Source: Alkalicoccobacillus plakortidis (GTDB taxonomy: Bacteria > Bacillota > Bacilli > Bacillales > Bacillaceae_D). From it: a DNA stretch of 64,000 bases. The DNA lies in contig NZ_JAMQJY010000006.1 of the NCBI RefSeq assembly GCF_023703085.1, positions 77,771-141,770 on the forward strand, read 5' to 3'. Of the stretch, positions 1 to 64,000 are shown one piece after another. The position numbers and the translations under genes are program-made. Every line of letters starts with the position of its first letter. Position 1 is the first letter of the stretch. The notes beneath the pieces were generated by a model. It had not been told where the DNA came from. It searched no databases and saw nothing but the letters and a program-made list of their open reading frames with translations.

Positions 1-6
1 CATATT

Positions 7-81
7 TGGCTCCACAGGTAGGACTCGAACCTACGACCGATCGGTTAACAGCCGATTGCTCTACCACTGAGCTACTGTGGA
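7..81 (-). tRNA. tRNA-Asn (anticodon GTT)
   Basis: On the minus strand the sequence folds as a complete tRNA. The acceptor stem is TCCACAG paired with CTGTGGA, followed by discriminator G and an encoded CCA end. The anticodon loop reads CTGTTAA, giving anticodon GTT for asparagine. The T arm carries GTTCGAA. It is the only tRNA gene in the window, and its downstream neighbourhood lies beyond the window edge. Confidence 0.96.
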
Positions 82-232
82 ACAATGTGTTTATCAAGAC
101 AAGAACTATAATACCATGATAAGAAAAACTGTGCAATACCTTTTTCAAAAAAAGTTTTTAAAATGTTTCTCATCTGCATAAATACTTTACCATATGCACA
201 TGTATGAGACAAGGTAATTCGTACAAAAGAGA

Positions 233-260
233 ACTGGGACAAGGTTACCCTCATCCCAGT
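233..260 (-). terminator. hairpin after the Na/Pi cotransporter gene
   Basis: An inverted repeat (ACTGGGA and TCCCAGT) lies just downstream of the minus-strand stop at 273. The following T-rich stretch is short, so this is a moderate terminator candidate. Confidence 0.45.
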
Positions 261-272
261 AGACGAAATGAA

Positions 273-1894
273 TTAATATTCACCGATAACGGCCTCAGCG
301 ATATTCACACTGTGGTCACCAATTCTCTCAAGGTTACTAACGATATCAACAAATACAATTCCAGAACCACCTGTACAGCTACCGTCATTCATGCGTGCGA
401 TATGCTGCTTTCTTAAGCGGCGTTCCATCTTATCAATTAATTCTTCTTTCTCTAAAACACCCTTTGCTTTTTCAACATCATGGTGTTCAAGGGCAGATAT
501 AGCTGCTTGTAACGTTTCTTTTGTTAAGTCGAACATTTCATTTAAGTCGGAGATGGCTGTTTCTGACATCGTCACTTTATTAGATTTTTGGTAATCCTTT
601 AATTCAACGATGTTCTCCATGTGATCACCAATACGCTCAATATCACGTATGGAGTCTAAGAGTGTGGAGTGTTTCTTAGAATCTAAATCTGATAACGATT
701 GAGAAGAAACCTGAATTAGATAATCAGTAATCTCTCTGTCTAAGTTATTAATAGCTTGTTCATATTGAACCGTTTTTTCAGCTAATTTCTTTTCTCCAGA
801 TACTAAATATTTTGCCGCGTTCACAAGTCCTTCATATGAATACTCTGCCATTCGAAGAACTTCTTGCTGAGCTTGTCCTAGCGCAATGGATGGTGAACTT
901 CCAATAAATCTTGCATCAAGATGCTTTGAGGTAAATTCAACTTCTGCATCTTCACCAGGAATAAGTTTAGTCACGATCCATGCCAATATACCAATGCATG
1001 GGAACAAAATGAGCATGTTCGTTACGTTAAAGACTCCATGAGCTGTAGCTATTTGCGTCATAGGACTCAAATTAAATGTTATTGAAAGAAATTCAATGAA
1101 CCGCGTGAATAAAGGTAAAATCAATAAAACAATTGTTGTTCCAATTAAATTAAACATGACATGTGTTAATGCTGCTCGTCTTGCCGCTACAGTTGCGCCA
1201 ATAGCTGAAATAACTGCAGTAATCGTTGTACCAATGTTATCTCCAAATAACACCGGGAGGGCTGCTTGCAGGTCAATTGCACCTTGTGCATAAAGCTGTT
1301 GTATAATCCCAATCGCTGCAGACGAACTCTGAATTACTACCGTTAAAACAGTTCCAATTAAAACGCCTAAAAGAGGGTTTTCACTTAAGGTCACTGTCCA
1401 TTCTGTAAAGGCAGGAAGATCACTTAAAGGAGCTAATCCTTGTCCCATTAATTTCAATCCATAAAATAAAGCTCCTAAGCCAAAGATGACCTGTCCAAAA
1501 TTGGCAACTTTTGGAGATTTAAAAAGAATATCATAAATGCGCCTAAAGCTATCACCGGTAAAGCATACTCTGATAAGTTAATACTAATAATAAATGCAGT
1601 AGTTGTTGTTCCAATATTGGCTCCCATAATTACACCAATAGCTTGTCTAAGCGTCATAAAACCAGCATTTACAAGTCCAATCGTGAGGACAGTTGTCCCT
1701 GTACTACTTTGGATTAGGGCTGTAACTACAATACCAGTTAAAACACCCATAAAAGGATTTGTTGTAAATTTATCTAACATATCCCGCAAACGGTCGCCTG
1801 CCGCTTTTTGAAGACCATCTCCCATAAACTTTACAGCAAATAGAAAGATCCCTATGCCTCCAAGAAACGTAAATACGAGCGATTGAACATCCAC
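273..1894 (-). CDS. Na/phosphate cotransporter family protein with PhoU-like tail (one frameshift)
   Basis: This is a membrane protein of the NptA/Na-Pi cotransporter family, predicted to couple phosphate uptake to sodium. The repeated family signature QSSTGTT (N-terminal half) and QSSSAAIG (second half) is visible, each followed by a GANIGTT or GDNIGTT motif. The last roughly 220 residues are helical and resemble two PhoU repeats (ERIGDHMENI and ERIGDHSVNI). The reading frame is broken near 1518-1520: adding one T to the TTT run joins the 139-residue N-terminal part to the 394-residue remainder and gives about 540 residues, the usual family length. Repair also restores the missing membrane segment (FGLGALFYGLKLMGQG). 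Transport specificity is inferred from family only. Confidence 0.88.
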
Positions 1895-2117
1895 ACAATC
1901 TCATCCCTTCATCTACAAAAATACGTTTGTTCGACATTTATCACGCACATACGAGTCTATTATTAAACATTTATTTATTATTTGTAAACCACTATTTACA
2001 AAAGAATATAAGTTATCTATTTCACAAGTGACGATCTGTTCACTTTTCTCCTTGCTATTGCCGTATGTATACGCTTCCGCTATCATTAAAAATAAAATAC
2101 GATTCAGGAGTGGCTTT

Positions 2118-2876
2118 ATGCGTTTCTTTACATGGTTTTTAAAAAGTTTGTATCATCAGCAGACTATTCTCGCTTCAAGACTTCGTCCCACAATCCATGT
2201 TTTAGGTCATGTGTGCTTCACTATCTTGTTTGCATTACTTCCATATTGTCTTGTTTTAAGTGTTACCATTTGGTCAGGATTTACCCATATTGAAAATGGA
2301 TTATCAAATACTGAAGTTGATTTCACTATTAAAAATGGGGAATTACACACAGACGTTCATTCCATTCCATATACGGATGAAGTAGATCCTACTTTCGCCC
2401 TTTTCATTGACCCTACTAATCAGTTATCCGCTGAAGAGATGAGGCAAAATGGACTGCTGCTTCAAGGTCGAGAGGCCTTTTTACAAACAGATCATTTTGA
2501 ACAGAGTCTGCCTTATACCCTTCTAGGTAACGACATTCAGACTAAGACAGATATTCTAAATCAAATCGTAAGTATCAAATCTTTTCTTCCCATTTTGTTT
2601 ATTATTTTATCAGTCATCATTGTTTCAGTAATGATTGGTTCTGCGTTCTTAGCCACAAGTATGATGGCTCTAATAGCGTCATTATTCTTCCGTCAGTATC
2701 CCAATATACAATATATTCATTTGTGGAAAATCGCCGCCCACGTTATGCCTTTACCTGTCATTACATACGCATGGCTCGTTGTATGGATGAATGATTTATC
2801 GATATTACTCTTGGTATTTGCTCTAATCGGGCTATATATGTATCTCCTAACTAAACTTCCACGAAAAAAAGAGTAG
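2118..2876 (+). CDS. DUF1189 family membrane protein
   Basis: The 252-residue product resembles the DUF1189 family of Bacillus integral membrane proteins, whose function is unknown. The N-terminus (MRFFTWFLKSLYHQQ) is followed by one membrane segment, an extracytoplasmic domain of about 120 residues and three or four C-terminal membrane segments ending in a basic tail. An upstream in-frame extension exists to 2028, but I chose the ATG at 2118 because AGGAG sits eight bases before it and the protein then starts like family members. The gene converges on the NfeD gene and shares its terminator. Family assignment is from overall resemblance and was not searched. Confidence 0.7.
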   Translation: MRFFTWFLKSLYHQQTILASRLRPTIHVLGHVCFTILFALLPYCLVLSVTIWSGFTHIENGLSNTEVDFTIKNGELHTDVHSIPYTDEVDPTFALFIDPTNQLSAEEMRQNGLLLQGREAFLQTDHFEQSLPYTLLGNDIQTKTDILNQIVSIKSFLPILFIILSVIIVSVMIGSAFLATSMMALIASLFFRQYPNIQYIHLWKIAAHVMPLPVITYAWLVVWMNDLSILLLVFALIGLYMYLLTKLPRKKE

Positions 2877-2903
2877 AAAAACGTCTTAGCGTTTTTTCTA
2901 CTC
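2871..2903. terminator. bidirectional terminator between convergent genes
   Basis: The inverted repeat GAGTAGAAAAACG with CGTTTTTTCTACTC has A- and T-runs in the stem and overlaps the stop codons of both convergent genes (stops at 2876 on plus and 2898 on minus). It can serve both strands. Confidence 0.75.
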
Positions 2904-3542
2904 TTCTTTAGATTCAACAGCACGTGAAACTAAAATTCTGGTTCCGTCAACAGATGTCACTTCAACTTCTTGTTCCGCTTCAATCCATTGACCGCCACTT
3001 GTTGCACTATAAGGCTGTCCTTCAATATTCACTGTACCAGTTGGTCTAAGTGAATTCATTGTTTTTCCTTTTTTACCTACTAGCTCTTTGTACTCCATAT
3101 TAATTGAGTTATAACCTCGCTCACTTGTTAAGCGATCTTTAAAGGTAAGCTTTGACCACATTTGTCTACGTGTGAATACCTTTATGAAGAATAAAGAGCT
3201 TAAGGCACCTAAAATAAAGGCCATACCAACTAAAATACCATATACGAGAGTTGGTGCAGGAATAGCCAATCCAACAACCATTAGGATTACACCAATTAAC
3301 GCAACCGTACCATCTGAAAACAGCTTACCATCTAGAATAATTAGGACAATCCCAATAAGATAAAGAATCACTACCCAAAAACCTGTATCTCCCGTTAGGT
3401 GATGAAGAAAGTACGTAGCTGTCATTCCGACACCAAGTAATGCAAATAAACCACGTGCTTTAACTAATAATTCACCAAACAGGAACAACGTGCCTAAAAA
3501 GATTACAATAAAGCCAACACTTGCTATATTAAGCCATTCCAA
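2898..3542 (-). CDS. NfeD-family membrane protein, short form
   Basis: This 214-residue protein has about five to six closely spaced membrane segments in the first 125 residues, followed by a soluble C-terminal part (about residues 140-205) with the NfeD OB-fold pattern, including the motif GKKGKTMNSLRPTGTV and a strand-rich end. It lacks the ClpP-like protease domain of long NfeD proteins such as the one at 40415-41781. Short NfeD proteins usually partner flotillin-like proteins in the membrane, but no flotillin gene is adjacent here. The start is probably TTG, preceded by GGGGGAG. The role is inferred from family. Confidence 0.78.
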   Translation of the reverse strand: MEWLNIASVGFIVIFLGTLFLFGELLVKARGLFALLGVGMTATYFLHHLTGDTGFWVVILYLIGIVLIILDGKLFSDGTVALIGVILMVVGLAIPAPTLVYGILVGMAFILGALSSLFFIKVFTRRQMWSKLTFKDRLTSERGYNSINMEYKELVGKKGKTMNSLRPTGTVNIEGQPYSATSGGQWIEAEQEVEVTSVDGTRILVSRAVESKEE

Positions 3543-3671
3543 TTGGTCATCTCCCCCTTTTATTTTCTATATACGGTGATCTCTCCAAAAAGTTTCAGCT
3601 TTTTCTAAATAAAACGTTCTCATTTCAAACAAATATGGAGAGAAGGAATATGGTGTTCCCTCTCTATCTTA

Positions 3672-4547
3672 TCATGATTTAAAGAAACCTTTAATTGAAT
3701 CAATAATTTGATTAATGAAATCTAAAAAGCTGCTGAAGAAAGATTGCGTTTCATCTTTATTTAAAAATTCACCTAGGTTATCACGTACTTTTGAAATTTG
3801 ATCTTGCACCTGATCCCAGTTAATGTCTAAATCCTTCATTCTCATAAACAATGAAACTAGTCCATTCAGCTCTTCATCCGTTAATGTAATACCTAGCTCA
3901 TTAGCGACTCTTTCAATAAGCGCTCGGATATCATCTTCAGACTCGATGTCTTGATTCCCGATTTCTTCTTTTACTCGGTTTATAAGTTCAGTAGCTTCTT
4001 CAAGCCCAATTGATTCACCAAGTTCTGCTGTTTTAACCATTTCTTCATTTGCTACCTGTTTTTGTTCTTCAGGAATATCAATACCTGCAGCCACTTCGTA
4101 TGCTTTTATCAAGCCCGTTAAACCAGCTGTACCGGAAACATCAAATGGTGCTGTGACATAAACATCAGCATCCTCAACACCCGCCGTAACTAACGCATTT
4201 GCGTACATTTTATCCGAGACCCACGTAATATTGTTACTTTCTACGTCAATCCCTTCCCCTGCCCCTGTCATTGTAATCTTCGAGGAAGACAGAGCACGAC
4301 TTCCGATATTAGTACTACTTATATAATCACCTAAATAAACATGTTCCTCTTCATTTGTTACTTCTATTATTTCCACATCATCCGGAACTTCCATTTCTTC
4401 TAATAGGTCTTCTCTCTGTCCTGGCGACAAGTCAGCACCTAATGTCACAATAATATCGCCTGGAACAGCATCTGCCTCTGCAACAGCTGGCACAAGTAGT
4501 ACTAATAGCAACGTAACAATTGTACATTTTTGTAATTTTTTTATCAT
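3672..4547 (-). CDS. secreted DUF1002 family protein, YpuA-like
   Basis: The 291-residue product starts with a signal peptide (MIKKLQK, a hydrophobic run and a likely cleavage after AVAEA). It continues with a DUF1002-type domain like B. subtilis YpuA, including VTLGADLSPGQ near residue 35 and a STNIGSRALSSSKIT segment around residue 80. The C-terminal half is acidic and helical, ending in an amphipathic stretch rich in phenylalanine. The protein is expected outside the membrane or in the wall. Its biochemical role is not known. It is flanked by unrelated genes on the same strand with gaps of over 100 bases, so it is probably transcribed alone. Confidence 0.82.
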   Translation of the reverse strand: MIKKLQKCTIVTLLLVLLVPAVAEADAVPGDIIVTLGADLSPGQREDLLEEMEVPDDVEIIEVTNEEEHVYLGDYISSTNIGSRALSSSKITMTGAGEGIDVESNNITWVSDKMYANALVTAGVEDADVYVTAPFDVSGTAGLTGLIKAYEVAAGIDIPEEQKQVANEEMVKTAELGESIGLEEATELINRVKEEIGNQDIESEDDIRALIERVANELGITLTDEELNGLVSLFMRMKDLDINWDQVQDQISKVRDNLGEFLNKDETQSFFSSFLDFINQIIDSIKGFFKS

Positions 4548-4683
4548 GTCTTAATATCGACCCCTTTTTGGTTACAGAACTAATTGATCCTGTAAAAAGT
4601 ATCTTTAATAATGATACCCTTCACATTAGGTAACCTTTTTTAAGCACAAAAGAAAAGTGACTTTAGTCCTATTTCAAGTGTTT

Positions 4684-5864
4684 TTATGTTCCTTTTGTTG
4701 TATAGAAATCCTTCTTCTCTTGATTAGAAATAAAGAGAATGATCCCTGCACTCCCGGTTATCCCAAGTAAATAAACAACATTTTCCTTCCACTCACTACT
4801 CCATATTGCAAACACAATTGGTCCACTTGCCACTCCTAAAAAACGAATCATCGATAACCATGAGAGTGCTTTATCACGAAGTTCATCTGGCACAACGTGT
4901 AAAAGAGCACTAGTTGAAGCCGGTAGCATAACACCTGCTGCCAATCCGATTAAACAAGCCGAGGTAGCAACATACACAATACTTATGTAACCAAAACTAG
5001 CAATGCCCACAGCTATAAGCAATACAATCATTCCACCCCTAAGAATGTGTTGTAGCTGTTTAAACGAGAGTAATGGTGTTCTGCCATAAAGATAGGACAT
5101 AATAACCAGAATAGCAAGTGGCAAAGAAATGAACAATGAGCGATTTGCTGCGTGACTTATCATCGAGGAAAGCACAAATAACAAGCCATATAATAAAAAC
5201 ATAATCAAAAAGCCAGTAGTTAGGATCGGTAACAAACCCCTCCAATAAAACCTGATTTTCATATATGAATGAGTGGAACCCTTTTCTAATTGATTGGGAA
5301 GTAAGGTGATCGCAGCTACCAGTGCAATCAATGCAATGGCCATATACCATACAAAACCTAGTTGCCAGTAATAAGCAACGATGAATCCACCGAGAACTGG
5401 ACTTAGCGCCTTACTCAATCCATTAATAACCTCTAAAAAACTGAACATCTTACCTTGCTCTGTTTTTTGATACAACTCAGAAGCCAAAATAAACCCCATA
5501 GGTGCCGCTGCTCCAAGCTCCAAGACCTTGTAGAATCCGTCCTATAAGTATGGCTGCATAAGCATAGTCAGGATTATTCGTAAAGCCTGCTAAAGAAGCA
5601 ACTACACAACCCAGCACCAAACCCACTAAGCTAAAAATCACTACGTTCCTTCTACCAATATAAGATGCTAACCAAGCCACTTACAGGAATCATTAAGGCT
5701 CCAGCATAAGAAAACACACTTAACAAAAAGCTTGTCTGTCCCGCGGTTAAATAAAGTTCATCCTGAATAGAAGGCATAATCGGTATAAACAATCCATTTC
5801 CTACTACCATAATAATTGTGAAAGATGCCAGTCCCACTTTGGTTGCTATGACTTCTAGCTTCAT
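4684..5864 (-). CDS. MFS transporter (two frameshifts)
   Basis: Three consecutive minus-strand frames together encode a major facilitator superfamily drug or solute exporter with about twelve membrane segments. The N-terminal part contains LFIPIMPSIQDEL, and the second loop carries ASYIGRRNV, the usual loop 2-3 signature. Removing one T at 5672-5677 (GCTTGG to GCTGG) restores PVSGWLASYIG. Removing one T at 5513-5518 restores QGLGAGAAAPMGF, the expected motif of helix 4-5. The repaired length is about 392 residues. Both breaks share the context seen throughout the window, so a live gene with sequencing errors is more likely than a pseudogene. The substrate is unknown. Its place near yqgB-like genes resembles B. 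subtilis yqgE. Confidence 0.82.
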
Positions 5865-5966
5865 TTATCTCACCTCTTTGATATAGGGTTTGTAAATAGT
5901 AGTCATAATACGCACCCTATCTGCATAGACTTTTAATAACTGTGATTTTATTGAGGAGGACAAGCT

Positions 5967-6332
5967 GTGAAGCGCTTGTTTATTTGTATTGCACTATTCA
6001 TTGTTTTAGCTGGTGTTGTGGCTGATCTACGAACTGGTTCATTACCTGATCAATCAGTAAAGAATTCAACTCGACCAGTACAAACCTCATCAGGACAAAA
6101 AGCGATCGAAACCGAAGTAGTTGAAGAAACAACAACTGAAGAGACCTCTCAGGAAGTCATTGTTGAGCCTGGGCATACAGTATTGTCGGTGATCGAGCAC
6201 CTACACCAAGGTCCCGTTCCTGTTAGCATTCAGCAAATCATTGATGATTTTAAAGAGTTAAATGGCTCACTTGAACCAGATGAAATACAAATAGGCAAAA
6301 CGTATTTGTTTCCGATTTATGAGAAAGAGTGA
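5967..6332 (+). CDS. yqfZ: YqfZ-like exported protein with LysM-like end
   Basis: This 121-residue protein begins with GTG behind a strong GAGGAGGA. Residues 1-20 form a membrane anchor or signal peptide (MKRLFICIALFIVLAGVV). A low-complexity Thr/Glu linker follows. The last 55 residues look like a LysM-type fold (VEPGHTVLSVIEHL ... IQIGKTYLFP). B. subtilis places yqfZ next to ispG, exactly as here, which supports the name. LysM folds bind peptidoglycan, so a wall-associated role is inferred. It is divergent from the MFS gene and about 110 bases upstream of ispG. Confidence 0.68.
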   Translation: MKRLFICIALFIVLAGVVADLRTGSLPDQSVKNSTRPVQTSSGQKAIETEVVEETTTEETSQEVIVEPGHTVLSVIEHLHQGPVPVSIQQIIDDFKELNGSLEPDEIQIGKTYLFPIYEKE

Positions 6333-6439
6333 ATTTCCTTGCCAAATTGAACAGGTCATTGATAAAATGAAGTCGTATCTCTTTAAAGAGACTAGACAAC
6401 TTGTGAACGTTACTTGTTGAATAAAGGAGCGATTGGTCA

Positions 6440-7549
6440 ATGACCGAAATTACTCATCGTACAAAAACCCGTCCCGTTAAGGTCGGCAATTTAACAATTG
6501 GCGGCAATGATGAGGTCGTCATTCAAAGTATGGCAACAACAAAAACGCATGATGTCGAAGCAACAGTTGCTGAGATTAATCGACTTGCGGAAGCAGGATG
6601 TCAGATTGTTCGAGTAGCTTGTCCAGATATGAAAGCTGCTGAAGCGATTAAAGATATTAAAGCTCAAATCTCTATTCCTTTGGTTGTTGATATTCATTTT
6701 GATTATAAGCTGGCATTAAAAGCCATTGAAGGTGGAGCAGACAAAATCCGAATCAACCCAGGTAATATTGGTCGCCGCGAGAAGGTTGAGGCCGTTGTAA
6801 AAGCAGCCAAAGCAAAAGGTATTCCTATTCGTATCGGGGTTAATGCTGGATCACTTGAACGTAAGATCTTAGAGAAATATGGATATCCAACCGCTGATGG
6901 TATGGTCGAAAGTGCTCTACATCACATTAAGATCCTTGAAGACCTTGATTTTCACGATATTATCGTATCGATGAAAGCATCTGATGTTCATTTAGCGATC
7001 GAAGCTTATGAAAAAGCAGCCAAAGCGTTTGACTACCCTCTTCACTTAGGTATTACAGAGTCTGGAACTCTATTTGCCGGAACCGTTAAGAGTGCTGCTG
7101 GACTCGGTGCCATTCTTAATATGGGTATTGGTAACACTTTACGTATTTCATTAAGTGCCGATCCTGTTGAGGAAGTGAAAGTAGCACGTGAGTTGTTAAA
7201 ATCATTTGGTCTTGCAGCAAATGCCGCTACACTGATTTCTTGCCCAACTTGCGGTCGAATTGAGATTGATTTAATTAGTATCGCAAACGAGGTTGAGGAG
7301 TACATCGCAACCATTAAAGCCCCAATCAAAGTTGCGGTGCTTGGATGCGCCGTAAACGGACCTGGTGAAGCTCGTGAAGCAGATATCGGGATTGCCGGAG
7401 CTCGTGGAGAAGGATTACTTTTCCGCCATGGTGAAATTGTGCGGAAGGTCCCTGAAGAAACAATGGTAGAAGAACTCAAAAAAGAGATTGATATCATTGC
7501 TGAAGAACATTATAGAAAACAAGCTGCAGAGCTTGAAGGTAGTGTTTAA
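6440..7549 (+). CDS. ispG: 4-hydroxy-3-methylbut-2-en-1-yl diphosphate synthase
   Basis: IspG (GcpE) performs the penultimate step of the MEP isoprenoid pathway, converting methylerythritol cyclodiphosphate to HMBPP with a [4Fe-4S] cluster. The 369-residue protein has the expected bacterial length. The TIM-barrel part begins [13 protein letters not shown] and contains DIHFDYKLA and [10 protein letters not shown]. The three cluster cysteines are visible in ISCPTCGR (about residue 270) and [10 protein letters not shown] (about residue 302). The start is preceded by AAAGGAG. A strong terminator follows at once. The last enzyme of the pathway, ispH, lies at 17406 in the same window. Confidence 0.98.
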
Positions 7550-7553
7550 AAAG

Positions 7554-7595
7554 AGATCCTCTTGGTCTAGTAACTAGACCAAGGGATCTTTTTTT
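7554..7595 (+). terminator. rho-independent terminator of ispG
   Basis: A long stem (AGATCCTCTTGGTCTAG against CTAGACCAAGGGATCT, loop TAA) is followed by TTTTTTTG, directly after the ispG stop codon. Confidence 0.92.
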
Positions 7596-7627
7596 GATTC
7601 CGCTCCCTGCAAACAATTAATCCAAGG

Positions 7628-8025
7628 TTAAATTACTGTAGAGAAAAACAACGAAGCAGTAATTGAAACAATACCTAAACCAATTGCCCAAGCTTCCGAT
7701 TGTTTTTGAACCGCCTCTTATCGCTACAAAACCAACGATAATACAGCTGCTCCTAAAAGAAGTGGCAGAAAAAATAATGAAAGAATTGATAAAACAAGCG
7801 AGAAGATTCCCATCGCTTTCCCGTTCATCAATTTTTCAACAGATTCCTCTTCCTCTTCATCTTTTATAGCATAAGAAGGATCTTGAGGGCTGGAAATTCC
7901 GCTGCTGATTCTTCGTTATAATGTGCCTCATGACCCATCTTTTCAGTATGGAGAAGTGTTAGTGATTTATCCTCTGGGTCCACTAATCGAATTGGTTCTT
8001 GATTTGGATGTTTATCTAATGCCAT
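7628..8025 (-). CDS. yqfX: YqfX-like small membrane protein (three frameshifts)
   Basis: Three minus-strand frames together give about 132 residues, close to B. subtilis YqfX, which also sits between ispG and yqfW. The N-terminus reads MALDKHPNQEPIRL, followed by an acidic linker (IKDEEEEE) and two C-terminal membrane segments separated by a GFVAIRGGSK turn. Frames are rejoined by adding an A at about 7889-7893 (GCTGG should be GCTTGG), adding a G at about 7743-7747 (GCTGT should be GCTGGT), and removing a T at 7688-7693 (GCTTGG should be GCTGG). All three lie in the window's recurrent error context. The function is unknown; small tandem-helix membrane proteins of this kind have no assigned activity. 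Confidence 0.66.
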
Positions 8026-8100
8026 TATTATCCCTTCCTCTCCGTATGCAGGGAGCACCCTTAGTGTAACCATTAATAAAGAGCTTCACCCTTCACGTTG

Positions 8101-8128
8101 TTGGCATTACTTGCTAAAATGGTACAAT
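8101..8128 (+). promoter_or_regulatory. sigma-A promoter for yqfW
   Basis: TTGGCA (8101-8106) and TACAAT (8123-8128) are separated by 16 bases, 22 bases before the yqfW start codon. Confidence 0.6.
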
Positions 8129-8149
8129 AGCGTTGGAAGGATGATCAAA

Positions 8150-8744
8150 ATGAATAACGTTCGAATTGGATTAGATATTGATGGAACTGTAACAGATCCA
8201 AGCGGTTTTTATTCCCGCATTAAATAAGTCATTTAATAAAGAACTAACACTTGAAGATCTGACTTCATTTGATTTAACAGGTGTCTTAGGCATTAGTCGT
8301 GAAGAGTTTACACAATGGATGAAAGATCATGAAGCAGATATTTATGCTCAGGCAGACCTTGCTTTGCATGCACAAACAGTCATCGAAAAATGGCAACATC
8401 AATTTGAGCTTTTTTACGTCACTGCCAGAGGCTCCTACCTTGAAGAGATCACCAGAAAGTGGTTTAAAGTGAATCAATTGCCATTTCACCATCTTGAGCT
8501 TCTTGGACAGCATAATAAAATTGAAGCCATTAAAAAACATCGCATTCAACTATTTCTAGAAGATAAACATGATAATGCTGTTGACATAGCAACTGAGTGC
8601 TCGATCCCTGTTATTTTGATTGATACACCTTATAATCAAGGAGATGACCCACACGGGGTTATTCGCGTAAAAAACTGGCTAGAAGCCGAACAATGGGTTG
8701 CGCAGTGGTCAGCGAGTATTGAGGGTGATTCAGCGCATGATTAA
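8150..8744 (+). CDS. yqfW: HAD-superfamily nucleotidase-like protein YqfW (one frameshift)
   Basis: The product belongs to the 5'(3')-deoxyribonucleotidase-like HAD phosphatases. The catalytic motif I, GLDIDGTVTD, is at residues 7-16. Motif II is probably FYVTARGS near residue 90, and the acidic motif FLEDKHDNA lies near residue 137. Removing one A at 8198-8203 (CCAAGC should be CCAGC) changes an early stop into TDPAVFIPALNKSF and gives about 197 residues. The gene position between yqfX and zur matches B. subtilis. The exact nucleotide substrate cannot be read from the sequence. The stop overlaps the start of the next small gene. Confidence 0.84.
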
Positions 8745-8895
8745 ATGGAACACACTGTTCAAAAAAAGAACATGTATCTTCTGTCATAAAAAAACACCTT
8801 TCATGAGGAACTACCTGACAGATCAAGGTGACCGAGTAAGGGTTTGCGAAAAATGTCTTGAATATGCTGAAAGGCGAGCAATGAAAAAAGCGTGA
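8737..8895 (+). CDS. small zinc-ribbon protein
   Basis: This 52-residue protein starts at an ATG overlapping the yqfW stop (translational coupling is likely). It carries two cysteine pairs, CIFC near residue 13 and CEKC near residue 38, in a basic background (MIKWNTLFKKRTCIFCHKK), which fits a zinc ribbon. I do not recognise a named family. The gene lies between yqfW and the Zur repressor, but whether it is linked to zinc control is only a guess. Its coding part ends inside the shared terminator. Confidence 0.6.
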   Translation: MIKWNTLFKKRTCIFCHKKTPFMRNYLTDQGDRVRVCEKCLEYAERRAMKKA

Positions 8896-8916
8896 GCAGC
8901 TGCTCACGCTTTTTGT
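8884..8916. terminator. bidirectional terminator between the small zinc-ribbon gene and zur
   Basis: The perfect palindrome GCGTGAGCAGCTGCTCACGC is flanked by A- and T-runs and overlaps both stop codons of the convergent genes. Confidence 0.85.
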
Positions 8917-9344
8917 GATATTGATTGTTTTGTACATGAACCACATGTTCCATACACTTCAAATTTATGCCCTTCCACTTGAAAAGCAGGAAATTGCTGA
9001 GCAATAGTTTCTTCACTTACAGGACAAGTATGAAAGTGCTCAGTGCGACCACAGGTCAAGCAGATAAGATGGTGATGATGAGAATGAGTTTGACACGTAA
9101 TACGATATCTTTTCTCCCCTTCAAGCTCTGTCTCCTCCAAAATATCTAGCTCTTGGAACAGAGAAAGATTTCTGTAGATGGTATCAAAACTTAAACCAGG
9201 GTAATCACTTTGCATATGCTCAAGTACTTCTTTTGCAGAGATATATCGATCTTCATCCGAAAAAAGTTGAATCATCTTTTCGCGCTTACCAGTATATTTA
9301 TAGCCTTGTTTCTTTAAACTATCTAAAGCATCAGATACCTTCAT
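8904..9344 (-). CDS. zur: zinc uptake regulator Zur (Fur family)
   Basis: Zur represses zinc uptake genes when zinc is plentiful. The 146-residue protein has a winged helix (about residues 10-80, with YTGKREKMIQLF and SFDTIYRNL) and a C-terminal metal and dimer domain. The structural zinc site is formed by CLTCGR (about residue 97) and CGSC (about residue 135); the histidine-rich THSHHHH lies before it. Position matches B. subtilis zur (yqfV). I chose the ATG at 9344 rather than the GTG nine bases earlier, which lies in the ribosome binding site. The znuC-znuB genes directly upstream are the obvious targets. Confidence 0.93.
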   Translation of the reverse strand: MKVSDALDSLKKQGYKYTGKREKMIQLFSDEDRYISAKEVLEHMQSDYPGLSFDTIYRNLSLFQELDILEETELEGEKRYRITCQTHSHHHHLICLTCGRTEHFHTCPVSEETIAQQFPAFQVEGHKFEVYGTCGSCTKQSISQKA

Positions 9345-9411
9345 CTGTTGCACACCTTCTTTCTAGCTTAGCTGTTCCTTATATTATAGAGGAATTAATT
9401 CTCTGAGTCAT

Positions 9412-10291
9412 CTACAACTGCCCTATAGTAGTGTCCGGACGTGGTTTTCTTAACCATCTCACTTTTTTATTTCGTCCAAAGACAATAGATAGTAGAAGCA
9501 GAACCACTGATATCATTACAATTGTTCCACCTGGAGCCAAGTCAAGCTGAAATGCTGCGATTAATCCACCTATTACCGCTATTTCTCCTAGTATAACCGA
9601 GTAGATAAAAAGCTGCTTAAAGCCTTTTGCAAACCGCATAGCACTCGCAACAGGTAATGTCATTAAAGCAGAAACCAACAATATTCCTACCACTCTCATG
9701 GAAGCAGCAATAACTAATGCGACCAAAACAACAAATACCATATTGACTAATTTTCTGTTCACTCCAGAAATAACCGCTTGCTCCTCATCAAAAGAGAGAA
9801 AAAACAACTCTTTATAAAACAAAATAAGAACAATCATCACTAAAACTGTGATGCTGCTAATGGTTATAAAATCAGACCTGGTTACGGCAATAACACTTCC
9901 AAACAGATAATTAAATAAATCATTATTAAATCCATTTGCGAGTGAGATAAAAATGACACCAATACCTATTCCAGCAGAAAGAATGATTGGAATGGCAATC
10001 TCTTTGTAAAATGTATACACACGTCGTAACTGTTCAATTAATAATGAACCGCCTACTGAAAAAAACATCCCCATGTATAAAGGGTTTAGTCCAAGCAAAA
10101 AAACCGACATATTTACCAAGTAATAAACTAAATGCAATACCTGATAAAGTGATATGAGATAGGGCATCTGCAATTAGAGACATTCTTCTGACCACTAAAA
10201 ACACTCCAAGAATCGGAGCCAATAACCCGATCATCATTCCTGTAAATAGCGCATATTGCAGGAAATCAAATCTTAAAAAGGTTTCAATCAT
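9412..10291 (-). CDS. znuB: zinc ABC transporter permease (one frameshift)
   Basis: This is the membrane permease of an ABC-3 family metal importer. It begins MIETFLRFDFLQYALFTGMM, has about eight membrane segments and ends in a basic tail. The typical permease sequence LIADALSHITLSGIAF is at about residue 38. Removing one T at 10091-10096 (GCTTGG should be GCTGG) joins the 85-residue start with the rest and gives GFFAGLNPLYMG and about 292 residues. The start codon overlaps the znuC stop by four bases. Zinc as substrate is inferred from the neighbouring zur and the candidate Zur operator; manganese importers have the same fold. Confidence 0.88.
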
Positions 10292-11061
10292 ACTTGCACT
10301 TCCTCATATCTATTACTTTGTTTTAAAGTACTTTCGTTATTTCGATAAACGTGGAGCATATCTTGGTTTTTCTCGAATTCTTTTGGTTCATGAAAATGAA
10401 TCGTTTTATTCAAACAAGCTACTTCTGTCACATACTTTGTCATAACACCTGTATCGTGAGTGATTAGTAATAATGTTAATCCTTTTTGTTCATTTAGATT
10501 TTTTAAAAGTTCATAAAATGTTTTGACGCTAGCAACATCTACACCAACTGTCGGTTCATCTAAAATAAGAAGCTCCGGTTCACTAACTAAAGCACGTGCA
10601 ATAAATACACGCTGTTGTTGCCCACCTGATAACTCTCCGATGTTTTGCTTTGTATATTCCTCCATGCCTACTTGTGCAATCGCATCATGAACTTTTTGTT
10701 TATCTTTTTTTGTCAAAAAACGAAAGAGTCCTACTTTTCCATACAAACCCATAGAAACAACTTCATAGACAGTTGCCGGAAATCCTGAATTAAAGCTACT
10801 TGCTTTCTGAGAAACAAATCCAACCTTATGCCATCTTTGAAACTGAGACACACGTTCTCCAAAAATCTCAACTTGCCCACCAACTGGTTTAATCAACCCG
10901 AGTAATAATCGAATAAGTGTAGATTTACCCGAACCGTTTGGTCCAACCAAACCTAAAAAAGAACCCTTTTTAAGTTGAAGGGACACATTTTCCAAAACAT
11001 GACGATCTTCATAATAAAAGTGTACATCCTTAATCTCTGCTAGTATCGTCTGATTAGTCAT
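10288..11061 (-). CDS. znuC: zinc ABC transporter ATP-binding protein
   Basis: The 257-residue ATPase energises the ZnuB permease. Walker A is GPNGSGKST (about residue 40), the signature is LSGGQQQR (about residue 143), and Walker B is LLILDEPTVGVD (about residue 163), followed by a switch histidine in LLITHDTG. AAAGGAG precedes the ATG. A candidate Zur operator lies 35-55 bases upstream. No gene for the zinc-binding lipoprotein ZnuA is present in the window, so the importer must obtain its solute-binding protein from elsewhere. Confidence 0.93.
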   Translation of the reverse strand: MTNQTILAEIKDVHFYYEDRHVLENVSLQLKKGSFLGLVGPNGSGKSTLIRLLLGLIKPVGGQVEIFGERVSQFQRWHKVGFVSQKASSFNSGFPATVYEVVSMGLYGKVGLFRFLTKKDKQKVHDAIAQVGMEEYTKQNIGELSGGQQQRVFIARALVSEPELLILDEPTVGVDVASVKTFYELLKNLNEQKGLTLLLITHDTGVMTKYVTEVACLNKTIHFHEPKEFEKNQDMLHVYRNNESTLKQSNRYEEVQV

Positions 11062-11094
11062 GGACGTCCTCTCCTTTTTATATAAATATAGTTT

Positions 11095-11117
11095 CTTTAA
11101 GAATGATTACGATTTAC
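11095..11117 (-). promoter_or_regulatory. candidate Zur operator upstream of znuC
   Basis: On the minus strand the site reads TAAATCGTAATCATT. This equals one complete half plus the centre of the Bacillus Zur box, whose half-site is AAATCGTAAT. The other half (CTTAAAG) is degenerate. Position just before znuC and nearby zur support it. Confidence 0.5.
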
Positions 11118-11184
11118 TTGACCTTCCCTATTATAAAGCTTTTTGTTATTCTGTCCACCCGCGAGCCTTAATTAATCAAAAAAA

Positions 11185-11226
11185 AAGACTCTTTCACTTT
11201 TTTACTTGTGAATGAGTCTTTTTTTC
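11185..11226 (-). terminator. terminator after the lytic transglycosylase gene
   Basis: AAGACTC pairs with GAGTCTT, with an inner TTCAC/GTGAA stem, flanked by long A and T runs, just past the stop at 11228. Confidence 0.75.
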
Positions 11227-11227
11227 A

Positions 11228-11920
11228 TTACTTATTAAATGCAATCGCATCATGCTGCATTACACCTTGCTGAATGGTTACCGCATATTCACTTTTAGCA
11301 TGACCATTATTCTCTATATATTTTTCAAGACCAGTCATACCACGATTATAAGCTGTTAAGGCATAATCCCAGTCTTCATATTCATTATAAAGATAATCTA
11401 GATACTCTACAGATAACTGGATTGAATACAGAGGCTCAAATAAATATTCTTTCTTGTATTCAAGATTTGCTCTGTCCGCAATCCAGGGCGCTGTGTTGGT
11501 CATAAACTGACCCATTCCGTATGCAACACCAAACCTTGTCTGCGGCCCCTCAACAGTGGGATCAAAGCTACCGCCCGTTTCAACTTTTAGCAACTCATAC
11601 ACGATATAAGGATCCATACCTTTTTCTTGGGTTAGTTCACCCAGGAATAGACCCCACTCCCTTTTAAATCGGCCATCACTTTCTTTGAATAATTGTTCAG
11701 CCAACTCACTAGATTGTAACCACTGCGTGTAGCTAGGTACAGTCGATTCAGATAGTTCTGTGCTTGTTTTAAGCTCCAGTTCATCTTTCTCAAGAGTAAG
11801 TCGTGTTAGTTCTTTTTCTGTATCTTTCACTGTCTGATTTAATTTGTAAGAATCAAACGCAAAATAACTAGACAGCATAATAAGTGCTATTAAACTTGCA
11901 AAGACAAATCGTTGTAACAT
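11228..11920 (-). CDS. membrane-anchored lytic transglycosylase (SLT domain)
   Basis: This 230-residue enzyme is predicted to cleave peptidoglycan glycan strands. One N-terminal membrane anchor (residues 5-22) is followed by a coiled coil (about 28-55) and a C-terminal lysozyme-like SLT domain. The catalytic glutamate is probably in LLKVETGGSFDP (about residue 113), followed by YGMGQFM (about 137) and ALTAYNRGMTGLEKY (about 187). These are the standard family landmarks. It lies alone between znuC and a histidine kinase, with its own ribosome binding site (AAGGAGTG) and terminator. Similar Bacillus proteins serve in growth or spore wall turnover; which applies here is not visible. Confidence 0.85.
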   Translation of the reverse strand: MLQRFVFASLIALIMLSSYFAFDSYKLNQTVKDTEKELTRLTLEKDELELKTSTELSESTVPSYTQWLQSSELAEQLFKESDGRFKREWGLFLGELTQEKGMDPYIVYELLKVETGGSFDPTVEGPQTRFGVAYGMGQFMTNTAPWIADRANLEYKKEYLFEPLYSIQLSVEYLDYLYNEYEDWDYALTAYNRGMTGLEKYIENNGHAKSEYAVTIQQGVMQHDAIAFNK

Positions 11921-12084
11921 GTTTTATTTTCACTCCTTCAAAATAACTCGGTCACCACATAGTGGATACCCTCCATCATTTTTTATAAACGCTTTTGCGC
12001 TAACGAGTGTACCATTAAGTATTTAAAACAACTACCAGATAATCAAAAAACTTATTTCCTGTGCAGTCATATTCAACCAATAGG

Positions 12085-13218
12085 TTATTCAATAAGCGGA
12101 ATGAATATCTTCACTTGAGTACCAACATTGTACTCACTTGAGATTAAAAACTTCCCTCCATGATCCTCTATAATCTTCTTACATAAAGGAATACCTATAC
12201 CATTTCCCTTTTCTTTTGTTGTAAAAAAAGGTTTACCTAACTGATTCAATACCTCATCTGACATCCCTTTTCCATTATCCTTAATTGTAATTAAAAAGGT
12301 CTCATCTTCAATTTCGGTTTTGACAAGAAAGAGTCGGTTTGTATTCGACGTTCCATAAGCTTCAATAGAATTTCGCAATAAATTGAGGATGACCTGCTTA
12401 ATCATTGATTCGTTCACATGTACGCTTACATTATGTTTTGTTGCTGTAAGATCAAGTTGAAGATTAACGTCGTGAAGCAAACATTCTGATTTAAGGATTT
12501 GCACTAGTGATTCAATGATGACATTTGGCGATTGCCAGCTTCGGGTCATTTTTTTTCTTGAAATAGATAAAAAATCCTCAATGATTAAGTTCATTCTGTT
12601 TAGTTCGGATAGGATTGTATCGTAATATTTATGAAAATCATCAGTCAGCTTTGCTAATTGAAGAAAACCTTTTATGACAGACAATGGGTTCCGTAATTCA
12701 TGGGCTACTCCTGCCGCAATATGTGATACGGCTTCCATCTGATGATGAAAGGTTAATAAATGCTCGAATTTTTTTTGGTATGAAAGGTCTTCAAACATAA
12801 TATATTGGCAATTGAAATACGAAAATGGAAAGACACACACACGTACTAACGTATCATCATCTTCATATAACCTCTCTTCAACCTTTAAGGTTAAAGTTGA
12901 TAACATCATTAATTCTTTAGCTAGCTTAAACATCTCGTTCTGTTCACACATATCTAAAAAGGAGGCGTTTTCAAGTTCTTTTTCATCAATTTGACACGTT
13001 TTCAAAAAAGCTTGGTTCCATCCCGAAATTTTGTAATGACAATCCATCTTAAGGAAAGGAAATCCTAGATCTTCGATATAAGGTCTTTGTGGTTGATAGG
13101 ATGAATACTGTGTTGATGGCAAGGTGAATGACGAATGAAGCGCTGAACTAGAATTGGTCATCATACTTCGGCTCCCTTTTTTAGAGGCTGCTTCGCTGTC
13201 TAGATGCTTGTCCCACAT
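12085..13218 (-). CDS. PAS-domain sensor histidine kinase
   Basis: The 377-residue kinase has no membrane segment, so it is probably cytosolic. It starts with about 45 variable residues, then a PAS-like domain (residues 50-145), a HisKA dimerisation domain with the phosphorylated histidine in GVAHELRNPLSVIKGF (about residue 175), and an ATPase domain. The N box NLLRNSIEA, G1 box DNGKGM and G2 box GNGIGI are present. The layout resembles sporulation kinases of the KinA-KinE type, which feed the Spo0F phosphorelay. No response regulator gene is adjacent, consistent with such an orphan kinase. Start choice rests on AAGGAGGGG before the ATG. The signal and the partner are unknown. Confidence 0.85.
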   Translation of the reverse strand: MWDKHLDSEAASKKGSRSMMTNSSSALHSSFTLPSTQYSSYQPQRPYIEDLGFPFLKMDCHYKISGWNQAFLKTCQIDEKELENASFLDMCEQNEMFKLAKELMMLSTLTLKVEERLYEDDDTLVRVCVFPFSYFNCQYIMFEDLSYQKKFEHLLTFHHQMEAVSHIAAGVAHELRNPLSVIKGFLQLAKLTDDFHKYYDTILSELNRMNLIIEDFLSISRKKMTRSWQSPNVIIESLVQILKSECLLHDVNLQLDLTATKHNVSVHVNESMIKQVILNLLRNSIEAYGTSNTNRLFLVKTEIEDETFLITIKDNGKGMSDEVLNQLGKPFFTTKEKGNGIGIPLCKKIIEDHGGKFLISSEYNVGTQVKIFIPLIE

Positions 13219-13399
13219 GGTAGCCCCTCCTTTTTATTTATCCGTATTCTAACAAAGAATCCGGTCAAATTGACTATTACACACGACTTACTTTTATTAA
13301 ATGTATTCGTTCTTTGCTACCTATTTCCTTTTTTTCGCACAAAATCTTCAGCATTTCATAGTAATAAAAGTATAGGCAAAAGTCTGAGGAGGGTTAAAA

Positions 13400-13666
13400 A
13401 TGAATGTATTTATCCAACAATTAATTAATCAAAAAATTAATTCAATTACGGCGCCTGAACTAATTAAACAAGCCGAAAAAAATCAAATTCAGATTAGCAG
13501 TAGTCAAGCCCAGCAAGTCGTCTCTATTCTTAAAACGGAGAAGATCGATGTGGGGAATGCAGAACAAGTAGAAAGACTCCTTCAAAAATTACAAACAGAA
13601 ACAGATAGCCATGTTGCCAGCACTATTCAATATTTGCTCCAACAATACAGCCATCTGCTACCTTAA
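13400..13666 (+). CDS. yqfT: DUF2624 family protein YqfT
   Basis: This 88-residue soluble helical protein (MNVFIQQLINQKINSI...) resembles YqfT, the DUF2624 family, which in B. subtilis also converges on nfo. It is rich in glutamine and asparagine and lacks membrane segments or cysteines. GAGGAGGG precedes the ATG. No activity is known for the family. It ends five bases from the nfo stop without a visible terminator between them. Confidence 0.8.
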   Translation: MNVFIQQLINQKINSITAPELIKQAEKNQIQISSSQAQQVVSILKTEKIDVGNAEQVERLLQKLQTETDSHVASTIQYLLQQYSHLLP

Positions 13667-13671
13667 AAAGC

Positions 13672-14565
13672 TTATTGCATGATTTTATCTAACAGTTCTT
13701 CATCAAATTGCCCTTCTTTTAGCATGGAAATTTCGTGCTTATAAGGAGGTTTTTTATTTTTCTTATCTTCACCAACATACGGTGTTTCTAAGATTTTTGG
13801 AATTTCTTTCAGTTGATCATGCTTCACAATATAATGAAGGGCATCAAAACCAATATGACCAAATCCGATATTAGCGTGCCTATCTTTTTTAGCACCGGTG
13901 ATATTTTTACTGTCATTAATATGAAGCACCTTTAAGCGGTCAAGACCAATGACTTTATCGAAGTGGTTAAGCACACCATCAAAATCATTGATGATATCGT
14001 ACCCTGCATCGTGCGTATGGCACGTATCAAAACAGATAGATAAACGCTCATTATGAGTTACACCATCAATAATAGCTGCAAGTTCTTCAAAGCTTCGACC
14101 ACACTCTGTTCCTTTTCCAGCCATTGTCTCTAAAGCAATTTGTACATCGTTTTTGGTTTCAAGCACTTCATTTAATCCTGAAATAATTTGCTGTATACCT
14201 TTTTCTGCTCCTGCACCAATATGAGCACCTGGATGCAACACAATTTGCTTTGAACCCAACGCTTCAGTTCTCGCGATCTCTGATTGCAAAAAGTCGACAC
14301 CAAGCCGAAAAGTTGCTGGCTTCTCAGTATTTCCAATATTAATGATGTAGGGAGCATGTACAACTATATCTTGCATTCCATTTGCCTTCATATGTTCAAG
14401 ACCCGCTTCGATATTCAACTCTTCAATCGCTTTACGCCGAGTATTTTGCGGAGCTCCTGTATAAATCATAAACGTATTGGCAACGTAACCAGCTGCTTCC
14501 TCACTTGCACCAAGCAGCATTTTTTTCCCATTCATAGAAACATGCGAACCAATTTTCAACGTCAT
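13672..14565 (-). CDS. nfo: endonuclease IV (AP endonuclease)
   Basis: Nfo cuts DNA 5' to abasic sites in base excision repair. The 297-residue TIM barrel has the three-zinc site residues in HPGAH (about 110), [11 protein letters not shown] (about 144), [13 protein letters not shown] (about 178), LHINDSK (about 216) and [11 protein letters not shown] (about 229). Length is normal. In spore formers Nfo also protects germinating spores. GAGGTGA precedes the ATG. The gene follows cshB by 23 bases and is likely cotranscribed with it. Confidence 0.97.
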
Positions 14566-14588
14566 CTTATCACCTCATTGTTCATTTA

Positions 14589-15908
14589 TTACCCTTTTGA
14601 TCGGCCCTTAATTCTACGCTGTCTTTGTTCTTCTTTCGCTTGACGATATCTGGCTTTTTTCTTATAAGCAGGTTTTACTTTTTTGGGTTTTGCCACTGCT
14701 TTTTTATTTCCTGATGTTTCTGTTTTACGCACTGGTGACCGTCCTAATCCGACTGGGGCTTTGTCCAACGTTACCCACTCATTTTTTTTAAGATCTACAT
14801 ATTTAAACGAAATTCCCTTTTTAACCAAACGTTCAATCGCTTGTTGGTCCGTTTGTGCGTAGAATGTAATCGCTTCTCCACTCATACCCGCCCGCGCTGT
14901 TCGACCTGTACGATGAACATAAAAATCAAGATCTTTTGGAAGATCAAAATTGATAACATGTGTGATCCCTTTAATATCAATACCTCTTGCCGCCAAATCT
15001 GTCGCTACAAGATATTGAATTTTCATCTCTCGAACTTTTTTCATAATCTGCTTACGTTCACGCGGCTGTAACCCACCATGAATTCGTTCTGCATTTAAGC
15101 CTGCATCAAGTAATGATTGAGTAACCTCTTCAGCCTGATCTTTTGTGTTTGTAAAAATAACAGCTAAAAACGGGTTAATGGCTTGTGCCGTTTCCACAAC
15201 CATTTTTAGTCGATCACGGTGACGAAGTGGTAATAATTTGTGTTCAATTAATTCTGCTGTCGCCTTCTCTGGCTCAACCTTCACGTGTCTAGGATCGTTC
15301 ATATATTTTTTGAGGAATGGCTGAAGCTTCTCAGGAATAGTCGCTGAAAATACTAGCATTTGTAGTTCCTGTGCCATATGTGAAGCCGTGCGATCAACAT
15401 CATCGATAAAGCCCATATCAAGCATTTGATCTGCTTCATCAACAACTAAAATGTTTGCACTATACGCTTTAAGAGCCTTTTCGTTAATCAAATCAGCAAT
15501 ACGGCCAGCTGTTCCAACAACAATATGCGGTTGATTTTTCAGCTTTTCAATGGAGCGGGTTTTATCCGTTCCACCAACAAGTAGTTGGCTAACAATCGAT
15601 TTACCTTCTTCTGTATGGTCAGTTATTCGTTTAAGCTCATTAAAAAGCTGCGTTGCTAGCTCTCTAGTTGGCGCCGTTACGATTGCTTGTACTTCCTTGC
15701 GTTCTGGTTCTATCACATGCAGAATTGGCAGAAAAAAGGATAATGTTTTTCCTGTTCCAGTTTGAGATTGTCCAATCACATCTTTGCCATTAATAATGGC
15801 TGGAATGAGACGCTCCTGGATTTCTGTTGGCTTCGAAAAACCTTGTGAATCAAGTGCTTCTAGTAAAAACGGATGGAGTCCAAACCGTTTGAAATTCTCT
15901 GAAATCAT
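14589..15908 (-). CDS. cshB: DEAD-box ATP-dependent RNA helicase CshB
   Basis: This 439-residue helicase unwinds RNA, and the CshB orthologue is linked to cold adaptation. The Q motif (FSKPTEIQERLIPAI) is at about residue 24. Motif I is SQTGTGKT, motif II is VDEADQMLDMG (strictly DEAD), motif III is SAT, and motif VI is HRTGRTARAG. The last 75 residues are very basic (VKPAYKKKARYRQAK), as expected for an RNA-binding tail. Position next to nfo matches B. subtilis yqfR. AGGGAGTAGG lies before the ATG. Confidence 0.95.
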   Translation of the reverse strand: MISENFKRFGLHPFLLEALDSQGFSKPTEIQERLIPAIINGKDVIGQSQTGTGKTLSFFLPILHVIEPERKEVQAIVTAPTRELATQLFNELKRITDHTEEGKSIVSQLLVGGTDKTRSIEKLKNQPHIVVGTAGRIADLINEKALKAYSANILVVDEADQMLDMGFIDDVDRTASHMAQELQMLVFSATIPEKLQPFLKKYMNDPRHVKVEPEKATAELIEHKLLPLRHRDRLKMVVETAQAINPFLAVIFTNTKDQAEEVTQSLLDAGLNAERIHGGLQPRERKQIMKKVREMKIQYLVATDLAARGIDIKGITHVINFDLPKDLDFYVHRTGRTARAGMSGEAITFYAQTDQQAIERLVKKGISFKYVDLKKNEWVTLDKAPVGLGRSPVRKTETSGNKKAVAKPKKVKPAYKKKARYRQAKEEQRQRRIKGRSKG

Positions 15909-16073
15909 TATTATTTCCTACTCTCTAAACTTTAGGTATTTACAATAGCTTATTTTACCACAGAATGACACCAAACACGATGTCTCTTCTTATTCGCCTG
16001 AATACGGGCTCACATCCCGCATAAATTCAGCATATATACAAGTAAATGGACATAAATTGAAAGGAGACCTCAT

Positions 16074-16677
16074 ATGCAACGAATATTCGGACCTCCTGCT
16101 TGTCCAACACCCATACAACCGCTTGCAAGAAGCCCCTTTATGTTTGGTCCTGGTCCAGGTCCAGGAATGGCTCCACAAGCGGCCTTCTTTGGACAGGGCT
16201 CACAAATGGCCCCTGGTCTGATGCAAGGAGCTGGAGCCGGGAGTAGAGTGGGATTACTCGCAAGGCTTTTTGGTGGTGGAGGGGCAAGTAGCGCATTACA
16301 AGCTTCAGCCTTTCCAACTGCAACAGCTAGCGGGGGGAGCTTTTTAAGTGGAATTAATTTCACTTCGTTGTTGCAAAATGCTCAAAGAATAATGGGAATC
16401 ACTCAACAGGTCATGCCGATGGTTCAACAGTATGGTCCCATCATTCGTAATGCTCCAACGCTTTGGAAAATCATGCGTAGTCAACCCTCAGCTGATCCAG
16501 AAGAATCCGTTGTGGAAAATATTCAGCCCACATCACAACAAGAGTCAAGTCCAAGCTATTTCATCTGATTCACCTGAACTCGGCTCTTTAGAGAGTCCTA
16601 AGCAATTTCAGCTAACAGCTATAACACCTATAGCAACACCTGCTAGTGGCCCTCCTGCCCCTAAACTTTATGTTTAA
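16074..16677 (+). CDS. yqfQ: YqfQ/VrrA family protein (one frameshift)
   Basis: The product has a Gly/Pro/Ala-rich N-terminus with a short repeat (GPGPGPG at about residues 24-30), a Gly-rich segment (RLFGGGGASSA) and a helical middle part (LLQNAQRIMGITQQVMPM). This matches YqfQ of B. subtilis and the VrrA protein of the B. cereus group. In the present frame it ends after 164 residues. Removing one A at 16551-16556 (CCAAGC should be CCAGC) joins it to a frame ending PAPKLYV, giving about 200 residues and the usual family ending. Its position next to cshB and ispH agrees. The function is unknown. A terminator follows. Confidence 0.78.
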
Positions 16678-16682
16678 AAAAA

Positions 16683-16710
16683 TCACGAGATAAATTTTCT
16701 CGTGTTTTTT
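16683..16710 (+). terminator. terminator of yqfQ
   Basis: CACGAGA and TCTCGTG pair around an AT loop and are followed by TTTTTT, directly after the repaired yqfQ stop. Confidence 0.82.
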
Positions 16711-16719
16711 ATTAAATAG

Positions 16720-16749
16720 TTGACAAGCTTTATACAGGAATAGTATAAT
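16720..16749 (+). promoter_or_regulatory. sigma-A promoter for the CarD-type gene
   Basis: A consensus TTGACA at 16720-16725 and a perfect TATAAT at 16744-16749 are 18 bases apart, about 60 bases before the start codon. A second TATACT at about 16773 could be an alternative -10 site. Confidence 0.7.
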
Positions 16750-16809
16750 TTCAAATTTTGATCAATTTGTGTTATACTAAATACTGACAACTCGAATGGA
16801 GGAATGCTC

Positions 16810-17297
16810 ATGTTTAAAGTCGGTGACCACGTTGTTTATCCTTACCATGGGGCTTGGAACAATTAGAGACATTGAAGAAAGACGTTTTAGGTGAAACCCA
16901 CTCTTATTTTGTTCTACATTTCCCACTAGTAGATGTGAAATTAATGCTTCCTGAAAGCAAAATTGACAATTCTGGTCTACGTAAAGTGATTGAACAAGAC
17001 GAATTGGACAATGTAATTGAAGCATTAAAAAACGGACCAGAGCTTCCCCCTTCTACTAGCCATTTCTCAAAGGAAACGGAAAACCTCCTGAAAAGCGGAA
17101 GTATTTTTGATGCAGCTCATCTTATCTCTTCTCTTTCAAAGAAACAAGCTGGAAGATCAAACGGTCTTCATATACAAGATCGTAATCATCTTCAGAAAGC
17201 AAAACAGATGATTGCAAGTGAACTTGTTCTCGTAAATGATATGTCCGAAGAACAGGCATATGAGTTTATTGATAGCAATTTGCTTGAATTGTCATAA
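16810..17297 (+). CDS. CarD-type transcription regulator (two frameshifts)
   Basis: The product is a CarD/CdnL-like protein that would bind RNA polymerase beta through its N-terminal Tudor-like domain and stabilise open promoter complexes. It starts MFKVGDHVVYPYHG behind GGAGG. Removing one T at 16852-16857 (GCTTGG should be GCTGG) gives the family motif HGAGTIRDIE. Adding two A near 16880 then connects to DVLGETHSYFVLHFPLVDVKLMLP. The repaired protein is about 162 residues. The helical C-terminal part ends NDMSEEQAYEFIDS, typical of these proteins (B. subtilis YdeB is a homologue). The second break is not in the recurrent context and is less certain. Confidence 0.8.
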
Positions 17298-17349
17298 GCA
17301 CAACGATTGTCAACGACCTCCATCTCCATTACAATAATGGTATAAGACT

Positions 17350-17386
17350 GCTTCCCCCACCTTTTTCTTATGGATGGGAAGCTTTT
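17350..17386 (+). terminator. possible terminator after the CarD-type gene
   Basis: GCTTCCC pairs with GGGAAGC across a 19-base loop and is followed by TTTTC. It lies just before ispH, so it could also limit read-through. Confidence 0.45.
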
Positions 17387-17405
17387 CTATAGGAGGACAA
17401 CTTAC

Positions 17406-18347
17406 ATGAATGTAAAAAAGATCTCACCACGTGGTTATTGCTATGGCGTAGTAGACGCAATGGTTTTAGCTAGACAGGCTGCCCAAAACCTAGACCTACC
17501 GCGTCCCATTTATATACTTGGACAAATTGTTCATAATCAACATGTGACGGATGCGTTTGAAACTGATGGCATTATTTCGCTTGACGGTCCTAATCGTCTT
17601 GAGATTCTAAAAGAGATTGAAAAAGGGACGGTTATTTTTACTGCACACGGTGTTTCACCAGAGGTTCGTGTACTTGCCAAAGAAAAGGGCTTAACTGTTG
17701 TAGATGCAACTTGCCCTGATGTCACAAGAACACACGATCTAATTAGAGATAAGCAAAGTGAAGGCTATGAATTTATCTATGCAGGTAAAAAAGGACATCC
17801 TGAGCCTGAAGGTGCAATTGGTGTAGCTCCAGATGCAGTGCATCTAGTTGAATCTGTTGAAGATGTTGTGAGTCTTGGTTTGACTACAGATAAGATTATT
17901 ATTACTAACCAAACAACTATGAGTCAGTGGGACGTATCAGATATTATGAAAAAAGCGATGGAGCTCTATCCTCATGCAGAAGTTCATAATGAAATTTGTC
18001 TAGCTACTCAGGTTCGTCAGGAAGCTGTAGCTGAGCAAGCTAAAGAATGCGACCTCGTTGTTGTTGTTGGTGATCCAAAAAGTAATAACTCGAATCGTCT
18101 AGCACAAGTATCTGAACAAATTGCAGGCACAACCGCTTACCGAATTGGTGATATTTCCGAGCTTGATCTTGAATGGTTAAAAGGTGTTGAGGTTGTAGGC
18201 GTAACATCCGGTGCTTCTACCCCTACATTAATCACTAAAGAGGTTATCACGTACTTGAATCAGTTTGACCAAAACGATCCATCCACATGGCCAATTAAGC
18301 GAACAATTAACCTCGAAAAATTACTACCAAAAGTAAAAGCAAAATAA
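17406..18347 (+). CDS. ispH: 4-hydroxy-3-methylbut-2-enyl diphosphate reductase
   Basis: IspH (LytB) makes IPP and DMAPP from HMBPP, the last MEP-pathway step. The 313-residue protein carries the three iron-sulfur cysteines in RGYCYGV (residue 12), VDATCPDV (about 104) and HNEICLAT (about 192). Further active-site motifs are FTAHGVSPE and [10 protein letters not shown]. The ATG at 17406 is chosen because AGGAGG lies before it. It is preceded by the CarD-type gene and followed by a strong terminator. Confidence 0.97.
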
Positions 18348-18350
18348 AAA

Positions 18351-18385
18351 AACGATCTCTCCAGTTTGGGGAGATCGTTTTTTTG
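18351..18385 (+). terminator. terminator of ispH
   Basis: AACGATCTCTCC pairs with GGGGAGATCGTT and is followed by TTTTTTTG. Its A-run on the other side may also help terminate yqfO on the minus strand. Confidence 0.9.
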
Positions 18386-18389
18386 ATGA

Positions 18390-19505
18390 TTAAACATATT
18401 GATATGGGTCTGTATCAATCTCTGAAGCTGTTATCTTGATGTCATGACCTGCATCCTGCACTAACTTACTCAACTTCTGAGCAACACCTTTTTTCATGAT
18501 TTTCTCAATATTGTGGCCAGGATCTAACAATGCAAAACCGTCCTCGATTGCATCAACAGCCGTATGGTAATAAATATCTCCAGTTATAAAGACATCAGCT
18601 CCTCGATCGATGGCTGTTTGCACATACTTGTTCCCATCCCCACCTAATAATGCAATTCGCTTAACCGTTTTCTTTGAATCCCCTATTAATCGTAGCGTAT
18701 CAACTTGAAAGGCTTGTTTAACTTTCTCTGCTAGTTCTAGTAGACTTAAGGGATGCTCTAGCTCTCCTATTCGACCGAGCCCTAAAGCTTGTCCTTGTTG
18801 TTCTAGCGCATATAGATCATACGCAATCTCCTCGTACGGGTGAGATTGTTGCATTGCCTCTAAAACGGCAGGTAGAATCGCTTGCGGAACAATGGTTTCA
18901 ATTCGTATCTCTTCAACAAATTCCTGCTTACCTGATTCACCTATAAAGGGGATTGCTTCACTTCCTGGCTTAAAAGTTCCGATCCCAACGGATGAATAGG
19001 AGCAATGACTATAGGCTCCAATATGGCCAGCTCCTGCTTCACCTATCGCCTCACGAAGTCCATCTGCATGTGTACGCGGAACAAACACAACTAGTTTTTT
19101 TAAAGCAATGTACGATGTCGGTGATAACACCTCTACTTCTGTAAGTGAAAGGGCATCAGAAAGCATGTCATTCACTCCACCGACTGCGATATCTAAATTT
19201 GTATGTGCGGCATAGATTGCAATTTCATGCTTTAACGCCTTTTGAATCATTCTGCCTTGTGGTGAATCTGTATCAATTTTCTTTAATGGACGGAATAATA
19301 AGGGGTGGTGTGCAAGGATAAGATCCACCTTATTTGCTATGGCCTCATCGATGACTTCTTCCGTTACATCGAGAGCTGTCATAACATGCTGCACATTTTT
19401 TTCTAATGTTCCTACCATAAGCCCTATGCGGTCACCTTCAACAGCAAGAGATTGCGGCGACCACGTTTCAAACATTCGGACGATCTCAGTTCCAGTTGTT
19501 TCCAT
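18390..19505 (-). CDS. yqfO: Nif3-like dinuclear metal protein YqfO
   Basis: The 371-residue protein belongs to the Nif3/DUF34 family, annotated in Bacillus as YqfO and sometimes as GTP cyclohydrolase 1 type 2. Metal-binding motifs include LAHHPLLFRP (about residue 65), AAHTNLD (about 103) and, near the end, GDIYYHTA. The middle holds the PII-like insert typical of the long form (KLVVFVPRTHADGLREAIGEAG). I chose the ATG at 19505 (METTGTEIV), which follows AGGAGG, rather than the longer frame. It overlaps the end of trmK by 20 bases. Its cellular role is not settled. Confidence 0.9.
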   Translation of the reverse strand: METTGTEIVRMFETWSPQSLAVEGDRIGLMVGTLEKNVQHVMTALDVTEEVIDEAIANKVDLILAHHPLLFRPLKKIDTDSPQGRMIQKALKHEIAIYAAHTNLDIAVGGVNDMLSDALSLTEVEVLSPTSYIALKKLVVFVPRTHADGLREAIGEAGAGHIGAYSHCSYSSVGIGTFKPGSEAIPFIGESGKQEFVEEIRIETIVPQAILPAVLEAMQQSHPYEEIAYDLYALEQQGQALGLGRIGELEHPLSLLELAEKVKQAFQVDTLRLIGDSKKTVKRIALLGGDGNKYVQTAIDRGADVFITGDIYYHTAVDAIEDGFALLDPGHNIEKIMKKGVAQKLSKLVQDAGHDIKITASEIDTDPYQYV

Positions 19506-20211
19506 CTCCAATAACCTCCTGTACCAATTGAATCTTCTTCTCAATTTGTTGTTTTCGTCTTTCCATCGATTCTTGTTCTTTACCCTGTTTTAACGCTGAC
19601 AACACTCGTTGCCAGTTCTGCATTTCTCCATGCCATTTTTCCAAAAACGCTTCATTAGACTTTTGCATCAAGTGTGGTCCAAATAACAGTTTCTTTTCAC
19701 GTTCTTGATCATACCGTTCTGAATCATGCCCTGGCTCAGCCACCAATATCTCGTAAAATTTCTCATTTTCTATAAGGATGTCTTCTTTAATCAGGCTCCA
19801 GTTATTCTCTAGAAGCCACATGCGAATAGCCCTAGCTGCGTTATTTGGTTGAAGGACTAAGCGAGAAACACCCTTAAGCTTACTTTTTCCATCCTCTAGA
19901 ATGGACGTAATAAGCGCTCCACCCATTCCGGCAATCGTTATACCTTCTACTTCACCAGGTGCGATTACAGCCAATCCAGAGCCCTTTCGTACATCAATAC
20001 GATTCCCTAGCTCTAATTCCTCCACTTGTGTTTTTGCTGCTTGCAGTGGTCCGTCACTCACCTCACCTGCAATCGCGCGCATAGATGGATGGTTAAGGCA
20101 TAAGTAACTTGGAAGGTACGCATGGTCTGACCCAATGTCTGCTACCGTGGTTACGTGGTCAATATAGCTTGCTACTGCTGTTAATCGATCAGAAAGTTTG
20201 TGCTCATTCAT
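19486..20211 (-). CDS. trmK: tRNA (adenine(22)-N1)-methyltransferase TrmK
   Basis: TrmK methylates A22 in the D loop of some tRNAs with S-adenosylmethionine. The 241-residue protein has the Rossmann motif VADIGSDHAYLPSYL (about residue 24), the catalytic segment IAGMGGALI (about residue 93) and LQPNNAARAIRMWL (about residue 115). A coiled, charged C-terminal tail (KQGKEQESMERRKQQ) completes it. It corresponds to yqfN, which in B. subtilis lies next to yqfO, as here. Confidence 0.94.
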   Translation of the reverse strand: MNEHKLSDRLTAVASYIDHVTTVADIGSDHAYLPSYLCLNHPSMRAIAGEVSDGPLQAAKTQVEELELGNRIDVRKGSGLAVIAPGEVEGITIAGMGGALITSILEDGKSKLKGVSRLVLQPNNAARAIRMWLLENNWSLIKEDILIENEKFYEILVAEPGHDSERYDQEREKKLLFGPHLMQKSNEAFLEKWHGEMQNWQRVLSALKQGKEQESMERRKQQIEKKIQLVQEVIGDGNNWN

Positions 20212-20281
20212 CTATTATCACCTTTATACGTTGTAATTTCCGTGTTTCATCATACCATATTTCATAAACGACCACATTCAC

Positions 20282-20324
20282 AAAAAAACTTCCTTTACCA
20301 GCAATCACGCTGATAAAAGAAGCT
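20282..20324 (-). terminator. terminator of cccA
   Basis: On the minus strand CTTCTTTTATCAGC pairs, with a few G-T pairs, with GCTGGTAAAGGAAG and is followed by TTTTTTTG, downstream of the cccA stop. Confidence 0.75.
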
Positions 20325-20338
20325 CACTTCAAAAGTAA

Positions 20339-20716
20339 CTATTCAGAAATGGATAATAGATATTCAGAAATGGCATCTGCTTCTTCTGCGCTATATTGAG
20401 TCTGCGCAGGCATAGAACCATATCCGTTTTGAATGATATCTGAAATTTCTTCTACTGATAAATCTAGACCGTTAATAGCAGGTCCTACAGATCCACCAGC
20501 TAAATCACCGCCATGGCAATTAATACAGGATTGTTGTGAAAGCTCTTCACCAGCAACAATAGGATCATCAATCTCAACTGGTTCTTCTTCCCCTGCTCCG
20601 TTTTCTTCTGCTTCTTGCGCATTTCTTTCATTTACTCCATAAGCTGACATAACAGCCATAAGTACGATACCGATTAAAGCAATAAGTGCAAATGGTATAA
20701 GCGGACTACCTTTCAT
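20339..20716 (-). CDS. cccA: cytochrome c-550
   Basis: This 125-residue membrane-anchored cytochrome carries electrons in the respiratory chain. The N-terminal membrane anchor (PLIPFALIALIGIVLMAVM) is followed by an acidic linker rich in Glu and Gly and a class I cytochrome c domain. The haem-binding CINCHGG is at about residue 62, and the axial methionine is probably in GYGSMPAQTQ near residue 100. Location next to sigA and trmK agrees with B. subtilis cccA. The very acidic linker is compatible with an external, possibly alkaline, environment, but that is only suggestive. Confidence 0.95.
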   Translation of the reverse strand: MKGSPLIPFALIALIGIVLMAVMSAYGVNERNAQEAEENGAGEEEPVEIDDPIVAGEELSQQSCINCHGGDLAGGSVGPAINGLDLSVEEISDIIQNGYGSMPAQTQYSAEEADAISEYLLSISE

Positions 20717-20848
20717 TATACATACCCTCCCAAAAGATGACGTTTACAATTTTTCATTTCAATCTATGTACTTCCATTAAGCATGCGTCTTCTATAGTTT
20801 ACTTGAAAAGCGTATATCTGAAAAGGACAAGTTTTAAAAACTAGAAAG

Positions 20849-21376
20849 TTACTGATAAAAAAAGACAACGCCTACTAAAAAAATCACCATAAACCCAGCT
20901 ATAATATAATATATTTTTTGCTTCCAAAACCAACCTACACTTAGCCAGATTGCAATAAAGATAAGAATGATGACAGATGCATGTAAGCTTTGCCAATACG
21001 TTAGTGAACCATACAAACCCCAAATAAATAATATCATCGAAGTCATCAATACGTGTAAAGATGATTCAAAAACATGTTTTCTTCTAGCATAACCCGTTAT
21101 GGCCGTAAGTAAAAGCAAACTTATTACCAAGCCCATTTGCAAACCACTCACAAAATCAGTAAAATATAGAATAAAGACGGAAAGAAAAAAACAAAGCTGT
21201 GTTAACAATACCCATAGGATCATGCTACCCAACTTTTTGTCTGACTTATCAGCAAGCTCATCCTCCCCTTCACTATATAAGGCGAGTAGATAATGACATT
21301 GCTGTTCTGGTAAAAGTTTTGTCTGTTTCCAATAGTGAATTTCATTTATAATGATTTCTCTTCGCTGCTTGTCCAT
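20849..21376 (-). CDS. hypothetical membrane protein
   Basis: This 175-residue protein has a soluble start of about 50 residues (MDKQRREIIINEIHYWKQ) with a helix ending in acidic residues, followed by about five or six membrane segments and a short end. The start is set by GGAGG six bases before the ATG at 21376. I do not recognise a named family; the N-terminal helix followed by tandem membrane segments resembles DUF2157-like proteins of Bacillus, but I cannot confirm this. It lies between cccA and sigA, transcribed in the same direction. Confidence 0.72.
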   Translation of the reverse strand: MDKQRREIIINEIHYWKQTKLLPEQQCHYLLALYSEGEDELADKSDKKLGSMILWVLLTQLCFFLSVFILYFTDFVSGLQMGLVISLLLLTAITGYARRKHVFESSLHVLMTSMILFIWGLYGSLTYWQSLHASVIILIFIAIWLSVGWFWKQKIYYIIAGFMVIFLVGVVFFYQ

Positions 21377-21400
21377 TTTCGCCTCCATCAATGATTAAAA

Positions 21401-21432
21401 AGAGCTTACCCCGTTTGGAGTAAACCCTTTTT
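21401..21432 (-). terminator. terminator of sigA operon
   Basis: On the minus strand GGGTTTACTCC pairs, with three G-T pairs, with GGGGTAAGCTC and is followed by TTTTT, ten bases past the sigA stop. Confidence 0.75.
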
Positions 21433-21441
21433 AGATGAAAC

Positions 21442-22557
21442 CTATTCTAAAAAGTCCTTAAGACGTTTGCTTCTACTTGGGTGACGAAGCTTACGCAGGG
21501 CTTTTGCTTCAATCTGACGAATACGCTCACGTGTAACACCAAATACCTTACCAACCTCTTCAAGAGTTCTAGTGCGACCATCATCAAGACCAAAACGAAG
21601 GCGAAGTACATTTTCTTCTCGGTCTGTTAATGTGTCAAGCACGTCTTCCAGCTGTTCTTTTAGTAGCTCGTATGCTGCTGCATCTGAAGGAGCTAATGCT
21701 TCTTGGTCTTCAATGAAATCTCCTAAATGAGAATCATCTTCTTCACCAATAGGTGTCTCTAAAGAAACAGGCTCTTGAGCAATCTTAAGAATCTCGCGTA
21801 CTTTTTCTGGTGTTAACTCCATCTCTTCCGCTACTTCTTCAGGAGTTGGTTCGCGACCAAAATCTTGTAATAACTGACGTTGAACACGAATTAGTTTATT
21901 GATGGTTTCAACCATATGAACAGGAATTCGAATCGTACGAGCTTGGTCAGCAATAGCACGAGTAATGGCTTGACGAATCCACCAAGTTGCATACGTACTA
22001 AATTTAAAGCCTTTTTGGAAGTCGAACTTCTCTACTGCTTTAATTAGACCCATATTACCTTCTTGAATTAAATCTAAGAACAGCATTCCACGCCCAACGT
22101 AACGTTTGGCAATTGATACAACTAAACGAAGATTGGCTTCAGCAAGACGGCGTTTGGCTTCTTCATCACCCTGCTCAATTCGTTTAGCAAGTTCAATTTC
22201 TTCAGCAGCTGATAAAAGTTGTACTCGACCAATCTCTTTTAGATACATACGAACCGGGTCATTTATTTTAATACCTGGAGGCACACTTAGGTCGTTTAAG
22301 TCAAACTCTTCTTCTTTAGCCGCTTCAGGAGAAGCAGGACCTTCATCAGATTCGTTCTGCAAATCAATACCTTGTTCTCCAAGATACTCGAAAAATTCAT
22401 CCATTTGCTCGGAGTCTTGCTCAAAGCTTGCCATCTTCTCTGTGATCTCGGCATAACTTAAAACTCCGCGTTTTTTGCCTACCTCCACTAATTGTTCTTT
22501 CACTTGATCGATGGATAATTCACCTTCCGTAACAGGACGTAATGGTTTATCTGCCAT
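21442..22557 (-). CDS. sigA: RNA polymerase sigma-A factor
   Basis: This is the housekeeping sigma factor, 371 residues. It has region 1.1 (acidic, about residues 1-90), region 1.2 ([13 protein letters not shown]), region 2 ([20 protein letters not shown] and [14 protein letters not shown], which melt and read the -10 element), region 3 and region 4.2 ([21 protein letters not shown], which reads the -35 element). The start is the ATG at 22557 behind GGAGGGG. It follows dnaG by about 50 bases, forming the classical dnaG-sigA macromolecular synthesis operon. Confidence 0.98.
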
Positions 22558-22606
22558 GCGATCCCCTCCTTCCATTGTTCAAAACGTATCATCTTAAGTT
22601 GGCTTT

Positions 22607-24417
22607 CTAGGAAAGCTCTCTCTTTAGCTGCTGTATTTCAATTAATAATTTTGCTTGAGTCAGTGGATCCTGTTCAAGCTTGGATTCAACTTCTTTCTTC
22701 TCTATCAATACCCTTTTTGGGTAGTTTTCAATCTGCTTGACATAATCCTCTAGTTCTTCTTCAGAACAATCTGCATTAACCGTCATCGTAGAAAGCTCTG
22801 AAGCTAAGCGAACAAGTGAGTGATCCTCAATACTTTGAAGAAACTCTCTAGGGTTTGCCTCATTGCCTTTTCCATAATAAGCGAGTAAATACGCAAATAG
22901 TGCTTGATGTTCATCAACATTAAAAGCGGCTCCAAGGCGTTCCTGTATCCGCCAAGCAAGATCTTCATCATTCATCATCAAAACTAATAAAATCCGTTCA
23001 GCATTTTGGAATGCAGGCAAAAGTCGCTTCTGTCTAAATTGTCGAGTTGTGCTAACTGCTTTCTTTTCCAATGTTTCATTAGCAGTATACGTTTTCTTTG
23101 ATTCCTTATACATTCGGTATTGCTCTTGTTTAAGAACCTCCAACGATAAAGAAAATTCATCAGCAAGCTGCCTGAGATAATGGTCACGTTCAATTGCTCG
23201 CGGAAGTTTAGCAAGCTCTTGTAATACTTCTTCAATATAGACCATTCTTTCTCCTTCATCTTGGAGATTTTTCTCCTGACGAAGATATCTCATCTTAAAG
23301 GCCATAACCGTTTGACTTGCCCCTATAACATCAGATTGGAATCGTTCTGGTCCGTATGTTCTAATGTAGTCATCGGGATCAAGTCCTTCCGGCATATGGG
23401 CTATACTAACCATACAGCCAGCCTGCTCTAGTACACTTGCTGATCGGAAGGCAGCGCTTTGCCCAGCTTGGTCAGAGTCATAGCAGATAAGTACCGTCTC
23501 AGCATTACGACGCAGCCGTTTTGCGTGTTCCTCGGTTAGAGCCGTGCCTAACGTTGCTACGCCGTTTTCAACACCTGCTCCCCAAGCAGCAACAACATCC
23601 GCTGCTCCTTCAAACAATACGGCAACATTCGACTTTCGAATGGCCGATTTAGCCAAGTGTAAACCGTACAAGAGCTTATTTTTTTGAAAAATAGGCGTTT
23701 CAGGGCTGTTTAAGTATTTCGGTTTACCTTCTCCAACAATTCTTCCGCTGAATCCAACAACTCTACCTTGAACATCCCAGATCGGGAACATTAATCTACT
23801 TCGAAACCGATCATACACCCCTTCAGATTTCTCTCTTTCCGCCAATAGGCCAGCCTCAACCATTGTAGTTGATTGAAATTCTTTTTTAAGCAAAAATGTG
23901 GAAAGGTTCTCCAGCCTACTGGAGCAAATCCAACTTGGAAGTGATTCAACTGTTCATTTGTGAATCCACGACTGTCCGCATATTCACGACCGGCTTTTCC
24001 TTCGTCAGTTAGCGCAAAAACACGCTGATAAAAGGTTGCGGCTGCATCGTGTCCTTTAAAAAGGTCACGAAAGCGCTCTGTCGATTGCGACTCGTTAGTT
24101 TGATACACTTCTTCAGGTAGTGAGATGCTTCCTTTATTCGCTAGATATTTAACCGAGTCTGTAAACGAAAATCCTTCATGCTCCCTCAGAAAGGTAAATA
24201 CATTGCCTCCTGCACCACAGCCAAAACAGTGATAGACCTGCTTTTCTGGTGAGACTGAAAAAGAGGGTGATTTCTCTCCGTGGAACGGACACAGACCTGT
24301 ATACTGTTTACCTTGCTTTTTAAGTTGTACATATTGGCTAATGACTTCCACAATATCACTTGATTTACGAACTTCTTCTATCTTTTCCTCAGGAATTCGG
24401 GAACTCATATACATCAC
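22607..24417 (-). CDS. dnaG: DNA primase (one frameshift)
   Basis: DnaG makes RNA primers for replication and is essential. The N-terminal zinc finger is visible (CPFHGEKSPSF and CFGCGAGGN), then the RNA polymerase (TOPRIM) domain with VLFEGAADVVAAW and CYDSDQAGQSAA, and a C-terminal helicase-binding part. The frame breaks at 23911-23915: a single base is missing in GGCTGGAGAAC. Adding it gives GW- or GL-ENLSTFLLKKEF and about 603 residues, the normal length. A break in an essential gene supports a sequencing error. The exact start is unclear (24417 or 24408). Confidence 0.94.
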
Positions 24418-24477
24418 CGTTCATAAATAAAATCTACCACAAGACAATAAGATTCGAGTTTTTTTTCTGTATTCCTT

Positions 24478-24933
24478 CTATTTTTGCAAAATAATCTTTA
24501 ATTCTTTCACAAATCGATTTCGATCCTCCATTGTAAAAGGTTTTGGTCCTTTTGTGCGAATACCTCTTCTGCGTTTTTGAGCAGACTTATATCGAACCTC
24601 GAGTAACTGTTCAATTGTCTCTTCTAGGTACCTTTCACCCCTGGGAGAAATAGCTGTTACCTTTTTTCTAAGAAGCAGTGATGCCAAGGCGTGATCTTGT
24701 GTCACACAGATATCACTAGCTCTAATCTTATTCATAATATAGAGGTCCACAGCTTCTTTATCCGAATCGACCATGACTTGGCCAACTTCAGGAGGAAGAG
24801 TCATCATATGTGCATAAGACATCACAAACACAATTCTCAAATCAGGTTCGAAGCGGTAAGCAAGAATTTCTTCTTTTACAGGACAGGAATCTGCGTCAAC
24901 AAAAAGGTGTGTGATCGTTTTAGTCTCATTCAT
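24478..24933 (-). CDS. yqxD: UPF0178/DUF188 family protein YqxD
   Basis: This 151-residue protein of the YaiI/YqxD family is related to NYN-type nucleases, with the motif FVDADSCPVKEE at the start and DLYIMNKIRASDICVTQDHALA in the middle. The conserved end is RRRGIRTKGPKPF. Position next to dnaG matches B. subtilis. I prefer the ATG at 24933 (MNETKTI); the longer GTG start at 24954 would lie on the ribosome binding site. Activity has not been settled for this family. Confidence 0.88.
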   Translation of the reverse strand: MNETKTITHLFVDADSCPVKEEILAYRFEPDLRIVFVMSYAHMMTLPPEVGQVMVDSDKEAVDLYIMNKIRASDICVTQDHALASLLLRKKVTAISPRGERYLEETIEQLLEVRYKSAQKRRRGIRTKGPKPFTMEDRNRFVKELKIILQK

Positions 24934-25276
24934 TGTCTTTAGTTGATTCCACACTCCCTTAAAAAAATCCTGCTAAAAAGCAGAAAAAGTTGAATTTCGT
25001 CGAAAAATGTAAGGTAATAGCTGATTTATCTTCTTTTTACTCAAAGTATTCCTTACTATCATTACCAAAAAAACTGGAAAAAGTCTTGACTTTTCAAATT
25101 TATTTGTTCTCATTAAAAAATAGACCATTTAAATGTGAAATAGACATGAAATCACAATTCTTTATTATACGTAATAATTGTCCATTTGAACAGAGTTTTA
25201 TCTTAGAACTCGTAAAATGAATGATAAAGGAAGCTCTTAGTGTCCATTTAAACACTAAGAGCTTCGATATAATCTC
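24934..25276. other. AT-rich intergenic region
   Basis: This stretch between yqxD and yqfL is very AT-rich. I see a terminator hairpin at 25231-25264 belonging to yqfL. A plus-strand frame of 76 codons inside has no ribosome binding site and unusual composition, and I do not accept it as a gene. Nothing else is recognisable. Confidence 0.55.
25231..25266 (-). terminator. terminator of yqfL
   Basis: AAGCTCTTAGTGT and ACACTAAGAGCTT form a perfect 13-bp stem with an 8-base loop, ten bases past the yqfL stop. The T-run after it on the minus strand is short (CCTTTATC). Confidence 0.7.
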
Positions 25277-26092
25277 TTATTTGCGTTGAAACATATTTGA
25301 AATTAAGTTTGCCGTTTCTTCCACAGCTTTATTTGAAACATCCACTACAGGACATCCTATGCGACTCATTACTTTTTCAGAATAAGCAAGTTCTTCTTTA
25401 ATACGATTAATATTAGCGTAGTTCGCTTCCGATTTTAAGCCTAATGCTTTAAGCCGCTCAGTACGAATACTATTTAATTTCTCAGGACTAATTTTAAGTC
25501 CAATACATTTTTGCGGAGAAATCTTAAAAAGTTCTGCTGGTGGCTCTACTTCTGGCACTAAAGGCACATTCGCAACCTTTAGTCGTTTATGAGCCAGATA
25601 TTGTGATAACGGTGTTTTAGAAGTACGAGAGACACCAATTAGTACAACGTCAGCTCGTATAATACCTCTAGGGTCTCGTCCATCATCATATTTTACAGCG
25701 AACTCAATTGCTTCGACTTTACGAAAGTAATCTTCATCTAAGCGATAAATGACACCAGGCTCGTATCGGGGCTTTTTGTTCGTCAGCTCAGATACTTTTT
25801 GCAGCATTGGCCCGATTATATCAACGGTTTCCACATTTTCCTCTGCTGCTCGAATAAGTAAATAATCCTTCATCTCAGGAACAACAAGTGTAAACGCAAT
25901 TAACGCTTTAGCCTGAGCTGCTAAACAAACGACTTCTTCAATCGTTCCTTTATCCTCGACATAGGGAATACGTCTAAGTTCTACTCCAGATCCACTAAAT
26001 TGGCTTACGGCTGCTTTAACAACAAGTTCCGCTGTTTCCCCTACAGAGTCAGATACTACATAAACAATTGGACGATAAATCGTTTCCTCCAT
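25277..26092 (-). CDS. yqfL: pyruvate phosphate dikinase / PEP synthase regulatory protein YqfL
   Basis: YqfL belongs to the DUF299 (PDRP/PpsR) family of bifunctional kinase/phosphorylases that control PEP-forming enzymes; in B. subtilis it modulates CcpN activity. The 271-residue protein has the P-loop-like [15 protein letters not shown] at about residue 150 and the N-terminal [20 protein letters not shown] precedes the ATG at 26092. It is directly downstream of ccpN (gap about 40 bases), the same arrangement as in B. subtilis, supporting a shared role in gluconeogenic control. Confidence 0.93.
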
Positions 26093-26134
26093 CAGAACAT
26101 CTCCTTGTAAAATAAGCATTTGTTTTTCATTCGC

Positions 26135-26780
26135 TTAAATGGATTCATTATTAGCCAAGTCAACAAGTAAACTTGTGATATTTGTTTTGGTAATACGACC
26201 TGTTACTTCATATCCACTTCCATGAGTGACCTTTTTGACAATCGGCAGACCATCAATTTGTTTTGTAATGAGCTTTTTAGCGATATCTATAATAAAGTCA
26301 TCACCATGACAAACGGTTATGTTAGGCATTCTAGTCATAATGACACCAACAGGGATTGTTTCAAGTGATTGCTGACCAAGACTTGCTCGCAATAAATCTT
26401 TTCTTGAAACAACTCCTGAAAGAGTGGCGAGTTTATCTACTACAAAAAGTGTGCCCACATCCTCGAGGAACATCGTCGTAATGGCTTCGTATACAGATGA
26501 GGACTCATTCACAACAACAGGTCTAGATTTGTAATGGTCCACAGTGATGGTTTTTACTTTGTCTGACAGAATTTGAGTATTTGATTTTCCTGTATAGAAA
26601 TAGCCTACCCGTGGTCTTGCATCTAGGTAACCAGACATTGTTAAGATCGCTAGATCCGGTCGCAGTGTAGCTCTCGTTAACGAGAGCTTTTCCGCAATAT
26701 GTTCCCCAGTAATCGGAGCGTTTTCTTTTACAATGGTAAGAATTTGTTCTTGCCTACTAGATAGCTCGATAGGAACTCAC
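26135..26780 (-). CDS. ccpN: transcription repressor CcpN (one frameshift at the start)
   Basis: CcpN represses gluconeogenic genes (gapB, pckA in B. subtilis) in the presence of glucose. The N-terminal winged helix is readable as LSSRQEQILTIVKENAPITG and AEKLSLTRATLRPDL, followed by MSGYLDARPRVGYFY and two CBS domains (about residues 85-140 and 150-205), which bind nucleotides. With a GTG start at 26780, the frame must lose one base near 26771 to read VSSIELSSR, close to the B. subtilis start. The repaired protein has about 214 residues. Without repair only an ATG start at 26638 remains, which would lack the DNA-binding domain. Confidence 0.88.
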
Positions 26781-26810
26781 CGCCCTTTTCAATAACAAAT
26801 ATCCAACCTT

Positions 26811-28890
26811 TTAAAACACAATCTTTTGAAACAGAGCAAAGGCTTCGATTTCGGCAGCCAGCTGCTTCATCAGTTGAAGACGATTTTCTTTTACTTCTTT
26901 CTGATCTGACATAACCATAATATGTTCAAAATATTGATGAACAAGTGGCACACTCTCTTCTAATGCTTTGTAAGCCTCCGTTACTTGTCCTTGATCCTTA
27001 TATTGTTTCAATGTTGATGATAAGGTTTTGTAACGATCATATAATAAACGCTCTTCATCTTTTTCAAACAAGGATGGGTTTATCTCAACAGTCGCTTCTG
27101 CTTTTTTGGCGATATTTGTGACACGGCTTAACGCTTCCACCACTTTCTTGAAGTTCTCGTGCTTACGAGCTTCTGAAAGTAACGCCGCCTTTGAAAACGT
27201 CCACGTAATCGTCGCCTGTTCATCTGTTAAAACAGCATCAACAACATCGTACTCTATGCCTTTATCAGAAAGAGCATATTTCATTCTTAACGTGAAAAAT
27301 TCGTTCAACTGCTGAAGCAATTCTTCTTTATTTTCTATCTTCAATCCATGATCTTCTGCCGTTTCCACTGCAAGATTAAGTAGAGTATCTAGCTGGATGT
27401 CCAATTGTTTCTCTACAGCCATTTGTACTAGTCCTAACGCTTGACGTCTTAGGGCATAAGGGTCCTGAGAACCGGTTGGGATTAAACCAATTGCAAAACA
27501 CGATACAATCGTATCAAGTTTGTCCGCCATACTTATAACCAAACCAATCTTAGTCTCAGGCAGACTGTCACCCGCAAAGCGTGGATAATAATGCTCTCTA
27601 ATAGCTGTTGCAACTTCTGCTTTTTCTCCCAAATAGAGCGCATATTCTTCACCCATTAAACCTTGAAGTTCAGGAAATTCTCCGACCATTTGAGAAACAA
27701 GATCGAATTTACTAATAGAAGCTGCACGTTGTACAAATTCTTGATTGCTCTGAGAAAGGTCCAGATGAGTGGAAAGTTTGGCAGCAACATCCTTGATTCG
27801 TTTTACTTTATCTCCAAGGGAACCTAATTCTTCGTGATACACGATGGCATCAAGCTGTCTAACAGCTGCATCAATATCCATCTTTTGATCTTCTTTATAG
27901 AAAAACGCTGAATCCGAAAAGCGAGCGCGTAACACTTTTTCATTTCCTCTAGCAACGTTTTCTATGTGACTAGAATCGCCATTACGTACAGTTATAAAGT
28001 GAGGCAACAGCTTGCCTTCCATATTCTCTACTGGGAAATAACGCTGATGTTCCTTCATTGTTGTTAATAAAACGTCTTTTGGTAAGCTAAGAAATTCTTC
28101 TTCAAATTTCCCGCTTAAAGCAGTTGGCCACTCCACTAAGTTATTTACCTCTTCAAGCAATTCTTCATTTACAGGAATAACCCATCCAGCCTGCTCAGCT
28201 AGCTCTTCTAGCTGCAAGCGAATCGTTTGTTTTCGTTCCTCAGCATCAACTAACACAAACTGCTTTCGCATAAGCTCTTTGTACTCATTTGGATTCGTTA
28301 TTTTCACGTCTTCACCTAAAAAACGATGTCCGCGACTACTGTCACCTGAATGAATGGACGTGATCGAAAATGGAATCACTTCTTTGCCGTACAATGCTAC
28401 TAACCACTGAATTGGACGAGCAAAACGAAGACTGTAATCGTGCCATCTCATGTTTTTAGGGAAATGCATCGACGTAATTAAATCCTTTAATGCAGGCAGC
28501 AACTCAAGCGTTTTTTTCCCTTCTTGGAAAGTCTTCGCGAACACATACTCCGTTCCCTTAACTTCACTTGTAAATAACTCATCAGGTGAGACACCCTGAC
28601 CACGAGCAAAGCCCTGAGCCGCCTTAGACCAGCTACCATCCTCTGCTACTGCAATTTTTTTAGCTTGGTCCACGTGATTCGCTTTCCAGATTTGGTTGAC
28701 TGTCTTCTAAGTCTCGCACTAATATAGCCAAACGTCTTGGCGTCGAGTAGCCTTCAACTGCCACGTACTCCAGTCGCTGCTCTTTTAACCACTCTTCAAC
28801 CAGTTGTTTTAACTGTTTAATGGATGAAGTGACAAATCGAGCCGGAAGCTCCTCCAGTCCAATCTCTAGTAAAAAATCATGCTTACTCAT
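26811..28890 (-). CDS. glyS: glycine-tRNA ligase beta subunit (one frameshift)
   Basis: GlyS is the beta chain of the alpha2-beta2 bacterial glycyl-tRNA synthetase and binds tRNA-Gly. It starts [20 protein letters not shown], the family hallmark, and has an HD-like and anticodon-binding C-terminal part. Removing one A in CCAAGC at 28663-28668 (on the plus strand GCTTGG should be GCTGG) restores [15 protein letters not shown] and about 692 residues. The gene overlaps the end of glyQ by eight bases, so the subunits are coupled. The gene is essential, so the break is best read as a sequence error. Confidence 0.95.
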
Positions 28891-29773
28891 GGTTCGACTC
28901 CTCCTTTGCTTTTAACAGAGGGAAGCCAAGGCGTTCCCGTTCTTCGTAATAAAGTCTAGCAGCACGTCGCGCAAGTGTACGCACGCGACCAATATATCCT
29001 GTACGTTCGGTTACAGAAATGGCTCCTCGTGCATCTAACAGGTTAAAGCTATGTGAACATTTCAAGATATAATCGTATGCCGGTAAAACAAGCTGTTCAT
29101 CTAATGCTCTGCCCGCTTCTTTTTCGTACGTTTGGAACAATGAAAAGAGCATCGTTGTATCCGATACTTCAAACGTGTACTTAGAATGCTCGTATTCGGC
29201 TTGACTGAAAATGTCGCCGTACGTAAATCCCTCAACCCATTCTAAATCAAACACGTTTTCTTTATCTTGAATATAAGAAGCAAGTCGTTCTAAGCCATAC
29301 GTAATTTCTGCCGATACCGGACTTGCTTCCAGTCCACCAACTTGTTGAAAGTACGTAAACTGGGTAATTTCCATACCATCAAGCCATACTTCCCAACCAA
29401 GTCCTGCACAACCAAGTGTTGGATTCTCCCAATTATCCTCGACAAATCGAATATCATGCTCTAACGGATTTATTCCAATTTCCTTTAAGCTATCAAGATA
29501 CAATTCTTGAATATTAAGTGGTGACGGCTTCATCACAACTTGAAATTGGTGATGCTGATACAGGCGATTGGGGTTTTCCCCATAACGTCCATCAGCCGGG
29601 CGTCTTGAAGGTTCAACGTACGCCACATTCCATGGCTCTGGGCCAATCGTTTTGAGTAACGTAAAAGGGCTCATTGTACCTGCACCTTTTTCCGTGTCAT
29701 ATGCTTGCATAATAATACAATTTTGCTTTGCCCAATATTGCTGTAATGTTAAAATCATTTGTTGTACGTTCAT
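28883..29773 (-). CDS. glyQ: glycine-tRNA ligase alpha subunit
   Basis: GlyQ is the catalytic alpha chain of glycyl-tRNA synthetase, forming glycyl-adenylate. The 296-residue class II fold includes [17 protein letters not shown] (motif 1 region), [20 protein letters not shown] (motif 2) and [10 protein letters not shown] (motif 3). I chose the ATG at 29773 because AGGAGG is placed eight bases before it. A T-box leader lies upstream and controls glyQ-glyS by uncharged tRNA-Gly. Confidence 0.97.
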
Positions 29774-29819
29774 CGTACAGCCTCCTGTCATTAGTTCACT
29801 CGCATAAAGGCGGCAGCAA

Positions 29820-30050
29820 AAGCAAAAAGCTCCCGTCCCTACGCTGTAATCAGCGTAGGGACGGGAGCTTTTCCCGCGGTTCCACCCTACTTATCCGTAC
29901 TCATTTGTACGAACCACTTTCGTTAGTTGTGCTCAGAAATGCCTTTCGCTGCTATCTGAATCTTAGGCTTACACCATCCCTAAGTCGCTTAAATCAGATT
30001 ATTGCAGGTACTTCTTTTCATCAATGCACGTATTCATATTAGTAAAATCA
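29820..30050 (-). promoter_or_regulatory. glycine T-box riboswitch upstream of glyQ
   Basis: The minus strand contains the conserved T-box sequence GGTGGAACCGCGGG (at 29873-29888) followed by a long terminator hairpin with stem AAAAGCTCCCGTCCCTACG. Stem I upstream has an apical GGATGGTGTAAGCC segment, and a GGC in GAAAGGCATTTC (GGC at 29941-29943) is the likely glycine specifier. Uncharged tRNA-Gly would stabilise the antiterminator and allow glyQS transcription. The specifier position is my reading of the fold. Confidence 0.92.
29824..29872 (-). terminator. T-box regulated terminator hairpin
   Basis: A 20-bp or longer perfect stem (AAAAGCTCCCGTCCC with GGGACGGGAGCTTTT) separated by CTGTAATCAG-type loop bases, part of the glyQ leader. 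Confidence 0.9.
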
Positions 30051-30064
30051 TACATAAGATCATA

Positions 30065-30829
30065 CTACGTGTCAATATTCGGACCTAAATCCATACGTTC
30101 AAGTTGATCCAAAAACCGTCTAGACTTTAAGGTAACACCAGAGTATTCATCATAATAAGCACGAATGATCTGCTTAAGTTCCTGTTTGGTTTCTTTTTTT
30201 AATGAAATATTTCCGAGTCGATGCAAATTCATTTCATAGAAAAGACGTAGCAATCGAACCGTCTGAGATGAACATGGAAATGCATGCTCATCCCGATGCA
30301 AACAGGACCTACATATAAATCCGCCAAAGCGAATGGAAAACGCAACAGGTGTTTCCGTTGATCCACAACACACACATTGATCAAGTTGCGGGCTAATACC
30401 TGCAACATCAAGCATTTTCATTTCAAAGATTCGGGTAATAACCTCTGGGTCTGCCCCACTAGCCATCTTCTCAAGGCTTAGGTAAAGCCAATCAAATAGC
30501 CATAGATAACGTTGATTCTCTTCAGTAAGCTTATCTACCATTTCAGCGATATACATCGCGTAAGCGGCCAAGGTGAGATCCTCTCTGATTTTGCGGAAAG
30601 AACTAATGGTGTCCCCTTGGTTTAACGTACCTAATCCACTACCTTTATAAATGACAAAAGAGCCGTATATAAACGGCTGAGAAACAGCTGAGAGCTGACT
30701 TCTCGGTTTTTTAGCCCCTCTTGCCATTACACCTATTTTTCCTCGTTCTTTTGTATAAAGTGTGATAATTTTATTGGTTTCTCCGTAATCTACGGTTCGA
30801 ATGACAATTGCTTCTACTCTATCTAACAT
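30065..30829 (-). CDS. recO: DNA repair protein RecO
   Basis: RecO helps RecR and RecF load RecA on SSB-coated DNA. The 254-residue protein starts MLDRVEAIVIRTVDYGE with an OB fold, followed by the helical part and a zinc motif with CVCCGS (about residue 145) and CRSCLHRDE (about 175). AGGTGG precedes the ATG at 30829. It sits downstream of yqzL and upstream of glyQ, as in B. subtilis. Confidence 0.94.
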   Translation of the reverse strand: MLDRVEAIVIRTVDYGETNKIITLYTKERGKIGVMARGAKKPRSQLSAVSQPFIYGSFVIYKGSGLGTLNQGDTISSFRKIREDLTLAAYAMYIAEMVDKLTEENQRYLWLFDWLYLSLEKMASGADPEVITRIFEMKMLDVAGISPQLDQCVCCGSTETPVAFSIRFGGFICRSCLHRDEHAFPCSSQTVRLLRLFYEMNLHRLGNISLKKETKQELKQIIRAYYDEYSGVTLKSRRFLDQLERMDLGPNIDT

Positions 30830-30849
30830 CGTAACCACCTAGCTGTTTG

Positions 30850-30993
30850 TTACTGAGAGGATGAATCAAGCGTTATATCAGTTGTATTTTCTGACTCAAT
30901 GCTTGCTTCTGAATCGCGCTCAAGCTCCTTGATTAATAAATACGTATCTAGATTTCCAGTATTAGTAAAAACTTTCCAAGATAAATCGAGCAT
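30850..30993 (-). CDS. yqzL: YqzL-like small protein
   Basis: Starting at the ATG at 30993 behind AAAGGAGTG, the product is 47 residues, the same length as B. subtilis YqzL, which occupies the same place between era and recO. The start MLDLSWKVFTNTGNLDTYLL matches the family pattern and the end is acidic and Ser/Thr rich. The longer frame to 31047 has no ribosome binding site. Its function is unknown. Confidence 0.85.
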   Translation of the reverse strand: MLDLSWKVFTNTGNLDTYLLIKELERDSEASIESENTTDITLDSSSQ

Positions 30994-31164
30994 GTCAGAA
31001 TTCACTCCTTTGTCAAGAAATCGTTCCACCTGTACTCCTAGTTTCACCTGATTAAGTTAGAACATGTTAAGGAAATATTACTAAATCATAAACCTTGACA
31101 AACACTCACACGTTTAAATTGACATTTTTTCTCGGGTCTTTCTTTTTATGATAAGGCTTTCCCT

Positions 31165-31203
31165 ACAAAAAAACAATGGCTAGTAACCCAACCATTGTTA
31201 AAA
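31165..31203 (-). terminator. terminator of the era operon
   Basis: On the minus strand AACAATGG and CCATTGTT pair around a 12-base loop and are followed by TTTTTTTG, past the repaired era stop at 31218. Confidence 0.85.
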
Positions 31204-31217
31204 GTATTGTCCTATTT

Positions 31218-32134
31218 TTAGTATTCATCCGAGCGAAAACCAAAGTCTCGTAGCTGAGCTGTTTATTCCGCCAATCTTTCTCGACTTTGACCCAAAGTTC
31301 TAGAAATACCTTTGAACCAAGTAAGGCTTCAATATCGGCTCTAGCAAGTTTTCCTACTTCTTTTAGAAGTGATCCCTGTTTACCAATAACAATTCCTTTT
31401 TGTGAAGATCGCTCTACCACAATCGTCGCCTGAATATCGACCATATCTTTGTGTTCTCGCTTTTTCATCCGTTCGATGCCCACGGCAATTGAATGTGGGA
31501 TCTCCTCATGTGTTAACTGAAGGACCTTCTCTCGAATTAATTCAGCAACAATAAATCGTTCCGGGTGATCTGTTACTTGATCAGCAGGATAATACTGCGG
31601 TCCTTCTTCCAGTTTATCTTTGATTTGATCAAGAAGGACTGGCACGTTATTTCCGCTTAATGCAGAGATCGGGATAATTTCCTTGAACTCATGTTTTTGT
31701 CTATATGTATCAATTAACGCAAACAGCTCATCTGGATGCACCAAGTCAATTTTATTAATAATCAAAAATGCAGGAGTAGATGTTTCTTTTAAGCGATTAA
31801 TAATGTATTGTTCACCTGGTCCAAATGCCTCATTCGCTTCAACCAAATAGAGAATGATATCGACTTCTTTTAATGTGTCTTTTGCTACCTTCATCATAAA
31901 ATCACCAAGCTTATGCTTCGGTTTATGAATACCTGGTGTATCAATAAAAACAATCTGTGCATCATTATCAGTAAATACACCTTGGATTTTATTACGTGTT
32001 GTTTGTGGTTTGTCCGACATGATCGCAACTTTTTGACCAATTACTCGATTTAATAACGTTGATTTACCGACATTTGGTCGGCCAATCAAACTGACAAAAC
32101 CTGATTTATGCTCATTCTCGTGTTGATTACTCAT
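31218..32134 (-). CDS. era: GTPase Era (one frameshift near the end)
   Basis: Era is a ribosome-assembly GTPase that binds the 3' end of 16S rRNA. The GTPase motifs are GRPNVGKST (G1, about residue 18), [10 protein letters not shown] (G3) and NKIDLV (G4). The KH domain includes [15 protein letters not shown] (about residue 245). As sequenced, the tail is read in another frame to 31163. Adding one A in the AAA run near 31262 gives [13 protein letters not shown] and a stop at 31218-31220, about 305 residues, the normal Era ending. The start ATG overlaps the end of cdd by eight bases. Confidence 0.94.
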
Positions 32135-32522
32135 TCATATCCCCCGCTTTAAATGCACCAGGCAGTAAATCTGCCACTGTAGTTGTAACTATTTTTCCAT
32201 TTGTACTTCCTAAATATACTGGAACATTTGGTCCGCATAATTCCATCATCACTTGACGACAGGCTCCACAAGGTGAAACTGGCTCATCGGTATTTGCAAT
32301 AACAGCAACTGCTTGTACCTCTCTATTTCCTTCTGAGTAGGCTTTATACAGTGCTGTTCTTTCCGCACAGTTTGTTAACCCAAATGAAGCATTTTCAATA
32401 TTTGCCCCATGAAAAATCGTACCATCTTTCATAAGAAGAGCAGCTCCTACTGGGAAAGAGGAGTAAGGCACATACGCTTGCTTCCTCGCATTAGCTGCTT
32501 CTTCCATTAAATGATCATGCAT
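32127..32522 (-). CDS. cdd: cytidine deaminase
   Basis: Cdd converts cytidine and deoxycytidine to uridine in pyrimidine salvage. The 131-residue homotetrameric type has the zinc motif with CAERTALY (catalytic Glu, about residue 53) and [12 protein letters not shown] (about 86). It starts [21 protein letters not shown]. The gene lies in an operon with dgkA upstream and era downstream, the common Bacillus order. Confidence 0.96.
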
Positions 32523-32537
32523 AGATGTAACCCCTTT

Positions 32538-32930
32538 TTAATAAAATAGTATTTGTATAAATGGTGGGCCAAAGATTAGTATTCCTATAATAACAGCAAA
32601 CACGCCATAAACAAACACAGCAGCTGCTGCCACATCCTTTGCTCGTTTGGCTAGTGGATGAAACTCCTCTGTATATAAATCAACCGTACGTTCTACAGCT
32701 GTGTTCATAATTTCTAAGGAGAACATACCTCCGATGACAAGTAATAAGACTAACCAATGCTCAAGAGGCAATGTTAACCACCAGGCCACTGCAAATACAA
32801 CAATAGAACATATAAGATGTATTTGCATATTTTGTTCATATTTTATCACATGCTTAAGGCCATGTGCTGCAAATACAAAAGAACGTAGTAGACGTCTAAA
32901 TCCCCTCTGATTCCTATCTGACAAGCCCAT
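32538..32930 (-). CDS. dgkA: diacylglycerol/undecaprenol kinase
   Basis: This 130-residue integral membrane kinase has three membrane segments and the DgkA signature NTAVERTVDLYTEE (about residue 70) with nearby HPLAKRAKDVAAAA. The Gram-positive DgkA proteins phosphorylate undecaprenol rather than diacylglycerol, supplying the wall lipid carrier. The gene overlaps the end of ybeY by 17 bases. Confidence 0.93.
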   Translation of the reverse strand: MGLSDRNQRGFRRLLRSFVFAAHGLKHVIKYEQNMQIHLICSIVVFAVAWWLTLPLEHWLVLLLVIGGMFSLEIMNTAVERTVDLYTEEFHPLAKRAKDVAAAAVFVYGVFAVIIGILIFGPPFIQILFY

Positions 32931-33381
32931 AACTTGTTAGGATCTCCTCCTGGCGGCCGAACATAATCTTCTCGTCTTGTTCATTTAGATGATCATACCC
33001 TAGCAAATGAAGAAAGCCATGAACGACTAAAAATCCAAGCTCCCGTTCAAATGAATGACCGTATTCTTCTGCCTGCATCGTTATTCTTGGAGTTGAAATA
33101 ATAATATCACCGAGTAAATTAGGCATGCCTTCTATTAACTCAACTGAATCTTCCTCTCCTTCATTTAATGCAAAAGAAAGCACATCGGTTCCTCGATCAA
33201 TCCCCCGATGTTCATTATTCAGTTGCCTTATCTCTTCATCATTTACAAAACTAACTGAGACTTCAATTTCTCCTTCTAGCTTTTCTAATTCAGAAGCATG
33301 TGTGAGTACTGCTGTGATAAGCTCAAGTTGTTTATCTGTTAACGTGTCAGTCTCGTCCATTGTTTCCACGAGTATCGCCAT
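32914..33381 (-). CDS. ybeY: rRNA maturation endoribonuclease YbeY
   Basis: YbeY is a zinc-dependent RNase for 16S rRNA 3'-end processing and quality control. The 155-residue protein has the zinc motif HGFLHLLGYDH near residue 117 and RGIDRGTDVLSFAL near residue 60. The ATG at 33381 is chosen for its GGTGGGA and for matching the usual start (MAILVETMDETD). It overlaps the end of yqfF. Confidence 0.94.
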   Translation of the reverse strand: MAILVETMDETDTLTDKQLELITAVLTHASELEKLEGEIEVSVSFVNDEEIRQLNNEHRGIDRGTDVLSFALNEGEEDSVELIEGMPNLLGDIIISTPRITMQAEEYGHSFERELGFLVVHGFLHLLGYDHLNEQDEKIMFGRQEEILTSYGLVR

Positions 33382-35542
33382 GTTCTTTCCCACCTTTTTT
33401 TATTTCATCCGGATATTCAATTCGCTGATGGAATGTCCCTTTTAAAGTCTCAAGCATGGATAGGGCAATATCATTTAACTCTCTTAATGTGATTTCGGAT
33501 TCGTCAAATTGCCCATCTTCAAGCTTATCTTTAATAATTTTATTAACCAATGTTTCAATTTTGTCAGGTGTAGGTTTTGGCATTGATCGGACTGCCGCTT
33601 CTACGCTATCAGCAATAGCAACAATACATGCTACCTTATTTTGAGGTTTTGGTCCAGGGTAGCGGAACTGAGATTCCGGCAATGGCTGCTCAACTTCCTG
33701 GTTAGCTTTATGATAAAAGTACTTAAGCAAGCTTGTACCATGATGCTGCTCAGCAATTTCTACAATCTCTTTTGGCATTTTGTGCTCACGCAACAAATCT
33801 GCGCCATCATAAGGATGTGAGATAATAATGGTTTTACTTAACTGAGGTGAAATTTTATCATGAGGATTATCATGCCTCAATTGATTTTCAATAAAGAAAT
33901 GTGGTCGCTTTGTTTTTCCAACATCATGATAATAAGCACCGACTCGTGCTAATAGTCCATTTTCACCAAGTCGTTCACAGGCTGCTTCCGCGAGATTACC
34001 GACAACTACACTATGATGATATGTACCTGGTGCTTCTGTCAATATTTTTCGGAGCAATGGATGATTTGGATTTGATAACTCAATTAATTTTGAGACGGAT
34101 AAAATCGAGAATCCAGTTTCAAAAAAAGGAAGTAACCCAATTGTCAAAACGGCAGCCGCCACTCCTGAAAAAGCTGCACTTCCAAGATGGAAGCCTACTT
34201 CAATCCAATTATTCTGCATGCCTTTGATGAATAGTAATGTTAATACGGCAATGACATTGATACAAGCTACTAGAAAACCTGCTCTAAGAAGCCTTGTGAT
34301 TCGATTTGAAGTGTTTAGAAATAACGCACCTGCCAATGAACTAATTAATAAATAGAAACCAAAGGTCACATTAAACGAAGATGCGCCTTCTTGGCTATAG
34401 AGCACTGTACCAACCGTTGCAAATAATACACTTGTAAACAAGGCGATCCTTGTATTTAAAAGTAGCGTCAAAAGCATGGTTCCAGCAGCTACTGGCACAA
34501 CATAACCGATGCCAACAACTCCTAGCAGTTCCGTATAGCTTGTCACTTTCATCAAACAAGTAACAATCACAAAAACAAGGATATACATTAGAAAATGAGA
34601 GTTATTATTTCGTACGGTGGTATTCGATTCTTGGATGAAATAAAGCATCATACCCATTAAAATCAATACGAATAAGCCCAAGCCAATATAAGGGTAGAAA
34701 TTAAGAGATTCATCTAATAACCCGACTAACCTCAGCTGAGCGTATGCTTCATTATTAATGACATCTCCTTGTTGAACAAGAAGTTGACCCTCTCTAATCA
34801 TAACTGGCTCAACATTTTCAGCAGCTTCTTCTCTGAGACGCTCTGTTGAATCCCGATCATAAACGTAGTTTGGAATAATGGCGAACTGAGCTACTTCCAC
34901 CATCGCATCTCGAAGTTTATTACTAACAGTTGAAATATTGATGAGCTCGTCCACTTGATCCTTTGCCTCTTCTAGATTATTCGCTTCAATTCGCTCACTC
35001 ATTACCTCAAAAACAGTGTTTGATGTTGCTTCTTTAGCTAATACGAGTTGAGAATCCGAGGTCTCTAACAGGGTAAGAATAGTTGCATCTGACAACTGAT
35101 TACTTGTGCCTGAAGAAAGGGCATCCTTTACACTCGTTAAACTCTCCTCTAACACGCCTTCTTCGTCAAACTCATCCTCTTCATCTGCGTCATCCACTGT
35201 GGGCTGATCCTTTTTCACCTGCATGATGAGTTCAAAGATATCATTTACGCGCCCACCCTGTGTTTCGGCATAACCTTGCTTTAGCACATAGTTTGGTTCT
35301 ACATTCCGTACGGCTTCAGCTTGAAGTTCATCAGTAGCCTGACTATTTTCAATCGTAATGGGAGAGCGAATGTCCTCATCAGCCACATCAGACAAATGGA
35401 TGTCCAGTTGCTCTGGAATTACATTGCTTAACATCATTAAATAAAGAAAAATGGCTGTTAAAAGAACAAGAATGGTTTTAATGTATCGATGTTGCTTTAT
35501 TTCTTTCCACCATTGTTTTAACGATTTTGGTTGTTCTGCCAC
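33347..35542 (-). CDS. pgpH: cyclic-di-AMP phosphodiesterase PgpH-type (YqfF)
   Basis: This 731-residue membrane protein matches the 7TMR-HD family whose Listeria member PgpH hydrolyses c-di-AMP. It has an N-terminal membrane segment (ILVLLTAIFLYLMML), a large external domain (about residues 60-270), seven membrane segments (about 275-460) and a cytosolic HD domain with GAYYHDVGKTKRP (about 527) and IAEQHHGT. I prefer the GTG at 35542 behind GAGGTGA; an upstream extension to 35578 exists. It lies between phoH and ybeY as in B. subtilis. Confidence 0.9.
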   Translation of the reverse strand: MAEQPKSLKQWWKEIKQHRYIKTILVLLTAIFLYLMMLSNVIPEQLDIHLSDVADEDIRSPITIENSQATDELQAEAVRNVEPNYVLKQGYAETQGGRVNDIFELIMQVKKDQPTVDDADEEDEFDEEGVLEESLTSVKDALSSGTSNQLSDATILTLLETSDSQLVLAKEATSNTVFEVMSERIEANNLEEAKDQVDELINISTVSNKLRDAMVEVAQFAIIPNYVYDRDSTERLREEAAENVEPVMIREGQLLVQQGDVINNEAYAQLRLVGLLDESLNFYPYIGLGLFVLILMGMMLYFIQESNTTVRNNNSHFLMYILVFVIVTCLMKVTSYTELLGVVGIGYVVPVAAGTMLLTLLLNTRIALFTSVLFATVGTVLYSQEGASSFNVTFGFYLLISSLAGALFLNTSNRITRLLRAGFLVACINVIAVLTLLFIKGMQNNWIEVGFHLGSAAFSGVAAAVLTIGLLPFFETGFSILSVSKLIELSNPNHPLLRKILTEAPGTYHHSVVVGNLAEAACERLGENGLLARVGAYYHDVGKTKRPHFFIENQLRHDNPHDKISPQLSKTIIISHPYDGADLLREHKMPKEIVEIAEQHHGTSLLKYFYHKANQEVEQPLPESQFRYPGPKPQNKVACIVAIADSVEAAVRSMPKPTPDKIETLVNKIIKDKLEDGQFDESEITLRELNDIALSMLETLKGTFHQRIEYPDEIKKGGKEHGDTRGNNGRD

Positions 35543-35667
35543 ATAGTTCACCTCAGCTTTCGTTTTACATGTAATCAAAATATATAGTACCCTTTAAGAG
35601 AAGCAGACCAAACGAATTGGTCTGCTTACTGTTTGTTATCCATATGTATGTAGTTCTTCAGGGTCAG

Positions 35668-36633
35668 TTAGGAATTCTGCCCTGAAGTATCGTAGGCTTG
35701 AATAATTTGTTGCACTAATGTATGACGGACCACATCAGATTGCTGCAGGTATATCATGCCAATACCTTTCACATTCTTTAAGATCCCACAAGCTGTTTCA
35801 AGACCAGATTGTTTGCCTTTCGGAAGATCAATCTGAGTTAAGTCACCATTTATCACCATTTTTGAGCCGAAGCCTAGTCTTGTTATAAACATCTTCATTT
35901 GCTCTCTTGTTGTATTCTGCGCCTCATCCAAGATCACAAATGCATCGTCGAGTGTCCTGCCACGCATATACGCAAGTGGTGCTACTTCAATGGTTCCACG
36001 TTCCATTAATCTTGTTGTTTGCTCAACTCCAAGAACATCATGCAACGCATCATACAAAGGTCTTAAGTAAGGATCAACCTTTTCCTTTAAGTCACCTGGC
36101 AAGAACCCCAGACTTTCACCTGCTTCAACCGTTGGCCTTGTCAGGACAATCCTTTGTACGGCACCGTCTTTTAAAGCGTTAACTGCCATCACTACAGCTA
36201 AGTAGGTTTTCCCCGTTCCGGCGGGACCAATTCCAAACGTCATATCTTTTTTACGGATCTGTGTTACATAATGTTTTTGTCCAAGCGTTTTGGCACGAAT
36301 AACCTTACCTTTTACAGAAGTCGCTATTTTTTCATCATATAGCTCGTATAGCTCATCCAATTGGCCTTTTTTGGCTAGTCCGCAAGCATAGACAACATCT
36401 CGTTCAGATACACTTAAACCTTTTCTTAAAAGGTGTAGCAGCGTTTGAAACACATCTGCCGTCTGTTTGATGCCTTCTTCGCTTCCTGTTACAGTCACCT
36501 CTTCACCTCTAGTGACTATTTGAACAGCTAAAGCTTCTTCTACCTTCTTTATATGTGAATCGTTTGGACCAAATAATAATTGTGTTTCATTTGTGTTTTT
36601 TGGCTCTAGATGGAGCATCTTGGTTTCTGACAA
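35668..36633 (-). CDS. phoH: PhoH-like ATPase
   Basis: The 321-residue PhoH family ATPase has Walker A GPAGTGKTYLA (about residue 135), Walker B FVILDEAQNTT (about 230) and an N-terminal KH-like domain (LLFGPNDSHIKKVEEAL). Members are linked to RNA metabolism and often sit beside ybeY, as they do here. AGGCGATTTG lies before the ATG, and the preceding yqfD ends only a few bases upstream. Confidence 0.94.
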   Translation of the reverse strand: MSETKMLHLEPKNTNETQLLFGPNDSHIKKVEEALAVQIVTRGEEVTVTGSEEGIKQTADVFQTLLHLLRKGLSVSERDVVYACGLAKKGQLDELYELYDEKIATSVKGKVIRAKTLGQKHYVTQIRKKDMTFGIGPAGTGKTYLAVVMAVNALKDGAVQRIVLTRPTVEAGESLGFLPGDLKEKVDPYLRPLYDALHDVLGVEQTTRLMERGTIEVAPLAYMRGRTLDDAFVILDEAQNTTREQMKMFITRLGFGSKMVINGDLTQIDLPKGKQSGLETACGILKNVKGIGMIYLQQSDVVRHTLVQQIIQAYDTSGQNS

Positions 36634-36639
36634 ATCGCC

Positions 36640-37829
36640 TCAATCTCCTTGGATAATCGGTTTTTCCTTCGTAATATCTTCTATAACTTGATAGTGTATC
36701 GTTAGCTTCACTTTACCATTGTCAATGGATTCGTGCAAAAGTTTTCCGCTTTTGATCTCAGCATCTAAAGGGATCTGATTCATTAGTTCTTGTTCAGCTT
36801 GTTTCATTCCGATTTGCTTAGCCTCATCCTCCGTATACGTACGTTTATAGGAGTGGGTTTCATGAATTTCTCTATGTTTTAGCGCAACAGGAACTTCCAG
36901 CCAAATACATTTAAGGTTTTAACCTCTTCAAATTCTTGAACATTCTGGTATTTCGGCTTGCCAAAACCCCAAATCGGCACGTTAAAGTCATTAAAAGAAA
37001 CAAAATAACGCGATGAGTGCTTGCCAGTTAATGTGGTAAACGAAGCCTCTAATGGAACGGTTACATTAGAAGTGTACCATATTTCTCCTAATACTTGTCC
37101 TTTTGTTGGCACGGTTTGTTGACTTTTTTTATTTGTGCCAATTATACCTGAGACTAAAAGATCTCCTGGCTGAACAAAGTCATTCACTTTCACTTCTGCA
37201 TGACCATGTTCCACAAACATTTTGTAAATAACTGCTTTTTTCTTAGCTACTAAATGGCGTGGACTTAATAACTCAGCTTCTTCAGGCAGTTGATGTTCAA
37301 CAATTTCAAATTCATAAATGGTGCCTTTTTGCCTGACTCCAATCCAGGTAGCGTCAGTTACTCTTTGTTGCATTTCCTGTTGAATTTTTTCCACAGGAGG
37401 AAGTGTCATTTGAAATGTGCCACGTTTGATCCCAAGTTCTAATGCAGCATTCTCTACTTCATTAGCTATTTTAGGTGACCCTCCTTTTACCTGTATACCC
37501 CAGACCATCTGAGAACATACCAGTATCAGAATGAAGAAGCTTACTACACCTAAGGTAAAACCAGTACGTTTTTTCATTTTTGCTATTAAAAATGGTCCAC
37601 CTCTTCTTTTTTTAAAGAACATTTTGCATTCAAATTTTTTTAATAAAGACCTCATCATAGGAACATCTTCAAGCGCCAAATAAAAACCTAATCGATTTTC
37701 ATCCATTTTTCTAATTGACCAAATAGCTAGTCCTTTATTTAAGCATGCATTTAACAGACGTTCCGTATAAACGCCTGTTATTTCAACAAATACGAATCCT
37801 TTAATATGCTTCATCCATTGATTTATCAT
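36640..37829 (-). CDS. yqfD: sporulation protein YqfD (one frameshift)
   Basis: YqfD is a conserved membrane protein of the sporulation sigma-E regulon. It begins MINQWMKHIKGFVFVEITG and has one membrane segment (about residues 92-112) before a large external domain. As sequenced the frame stops at 36879. Adding one T at 36897-36901 (GCTGG should be GCTTGG) continues as FGLEVPVALKHREIHE and runs to a stop at 36640-36642, about 396 residues. The tail is helical and conserved (KRTYTEDEAKQIGMKQAEQ). yqfC lies directly upstream, so the two form a small sporulation operon reaching phoH. Confidence 0.9.
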
Positions 37830-37859
37830 ATTTTCCTCCTTGTATATCCTCGTCTATAG

Positions 37860-38156
37860 TTAGGAGTCTTTATTTGTCTCATTGACATAAATAACTTGAT
37901 CTATCCTTCCTTCTAGTAAAAGCTCTTCGGGGAAGATTGTTTTAATAACAAATTGATCTCCTTTTATCAGTACTTGGCCTTGCTTCAGCAATAGTCTTAG
38001 TTCCGTTTTCGAAAAACGTAACACTCCTTTATGGTTCTCAATATAGATATGCAATTGACCAATCATTGTAATTCTGGGCAGGTCCATCATGACATCTGCG
38101 GGAAGCTGCATATGCTGCATCATCCATTTCCGTACAGGTCCCATCAGTTTTCCCAT
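37860..38156 (-). CDS. yqfC: sporulation protein YqfC
   Basis: The 98-residue YqfC family protein starts MGKLMGPVRKWMMQHMQLP behind GGAGGGGG and is 31 bases upstream of yqfD, as in other Bacillaceae. It has a compact strand-rich body (ITMIGQLHIYIENHKGVLRFS) and no membrane segment. In B. subtilis it is expressed under sigma-E. Its molecular role is not known. Confidence 0.9.
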   Translation of the reverse strand: MGKLMGPVRKWMMQHMQLPADVMMDLPRITMIGQLHIYIENHKGVLRFSKTELRLLLKQGQVLIKGDQFVIKTIFPEELLLEGRIDQVIYVNETNKDS

Positions 38157-38429
38157 GCACCATTCCCCCTCCATGTATGCTTATGTCATAAGAAAGGTGG
38201 ATATCACCTGATTTTCGATACAGAAATTATGGGAACAGAAAAATATACTGAGATGTATGAGGATAACTCTAGAGTCAAGGAAGGAGAATTGTTAATTACT
38301 ATGCTCACTGGATGTGGGGAAGTCTCGTCGGGAGTGCGTTGAACTAACTAATATAAATTACTTTTTGCTGAGGACATGCTGGGAATTGAGAGAAGGATGA
38401 GATGAAAATTCTTGTTTCAACTACTCTCC

Positions 38430-38696
38430 ATCATTTTGATTTGGAGATCTATTGTTTCACTTTGGGCTCCATCGTTTTAATTCGGGAGGCTATCGTTTCA
38501 CTTTGGGCTCCATCGTTTCAATTCAGGGGGCTATCGTTTCACTTTGGGCTCCATCGTTTCAATTCAGGGGGCTATCGTTTCACTTTGGGCTTCATCGTTT
38601 CAATTCAGGGGGCTATCGTTTCACTTTGGGCTCCATCGTTTCAATTCAGGGGGCTATCGTTTCACTTTACTTTCCATCGCCCCACTTTCACTCTCC
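38430..38696 (+). repeat. tandem array of alternating 20- and 21-bp units (41-bp period)
   Basis: Units A (ATCGTTTCACTTTGGGCTCC, 20 bp) and B (beginning ATCGTTTCAATTC and ending GGGGGCT, 21 bp) alternate head to tail. Five A units (38451, 38492, 38533, 38574, 38615) and five B units (38471, 38512, 38553, 38594, 38635) are near identical, and degenerate copies flank them at 38430, 38656 and 38676. The central units differ by only one or two bases, so the array expanded recently or is kept uniform. No spacers are present, so it is not a CRISPR array. Confidence 0.95.
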
Positions 38697-38773
38697 GGAA
38701 ATTTCACAAGTAACTCAACCCTACTTAAAAATCACAAAAAACATGGTTGGCTCTTATTTTTGATAATAAAAAA

Positions 38774-38818
38774 AACCGAAGCATCATGTTGTGAGTTAAC
38801 CAACATAATGCTTCGGTT
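38774..38818 (-). terminator. terminator with palindromic core
   Basis: AACCGAAGCAT and ATGCTTCGGTT pair, with an inner ATGTTG/CAACAT stem, and A- and T-runs flank it. It serves the minus-strand gene ending at 38844. Its core resembles the rpsT terminator at 59084. Confidence 0.85.
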
Positions 38819-38843
38819 CTTAAATAGCTAGAACATTTCAGTT

Positions 38844-39377
38844 TTATTTTTGACGAGGCGGTGCAAATGATTGATGTGGGTTTCTGGAACGTGGTTTCCC
38901 TAGTACCTCTGCCCACACAACAGCTTTCATTGCTTCTTTGCTTGAGATATTCTTAAAGTTTAAATCAAGCTCCGACGATCTCGTCAAATCCTGGTTTGCA
39001 GCACTTACGCTTAATTGCTTTGAAGCTTTTTGTTGAGCTTCCTGTTTCTTTTTCTTCATTTCTTCTAAGCGTTGATACATCTCATCACGAGCATCTGGCT
39101 CTCTATGCTGTGACGGTGCATAAGTTTCTTGATTTTGCTCCTTAGGTTCAACTCGAGTTGGTTCAGTCTTCACTTCTTCTTGATTAAAGATGTCGCGCCA
39201 GTCAATTTTGCCTGGTTCTTCTTTAGCAGAAGTGGGCTGATGCTGCCCTTGTTGGTTTTGTCTTTGGTTGGTTTGCTGTCCACCTTTAGCCATTCGACCT
39301 AATAAACTAACTAGACCAAATATAGCTATCACTAAATAAAGTGGGTTAGAAAACAATAATGAAATCAGCTGTTCCAA
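38844..39377 (-). CDS. hypothetical protein with one membrane anchor
   Basis: This 177-residue protein starts at TTG behind AAAGGAGGG. Residues 2-28 form a membrane segment (LFSNPLYLVIAIFGLVSLLG). A long hydrophilic Gln/Glu-rich linker with coiled-coil tendency follows (KKKKQEAQQKASKQ). The last 40 residues look conserved (SSKEAMKAVVWAEVLGKPRSRN), suggesting a small functional end. It occupies the yqfB position downstream of floA, but I cannot say it is a yqfB orthologue. It probably belongs to the nfeD-floA operon. Confidence 0.75.
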   Translation of the reverse strand: MEQLISLLFSNPLYLVIAIFGLVSLLGRMAKGGQQTNQRQNQQGQHQPTSAKEEPGKIDWRDIFNQEEVKTEPTRVEPKEQNQETYAPSQHREPDARDEMYQRLEEMKKKKQEAQQKASKQLSVSAANQDLTRSSELDLNFKNISSKEAMKAVVWAEVLGKPRSRNPHQSFAPPRQK

Positions 39378-39409
39378 TGATAATCCCTCCTTTGCAAAGG
39401 AAAGGCAAT

Positions 39410-40411
39410 TTAGTTGTTGTCTTTATTTGTGTCATTGTCATCTGTTGATTTACTGATTGAATCTCTCATATCCGTATCGGCCATGACATTTTGATAATTC
39501 ATGTAATCCATGACACCCATACGTCCTGAACGTAATGCTTCTGACAAGGCTAATGGTACTTCTGCCTCTGCCTCCACAACTTTCGCACGCATTTCTTCTA
39601 CACGGGCTCTCATTTCTTGCTCTTGTGCAACAGCCATCGCACGACGTTCTTCTGCTTTTGCCTGTGCAATGTTTTTATCTGCTTCAGCTTGGTCTGTTTG
39701 TAGTTCCGCACCGATGTTCTTACCGATATCAATATCAGCAATATCAATTGATAGGATTTCAAATGCTGTACCGGAATCTAAGCCTTTTGAAAGAACAGTT
39801 TGTGAGATCATGTCTGGATTTTCAAGGACTTTTTTGTGATTATGTTGAGAACCAATTGTTGATACGATTCCCTCACCAACACGGGCGATAACTGTATCTT
39901 CACAAGCACCCCCAACTAGACGATCAATGTTTGCACGAACGGTAATTCTTGATTTAGCTTTGATTTCAATCCCGTCCATAGCCACACCAGCAATAAATGG
40001 TGTTTCAATTACTTTTGGATTTACACTCATTTGTACTGCCTCTAAAACGTCACGTCCAGCTAAATCAATCGCTGCCGCACGCTCAAATGGTAATTCAATG
40101 TTCGCACGTTGTGCAGCAATTAGTGCGTTAACAACACGGTCAACGTTACCACCTGCTAAATAGTGACCCTCAAGTCTTGAGGTATCCAAATCAATACCTG
40201 CTTTAACTGCTTTGATTAATGGATTTACTACTCGTGCAGGTACAACCCGACGAAGCCTCATTCCAATTAGTTCAAAGATACTGATTTTTACTCCTGCTGC
40301 AATGGCTGAAATCCATAGTGCAACAGGAACAAAAGTGAATAGTACAGCAAGAAGTATGATTACAACTGCTATAGCGATGAGAATAAATATTGTTCCTTCA
40401 TCAAATGGCAT
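39410..40411 (-). CDS. floA: flotillin-like protein FloA
   Basis: FloA (YqfA) is a membrane scaffold that organises lipid-protein domains. The 333-residue protein has an N-terminal membrane segment ([19 protein letters not shown]), a PHB/SPFH-type body ([20 protein letters not shown]) and a C-terminal coiled region with repeated Ala-Glu motifs ([19 protein letters not shown]). It follows nfeD by four bases, the standard pairing of NfeD with flotillin. Confidence 0.96.
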
Positions 40412-40414
40412 CCT

Positions 40415-41781
40415 TTATTCCTCCTTATGATTTTGGTCAGGCTTCACTTCACGAACCACAATGCGTGATCCAGAAGTGTAGACAACCTTTAGTAAGCTAC
40501 CTTGTTCAATATATCCACCCTCTGATACAACGTCAAGACGTTCTTCACCAAACTGAGCCGAACCACCTGGTCTCAGTATAGTCAAAGCCCTGCCATGCAT
40601 AGAGATTAGCTCACTTTGTGTTTCATTTGAAATATATCCTTCTTCGGTTGTTGTTGCTGCATCTAAAACCATCTTCTTCCAAGGACCTCGGTTACCAAGA
40701 TACCTAAACAAGGTAACAGCCGCTACGATTGATACAGCTAATGCTACCCCAATTGCTAAGAGCATAGTAGCCGTCGAGAAGGATGCTAGGAACATGCCAC
40801 CAATCATTGCAGCTACACCAAGCACCCCAAAAACCCCAAAACCTGGAACAAAAATCTCAATCACAATGAGAACGACACCAACAGCAAAGAGAATAATGGC
40901 TTCCCATCCTGCAAAACAGCAAATAAATGGCCGAAGAAAAAGAGCCCAAGAGCTGAAAGTCCTACCATTCCTGGTATACCAAATCCCGGAGTATATAACT
41001 CAAGCACTAATCCAAGACTCCCTAGTGTCAAAAGAATAGGAATTACAATTGGATTTGTTACAAATCGAGCAATTTTTTCAGCAAAGCTTACCTCTGAATA
41101 CTCGATAGCTGCACCTTCTAATCCAACATCATCCAAGGCAAGCAATTCTTCAATTGAACTTGCTGTTCCTTCTGAGTAGCCAACTTCAATTGCATCTGCT
41201 GCACCTAAAGTTAAGAATGTACCTTCTGGAGAGTTATACTTAGGAAGATCATGATTCGTGCTAGCCATGGCTAATGCAAAAGCAGGATTACGACCATTTT
41301 TTTCTGCGGCATTTTTCATTTGATTTAACCAGTACGATTGTGCCTTATCCTCAGCCGCATTCCCTGAACCATCAATCACACCAGCTGCACCCATACTACC
41401 TTGAGGGTGCATGACAATACGATCTGCATTCAAAGCAATATACGCGCCAGCTGAGATTGCATCCGGGTTTACGTAAGCAGTAATCTCTGTTTCTGTCTGA
41501 TTTAATAGTTGAGCAATATTTCCTGCAGCATCAACAGCACCACCTGGGGTATCAATATCAAGGATAATATGGTCAGCCCCATTACTTTCAGCATCAGAGA
41601 GAGCACGCTCAAGAAATTTTTCAAGCCCTCGTTCAACCGTCTGCTCTATCGGAATCACAAAAACAGTTGATTGATCATCTTCTGTATCTGCCACCATAAA
41701 GAGTTGAACAGGAACAAGTAAAAAACCAAGGAAAATAGCAGCAAGTGACAAGGACAATATTGCCTTACTACTCCAATTCAC
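40415..41781 (-). CDS. NfeD protein, long form with ClpP-like domain (one frameshift)
   Basis: This YqeZ-type protein has a signal peptide or anchor, a ClpP-like serine protease domain (residues about 40-240, with LDIDTPGGAVDAA and the likely nucleophile in NPDAISAGAYIALNAD), about five membrane segments and a cytosolic OB-fold end (LRPGGSAQFGEERLDVV). Adding one G at 40916-40920 (GCTGT should be GCTGGT) joins the two frames as HLFAGFAGWEAIILF, giving about 455 residues. The start is a GTG at 41781 behind a GGGGGGAG. It precedes floA and belongs to the same membrane-domain operon. Confidence 0.9.
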
Positions 41782-42035
41782 CTTCTCCCCCCTCTCCAGT
41801 CGTATGATAATAGTATGTACGTATGAGCAAGCGTTTGGTTTCAACTTATTATTCACAAATATTTTATTTATAATAATAAATGTGTAAATACACTGGTTCC
41901 ACCTTTTTCTACTCCTTCTAAGTGTAGCACGGATAAAGCAATCGATTCCACTTTTGTGAGGTGACGCTTTCATGACAGTTTAACAAACGACAAAAAGCCG
42001 GCCTCACAAGGAGACCGACTTTGAATAACATTTAA

Positions 42036-42479
42036 TTATGATAATGATTCTAGAACAAGACGATTAATAACAGATCCATCTGCCTTACCTTTAACCTTAG
42101 GCATAATGGCGCCCATTACCTTACCCATGTCCGATTTTTGCGAAGCACCGGTTTCGGCAATCGTTTCTGTAACAATTTGTCGTACTTCTTCCTCAGTAAG
42201 CTGCTCGGGCAAATATTTATGAAGAATAGCAATTTCCTCACGTTGCCGTATCGCCAGATCTTCACGACCTGCCTGCTCAAACTCATGGAGGGAATCCTTG
42301 CGCTGTTTAAGCTCACGATTCAGCACCGTTAGGCTATCTTCTTCAGATAAATCATGTCCCAATTTAATCTGCTCATTCTGAATAGAAGCTTTAACCATAC
42401 GTATTACAGAAAGTTCTAGTTTGTTTTTACTCTTCATCGCCAACTTCATATCCTGGTTTAACCAATCAAGAAGAATCAG
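42036..42479 (-). CDS. yqeY: GatB/YqeY domain protein
   Basis: YqeY is a small helical protein resembling the tail of the amidotransferase GatB, so tRNA interaction is assumed. It includes [17 protein letters not shown] (about residue 21) and [14 protein letters not shown], ending [11 protein letters not shown]. The family normally begins about twelve residues before NQDMKLAMK. At that point the codon is CTG (42477-42479), preceded by GAGGGTGG with a six-base gap, and no ATG, GTG or TTG fits as well. The only other choice is TTG at 42497, inside the ribosome binding site. Confidence 0.87.
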
Positions 42480-42507
42480 GTGAATCCACCCTCTCAAAAG
42501 AAACTAC

Positions 42508-42681
42508 TTAGAATTTACGTTTTCTAGCGGCTTCTGATTTCTTTTTACGTTTCACACTAGGCTTTTCATAGTGCTTACGCTTTTTAACCTCAGCCATCGT
42601 TCCCTCTTTAGAGATAGACTTCTTAAAGCGACGAAGTGCAGCATCAATCGATTCGTTTTTGCGAACGCGAGTTTCTGCCAT
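42508..42681 (-). CDS. rpsU: 30S ribosomal protein S21
   Basis: S21 is a small basic protein of the 30S subunit that supports initiation. From the ATG at 42681 it has 57 residues ([20 protein letters not shown]), ending [22 protein letters not shown] precedes the start. It heads the rpsU-yqeY-nfeD-floA cluster. Confidence 0.98.
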
Positions 42682-42897
42682 GATATTTCCCTCCCTCCGA
42701 AAACAACCAAGCTCAAGACGCATTCGTTACCTAATACACGTCTTTAACTATTATAATATATATGATTATAATCGGTCAACACTAATTCGGCAACCCTAAA
42801 CCTTTAATTTGTGCGTTTTCATCATCTTTTCTTTTCAATTTAAACACTATACATGAAACTCAGCTCTTGTCCATAGATATGATAAAGAGGTGAAGGC

Positions 42898-43830
42898 ATG
42901 TTCACAGAGATTAGTACCCGATTCATCGCATATTTAGCGATATTTTTATTTGGCCTTATTGTAATGAGACACGGTTTGTTTCAGCTTGCTCAGGCAAAAT
43001 TGCAAGTATTACTTACAGAAATAACGAATTCAGCATGGAAAGGAATGTTAGCTGGTATTTTCATTACTGCTCTTCTACAAAGTAGTTCAGCCGTTATGGT
43101 GATGCTTGTAGGATTAGTTGCTGCCCGCTTAATCCCTTTTACTCATACAATTGGAGTGATACTTGGAGCCAACATTGGAACAACCGTCACAGCTGAACTC
43201 ATCACTTTCCAAATTGGTTCTCATGCTTTGTGGCTGTTAGCTGTTGGCATGCTCTTATTACTATTTCGTTATGCAATCTGCTATTCAATGGGCTGTCTCT
43301 GCGTTGGTCTAGCTTGTTTATTTTTGTCGATGAGTGGATTATCATCATTGGCCGAACCAGTCTCCACTTTTTCATTTACACAAGACCTTTTCCAGTGGGC
43401 AGCTTCGCATTCTGCATATGGAGCCATTCTTGGTGCCATTTTAGCAGCTATTGTTCAATCGAGTACGGCATGTATCGCGATTGCAATGGGTTTTTTAGCA
43501 GACCAAAGTATGACGCTACCTACAGCCATCGCAATTATGATTGGTTCTAATATTGGCACATGTTTAACTGCTCTTTTGGCGAGCATTGGTGCTGGGCCAT
43601 CTGCACGACAGGTAGCCTATGCAAACATTTGGCTAAATGCACTAGGAGCTATTTTATTTCTGCCGTTTATTAATGGACTGGCTTCAATTTCCATGATGTT
43701 ATCATCAGACCCTGCGACTCAATTGGCGCATTCAAGTGTATTGTTTAATGTAATCTGCTCAATTCTACTTCTCCCACTTGTAAGACCGTTTACGTGGTTT
43801 GTTAGCGCTTTGCATGGCAATAGACTGTAA
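42898..43830 (+). CDS. yqeW: Na/Pi cotransporter family protein YqeW
   Basis: This 310-residue membrane protein has the two family repeats LLQSSSAVMVMLVG (about residue 60) followed by GANIGTTVTAEL, and IVQSSTACIAIAMG (about 195) followed by GSNIGTCLTALL. Unlike the protein at 273-1894 it has no PhoU-like tail. It begins at an ATG behind GAGGTGA. In B. subtilis yqeW lies between yqeV (mtaB) and rpsU, as here apart from deoC. Phosphate as substrate is inferred. Confidence 0.88.
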   Translation: MFTEISTRFIAYLAIFLFGLIVMRHGLFQLAQAKLQVLLTEITNSAWKGMLAGIFITALLQSSSAVMVMLVGLVAARLIPFTHTIGVILGANIGTTVTAELITFQIGSHALWLLAVGMLLLLFRYAICYSMGCLCVGLACLFLSMSGLSSLAEPVSTFSFTQDLFQWAASHSAYGAILGAILAAIVQSSTACIAIAMGFLADQSMTLPTAIAIMIGSNIGTCLTALLASIGAGPSARQVAYANIWLNALGAILFLPFINGLASISMMLSSDPATQLAHSSVLFNVICSILLLPLVRPFTWFVSALHGNRL

Positions 43831-43850
43831 GAACTCCTCCTATAAGTCAT

Positions 43851-43897
43851 AAAAAAGGAGTAGCTGACAAGATAAAATGTCTGCTACTCCTTTACAT
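43851..43897. terminator. bidirectional terminator between yqeW and deoC
   Basis: GGAGTAGCTGACA pairs with TGTCTGCTACTCC, with AAAAAA before and TTT after, between convergent yqeW and deoC. Confidence 0.85.
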
Positions 43898-43914
43898 ATG
43901 TTTGTCCGTCTTAC

Positions 43915-44592
43915 TTAATAACTGCTCCCGCCTTGCTGACCGTTCATTATGGCCACACCAGAGCTTGCACCTATTCGATTAGCACCAGCTTGAATCATTT
44001 GTTCTGCATCTTCTAGGCTTCTTACGCCACCAGAGGCTTTTACACCAATGTTAGGTCCGACTGTTTCGCGCATTAATTGAATATCTGCTACAGTCGCTCC
44101 ACCAGTTGAAAAACCAGTCGATGTTTTAACAAAGTCAGCTCCTGCTTTAACGGAGATTTCACAAGCCACTTTTTTCTCTTCATCCGTCAGTAAGCATGAT
44201 TCAATAATCACCTTAACCAACGCGTGACCTTCTGCAGCTTGAACAACAGCATGTATATCTTCTTCTAGTGCCTGTTGATTGCCTGCTTTTAAGGCAGCGA
44301 TATTAATAACCATATCAACTTCTTTTGCTCCGTCTTTAATCGCCTGAGTGGTTTCAAAGGCTTTTGTTGCTGTTGACGATGCGCCCAAAGGAAAGCCAAT
44401 CACCGTGCAAACTTTTACTTCTTCAGACTCTTTTAAAAGCTCAGAAGCGAGCGGTACCCATGTTGGGTTCACACATACAGATGCAAACGTATGAGTTAAA
44501 GCTTCTTCGCAAAGTGTACGAATTTGTTCCTCCGTTGTATCAGGTTTTAGTGCTGTATGATCAATCATGTTTGCTAAGTTTAGCTGTGCCAT
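43915..44592 (-). CDS. deoC: deoxyribose-phosphate aldolase
   Basis: DeoC splits 2-deoxyribose 5-phosphate into glyceraldehyde 3-phosphate and acetaldehyde in nucleoside catabolism. The 225-residue TIM barrel has the Schiff-base lysine in [14 protein letters not shown] (about residue 155), and a second active lysine in [11 protein letters not shown] (about 183). It begins [18 protein letters not shown]. It is downstream of mtaB with a gap of about 20 bases. Confidence 0.96.
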
Positions 44593-44610
44593 AAAATGAC
44601 CCCTTTACAA

Positions 44611-45957
44611 TTAATAGTTTGCTGCAGTTTGTTTTACTTGATCATCTTGAAGTACACGAACAAAATCCGCTTTATTAACTGGATAGCCCGGCTCTGTTAG
44701 CTTCACCTTCACTATTTGACCAATATATGCTTCATCTAATTGCACACGCACTCGTAGATAGTTATCTGTATACCCAACAAGCATATCCGAGTGCTCTTGG
44801 TCCACTTCCTCTGGAATCATTTCAAGCACTTCATTGTGAAACCTTGAAGCATACTCTTTTGCAAGTTGATCCGACAATTCAATTAATTGATGAACACGCG
44901 TATTTTTGATTGCTTCATCCACCTGATCATCCATTCTAGCTGCAGGTGTACCTGTTCGTTTTGAATATGGAAAAACATGAAGCTCACTAAACTTATGTTT
45001 GGCAATAAAATCATACGTCTCTTGAAACTCTTCTTCTGTTTCACCAGGAAAGCCAACAATAACATCAGATGTTACAGCAAGACCAGGCAACGCTTCTTTT
45101 AAACGCTCTAAGCGCTCAGCAAAAAAGCTCATAGTGTACTTACGTCTCATCCGCTTTAGAACCGTATCGGAACCCGATTGTAACGGTATATGCAGGTGAC
45201 GAACAACTTTCTGCGAATCATTGATTACTGCAATCACTTCATCAGTCAATTGACTTGCCTCAATCGAAGATATACGAATTCGTTTAAGTCCTTTAACCTG
45301 TTCTAAATCACGTAATAAACGTGCTAGGCTATAGTCCTTCAAATCTTCCCCATATCCACCTGTATGAATGCCTGTAAGTACAATTTCTTTGTAACCTGCT
45401 TCAACTAATTGATTTGCTTGCTTAATAACATCCTCTGGTTGTCTAGATCTCATTAGACCTCTTGCCCAAGGAATAATACAGAAGGTACAAAAGTTATTAC
45501 AGCCCTCTTGTATCTTCAAAGAGGCACGGGTACGATCCGTAAAAGCAGGAACATCTAATTCCTCGTAGACACGAGATTTCATGATGTTACCGACACCATT
45601 AATCGGTTTACGTTCTTTTTTAAACTCTTCGATATAGCCAATCATTTTAGTTCGGTCTTGAGTCCCAACAACAATATCCACACCAGGGATCGCCATAATT
45701 TCAGCTGGTGACGTTTGTGCATAACATCCCGTCACACAGATTACGGCGTCAGGGTTTTTACGAATGGCTCTTCGTATTACTTGTCTGCTTTTTTTGTCAC
45801 CCGTGTTGGTCACTGTACAGGTATTAATCACATAGACATCCGATGCTTGTTCGAACTCTACTTTTTCATAGCTTTCGCTTTTAAATAATTGCCAGATGGC
45901 TTCTGTTTCATAATGATTCACTTTACATCCTAAGGTATGAAACGCAACCGTTGCCAT
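44611..45957 (-). CDS. mtaB: tRNA N6-threonylcarbamoyladenosine methylthiotransferase MtaB
   Basis: MtaB (YqeV) adds a methylthio group to t6A at tRNA position 37. The 448-residue radical-SAM enzyme has the N-terminal domain cysteines in TLGCKVN, NTCTVTNTGD and VTGCYAQ, the radical-SAM cluster CNNFCTFCIIP (about residue 150), and a C-terminal TRAM domain (about 375-435). I use the ATG at 45957 (MATVAFHTLGC). It is encoded directly after rsmE. Confidence 0.95.
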   Translation of the reverse strand: MATVAFHTLGCKVNHYETEAIWQLFKSESYEKVEFEQASDVYVINTCTVTNTGDKKSRQVIRRAIRKNPDAVICVTGCYAQTSPAEIMAIPGVDIVVGTQDRTKMIGYIEEFKKERKPINGVGNIMKSRVYEELDVPAFTDRTRASLKIQEGCNNFCTFCIIPWARGLMRSRQPEDVIKQANQLVEAGYKEIVLTGIHTGGYGEDLKDYSLARLLRDLEQVKGLKRIRISSIEASQLTDEVIAVINDSQKVVRHLHIPLQSGSDTVLKRMRRKYTMSFFAERLERLKEALPGLAVTSDVIVGFPGETEEEFQETYDFIAKHKFSELHVFPYSKRTGTPAARMDDQVDEAIKNTRVHQLIELSDQLAKEYASRFHNEVLEMIPEEVDQEHSDMLVGYTDNYLRVRVQLDEAYIGQIVKVKLTEPGYPVNKADFVRVLQDDQVKQTAANY

Positions 45958-45962
45958 ACTCT

Positions 45963-46716
45963 TCACCTCATTAATTCAAAATGGTACGAAATTGCCGCTA
46001 ACACGGCTAGCGACGCTGTTTCTGTACGTAGGATTCTTGGTCCAAGACCACATGCTAACGCACCTGCTTGTTCAAACATTACAATCTCTTCTTCACTAAA
46101 TCCACCTTCAGGCCCAATTAAAATCAACAAAGAATCCCCTGGATCTAACCTTTGTAATTGGTCAACTAAAACAGATCTCTCACCTACTTTAGCTTGCTCT
46201 TCAGCGAGCACAAGACACGCTGAATACTCACTAAATCGCTCAATGACTTGTTTAGTAGAAGCACTCGGATAAATAACAGGAATTGATAAGCGGTAAGACT
46301 GCTCAGCCGCTTCTTTTGCAATTTTCTCCAGTCGCTCAATCTTTTTTGCGCTCTTTTTCGCATCCCATTTCACAATTGAACGAGCTGCAGAAAAAGGCAA
46401 AAATCGAGATGCGCCGAGTTCTGTCCCTTTTTGAATGATCAGATCCAAGCTTATCCCCTTTTGGTAGACCTTGAGCGATAGTAACCGATATTGGAAGCTC
46501 TGTCTGAGTAAGTAGCTCCTCAGATATAGAGGCTGTTACCTCAGTTGTTGCAACTGAATCCAACGAGCATACAACGACTCGCTGCTCTTGGTTAATGCAA
46601 ACAATCGTATGACCAGGTTGCATACGCATCACCTTGCTAATATGCGCTGCATCATCCCCAATTATCGTTACTTGCTTGTCCGTCATCTGTTCATTTGATA
46701 CAAAATAACGTTGCAT
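45963..46716 (-). CDS. rsmE: 16S rRNA (uracil(1498)-N3)-methyltransferase RsmE (one frameshift)
   Basis: RsmE methylates U1498 of 16S rRNA. The N-terminal PUA-like domain starts MQRYFVSNEQMTD, and the C-terminal SPOUT knot contains LILIGPEGGFSEEE and GLGPRILRTETA. Removing one T at 46445-46450 (GCTTGG should be GCTGG) joins the frames as KGDKLDLIIQKGTELG and gives about 250 residues. Start at 46716 overlaps the prmA stop. Confidence 0.93.
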
Positions 46717-47666
46717 TAGGCTAATTCCTCTGGTTTTACTGCGGTAATTGCTACCCAATCATCCATTTCAGTTACTTCTCTTATTTCAAAACCCGCTTCT
46801 ATCAACGCGTCTTTTACTTCTTGCTTTTTACGCTTGATAATACCTGAGGTGACATATGTACCACCTGCACGCAAGATTTTGTATACATCCGTTGTAAATG
46901 ATGTAATAATCTCAGCTAAGATATTTGCAACAACAAGATCATATGAATGAGGTTCAACACCTTTTACCAAATCATTTTGCTTTACAGATATAACTGAAGA
47001 AGCTTGATTTAGCTCGACGTTACTTCGTGCACTTGTAACGGCCACATCATCAAGATCAAACGCATCTACCTTAGATGCTGAGAGTTTCGCGGCAGCAATC
47101 GCAAGCACACCAGAACCCGTGCCTACATCTAAGACACGGTCATCTGGGGTAATTGTTTTTTCTAATGCTTGAATAGACAGAATAGTTGTTGGGTGAGTAC
47201 CCGTTCCAAACGCCATACCAGGATCCAATTCAATAATCATTTCACCTTCATTCGGCGAGTACTCTTCCCAAGTTGGAATAATGGTTATTTGGTTTGAAAT
47301 TTTAATGGGATGATAATACTTTTTCCAGGCAGTTGCCCAATCTTCTTCATCCACTTCCGAAACTGTAACCGCATTTTTACCGAGATCAATCTGATGAGCA
47401 ACAAGTCCATTAATCTCTCCCTTTGTTTCCTCAATCGTTTCATTTAGAAAACTATTTACAGGAAAGTAGGCCTTAACAATAACCCCTTCTTTGGGATAAT
47501 CATCAGGTGAAAGTTCATAGATCTTCCCATATTCTAAATCCCAATCTTTCACTAAGTCACTTGGATCCTCAATGACGACACCACTTGCACCAGACTGATG
47601 AAGAATATGACAAACCGGTTCTACAGCTGATTGTGTTGTATGAATACTGAACTCTGCCCATTTCAA
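46716..47666 (-). CDS. prmA: ribosomal protein L11 methyltransferase
   Basis: PrmA trimethylates ribosomal protein L11. The 316-residue protein has an N-terminal recognition domain and a C-terminal SAM domain with LDVGTGSGVLAIAAAK (about residue 175), FDLDDVAV and VVANILAEII. A downstream coupling to rsmE matches the conserved dnaJ-prmA-rsmE order. Confidence 0.95.
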   Translation of the reverse strand: MKWAEFSIHTTQSAVEPVCHILHQSGASGVVIEDPSDLVKDWDLEYGKIYELSPDDYPKEGVIVKAYFPVNSFLNETIEETKGEINGLVAHQIDLGKNAVTVSEVDEEDWATAWKKYYHPIKISNQITIIPTWEEYSPNEGEMIIELDPGMAFGTGTHPTTILSIQALEKTITPDDRVLDVGTGSGVLAIAAAKLSASKVDAFDLDDVAVTSARSNVELNQASSVISVKQNDLVKGVEPHSYDLVVANILAEIITSFTTDVYKILRAGGTYVTSGIIKRKKQEVKDALIEAGFEIREVTEMDDWVAITAVKPEELA

Positions 47667-47702
47667 GCTTAAATCACTCCCGAATTTCGTTTAATACACT
47701 CA

Positions 47703-48820
47703 TTACTCGCCTTTAAAAGCTCGTTTCACTTTCGCAAAAAATGAATCCTGCTCTTCAATCGTATGACTACCGTTTGTTTCAGCAAACTCTCTCATGATGT
47801 CTTTTTCTTTTTCACTAAGGTTTTTAGGTGTAACAACACGTACAATCACATGTTGATCTCCTTGCCCACGACCATGGACATTTGGAACACCTTTGCCACG
47901 AAGTCTGAAGTTTGTACCTGTTTGTGTTCCTGCAGGTATTTTTAATTTAATTTTTCCATTTAAAGTTGGCACTTCAATTTCATCACCTAAAGCTACCTGT
48001 GTAAATGTTAATGGCATTTCGCAATGAATGTCTTCACCATCTCGCTCAAAGAACTCATGTGATTTCACGTTGAAGACAACATATAGATCGCCTGCCGGTC
48101 CGCCGTTTGCTCCTGCTTCCCCTTGACCAGACACACGCATTTGTTGACCATGATCGATACAGCTGGAACTTTCACACTGATCTTCTTGCGTTTGCGTACT
48201 TTCCCTTTACCGGCACATGTTGAACATTTGTCCTTTATCATCTTACCTGTACCTTCACAGTGATTACACACTCTGCGGTTTACAACTCGACCAAATGGAG
48301 TGTTTTGTTCAACATTTAATTGACCAGATCCTCCACAGTGTGAACATGTCTCAGGTTTTGTTCCAGGCTTAGCACCGGAACCAGAACATGTATTACAATT
48401 TTCTTCACGAGGAATTTCAATTTCAGTGTCTTTACCAAACACTGCCTCTTTAAATTCTAATGTCATTGTATATTGTAAGTCCGCTCCTTGACGTGGACCA
48501 TTCGGGTTACGTCGGCCACCACCGCCACCAAAGAACATATCAAAAATATCATTAAATCCACCAAAATCTCCACCTGCTCCACCGCCGCCAAAGCCTTGGT
48601 TAGGATCAGTATGTCCAAATTGATCATATTGAGATTTCTTCTGTGGGTCACTTAATATATCATACGCTTCTTTTACTTCTTTAAATTTCGCTTCAGCATC
48701 GTCAGCTTTGTTCACGTCTGGGTGATACGTACGTGCTAGCTTTCTATAGGCTTTTTTAACCTCATCAACAGATGCGTTTTGGTCTACCCCGAGTACCTCA
48801 TAGTAATCTCGTTTACTCAC
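47703..48820 (-). CDS. dnaJ: chaperone DnaJ (one frameshift)
   Basis: DnaJ stimulates the DnaK ATPase. It has the J domain with HPDVNK (HPD at about residue 33), a Gly-rich region ([16 protein letters not shown]), four zinc-finger repeats ([32 protein letters not shown]) and a C-terminal substrate domain. Adding one G at 48159-48163 (GCTGT should be GCTGGT) gives [20 protein letters not shown] and about 372 residues. A GTG start at 48820 fits the GGGAGTGG better than the GTG nine bases earlier. It is the last heat-shock gene of the operon. Confidence 0.95.
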
Positions 48821-48915
48821 GTCATCCACTCCCGCTTCTTAAAATACGCTAAATACTCATAACGTTCATCATATCATCTCTATGCTAAAAGGCGCAAGAT
48901 GCGCTTCACTCATAG

Positions 48916-48957
48916 AAAAAGCCAAAGCCATACATGCTGACTTTGACTTTTTCAATA
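48916..48957 (-). terminator. hairpin between dnaK and dnaJ
   Basis: On the minus strand GTCAAAGTC pairs with GGCTTTGGC (some G-T) and is followed by TTTTTC, in the 157-base gap after dnaK. It could attenuate dnaJ or mark an RNA processing site. Confidence 0.6.
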
Positions 48958-48977
48958 AGAGTCTTCATTTCTAAATC

Positions 48978-50826
<1,849 letters not shown>

Positions 50827-50862
50827 GACGGATCTTCCTCCTAATAAAAATTGTATTTAGTC

Positions 50863-51429
50863 TTATGCGTTTACTTTCACCATAGAAGGACGTAATACAC
50901 GGTCCTTTAGCTTATATCCTTTTTGTAATTCTTCTACGATTTGATTAGATTCAAATCCTTCCTCTTCAACCTGCATAACAGCTTGATGTAAATGAGGATC
51001 AAAGGTTTCGCCAACTGTTTCAATAACAGTGACACCTTCTTTTTTTAATGCTTCTTGAAGCTGGTTGTACACCATGTTTAATCCTTGAGCTAGTGATGTA
51101 GCTTCCTCTCCTTCTGGATTCACAGAAAGGGCACGCTCAAAGTTATCAAGTGCCGGAAGTAATTCTTCTACAAAACCTTGTGCTCTGTATTTAGCCGCTG
51201 ATTCTTTTTCTTCACGAGAACGTCTGCGGAAATTATCATAGTCTGCTTGAACACGTAATAAGCGGTTGTTCAGCTCAGCAACTTCAGCCTGATGAGCAGC
51301 TTCAACAGATACTTCATCTGCTTCTTCTTGCTCTTCAATAACCTGACCTTCCATCACATCAGCCATTTCCTGCTCTTGTTCTTGCTCTTTTTGTTCAGCT
51401 TTTTCTTGTTGTTCATTCTCTTTACTCAT
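50863..51429 (-). CDS. grpE: nucleotide exchange factor GrpE
   Basis: GrpE releases ADP from DnaK. The protein of about 188 residues has an acidic, Gln/Glu-rich N-terminal tail (residues 1-60), a long coiled helix ([20 protein letters not shown], about 60-100) and a beta-wing (about 130-188) ending [18 protein letters not shown]. The start at 51429 follows GGAGGTGA. The order hrcA-grpE-dnaK-dnaJ is the standard class I heat-shock operon. Confidence 0.96.
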
Positions 51430-51518
51430 TGTTACATTCACCTCCATAAAACCTTAACTATGTATTGATGACTAGGACGGACAAAGGTACGCCCTAGTCA
51501 CTATTACCAATTAGAGTG

Positions 51519-52544
51519 TTATTGATACAACTTCGTCAATAACCTTGTTAAATCCTTTGATAGATAGTCAACAACTTTAATTGCCCGATGATACTCCATA
51601 CGGGTCGGGCCAATAATACCAATTGTCCCAACATGCTGATTACCGATTGAATAATCTGCGGTAATCATACTGCAGTCATCAAACGCTTCAAGGTTGTTCT
51701 CATGACCAATTTTTACTTGCAAACCCGTTTCCTGTGTTCGCAAAAGCTGATGCATGCTTTGATCTTCTTCTAACACATTAAATAGTAAGCGCACCTTATC
51801 CAAATCCCTAAACTCAGGTTGATTTAAGATGTTGGTTTTACCGCTATAAAACACTTTGTGCGGACGCTCAATCGCAAAAGATAGCTGCAAACTTTCTAAC
51901 AAGGAATCGTACGCTGTTACATGCTCTCGCATCACATGAGCCATCTCAGTTTGAATGGCAGACTGGAGCTGATAAAGCGGAATGCCCATTAATCGCTTGT
52001 TCATGATGTTCACGACACGTTCCAAATCAGCTGGCCCAACACTTTCTGATAAATGAAGCATCTGATTCTCTACATGTCCTGTAGTGCTTACTAGGATCAA
52101 AATAGCTTTTTCAGACGACAGTGGAACAATCTGCACACTTCTCAATCTAGCATCTTCCATTTCTGGCCCAAGAACAATTGAAATGTAACTGGTCATCTCT
52201 GAAAGAATTCTTGCTGACTGTCTAAACATTTCTTCAAGCTCTTGCGCTTGAGATGAAAAGACCGTGTGAATACTTTCCTTTTCCTTCACTGTCAAACGAT
52301 GTGGCATCAACAAATGATCTACATAAAATCGATAACCTTTTTGTGACGGAATTCGACCAGCAGAACTATGTGGCTTCTCTAAGAAACCGAGCTCTTCAAG
52401 ATCGGACATGTCATTTCGAATTGTTGCAGGACTAAAAGAAATGTCATGGCGCTTTGAGATGCTGCGTGAACCAACTGGCTCTGCAGAACGAATATATTCA
52501 TCAACTATCGCACTCAAAATGGACAACTGTCTCTCTGTCAGCAT
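51519..52544 (-). CDS. hrcA: heat-inducible repressor HrcA
   Basis: HrcA binds CIRCE and represses the operon until heat or GroE shortage inactivates it. The 341-residue protein has an N-terminal winged helix (EYIRSAEPVGSRSISKRH, about residues 13-30, and SPATIRNDMSDLEELG) and a GAF-like middle domain ending with DDCSMITADYSIGN and GTIGIIGPTRMEY. It is the first gene of the operon and 18 bases downstream of the CIRCE element. Confidence 0.97.
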   Translation of the reverse strand: MLTERQLSILSAIVDEYIRSAEPVGSRSISKRHDISFSPATIRNDMSDLEELGFLEKPHSSAGRIPSQKGYRFYVDHLLMPHRLTVKEKESIHTVFSSQAQELEEMFRQSARILSEMTSYISIVLGPEMEDARLRSVQIVPLSSEKAILILVSTTGHVENQMLHLSESVGPADLERVVNIMNKRLMGIPLYQLQSAIQTEMAHVMREHVTAYDSLLESLQLSFAIERPHKVFYSGKTNILNQPEFRDLDKVRLLFNVLEEDQSMHQLLRTQETGLQVKIGHENNLEAFDDCSMITADYSIGNQHVGTIGIIGPTRMEYHRAIKVVDYLSKDLTRLLTKLYQ

Positions 52545-52559
52545 CCCGAATCACCCCTG

Positions 52560-52586
52560 TTAGCACTCTCTAATTACGAGTGCTAA
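52560..52586. promoter_or_regulatory. CIRCE operator
   Basis: Perfect inverted repeat TTAGCACTC and GAGTGCTAA with a nine-base spacer, identical to the CIRCE consensus. It lies directly before hrcA and after its promoter, so HrcA controls its own operon. Confidence 0.98.
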
Positions 52587-52596
52587 TTCTATTGAT

Positions 52597-52625
52597 AAGT
52601 TATCAAATAGGTCAGAGTTTGTCAA
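52597..52625 (-). promoter_or_regulatory. sigma-A promoter of the hrcA operon
   Basis: On the minus strand TTGACA (52620-52625) and TAACTT (52597-52602) are 17 bases apart, just upstream of CIRCE. Confidence 0.65.
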
Positions 52626-52649
52626 TATGAATGCATCTAGAAAAAGAAC

Positions 52650-53816
52650 TTAATTATTCCCTACTTCAACTTCATCCAAAACGGCTAAAAATGATTCAAA
52701 TACTTCATTGCCAAGTAGAAGTCCCTCACTCGTTAATCGAAGTGATCCGTGGTGGTATTCAAGCAGTCCATTTTTGAGGTGTTCATCAAGCTGCTTTTGA
52801 TACACTTCCTCAAAACGAACCCCATATTGAGTGTGGAAGGTGTCTGGATCTAATCCTTCCCGTTTACGTAATCCAAGAAACATGGCTTCCTCTAACTGCT
52901 CAACTTTCGTAACCTGATGAGTGTTCAACCTAGGAGGCTTACCCGATTCTACAGCGGCAATATATTGATTAACAGGTCCGATATTCTGATAACGTACTCC
53001 GTTTATATAACCGGAAGCTCCTGCTCCAAAACCAAAATATGAAGCATTGTCCCAATAAACAATATTATGTTTGCTCTCAAGTCCGTCTTTAGCAAAATTA
53101 CTGATCTCATATTGTGTATATCCAGCCTCACTACTCATGGCTCTGAGATCTTGATACATTTGGACCTCATGCTCCTCTGGAGGAAGCTGCAATGTCCCTT
53201 TACGTTGTCGGTTAAAGAAGACCGTTTTCTCTTCAATTTTTAGCGAGTAGGCAGAAATATGTTCAACATCTAATTCAAATGCCTGCTTTAATGTATCGCG
53301 AAATGACTCCGGTGTTTGTTTAGGTAGACCAAACATAAGATCAATGGAGAGATTTCGAAAGCCTACTTTACGGGCGGTTTTTACGGCTTCAATGACACTA
53401 TCGGCACGATGGGTGCGTCCAATCATTTCTAATAACTGAGTATCAAATGTCTGTACACCAATACTCAACCGGTTTACACCTGCATCAATTAGCGCTTGAA
53501 GCTTGTCCTCCTCCGCACTATCAGGGTTTACCTCTACCGTCCATTCCTTGACGTGATCAAGCGAAAAGATTTCTTTCATTCCTTTAAGTAAATAAGAAAG
53601 CTGATCTGCCGTTAATGCCGTTGGTGTTCCTCCACCAATGTAGATCGTTTGAATATCTTTTGATGGATATTCAGCTTGATCTTTTTTCATTTCTAAAAGC
53701 AGTGCATCCAAATAGCTCTGGACGGGCTGGTTCTTCAAAAATACTTTATTAAAATCACAGTAATGACAAATATGTTCGCAAAAAGGAATGTGGACATATA
53801 TTGCTTGATGATTCAT
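52650..53816 (-). CDS. hemW: haem chaperone HemW (radical SAM)
   Basis: HemW is a radical-SAM protein often annotated as coproporphyrinogen III oxidase but thought to deliver haem. The 388-residue protein begins MNHQAIYVHIPFCEHICHYCDF, with the cluster cysteines CxxxCxxC in residues 13-20, and then has IYIGGGTPTALT and SIGVQTFDTQLLEMIGR. Length fits YqeR/HemN of B. subtilis. It lies directly upstream of hrcA's promoter region and after lepA. Confidence 0.93.
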   Translation of the reverse strand: MNHQAIYVHIPFCEHICHYCDFNKVFLKNQPVQSYLDALLLEMKKDQAEYPSKDIQTIYIGGGTPTALTADQLSYLLKGMKEIFSLDHVKEWTVEVNPDSAEEDKLQALIDAGVNRLSIGVQTFDTQLLEMIGRTHRADSVIEAVKTARKVGFRNLSIDLMFGLPKQTPESFRDTLKQAFELDVEHISAYSLKIEEKTVFFNRQRKGTLQLPPEEHEVQMYQDLRAMSSEAGYTQYEISNFAKDGLESKHNIVYWDNASYFGFGAGASGYINGVRYQNIGPVNQYIAAVESGKPPRLNTHQVTKVEQLEEAMFLGLRKREGLDPDTFHTQYGVRFEEVYQKQLDEHLKNGLLEYHHGSLRLTSEGLLLGNEVFESFLAVLDEVEVGNN

Positions 53817-53881
53817 AAAGCCCTACCTCCTTATCCCTTTTAACATGGTAAAAAGCCGGCAGAAGCCAAGCCTTTTCCCGT

Positions 53882-55702
53882 TTATTCATCCATACGCAAG
53901 ACTGCCATAAAGGCCTCTTGAGGCACTTCTACATTCCCGACAGATTTCATTCGTTTTTTACCTTCTTTTTGTTTCTCTAAAAGCTTACGTTTACGTGAAA
54001 TATCTCCACCATAACATTTTGCCAAAACGTTTTTACGCATCGCTTTGATTGTAGAACGAGCGATAATCTTTTGCCCAATACTAGCTTGGATCGGCACTTC
54101 AAACTGTTGTCTTGGTATTAATTCTTTTAATTTTTCAACGATGATTTTCCCACGTTCATAGGCTGAATCACGATGCACAATAACAGATAAGGCATCTACC
54201 GTTTCACCATTTAACAGAATATCCATCTTCACAAGCTTAGACGCTTTGTAACCAATTAATTCATAATCAAATGAGGCATATCCTTTTGTATTTGATTTTA
54301 ATTGGTCAAAGAAATCATACACAATTTCAGATAGTGGAATCTCGTAGACAATTTGAACACGGTTTGCATCTAGGTACTGCATATCAATAAAGTTTCCACG
54401 TTTCTTTTGACACAGCTCCATCACAGAACCAACGTAATCATTAGGAACCATAACACTAGCACGAACGTATGGCTCTTCTACCTGATCAACTTTCTGAGCA
54501 TCAGGCATGTTGGATGGATTATCAATCTGCAGGGAATCACCATTCGTTAAAGAAACGGTATAAATAACACTTGGCGCCGTTGTAATTAATGTAATGCCAA
54601 ATTCACGCTCAATGCGTTCCTGAATAATTTCCATGTGCAGAAGTCCTAAGAACCCACAACGGAAACCAAAACCAAGCGCTTGAGATGTTTCTGGCTCGTA
54701 TTGAAGGGACGCATCATTAAGCTCAAGACGCTCTAACGCTTCACGTAAATCATTGTATTCATTTGTATCAACAGGATACAACCCGCAATATACCATCGGG
54801 TTCATTTTACGATAACCAGGTAATGGCTCTCCTGTAGGGTTATCCGCGCTTGTAATCGTATCCCCTACTCGAGTGTCACCAACATTTTTGATGGCAGCTG
54901 TCAAAAAGCCCACGTCACCAACAGTTAGTTCATCCTGTTTAGTTGCTTTAGGTGTGAACACCCCAATTTCACTTACTTCAAATTCTTTCCCCGTTGCCAT
55001 CATAAGGATACGATCGCCTGGTTTGATTGTTCCTTCAACAACTCGAATATACGCAATAACTCCCCGATAGGCATCATACAACGAATCAAAGATCAGCGCT
55101 TTAAATGGGGCATTAGGATCGCCAGTTGGTGCAGGAACTTTTTCGACTACCTGTTCTAGAATTTCTTCAATACCGATTCCGTTTTTTGCAGAAGCATGTA
55201 CAGCCTCAGACGTATCAAGGCCAATGACATCTTCTACCTCTTGTTTCACGCGGTCCGGCTCAGCACTTGGTAAATCAATTTTATTAATAACAGGTAGAAT
55301 CTCAAGATCATTATCCAACGCAAGATACACATTGGCTAAAGTTTGCGCTTCAATACCCTGAGCCGCATCAACAATAAGAAGGGCTCCCTCACAGGCTGCA
55401 AGGCTCCGAGATACTTCGTATGTAAAATCGACGTGTCCCGGCGTATCAATTAAATGAAAGATATACTCTACTCCATCTTTGGCCTTATATTTCAATTGAA
55501 CAGCATTTAACTTAATAGTAATCCCACGTTCCCGTTCCAAATCCATCGCATCAAGTGTCTGCTCTTTCATCTCACGGTGAGTTAGAGCTCCAGTTAATTC
55601 TAAGATTCGATCGGCAAGCGTAGACTTCCCGTGGTCAATATGGGCAATAATCGAGAAGTTGCGTATTCTCGATCGCCTTTCGATCCGTTGTTCATTGTTC
55701 AT
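53882..55702 (-). CDS. lepA: elongation factor 4 (LepA)
   Basis: LepA is a ribosome-associated GTPase that can back-translocate ribosomes. The 606-residue protein has the G domain with [13 protein letters not shown] (about residue 19), [16 protein letters not shown] and [12 protein letters not shown], then EF-G-like domains and the LepA-specific C-terminal part ending [18 protein letters not shown]. The ATG at 55702 follows the motif GGAGTGATTG and fits the usual start ([21 protein letters not shown]). yqxA lies about 100 bases upstream. Confidence 0.97.
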
Positions 55703-55809
55703 TCTACAATCACTCCTACAGCTTACGTACAAATACACTATCCTCTATTATAGCAAGCTGCCGGTAGACGTTCAATACAGAGAAGTGAAATGTTTTTGCA
55801 CAATATGGT

Positions 55810-56160
55810 TTAAAGTTGGGTTTCTGATTCTTTCTCTCTCCCATTTAGCCCTTCAATTGCATTCACCAGAGCTGAAAGAACATTCCTGGTTAGTTCTTCT
55901 AAACCTGATGCACTGGCAATCGCGGCCTCCGAGAAAAAGTTTTCATGCCGCCCGTTTTCGCTCGTATGTTGCTTTTCAGTAAGCTCCAATACATTTGGTT
56001 GTAGCTGTGTAATTGATTCTTTTTTCACGAACTCTTCCTTCGATAAGGGTGCAGGAGCAGAGATTCCAAGCTGTTCATTCATATATTGAATGCCTCCCAT
56101 TGCCCCAAGTAACAAAGCAATGATAAGTAGTCCAGTTTGTATATACCATCTCATTTTCAT
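55810..56160 (-). CDS. yqxA: DUF3679 family protein YqxA
   Basis: This 116-residue protein starts at 56160 (MKMRWYIQTG) in a TGATG overlap with the spoIIP stop. A membrane segment (LLIIALLLGAMGGIQYM) is followed by a hydrophilic tail (NEQLGISAPAPLSKEEF). In B. subtilis yqxA is also between spoIIP and lepA. The longer frame to 56190 has no separate ribosome binding site. The function is not known. Confidence 0.83.
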   Translation of the reverse strand: MKMRWYIQTGLLIIALLLGAMGGIQYMNEQLGISAPAPLSKEEFVKKESITQLQPNVLELTEKQHTSENGRHENFFSEAAIASASGLEELTRNVLSALVNAIEGLNGREKESETQL

Positions 56161-57344
56161 CACGAACCCTCTCCCTCTTGTAAACTCCAATAATAGTCAG
56201 AAATCACATCAGCCAACGCTTCTGCCGCACGATATGTTTCCTCGATTGTATTTTCAACTCCTCCAACCTCAACTAACATCATTTCAGGAGATAAATCCTG
56301 ATTAAATACTCCGTTAGTTCTTGGTCCTTCGGCAATCTTTACTCCACGACTTAACCCTGGATACTTTTTCTCAAGTAATTCATGCATATCCTCGGCCATC
56401 TTTGCATTCATGTCGGAGTTTGGATTTTTCCCCCAACTACAAACCACAATCTTGCATACTCTACACCATTAATCGTAGCGGCTGTGTTATCTCTCCCTGC
56501 AGAGTCACGATGTAAGTCAAAAAACAATTCAAATTCTTCCGGGCCTGCTACCGCTTCTTCTAAAAAGATTCGTGCGGCCTCATACGAACGATTATAATTC
56601 CATCCTTTTTGATGCAGGCTTTCTTGTACACTGCGTTCTTCTTTCACTGTACCTATTCCACGTTTTTCGAGTTCTTGTTTTAGCTTTTCACTTGTCTGAG
56701 TAATGTTCACTTTACTATTAAACGCTTCTTTTGAGGTTAATTCCGGCAAAAAGGATTCTGTGTCATGTGTGTTAATTAAGTAAACGACATTTTTATCTCC
56801 TGTGTTTTGCTCGGATTCTGCTTGCTTTCGCTTGGCTTCCTCTGCTTCTTTTTCAAGCTGAATCACTTTTTCGAGACTTTCTTCTTTCGCATCGCGCTCA
56901 GCAAGCTGCACATCAATAGGAGGACTAGATTCATGAGATAACGTTGTATAATCCGTCCCCTCACCTGCAATATAAATTTTCGAATCAAAGAATGTGAATC
57001 CAGGAAGTTCTCTTCCTAAAAAGCTTCGCGGATCTTCTGGATTCAAACTTGTAATCAGCTGAAAAGCAAAAGGAGCCAGCTTGGATGTTTTTCCGTCCTT
57101 CAGGCAGTGGTTCTGTAAAATGGCTATTCTCCATGCCCATAACTTGCAAAAGGTGCTCTCCAGCTAAACCAACTGACCATGCATGGATATTTTCTGAGGA
57201 TAGTCCTCGTCCTTGGCCAAAAGATGTTAAGACACTTATAAGAATAAACAGACTGATTACACCAACCACGGATGTAATGATGATCTGTTTGATGCTTGTC
57301 CGGTTCACTTTTATTGTCATGCCTCGAAATCCTGCTGGTTTCAT
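56160..57344 (-). CDS. spoIIP: stage II sporulation protein P (two frameshifts)
   Basis: SpoIIP is a peptidoglycan hydrolase of the SpoIIDMP complex that drives engulfment of the forespore. It has a membrane anchor (IIITSVVGVISLFILISVLT), an Asp-rich linker and a C-terminal hydrolase domain with LINTHDTESFLP (about residue 195), YNRSYEAARIFL and FFDLHRDSAGR (about 270). Removing one A at 57079-57084 (CCAAGC should be CCAGC) restores NIQLAPFAFQLITSLNPEDP. Adding one A near 56425-56429 restores GGKNPNSDMNAKMAED. The repaired protein has about 394 residues. The ATG at 57344 follows AGGAGTGG. Confidence 0.92.
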
Positions 57345-57411
57345 TTGACCACTCCTACATCCAATACCAACCTACTGCCATCCTATTCAAGATGAGGACA
57401 GGCTAGAACAC

Positions 57412-57452
57412 AAAAAAACTGCCCCTAAGTCACAAAAGGAACAGTTTTTTTC
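57412..57452 (-). terminator. terminator of gpr
   Basis: On the minus strand AAACTGTTCC pairs with GGGGCAGTTT and is followed by TTTTTTTG, directly past the repaired gpr stop at 57454. Confidence 0.7.
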
Positions 57453-57453
57453 A

Positions 57454-58558
57454 TCAGCGTGTATAAGCACCAGTATTCATTTGATCAACTTGATTGTGAA
57501 GAGCCGCATTTAGACCACCAAGCCAAAACATGAGCCATATCCTCAATAAATACATCAATCTCTTTTGGAGTAACCATTAAATTATGTCCAATTGGCGAAA
57601 GTACTTCTGAAATTAACTGACGTTTTTCTTGATCGGGTAAATTCCCTACAATACCAAGTACTGTCTCTCGTTTTTTCTCATCAGGCATATCCTCGTCTGT
57701 TAACGTTCTTTTTTCACCAAAAGTCATGCCGGCTGGTGCAAGCGACCTTGACGGAGCGTTTCCTGTTTTCATCTCTCTTCCGAAGTGTTTTAAAACAAAA
57801 TCAATCGTATCACTTGTTATCGTCACAGCATCAACTACGGTCGGAATACCTATTGCAATAACCGGAATACCAAGTGTTTCTTTGCTGATTTCTTTGCGTT
57901 TGTTTCCAACTCCACTGCCTGGGTGGATTCCGGTATCTGTAATTTGAATGGTTGTATTAACACGTTCCACTGACCTAGATGCCAATGCGTCAATGACAAC
58001 TAAAAAGTCTGGTTTTACCTTATCAATCACCCCAAACAAAATATCACTCGTTTCAATTCCAGTTAAGCCCATAACACCGGGTGTTAATGCACTCACTGAA
58101 CGGAATCCATCTTGAACTTCCTCAGGAGCCAATTCAAACAAATGCCTTGTCACTAAAATTTCCTCGACAGCGATTGGGCCTAAAGCGTCTGGAGTGACAT
58201 TCCAGTTGCCGAGTCCAATAACCAAGCAGCTATCTGTCTCGTTTACACCCGACTCTTTTAAAAATTGATGAAAGGATGAGGCAAATACTTTTTCGAGTTT
58301 AGCTTGAAGATCTGTGTCTTTGGCACGAATGCCTTGAGATTCAAATGTTAAATAATTGCCTGGTTTTTTACCAATCTTCGGTGCCGCTTCTTCATCAATG
58401 ATGACCCTTGTTACTTTTATCCCGTCTATATCATCTGATTTGATATCAATGCCAGTAGCGGGTTTAGCTTCCGGTTGCTTTTCTTGGTATATTTCGTGAG
58501 CCTCCACAGCTAAGTCTGTCCGCACCTCAAAAGCTTCCATGTTCAAGTGATTGTCCAT
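57454..58558 (-). CDS. gpr: germination protease Gpr (one frameshift near the end)
   Basis: Gpr is made as a zymogen in the forespore and degrades small acid-soluble proteins during germination. The repaired protein has about 367 residues. It begins [20 protein letters not shown] with the propeptide, and has [17 protein letters not shown] and [15 protein letters not shown]. The ATG at 58558 follows GGAGG. As sequenced it ends early at 57485. Removing one T at 57518-57523 (GCTTGG should be GCTGG) restores the normal ending [17 protein letters not shown]. It is divergent from rpsT. Confidence 0.93.
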
Positions 58559-58797
58559 CATTTGCCTCCAGTAAACGTTGATTTCTTTATCTTTCCTCTA
58601 GGCAAGTTTTTTCATGCATCTACTTAATCCAAATAGAGCTATTGCTTTTATATAGTGATTTTGATAAAATGCTTGTTGTTATACAAGTGATTATAAACAG
58701 CATTTCAATAGCTGATAACGGTATGTAAAAGGACGCTCTTCTTTGAACAAACTAGTTACAAATTGAGAATTGGCTGTTTGCTCAGGAGGTGAAACAA

Positions 58798-59064
58798 ATG
58801 GCAAATATTAAATCCGCAATCAAACGTGTGAAAACAAATGACAAGCGTCGTGCTCAAAACGTTGCTTATAAGTCAGCTCTACGTACTGCCATCAAAAACT
58901 TCGAGAAGAAAGTTGAAGCTGGAGAAACAGAGGGAGCTCAAACTGCATTTGCTGAAGCAACAAAGAAAATTGATAAAGCTTCAAGCAAAGGTCTTATCCA
59001 TAAAAACAATGCTGCTCGCACAAAGTCTCGTCTAGCTAAACAGCTTAATGGACTTTCAGCTTAA
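58798..59064 (+). CDS. rpsT: 30S ribosomal protein S20
   Basis: S20 binds 16S rRNA early in 30S assembly. The 88-residue basic protein starts [18 protein letters not shown] behind AGGAGGTG and ends [12 protein letters not shown]. It stands alone between divergent gpr and holA with its own strong terminator. Confidence 0.98.
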
Positions 59065-59083
59065 CAACACAGAAGAATTACAA

Positions 59084-59131
59084 AAACCGGACCATTATGT
59101 TGTTTAACTCACATAATGGTCCGGTTTTTTG
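59084..59131 (+). terminator. terminator of rpsT with palindromic core
   Basis: AAACCGGACCATTATGT pairs perfectly with ACATAATGGTCCGGTTT and is followed by TTTG. Its core shares sequence with the terminator at 38774-38818. Confidence 0.92.
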
Positions 59132-59334
59132 TTTATCAAAAATTAAGTGAGTAGTGTCACCGCTCCGGACATACACTTCACCTTGAGACTGATGTGAGAA
59201 AAGGGTAATCAGCAGTCTCGTCGATCCCGCTATGTAGGAGGGTCAGATTTTTTTATGGATTTATAATAAAATGCACACTTCTATAAATTATAAAAGAGCC
59301 GAAAATTAATGAATGATTTATAAAAAGTAGAGTA

Positions 59335-59460
59335 CCTAAAACGACGTATAATTTAGCTTTCTTCCCCACGGCACACGCATTGTGCTTGGCGTTGGCGATA
59401 TTAATACCAATTACCAATGTGTCTTATTGAACTTGATCTAGTCGATCATTCCGAGTATGA
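59335..59460 (-). pseudogene. remnant resembling an IS110-family transposase N-terminus
   Basis: On the minus strand one frame, interrupted by a stop, reads NDRLDQVQ, stop, DTLVIGINIANAKHNACAVG and continues to KKAKLYVVL. This resembles the start of IS110-type DEDD transposases (LVVGIDIAK followed by H and A). Only about 40 codons are left, and the catalytic Asp is replaced by Asn. No terminal repeats or other parts are seen. It could be chance similarity. Confidence 0.35.
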
Positions 59461-59645
59461 ATTATCGTAAGTTTCCTTGATGTGTGTGTTGCAATACCAT
59501 CTTAACAGAGGTTTTTTTGTATAAACATGTCCAGAAAGTCCAAAAGAAATCACACACATGCTCCAAGCGGCATGTTTGCAAATCCCCTCTTGCTCTCAGA
59601 TATATCTTGAAACCATAAACTTCAGGTCAAGTCATTTTGTTTTTA

Positions 59646-60686
59646 TTAAGCATATTCTCGGGTGGATAGTGCACCTAATTTTATGATAAAAAGTTCTACG
59701 GCAAATTCTTTTTCTTGTTTGCCTGTTTTGATGGCATAATCGGTATCTGCGGCAGCCATTATGCTTGATTTTAATTTCTTTTCATCAAAGCTTACAACTT
59801 GTTTCGCTGCAAGTTTCACAACATAGGGATGTAATTTAAGCATACCAACCATTTGTTTTTCAGAATACGAACGCTGTTTTAATTCTTTCACATGTAGATA
59901 GATACGCAATTGCCTTACAAGCATAGCGAGAATCATTAAGGGTTCTTCTTTTCTTCTAACCATTTCCTTAAAATTTGCTACCGCAGCTGAAATCTCTCCC
60001 TTCATTGACCATTCAATCAAGTCAAAGATAGACTGCTCAAGGGTTTTAGCAACCAGTTGATTTACAGCCTCCATCGTCACTTCTCCACCTACTCCAGAAT
60101 AGAGTTGGCATTTTGTTAATTCTGAGCGTAATTGCAACAAATTAGTTCCCGCTAATTCAACAAGTCGCTTCTTGACAGGATCAGCGACATCAATTCCTAA
60201 CTGATTCGCCTGCTCTCCGATCCATTTTATGGTCTCGTGTTCAGATAACTCGGCCGCATGAACCACTGTCGTATTTGTTTTTAATTGTTTTGTCACCTTT
60301 TTACGCTCGTCTAGCTTCTCATATGGTGCAATGATAATTAGCACTGTTTCAGGAAGAGGTTGCTTGAGGTAAGGTTCTAGGCTTTCTATTTGGTGATCAA
60401 TGCTTGTATCATTTTTTTGACTCGTTGCCAAATAAAAATCCTGAATAATGACGACTTTCTTTGATGAAAAAAACGGTAAAGTCTCCGCTTCCTCTATGAT
60501 TAGTTGTAACGGTGTATCCGCTAAACGAAAACGCTGAACATTCATATCTTGCTCGTCTTTACTAAGCGTGTTTGCTAGGACTTCGTTTATCATCTCCTCG
60601 ATGATAAACGCCTGTGTTCCATGCAAAAAATAGACAGGATCAATTTGTTGTTTTTGAATTTTTTTTATTTGCTTTATGTAATCCAT
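59646..60686 (-). CDS. holA: DNA polymerase III delta subunit
   Basis: HolA (YqeN) opens the sliding clamp as part of the clamp loader. The 346-residue protein starts MDYIKQIKKIQKQQIDPVYF, has the AAA+-like domain I (VVIIQDFYLA) without a Walker A, and a helical collar (about residues 230-340) with LIEWSMKGEISAAVANFKE. Location between rpsT and comEC matches B. subtilis. Confidence 0.94.
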   Translation of the reverse strand: MDYIKQIKKIQKQQIDPVYFLHGTQAFIIEEMINEVLANTLSKDEQDMNVQRFRLADTPLQLIIEEAETLPFFSSKKVVIIQDFYLATSQKNDTSIDHQIESLEPYLKQPLPETVLIIIAPYEKLDERKKVTKQLKTNTTVVHAAELSEHETIKWIGEQANQLGIDVADPVKKRLVELAGTNLLQLRSELTKCQLYSGVGGEVTMEAVNQLVAKTLEQSIFDLIEWSMKGEISAAVANFKEMVRRKEEPLMILAMLVRQLRIYLHVKELKQRSYSEKQMVGMLKLHPYVVKLAAKQVVSFDEKKLKSSIMAAADTDYAIKTGKQEKEFAVELFIIKLGALSTREYA

Positions 60687-61010
60687 CCTTTAATACCCCG
60701 TCCTTTAAATAACGTCTGTACCAAACATCTTACTAAAGAACACAAGAAAGATAAAGAGGAGACAAGCCAATATGGCCGCCTCCATTTATAATAAACGCAA
60801 AGAAACAAATCCCGGGAAATTGCTTCTTTACGTAATATACGACCGGTCTCTTTATAAGATATCCTATGCACCTAAGCATTATGGGTGACAACTCTTAACA
60901 GCTTAACCAATGCTTTATGTGAACGTACAGTTATGCACAAATCATGAAACAAGCATAGTAAAATAGAGCGCTTTCGCTTATACTAAAAAATGAGAGAGAG
61001 GAGGATTATG
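60687..61010. other. intergenic region between holA and yqzM
   Basis: No gene is supported here. The only minus-strand frame of 65 codons has no ribosome binding site. A TATACT (about 60980) upstream of yqzM may be a -10 element without a clear -35. Confidence 0.45.
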
Positions 61011-61148
61011 ATGAATAAGTTTGAAGAAGAAGTTCAAAGCAAACGAAATGATGCCATTGACTCTGGTATTGGGTTTGTCGCATCCTTTGGTTTCTTTGCC
61101 ACCCTCTTTATTATTGCTTCCCTTGTTGATGTCTTCAGTCAATTTTAA
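61011..61148 (+). CDS. yqzM: YqzM-like small membrane protein
   Basis: This 45-residue gene is found only by eye. It starts MNKFEEEVQSKRNDAIDSG behind AGGAGG and ends with one membrane segment (FVASFGFFATLFIIASLVDV). Length and wording match B. subtilis YqzM (44 residues), which lies in the same place, between holA and comEC, on the opposite strand. The function is unknown. It shares its terminator with the end of comEC. Confidence 0.85.
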   Translation: MNKFEEEVQSKRNDAIDSGIGFVASFGFFATLFIIASLVDVFSQF

Positions 61149-61171
61149 GCTGAATAGGGTTCAACACAGTT

Positions 61172-61208
61172 AACAGGACTTTATTCATTTTGAGGTCCTG
61201 TTTCTTTT
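61172..61208 (+). terminator. terminator of yqzM overlapping the comEC end
   Basis: AACAGGAC pairs with GTCCTGTT and is followed by TCTTTTTG. The minus-strand comEC stop lies inside the stem region. Confidence 0.75.
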
Positions 61209-63522
61209 TGTTCAATTGCACTCTCTACACGGATTTTCTTATCCTTTAGCTTAAACTGAACGGCCCCATTAAGGTCTGTTCGCATGACGACTACTTGTCT
61301 CTCTTCAAAGCGATTAAGGATGTCTGGATGGGGATGACCATAGCGATTGTTCCTACCAGCAGATATCAAAACAGCTTTTGGTTTAATATGATCTAGAAAC
61401 AGCTCAGATGAAGATGTTAGACTGCCATGATGCCCAGCTTTTAATATGTCTACAGACAAATGAGGATAACGCTCCATCAACCTGTGCTCACCCTTCTCCC
61501 CAAATCCCCCGTAAACAACCAGTGTATCCCTTCAAGAGAAGCAGCAAGTACAATAGATCGCTCGTTAATATCTTGTTCAAAGTCTGATGCAACTGGCGCA
61601 ATGATGGTAAGTTCATTATTTCCGTATGACCGTTTCTGCCCCGCTTCAACCATATGAATTGTTGTTCCTGCCTGCAAATATGCCTCTAGTACTTGTTTCT
61701 CATTTTTCTTTTCTACTGGTCCCTTTCCATACAAAAGCTCACGAACGGCTACTTTTCCAAGCAAACCTTGGGCACCTCCAATATGATCATGATCTCCGTG
61801 AGTCAGAATTAACGTATCAATTGTGGTAATTCCTTTTGCCTTTAAGTAAGGAACCAAAATATCCTTGCCCGTATCAAATTGATTTCTCCGCTTTTGCCAG
61901 GGCTCGTCAGAAAAACGAATAACCCCTCCAGTATCAATGACAAGAACGGCCTCGCGTCTTGGCAATTCAATGACAAAACTATCTCCCTGTCCCACGTCAA
62001 GCATGGTAACCACGGCTTCTTTTTGAAAGTATGGCAAGAGTTTGATTCCACCAAGCACGATCGCTAAACTTATCATAGCAGGTATCCACCAAATTTTGAT
62101 TTGAGACTCCCAAAGGAGAAGCACAATCAAGATCACAGCATACAAGCTAACAAGCTGCCATCCTGACAATTTGCCTGGCGTATAAGCACCTACTGGGTAC
62201 TGATTGATAAAAAGGAGCACGTTGTGAACAGGAGGAACAACCAACTGTAAGAAATAATAAGGCAAATTAAATACACCAGGAAGAATCAAATCAAACAAAC
62301 TTGATAGAAAAGATGCAGGTAGGACAACGATCGTAACAAAGGGAATATAAATGAGGTTTAATGGTAGGCTGATTAAATTCCATTCAAAGAAATGAAACAA
62401 AATAAGAGGAAGGGTAACCAGTTGAGCGATAAATGTTACAGCCATTGTTTTTTGTAAATAAGAAGTGTAGAGAGTTTGAATCGTTTGTGCGGATAAAATT
62501 AATGCAAAGGAAACAAGGAAGGAAAGTTGAAACCCCAACTGAAACAATGAATAGGGTTTAAGCAGGAGAAAAATGAGACAGGTCAGAGATATACCTATCA
62601 TAGGGTGTATTCGTTTCTTTAATCTTAGACATAAAAGCACAACAAAGCTCATAGCTGCTGCCCTGATTACGGGAGGTGCTGCTCCAGCAATGATCGCATA
62701 AAAAGGTAGACCGACCATTAACAACTCCATAGAGCGCTCTCTTGTCATCCCAAACCTTATTAAAACGTACATGGCACAAGCTGTTAACATGCCAACATGC
62801 AATCCAGATACAGCTAACAAATGAATAACTCCTAGCCTTTGATAGGCTTGAAGAATATCTTGATCTATAAAATACCGATCTCCATAGGTTAAGGCGATAA
62901 TTAATCCCGCTGTCTCTTCGTGATACCTTTCACGGATTTGAGCCATTCGATCCATACGCCAACGATTAAATTGATCCGTCCATGTTCCATTTGCATCGTT
63001 GCAAACCACTTTTTGTGGTTCTATTTGATATACCCAGTGAATCGTTTGATCATAAAGATATGAGGCGTAATTGTATTGAAAGAAATTAGTTGGCTCATTT
63101 GGTTTAGATAACTTTCCATAAAATAAACAACGCTCGCCAGGACGTAACTCACTCCACTTTTGTTGTTGATCTTCGTCTTTTAATAAACCGGATGTTTGCA
63201 ATCGTTCACCATTCTCAAGGTGTACCTGGAACTGGATCGAATCACCATTAATACGCGGAATTCCCGTGACCGATCCCGTTGTTTCCAGATGACCTTCCTG
63301 TAAAGTAGTGACATTTATTCTTTCAGCGCTGACTCCCCGTATTGTAAAAATCACAAAAAAGAGAATCGCGAGCAAAAGAGCCTTTTTCCATTGCTCTTTT
63401 TGCAGTAAACAATATAACAGTAAAAAGGCTACTAGTAGATAGAGTGCTAAATCATAGCCACGAATAGCACCCCATAGCCCAAGGATGGATGAAACAAGAC
63501 AAATGGTTAAAAGTCTTATTAT
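61181..63522 (-). CDS. comEC: DNA uptake channel protein ComEC (one frameshift; start unclear)
   Basis: ComEC forms the membrane channel through which single-stranded DNA enters during transformation. It has N-terminal membrane segments, an external OB-like domain (ETTGSVTGIPRINGDSIQF), the ComEC core (IHLLAVSGLHVGMLTACAM, about residue 220) with many membrane segments, and a C-terminal metallo-beta-lactamase domain (MLDVGQGDSFVIE and LTHGDHDHIGGAQGL). Adding one G in the GGGG run near 61500-61503 restores GDLGEKGEHRLMERYPHLSVDILKAGHHGS and about 780 residues. The open frame reaches 63534 but has no ATG, GTG or TTG before 63375; its predicted start after AGCAGGGG reads ATA (63517-63522). Confidence 0.9.
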
Positions 63523-63537
63523 AACCCCTGCTCTCTA

Positions 63538-64000
63538 CTATGATTTTGTATAAATCGAACGAGTTTGTTGGAGCATTTCTTGAAGCACTTCTTCTGATAC
63601 CTCGGCTTTTTCAAGTTCTTTTAATAAGGAGACTGTTAGATTTAACTTATCTTGATAACGTCGATCCAAAACCGCTTCATCCAGCTCTACAGCAATCAAT
63701 TCAACACCTGCTGCCTTAAAAATTTGCTCAGCATATGGATCATTCTTATATTCCTTAGCATAAAAAACCCGCTGAATGCCTGCTTGTATAATCGATTTGG
63801 AGCAATGTACACACGGAAAATGTGTCACGTAAAGCTCTGCCCCTTCAGTAGGTACTCCAAATTTCGAACATTGCAACAATGCATTGATTTCAGCATGAAT
63901 TGTCCGGATGCAATGATTATCAACAACCATACATCCATCATCTAAGCAATGAGCCTCCCCACTAACAGAGCCATTATAACCCCAAGCAATAATTCGTTTA
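63538..64000 (-). CDS. comEB: dCMP deaminase family protein ComEB, cut by the window edge
   Basis: ComEB is a dCMP deaminase-like protein encoded in the late competence comE operon. The visible part reads KRIIAWGYNGSVSGEAHC, the zinc and catalytic site TIHAEINALLQC, and the second zinc motif PCVHCSKSI. It ends in a helical tail of about 40 residues and SIYTKS. The start lies beyond 64000. Its stop is 12 bases before the putative comEC start region. Confidence 0.94.
   Translation of the reverse strand, partial: KRIIAWGYNGSVSGEAHCLDDGCMVVDNHCIRTIHAEINALLQCSKFGVPTEGAELYVTHFPCVHCSKSIIQAGIQRVFYAKEYKNDPYAEQIFKAAGVELIAVELDEAVLDRRYQDKLNLTVSLLKELEKAEVSEEVLQEMLQQTRSIYTKS

Follow-up and report, generated by a model that had tools for sequence, protein, structure and literature searches.

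The frame breaks that interrupt genes of Alkalicoccobacillus plakortidis (RefSeq assembly GCF_023703085.1) are almost certainly a sequencing artefact. The best overall explanation, to which we assign a probability of roughly 85%, is that consensus errors occur at the word CCAGC, with cytosine methylation as the likely trigger and a tandem pair of methyltransferases as the likely writer. At the break sites the living genome would read CCAGC (GCTGG on the opposite strand), and the base caller would often misread the C-A step of this word by adding an A (CCAAGC), losing a C, or reading C as A. The trigger would be cytosine methylation of CCAGC/GCTGG, on which a nanopore base caller had presumably not been trained, and the mark would be written by two adjacent cytosine-5 (C5) methyltransferases, one for each strand of the asymmetric target.

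Frame breaks in the window and on its contig

The window is the whole stretch of DNA analysed, 64,000 nucleotides of contig NZ_JAMQJY010000006.1, and coordinates of breaks count from its first letter. A frame-aware alignment of the full contig with the proteins of four same-genus genomes produced 75 event clusters, of which 42 were supported by at least three relatives and were accepted as breaks. The 33 clusters left out had either one supporting relative (26) or two (7), and 14 of them fall inside the window. The net shift was identical across relatives for all 42 accepted breaks. As a control, relatives were compared with one another in four of the 12 possible runs, which gave 6, 7, 13, and 14 events per 40 to 42 thousand codons, versus 45 to 57 events per 34 to 40 thousand codons when the same procedure was applied to this contig.

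The window holds 23 of the accepted breaks, every one with the support of all four relatives. A preliminary description had reported eighteen frameshifts with a shared short motif; all eighteen sites recur among the 23, but its list was incomplete. Five breaks were missing from it, and 19 of the 23 fit the motif.

Twelve of the eighteen sites read CCAAGC or GCTTGG, each beginning at the base named for it. Two of these (5513..5518 and 5672..5677, both CCAAGC) lie in a putative MFS-type transporter gene and one (10091..10096, CCAAGC) in a ZnuB-like metal ABC permease gene; the family matches of both genes are below cut-off. So is that of a piece of spoIIP (57079..57084, GCTTGG), although this name still counts among the supported ones. 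CCAAGC also breaks the genes called yqfX (7688..7693) and yqfW (8198..8203) in the preliminary description; one piece of the latter was searched and gave no match over the cut-off. Other names were borne out by family matches, namely yqfQ (16551..16556, CCAAGC), carD (16852..16857, GCTTGG), glyS (28663..28668, GCTTGG, where the searched piece begins at profile position 72), rsmE (46445..46450, CCAAGC, with pieces covering profile positions 1-92 and 92-251), dnaK (49936..49941, CCAAGC, 1-319 and 320-624), and gpr, which encodes the germination protease (57518..57523, CCAAGC). Family matches likewise identified dnaG, yqfD, nfeD, and dnaJ among the remaining six sites, all of which read as had been described. 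Three of the six involve GCTGG: the break in dnaG (site 23911, 23908..23915) falls at CCAGC/GCTGG, with pieces covering profile positions 1-180 and 173-414, and those in yqfX (site 7889, 7885..7893) and yqfD (site 36897, 36890..36900) adjoin CCAGC. The other three are of the base-loss type and occur at ACAGC/GCTGT in yqfX (7743..7747), at GCTGT in nfeD (site 40916, 40914..40919), and at CAGCTGT in dnaJ (site 48159, 48157..48162; profile positions 1-241 and 232-353). Sites 7889 and 16551 have poorly conserved surroundings and a weak DNA alignment, yet their net shift still agrees across relatives.

Among the five additional breaks, only the one near 31261, close to the end of era (31256..31266), fits the motif, being a base loss at CAGC. 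The other four lie outside it, in a short A-rich run that breaks carD a second time (near 16876, 16870..16882), in a G run in comEC (near 61503, 61497..61509), and, with no gene named, in a T run (near 1525, 1519..1531) and a G/A run (near 56428, 56422..56434). The breaks near 1525, 56428, and 61503, which stand in single-base runs, are compatible with a nanopore origin.

The misread word

CCAAGC, or its complement GCTTGG, is present at 25 of the 42 accepted breaks on the 141,770-base contig and at 1.1% of 20,000 random coding positions. It is also the top 6-mer in an unsupervised scan of the breaks (binomial 1.6e-39 at 0.99% background), and any form of the motif is missing from 6 of the 42. 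Relative to the gene, the 25 breaks are CCAAGC-sense in 8 cases and GCTTGG-sense in 17, in several codon phases. On the contig strand, broken CCAAGC sites divide 21:4 and intact CCAGC sites 78:45 (Fisher p 0.06), a lean that the best explanation does not predict.

The preliminary description had left the affected word as CCAGC or CCAAGC. Word counts support CCAGC as the true word and CCAAGC as the product of the error, since CCAGC is the most depleted of the 512 five-mers (711 observed, 1101 expected). CCAAGC itself occurs 528 times versus 392 expected; ranked by plain ratio it falls outside the top six enriched 6-mers, most of them A+T-rich, which, like the six breaks that lack the motif, counts against our explanation. 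The depletion depends on the flank, with observed over expected counts of 96/222 for CCAGCC, 50/116 for CCAGCG, and 267/320 for CCAGCA. A longer or bipartite motif was also considered, by comparing the flanks of broken CCAAGC sites with those of other CCAAGC sites or of intact CCAGC, and through the flank dependence of the CCAGC depletion; it was rejected, as the flanks are only graded (C before, C or G after) and no further letter is fixed.

The errors are not confined to insertions. At conserved codons, CAAGC is present at 12 of 121 radical in-frame substitutions private to this genome (p 6.9e-5, uncorrected for the number of 5-mers). Taken together, these data support three forms of error at CCAGC, an added A, a lost C, or a substituted base, in either orientation to the gene. 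Conserved CCAGC is retained here at 6 of 20 sites versus 16/22, 16/27, and 16/30 in relatives, a tally that serves as a hint of substitution only, as it covers just 20 CCAGC sites and its alignment gaps lie off the word.

The signal can also be followed without a reference. A reference-free frame scan was applied to 742 kb, or 17% of the genome, pooled from stretches of seven of the nine contigs. An extra-base frame switch was found at 78 of 247 CCAAGC sites (30 CCAAGC-sense and 48 GCTTGG-sense), and all three subsets of the scan show it (16/49, 23/62, and 39/136), versus a rate of 1.7 to 2.5% over all sites. In samples of the four relatives the same extra-base switch was seen at 0 of 211 CCAAGC sites (0/101, 0/44, 0/39, and 0/27). 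Two switches in the opposite direction occur at CCAAGC in these samples.

Base-calling error, which the preliminary description had proposed, is favoured by the independence from orientation, the lack of decay past the breaks (detailed below), the signal in stretches pooled from seven of nine contigs, its absence from four relatives, and the in-frame substitutions at the same word. That description also took the motif to be unreported, but as a nanopore problem it was already known: errors at GCTGG/CCAGC have been described in Listeria monocytogenes R20-0026, ST1081 (Chiou et al. 2023, PMC10687267). Common to the two cases, as far as the available part of that report goes, are a five-letter motif, many affected sites, and restriction to one lineage of a set. 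The Listeria errors were counted as mismatches, whereas those here are indels and substitutions, known from gene frames alone and in another genus; the many indels count against our explanation. In the same available part, the mechanism is called unclear and no enzyme is named for the mark. Other strain-specific, methylation-induced base-calling errors share a short methylated motif and an error that adjoins the modified base (PMC12016153, PMC11218467, in their accessible parts). The contexts discussed in the accessible part of PMC12016153 are 6mA ones, for example GAAGAC, and neither GCTGG nor CCAGC is present in its main text. According to the accessible part of PMC11218467, R10.4 reads corrected the errors of five Listeria strains.

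Candidate enzymes

DNA modification is likely to be the cause of the errors, a view that draws on the Listeria precedent and on a cassette with two methyltransferases. The genome was searched for methyltransferases of five families. PF01555 and PF02086 had no match in the genome, PF07669 had matches below the cut-off only, and PF02384 had one match, of a kind present in all four relatives too. There are four C5 methyltransferases, two of which are adjacent, with 388 and 414 residues and no internal stop. This tandem pair is part of a LlaJI/BsuMI-like restriction-modification unit at G000:C1:2587875-2598031, next to an rlmH-family gene. The cassette also encodes an NTPase 494 residues long (its AAA matches fall short of the curated cut-offs; PADLOC candidate family PDC-M26A at 155.5 bits) and a nuclease partner of 602 residues with DUF2357 and PDDEXK_7 over the cut-off. 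A P-loop can be recognized by eye in the NTPase.

LlaJI of Lactococcus lactis, for which the available text names BsuMI and LlaI as three-ORF relatives, follows a plan in which an asymmetric target is served by two C5 enzymes (PMC1459862). The cassette resembles LlaJI in having two 5mC methyltransferases, a PD-(D/E)XK partner, and an NTPase that may be McrB-like, all in one orientation, and it resembles BsuMI and LlaI as a three-ORF restriction module, a likeness by gene content (PMC1459862, same part). Differences include the target, which is GACGC for LlaJI and only proposed to be CCAGC here, and the length of the NTPase, 585 residues in LlaJI and 337-343 in LlaI/BsuMI (PMC1459862, same part). 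An HNH gene adjoins the cassette here, unlike LlaJI. Adjacent homologues of both methyltransferases, 65.8% and 56.6% identical, are found on the Lactococcus lactis plasmid p275D (NZ_CP016702.1), where the neighbouring gene encodes a PLD-type endonuclease and no McrBC-like module adjoins them; the record carries no specificity. Homologues of both enzymes are adjacent at 7 of 15 loci compared. No Lactococcus record appears among the 12 matches listed, of 237 records, for the NTPase, or among the 10 matches listed for the nuclease.

It is plausible that the tandem pair is responsible. Four other genomes with close relatives of both enzymes show no extra-base switch at CCAAGC (0/51, 0/11, 0/16, and 0/16), but their sequencing technology is unknown and these counts thus neither support nor exclude the link. 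One of them, G336, has a raised CCAAGC/CCAGC ratio of 0.53, yet 0/11 frame switches.

A different writer is improbable but deserves some weight. The other two C5 genes, at G000:C1:16932 and C1:1647716, are phage-adjoining, one lying next to a phage terminase gene and the other next to recT, and each might modify CCAGC on one strand. Two C5 enzymes for an asymmetric target are the LlaJI plan (PMC1459862, same part), which argues for the pair, and one of the two candidates is a 224-residue frame that matches only the first half of its family.

Modification may also be unnecessary, if the CCAGC sequence alone sets the error. This is rather unlikely. The variation of the depletion with its flanks is what a pore-context effect would produce, but the exact five letters alone stand out, the 15 one-letter neighbours of CCAGC having observed over expected ratios of 0.83 to 1.18. 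In the available part of the Listeria report, the strain with the GCTGG motif went from 5670 mismatches to 16 once its DNA was amplified (PMC10687267).

True mutation, through a CCAGC hot spot or real gene decay, is very improbable. The breaks do stand in the deposited sequence, but they include dnaG and glyS, which are essential in related bacteria, and the relatives lack such CCAAGC frame switches. Frames past the breaks are intact and show no decay, identity to relatives being 0.793 in the 30 codons before the breaks and 0.804 in the 30 codons after. Misreading as insertion, loss, or radical in-frame substitution, in either orientation and several codon phases, makes mutation untenable and excludes programmed ribosomal frameshifting at GCTTGG, which the single short motif and mostly one-directional shift might have suggested.

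Consequences

Extrapolating from 42 breaks per 122,093 aligned coding bases, the genome would contain about 1,300 false frame breaks. Its annotation, completeness estimates, and pseudogene claims are therefore unreliable. The completeness estimate is 96.9, versus 99-100 in 18 of 19 relatives listed. Assemblies of this kind can be recognized, and their motif read, from the consensus alone. Going further, we consider the odds about even that the tandem pair writes 5mC at CCAGC/GCTGG and that consensus breaks suffice to read a specificity and match it with its enzyme, without reads. What is new relative to the Listeria report is a plausible writer, two adjacent intact C5 methyltransferases in a LlaJI/BsuMI-like cassette, which would give the mark known from another genus a specific candidate enzyme.

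Frame breaks on the contig

The genome of A. plakortidis comprises 4.37 Mb in nine contigs, among them contig C6, which is 141,770 bases long and ends in the 64 kb of the window. A 743-residue, YqfF-like protein has its nearest named matches in Alkalicoccobacillus murimartini, porphyridii and gibsonii (84-86% identity), and four genomes of the same genus (G001-G004) served as the reference set for comparisons. When the relatives' proteins were aligned to contig C6 with frame shifts allowed, each relative gave 45-57 events, from 123-141 proteins and 34-40 thousand codons, as against 14, 7, 6 and 13 events per 40-42 thousand codons when relatives were aligned to each other (four runs of 12 possible). 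The contig events group into 75 clusters, of which 42 had the backing of three or more relatives and were retained; the other 33, seen with a single relative (26) or a pair of them (7), were set aside. Net shift was concordant among relatives at all 42 kept breaks, and 23 of these lie in the window, each supported by all four relatives. They include all 18 frameshifts listed in the preliminary description as sharing a GCTGG/GCTTGG (CCAGC/CCAAGC on the other strand) motif, and the letters at every listed coordinate are as it described them. The list was incomplete: 19 of the 23 window breaks fit the motif, including one near 31261, the only unlisted break to do so, while those near 1525, 16876, 56428 and 61503 do not fit. 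In carD (window 16852-16882), two breaks lie within about 25 bases of each other, with the motif at the first only.

The link to the motif can be expressed in several ways. Breaks were classed mechanically by the motif form found at most 10 bases away, giving CCAAGC 25, CCAGC 4, CAGC 6, AAGC 1 and none 6 for the 42 breaks, compared with 1.1%, 1.6%, 10.9%, 14.0% and 72.4% at 20,000 random coding positions. An unsupervised scan returned CCAAGC as the top 6-mer at breaks (p = 1.6e-39). A reference-free test, in which a codon score trained on long reading frames is used to seek a change of best frame across each 6-mer, found a switch as if one base had been added at 78 of 247 confident CCAAGC sites in 742 kb of the genome, and the opposite switch at 2. 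This rate tops the list of 6-mers having 25 or more confident sites (the all-site rate being 1.7-2.5%); subsets agree (16/49, 23/62 and 39/136), and an earlier scan of 342 kb gave 39/111. The same scan found no extra-base CCAAGC switches in the relatives (0/101 in G003, 0/44 in G001, 0/39 in G002 and 0/27 in G004), and two in the opposite direction across all four.

Artefact or biology

Mutation was already considered unlikely in the preliminary description, and the alignments bear this out: identity to relatives is 0.793 before breaks and 0.804 after, and is thus alike on both sides, with no sign of gene decay. When the pieces of DnaK, DnaG, DnaJ and RsmE are searched separately, their matches adjoin or slightly overlap along the profiles. 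A ribosomal mechanism is excluded because the motif is found in several phases of the codon and in both orientations relative to the gene (8 and 17 sites on the contig; 30 and 48 when the scan was widened). Judged from the assembled sequence, the frame breaks are almost certainly a consensus artefact (probability about 0.97), as the proposal of a context-specific base-calling error had it; DNA modification, the trigger suggested there, is likely to be the cause, with CCAGC as the modified word. Counting against this reading is the strand lean of the broken CCAAGC sites on contig C6 (plus to minus 21:4, as against 78:45 for intact CCAGC; Fisher p 0.06), for which no explanation was found.

The true word is CCAGC. 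Across 742 kb it was observed 711 times against 1101 expected from relatives, a ratio of 0.65 that is the lowest of 512 five-mers, with its 15 one-letter neighbours at 0.83-1.18. CCAAGC is over-represented in the same sequence (528 versus 392 expected); by plain ratio it ranks below the top six 6-mers, a mostly A+T-rich group, and by z-score (5.2, in a 322 kb sample) it ties with ATAAAA at the top. CAAGC is also enriched in radical private substitutions at conserved codons (12/121, p 6.9e-5 uncorrected). Depletion, excess and substitutions together therefore place the error on CCAGC, in three forms: the word is misread with an A added, a C lost, or a C read as A. Flanks modulate the error but define no longer word (observed/expected CCCAGC 65/166, CCAGCC 96/222, CCAGCG 50/116, CCAGCA 267/320).

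A candidate writer of the proposed mark

Five methyltransferase families were searched. In A. plakortidis, PF01555 and PF02086 had no match, PF07669 gave sub-cut-off matches only, and PF02384 gave one (39 bits, cut-off 20.4), which does not set this genome apart because all four relatives have one of 34-40 bits. There are four C5 methyltransferases here and one in G001; the other three relatives have none. Two, at G000:C1:15432-19376 (L090) and G000:C1:1646216-1649731 (L091), adjoin phage genes, in one case that of a terminase small subunit and in the other recT, and the L091 frame matches the first half of the family only. The remaining two are intact neighbours in a restriction-modification island at G000:C1:2587875-2598031 (L112:4875-15031). 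Following the pair on the same strand are three proteins: one of 232 residues with no family match, a putative McrB-like one of 494 residues that has a P-loop and matches AAA families weakly, and a putative McrC-like one of 602 residues with DUF2357 and PDDEXK_7. The opposite flank carries a gene for an HNH endonuclease and one of the rlmH family, whose neighbourhood is known as a place where mobile islands insert. The cassette resembles LlaJI in plan, a system with two 5mC enzymes, McrB-like and nuclease subunits, and GACGC as its asymmetric target (PMC1459862); BsuMI and LlaI, mentioned in that paper as three-ORF modules, resemble it more closely. Given modification, the tandem pair is the candidate writer of the CCAGC mark that we would somewhat favor.

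The pair is, on gene order, a recurring unit: among 15 loci compared, seven (p275D, G254, G336, G142, G366, G273 and G099) have homologs of both enzymes side by side. Its neighbours are McrBC-like genes in two of them, G336 and G142, whereas p275D has a PLD endonuclease there. With a limit of E 1e-60, relatives of the first enzyme occur in 12 of 398 genomes of the class, A. plakortidis included. The G336 locus (L136) holds a relative of the whole cassette minus the HNH gene, both methyltransferases and all three restriction genes being 48-62% identical. The CCAAGC/CCAGC ratio of G336 is raised, at 0.53, yet without frame switches. Also counting against the reading, carriers of close homologs lacked the CCAAGC signature in the reference-free scan (0/51, 0/11, 0/16 and 0/16 sites); a possible difference in sequencing technology is the only explanation offered.

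The motif had been proposed as unreported, but nanopore errors at GCTGG/CCAGC in one Listeria monocytogenes strain were described by Chiou et al. (PMC10687267), the only paper in which a literature search found GCTGG, nanopore and methylation together, and to which a CCAGC search also led. R10.4 reads corrected the errors of the five Listeria strains, according to PMC11218467. Phenomenon and motif were thus already on record; what is new here is a further genus and a candidate writer enzyme.
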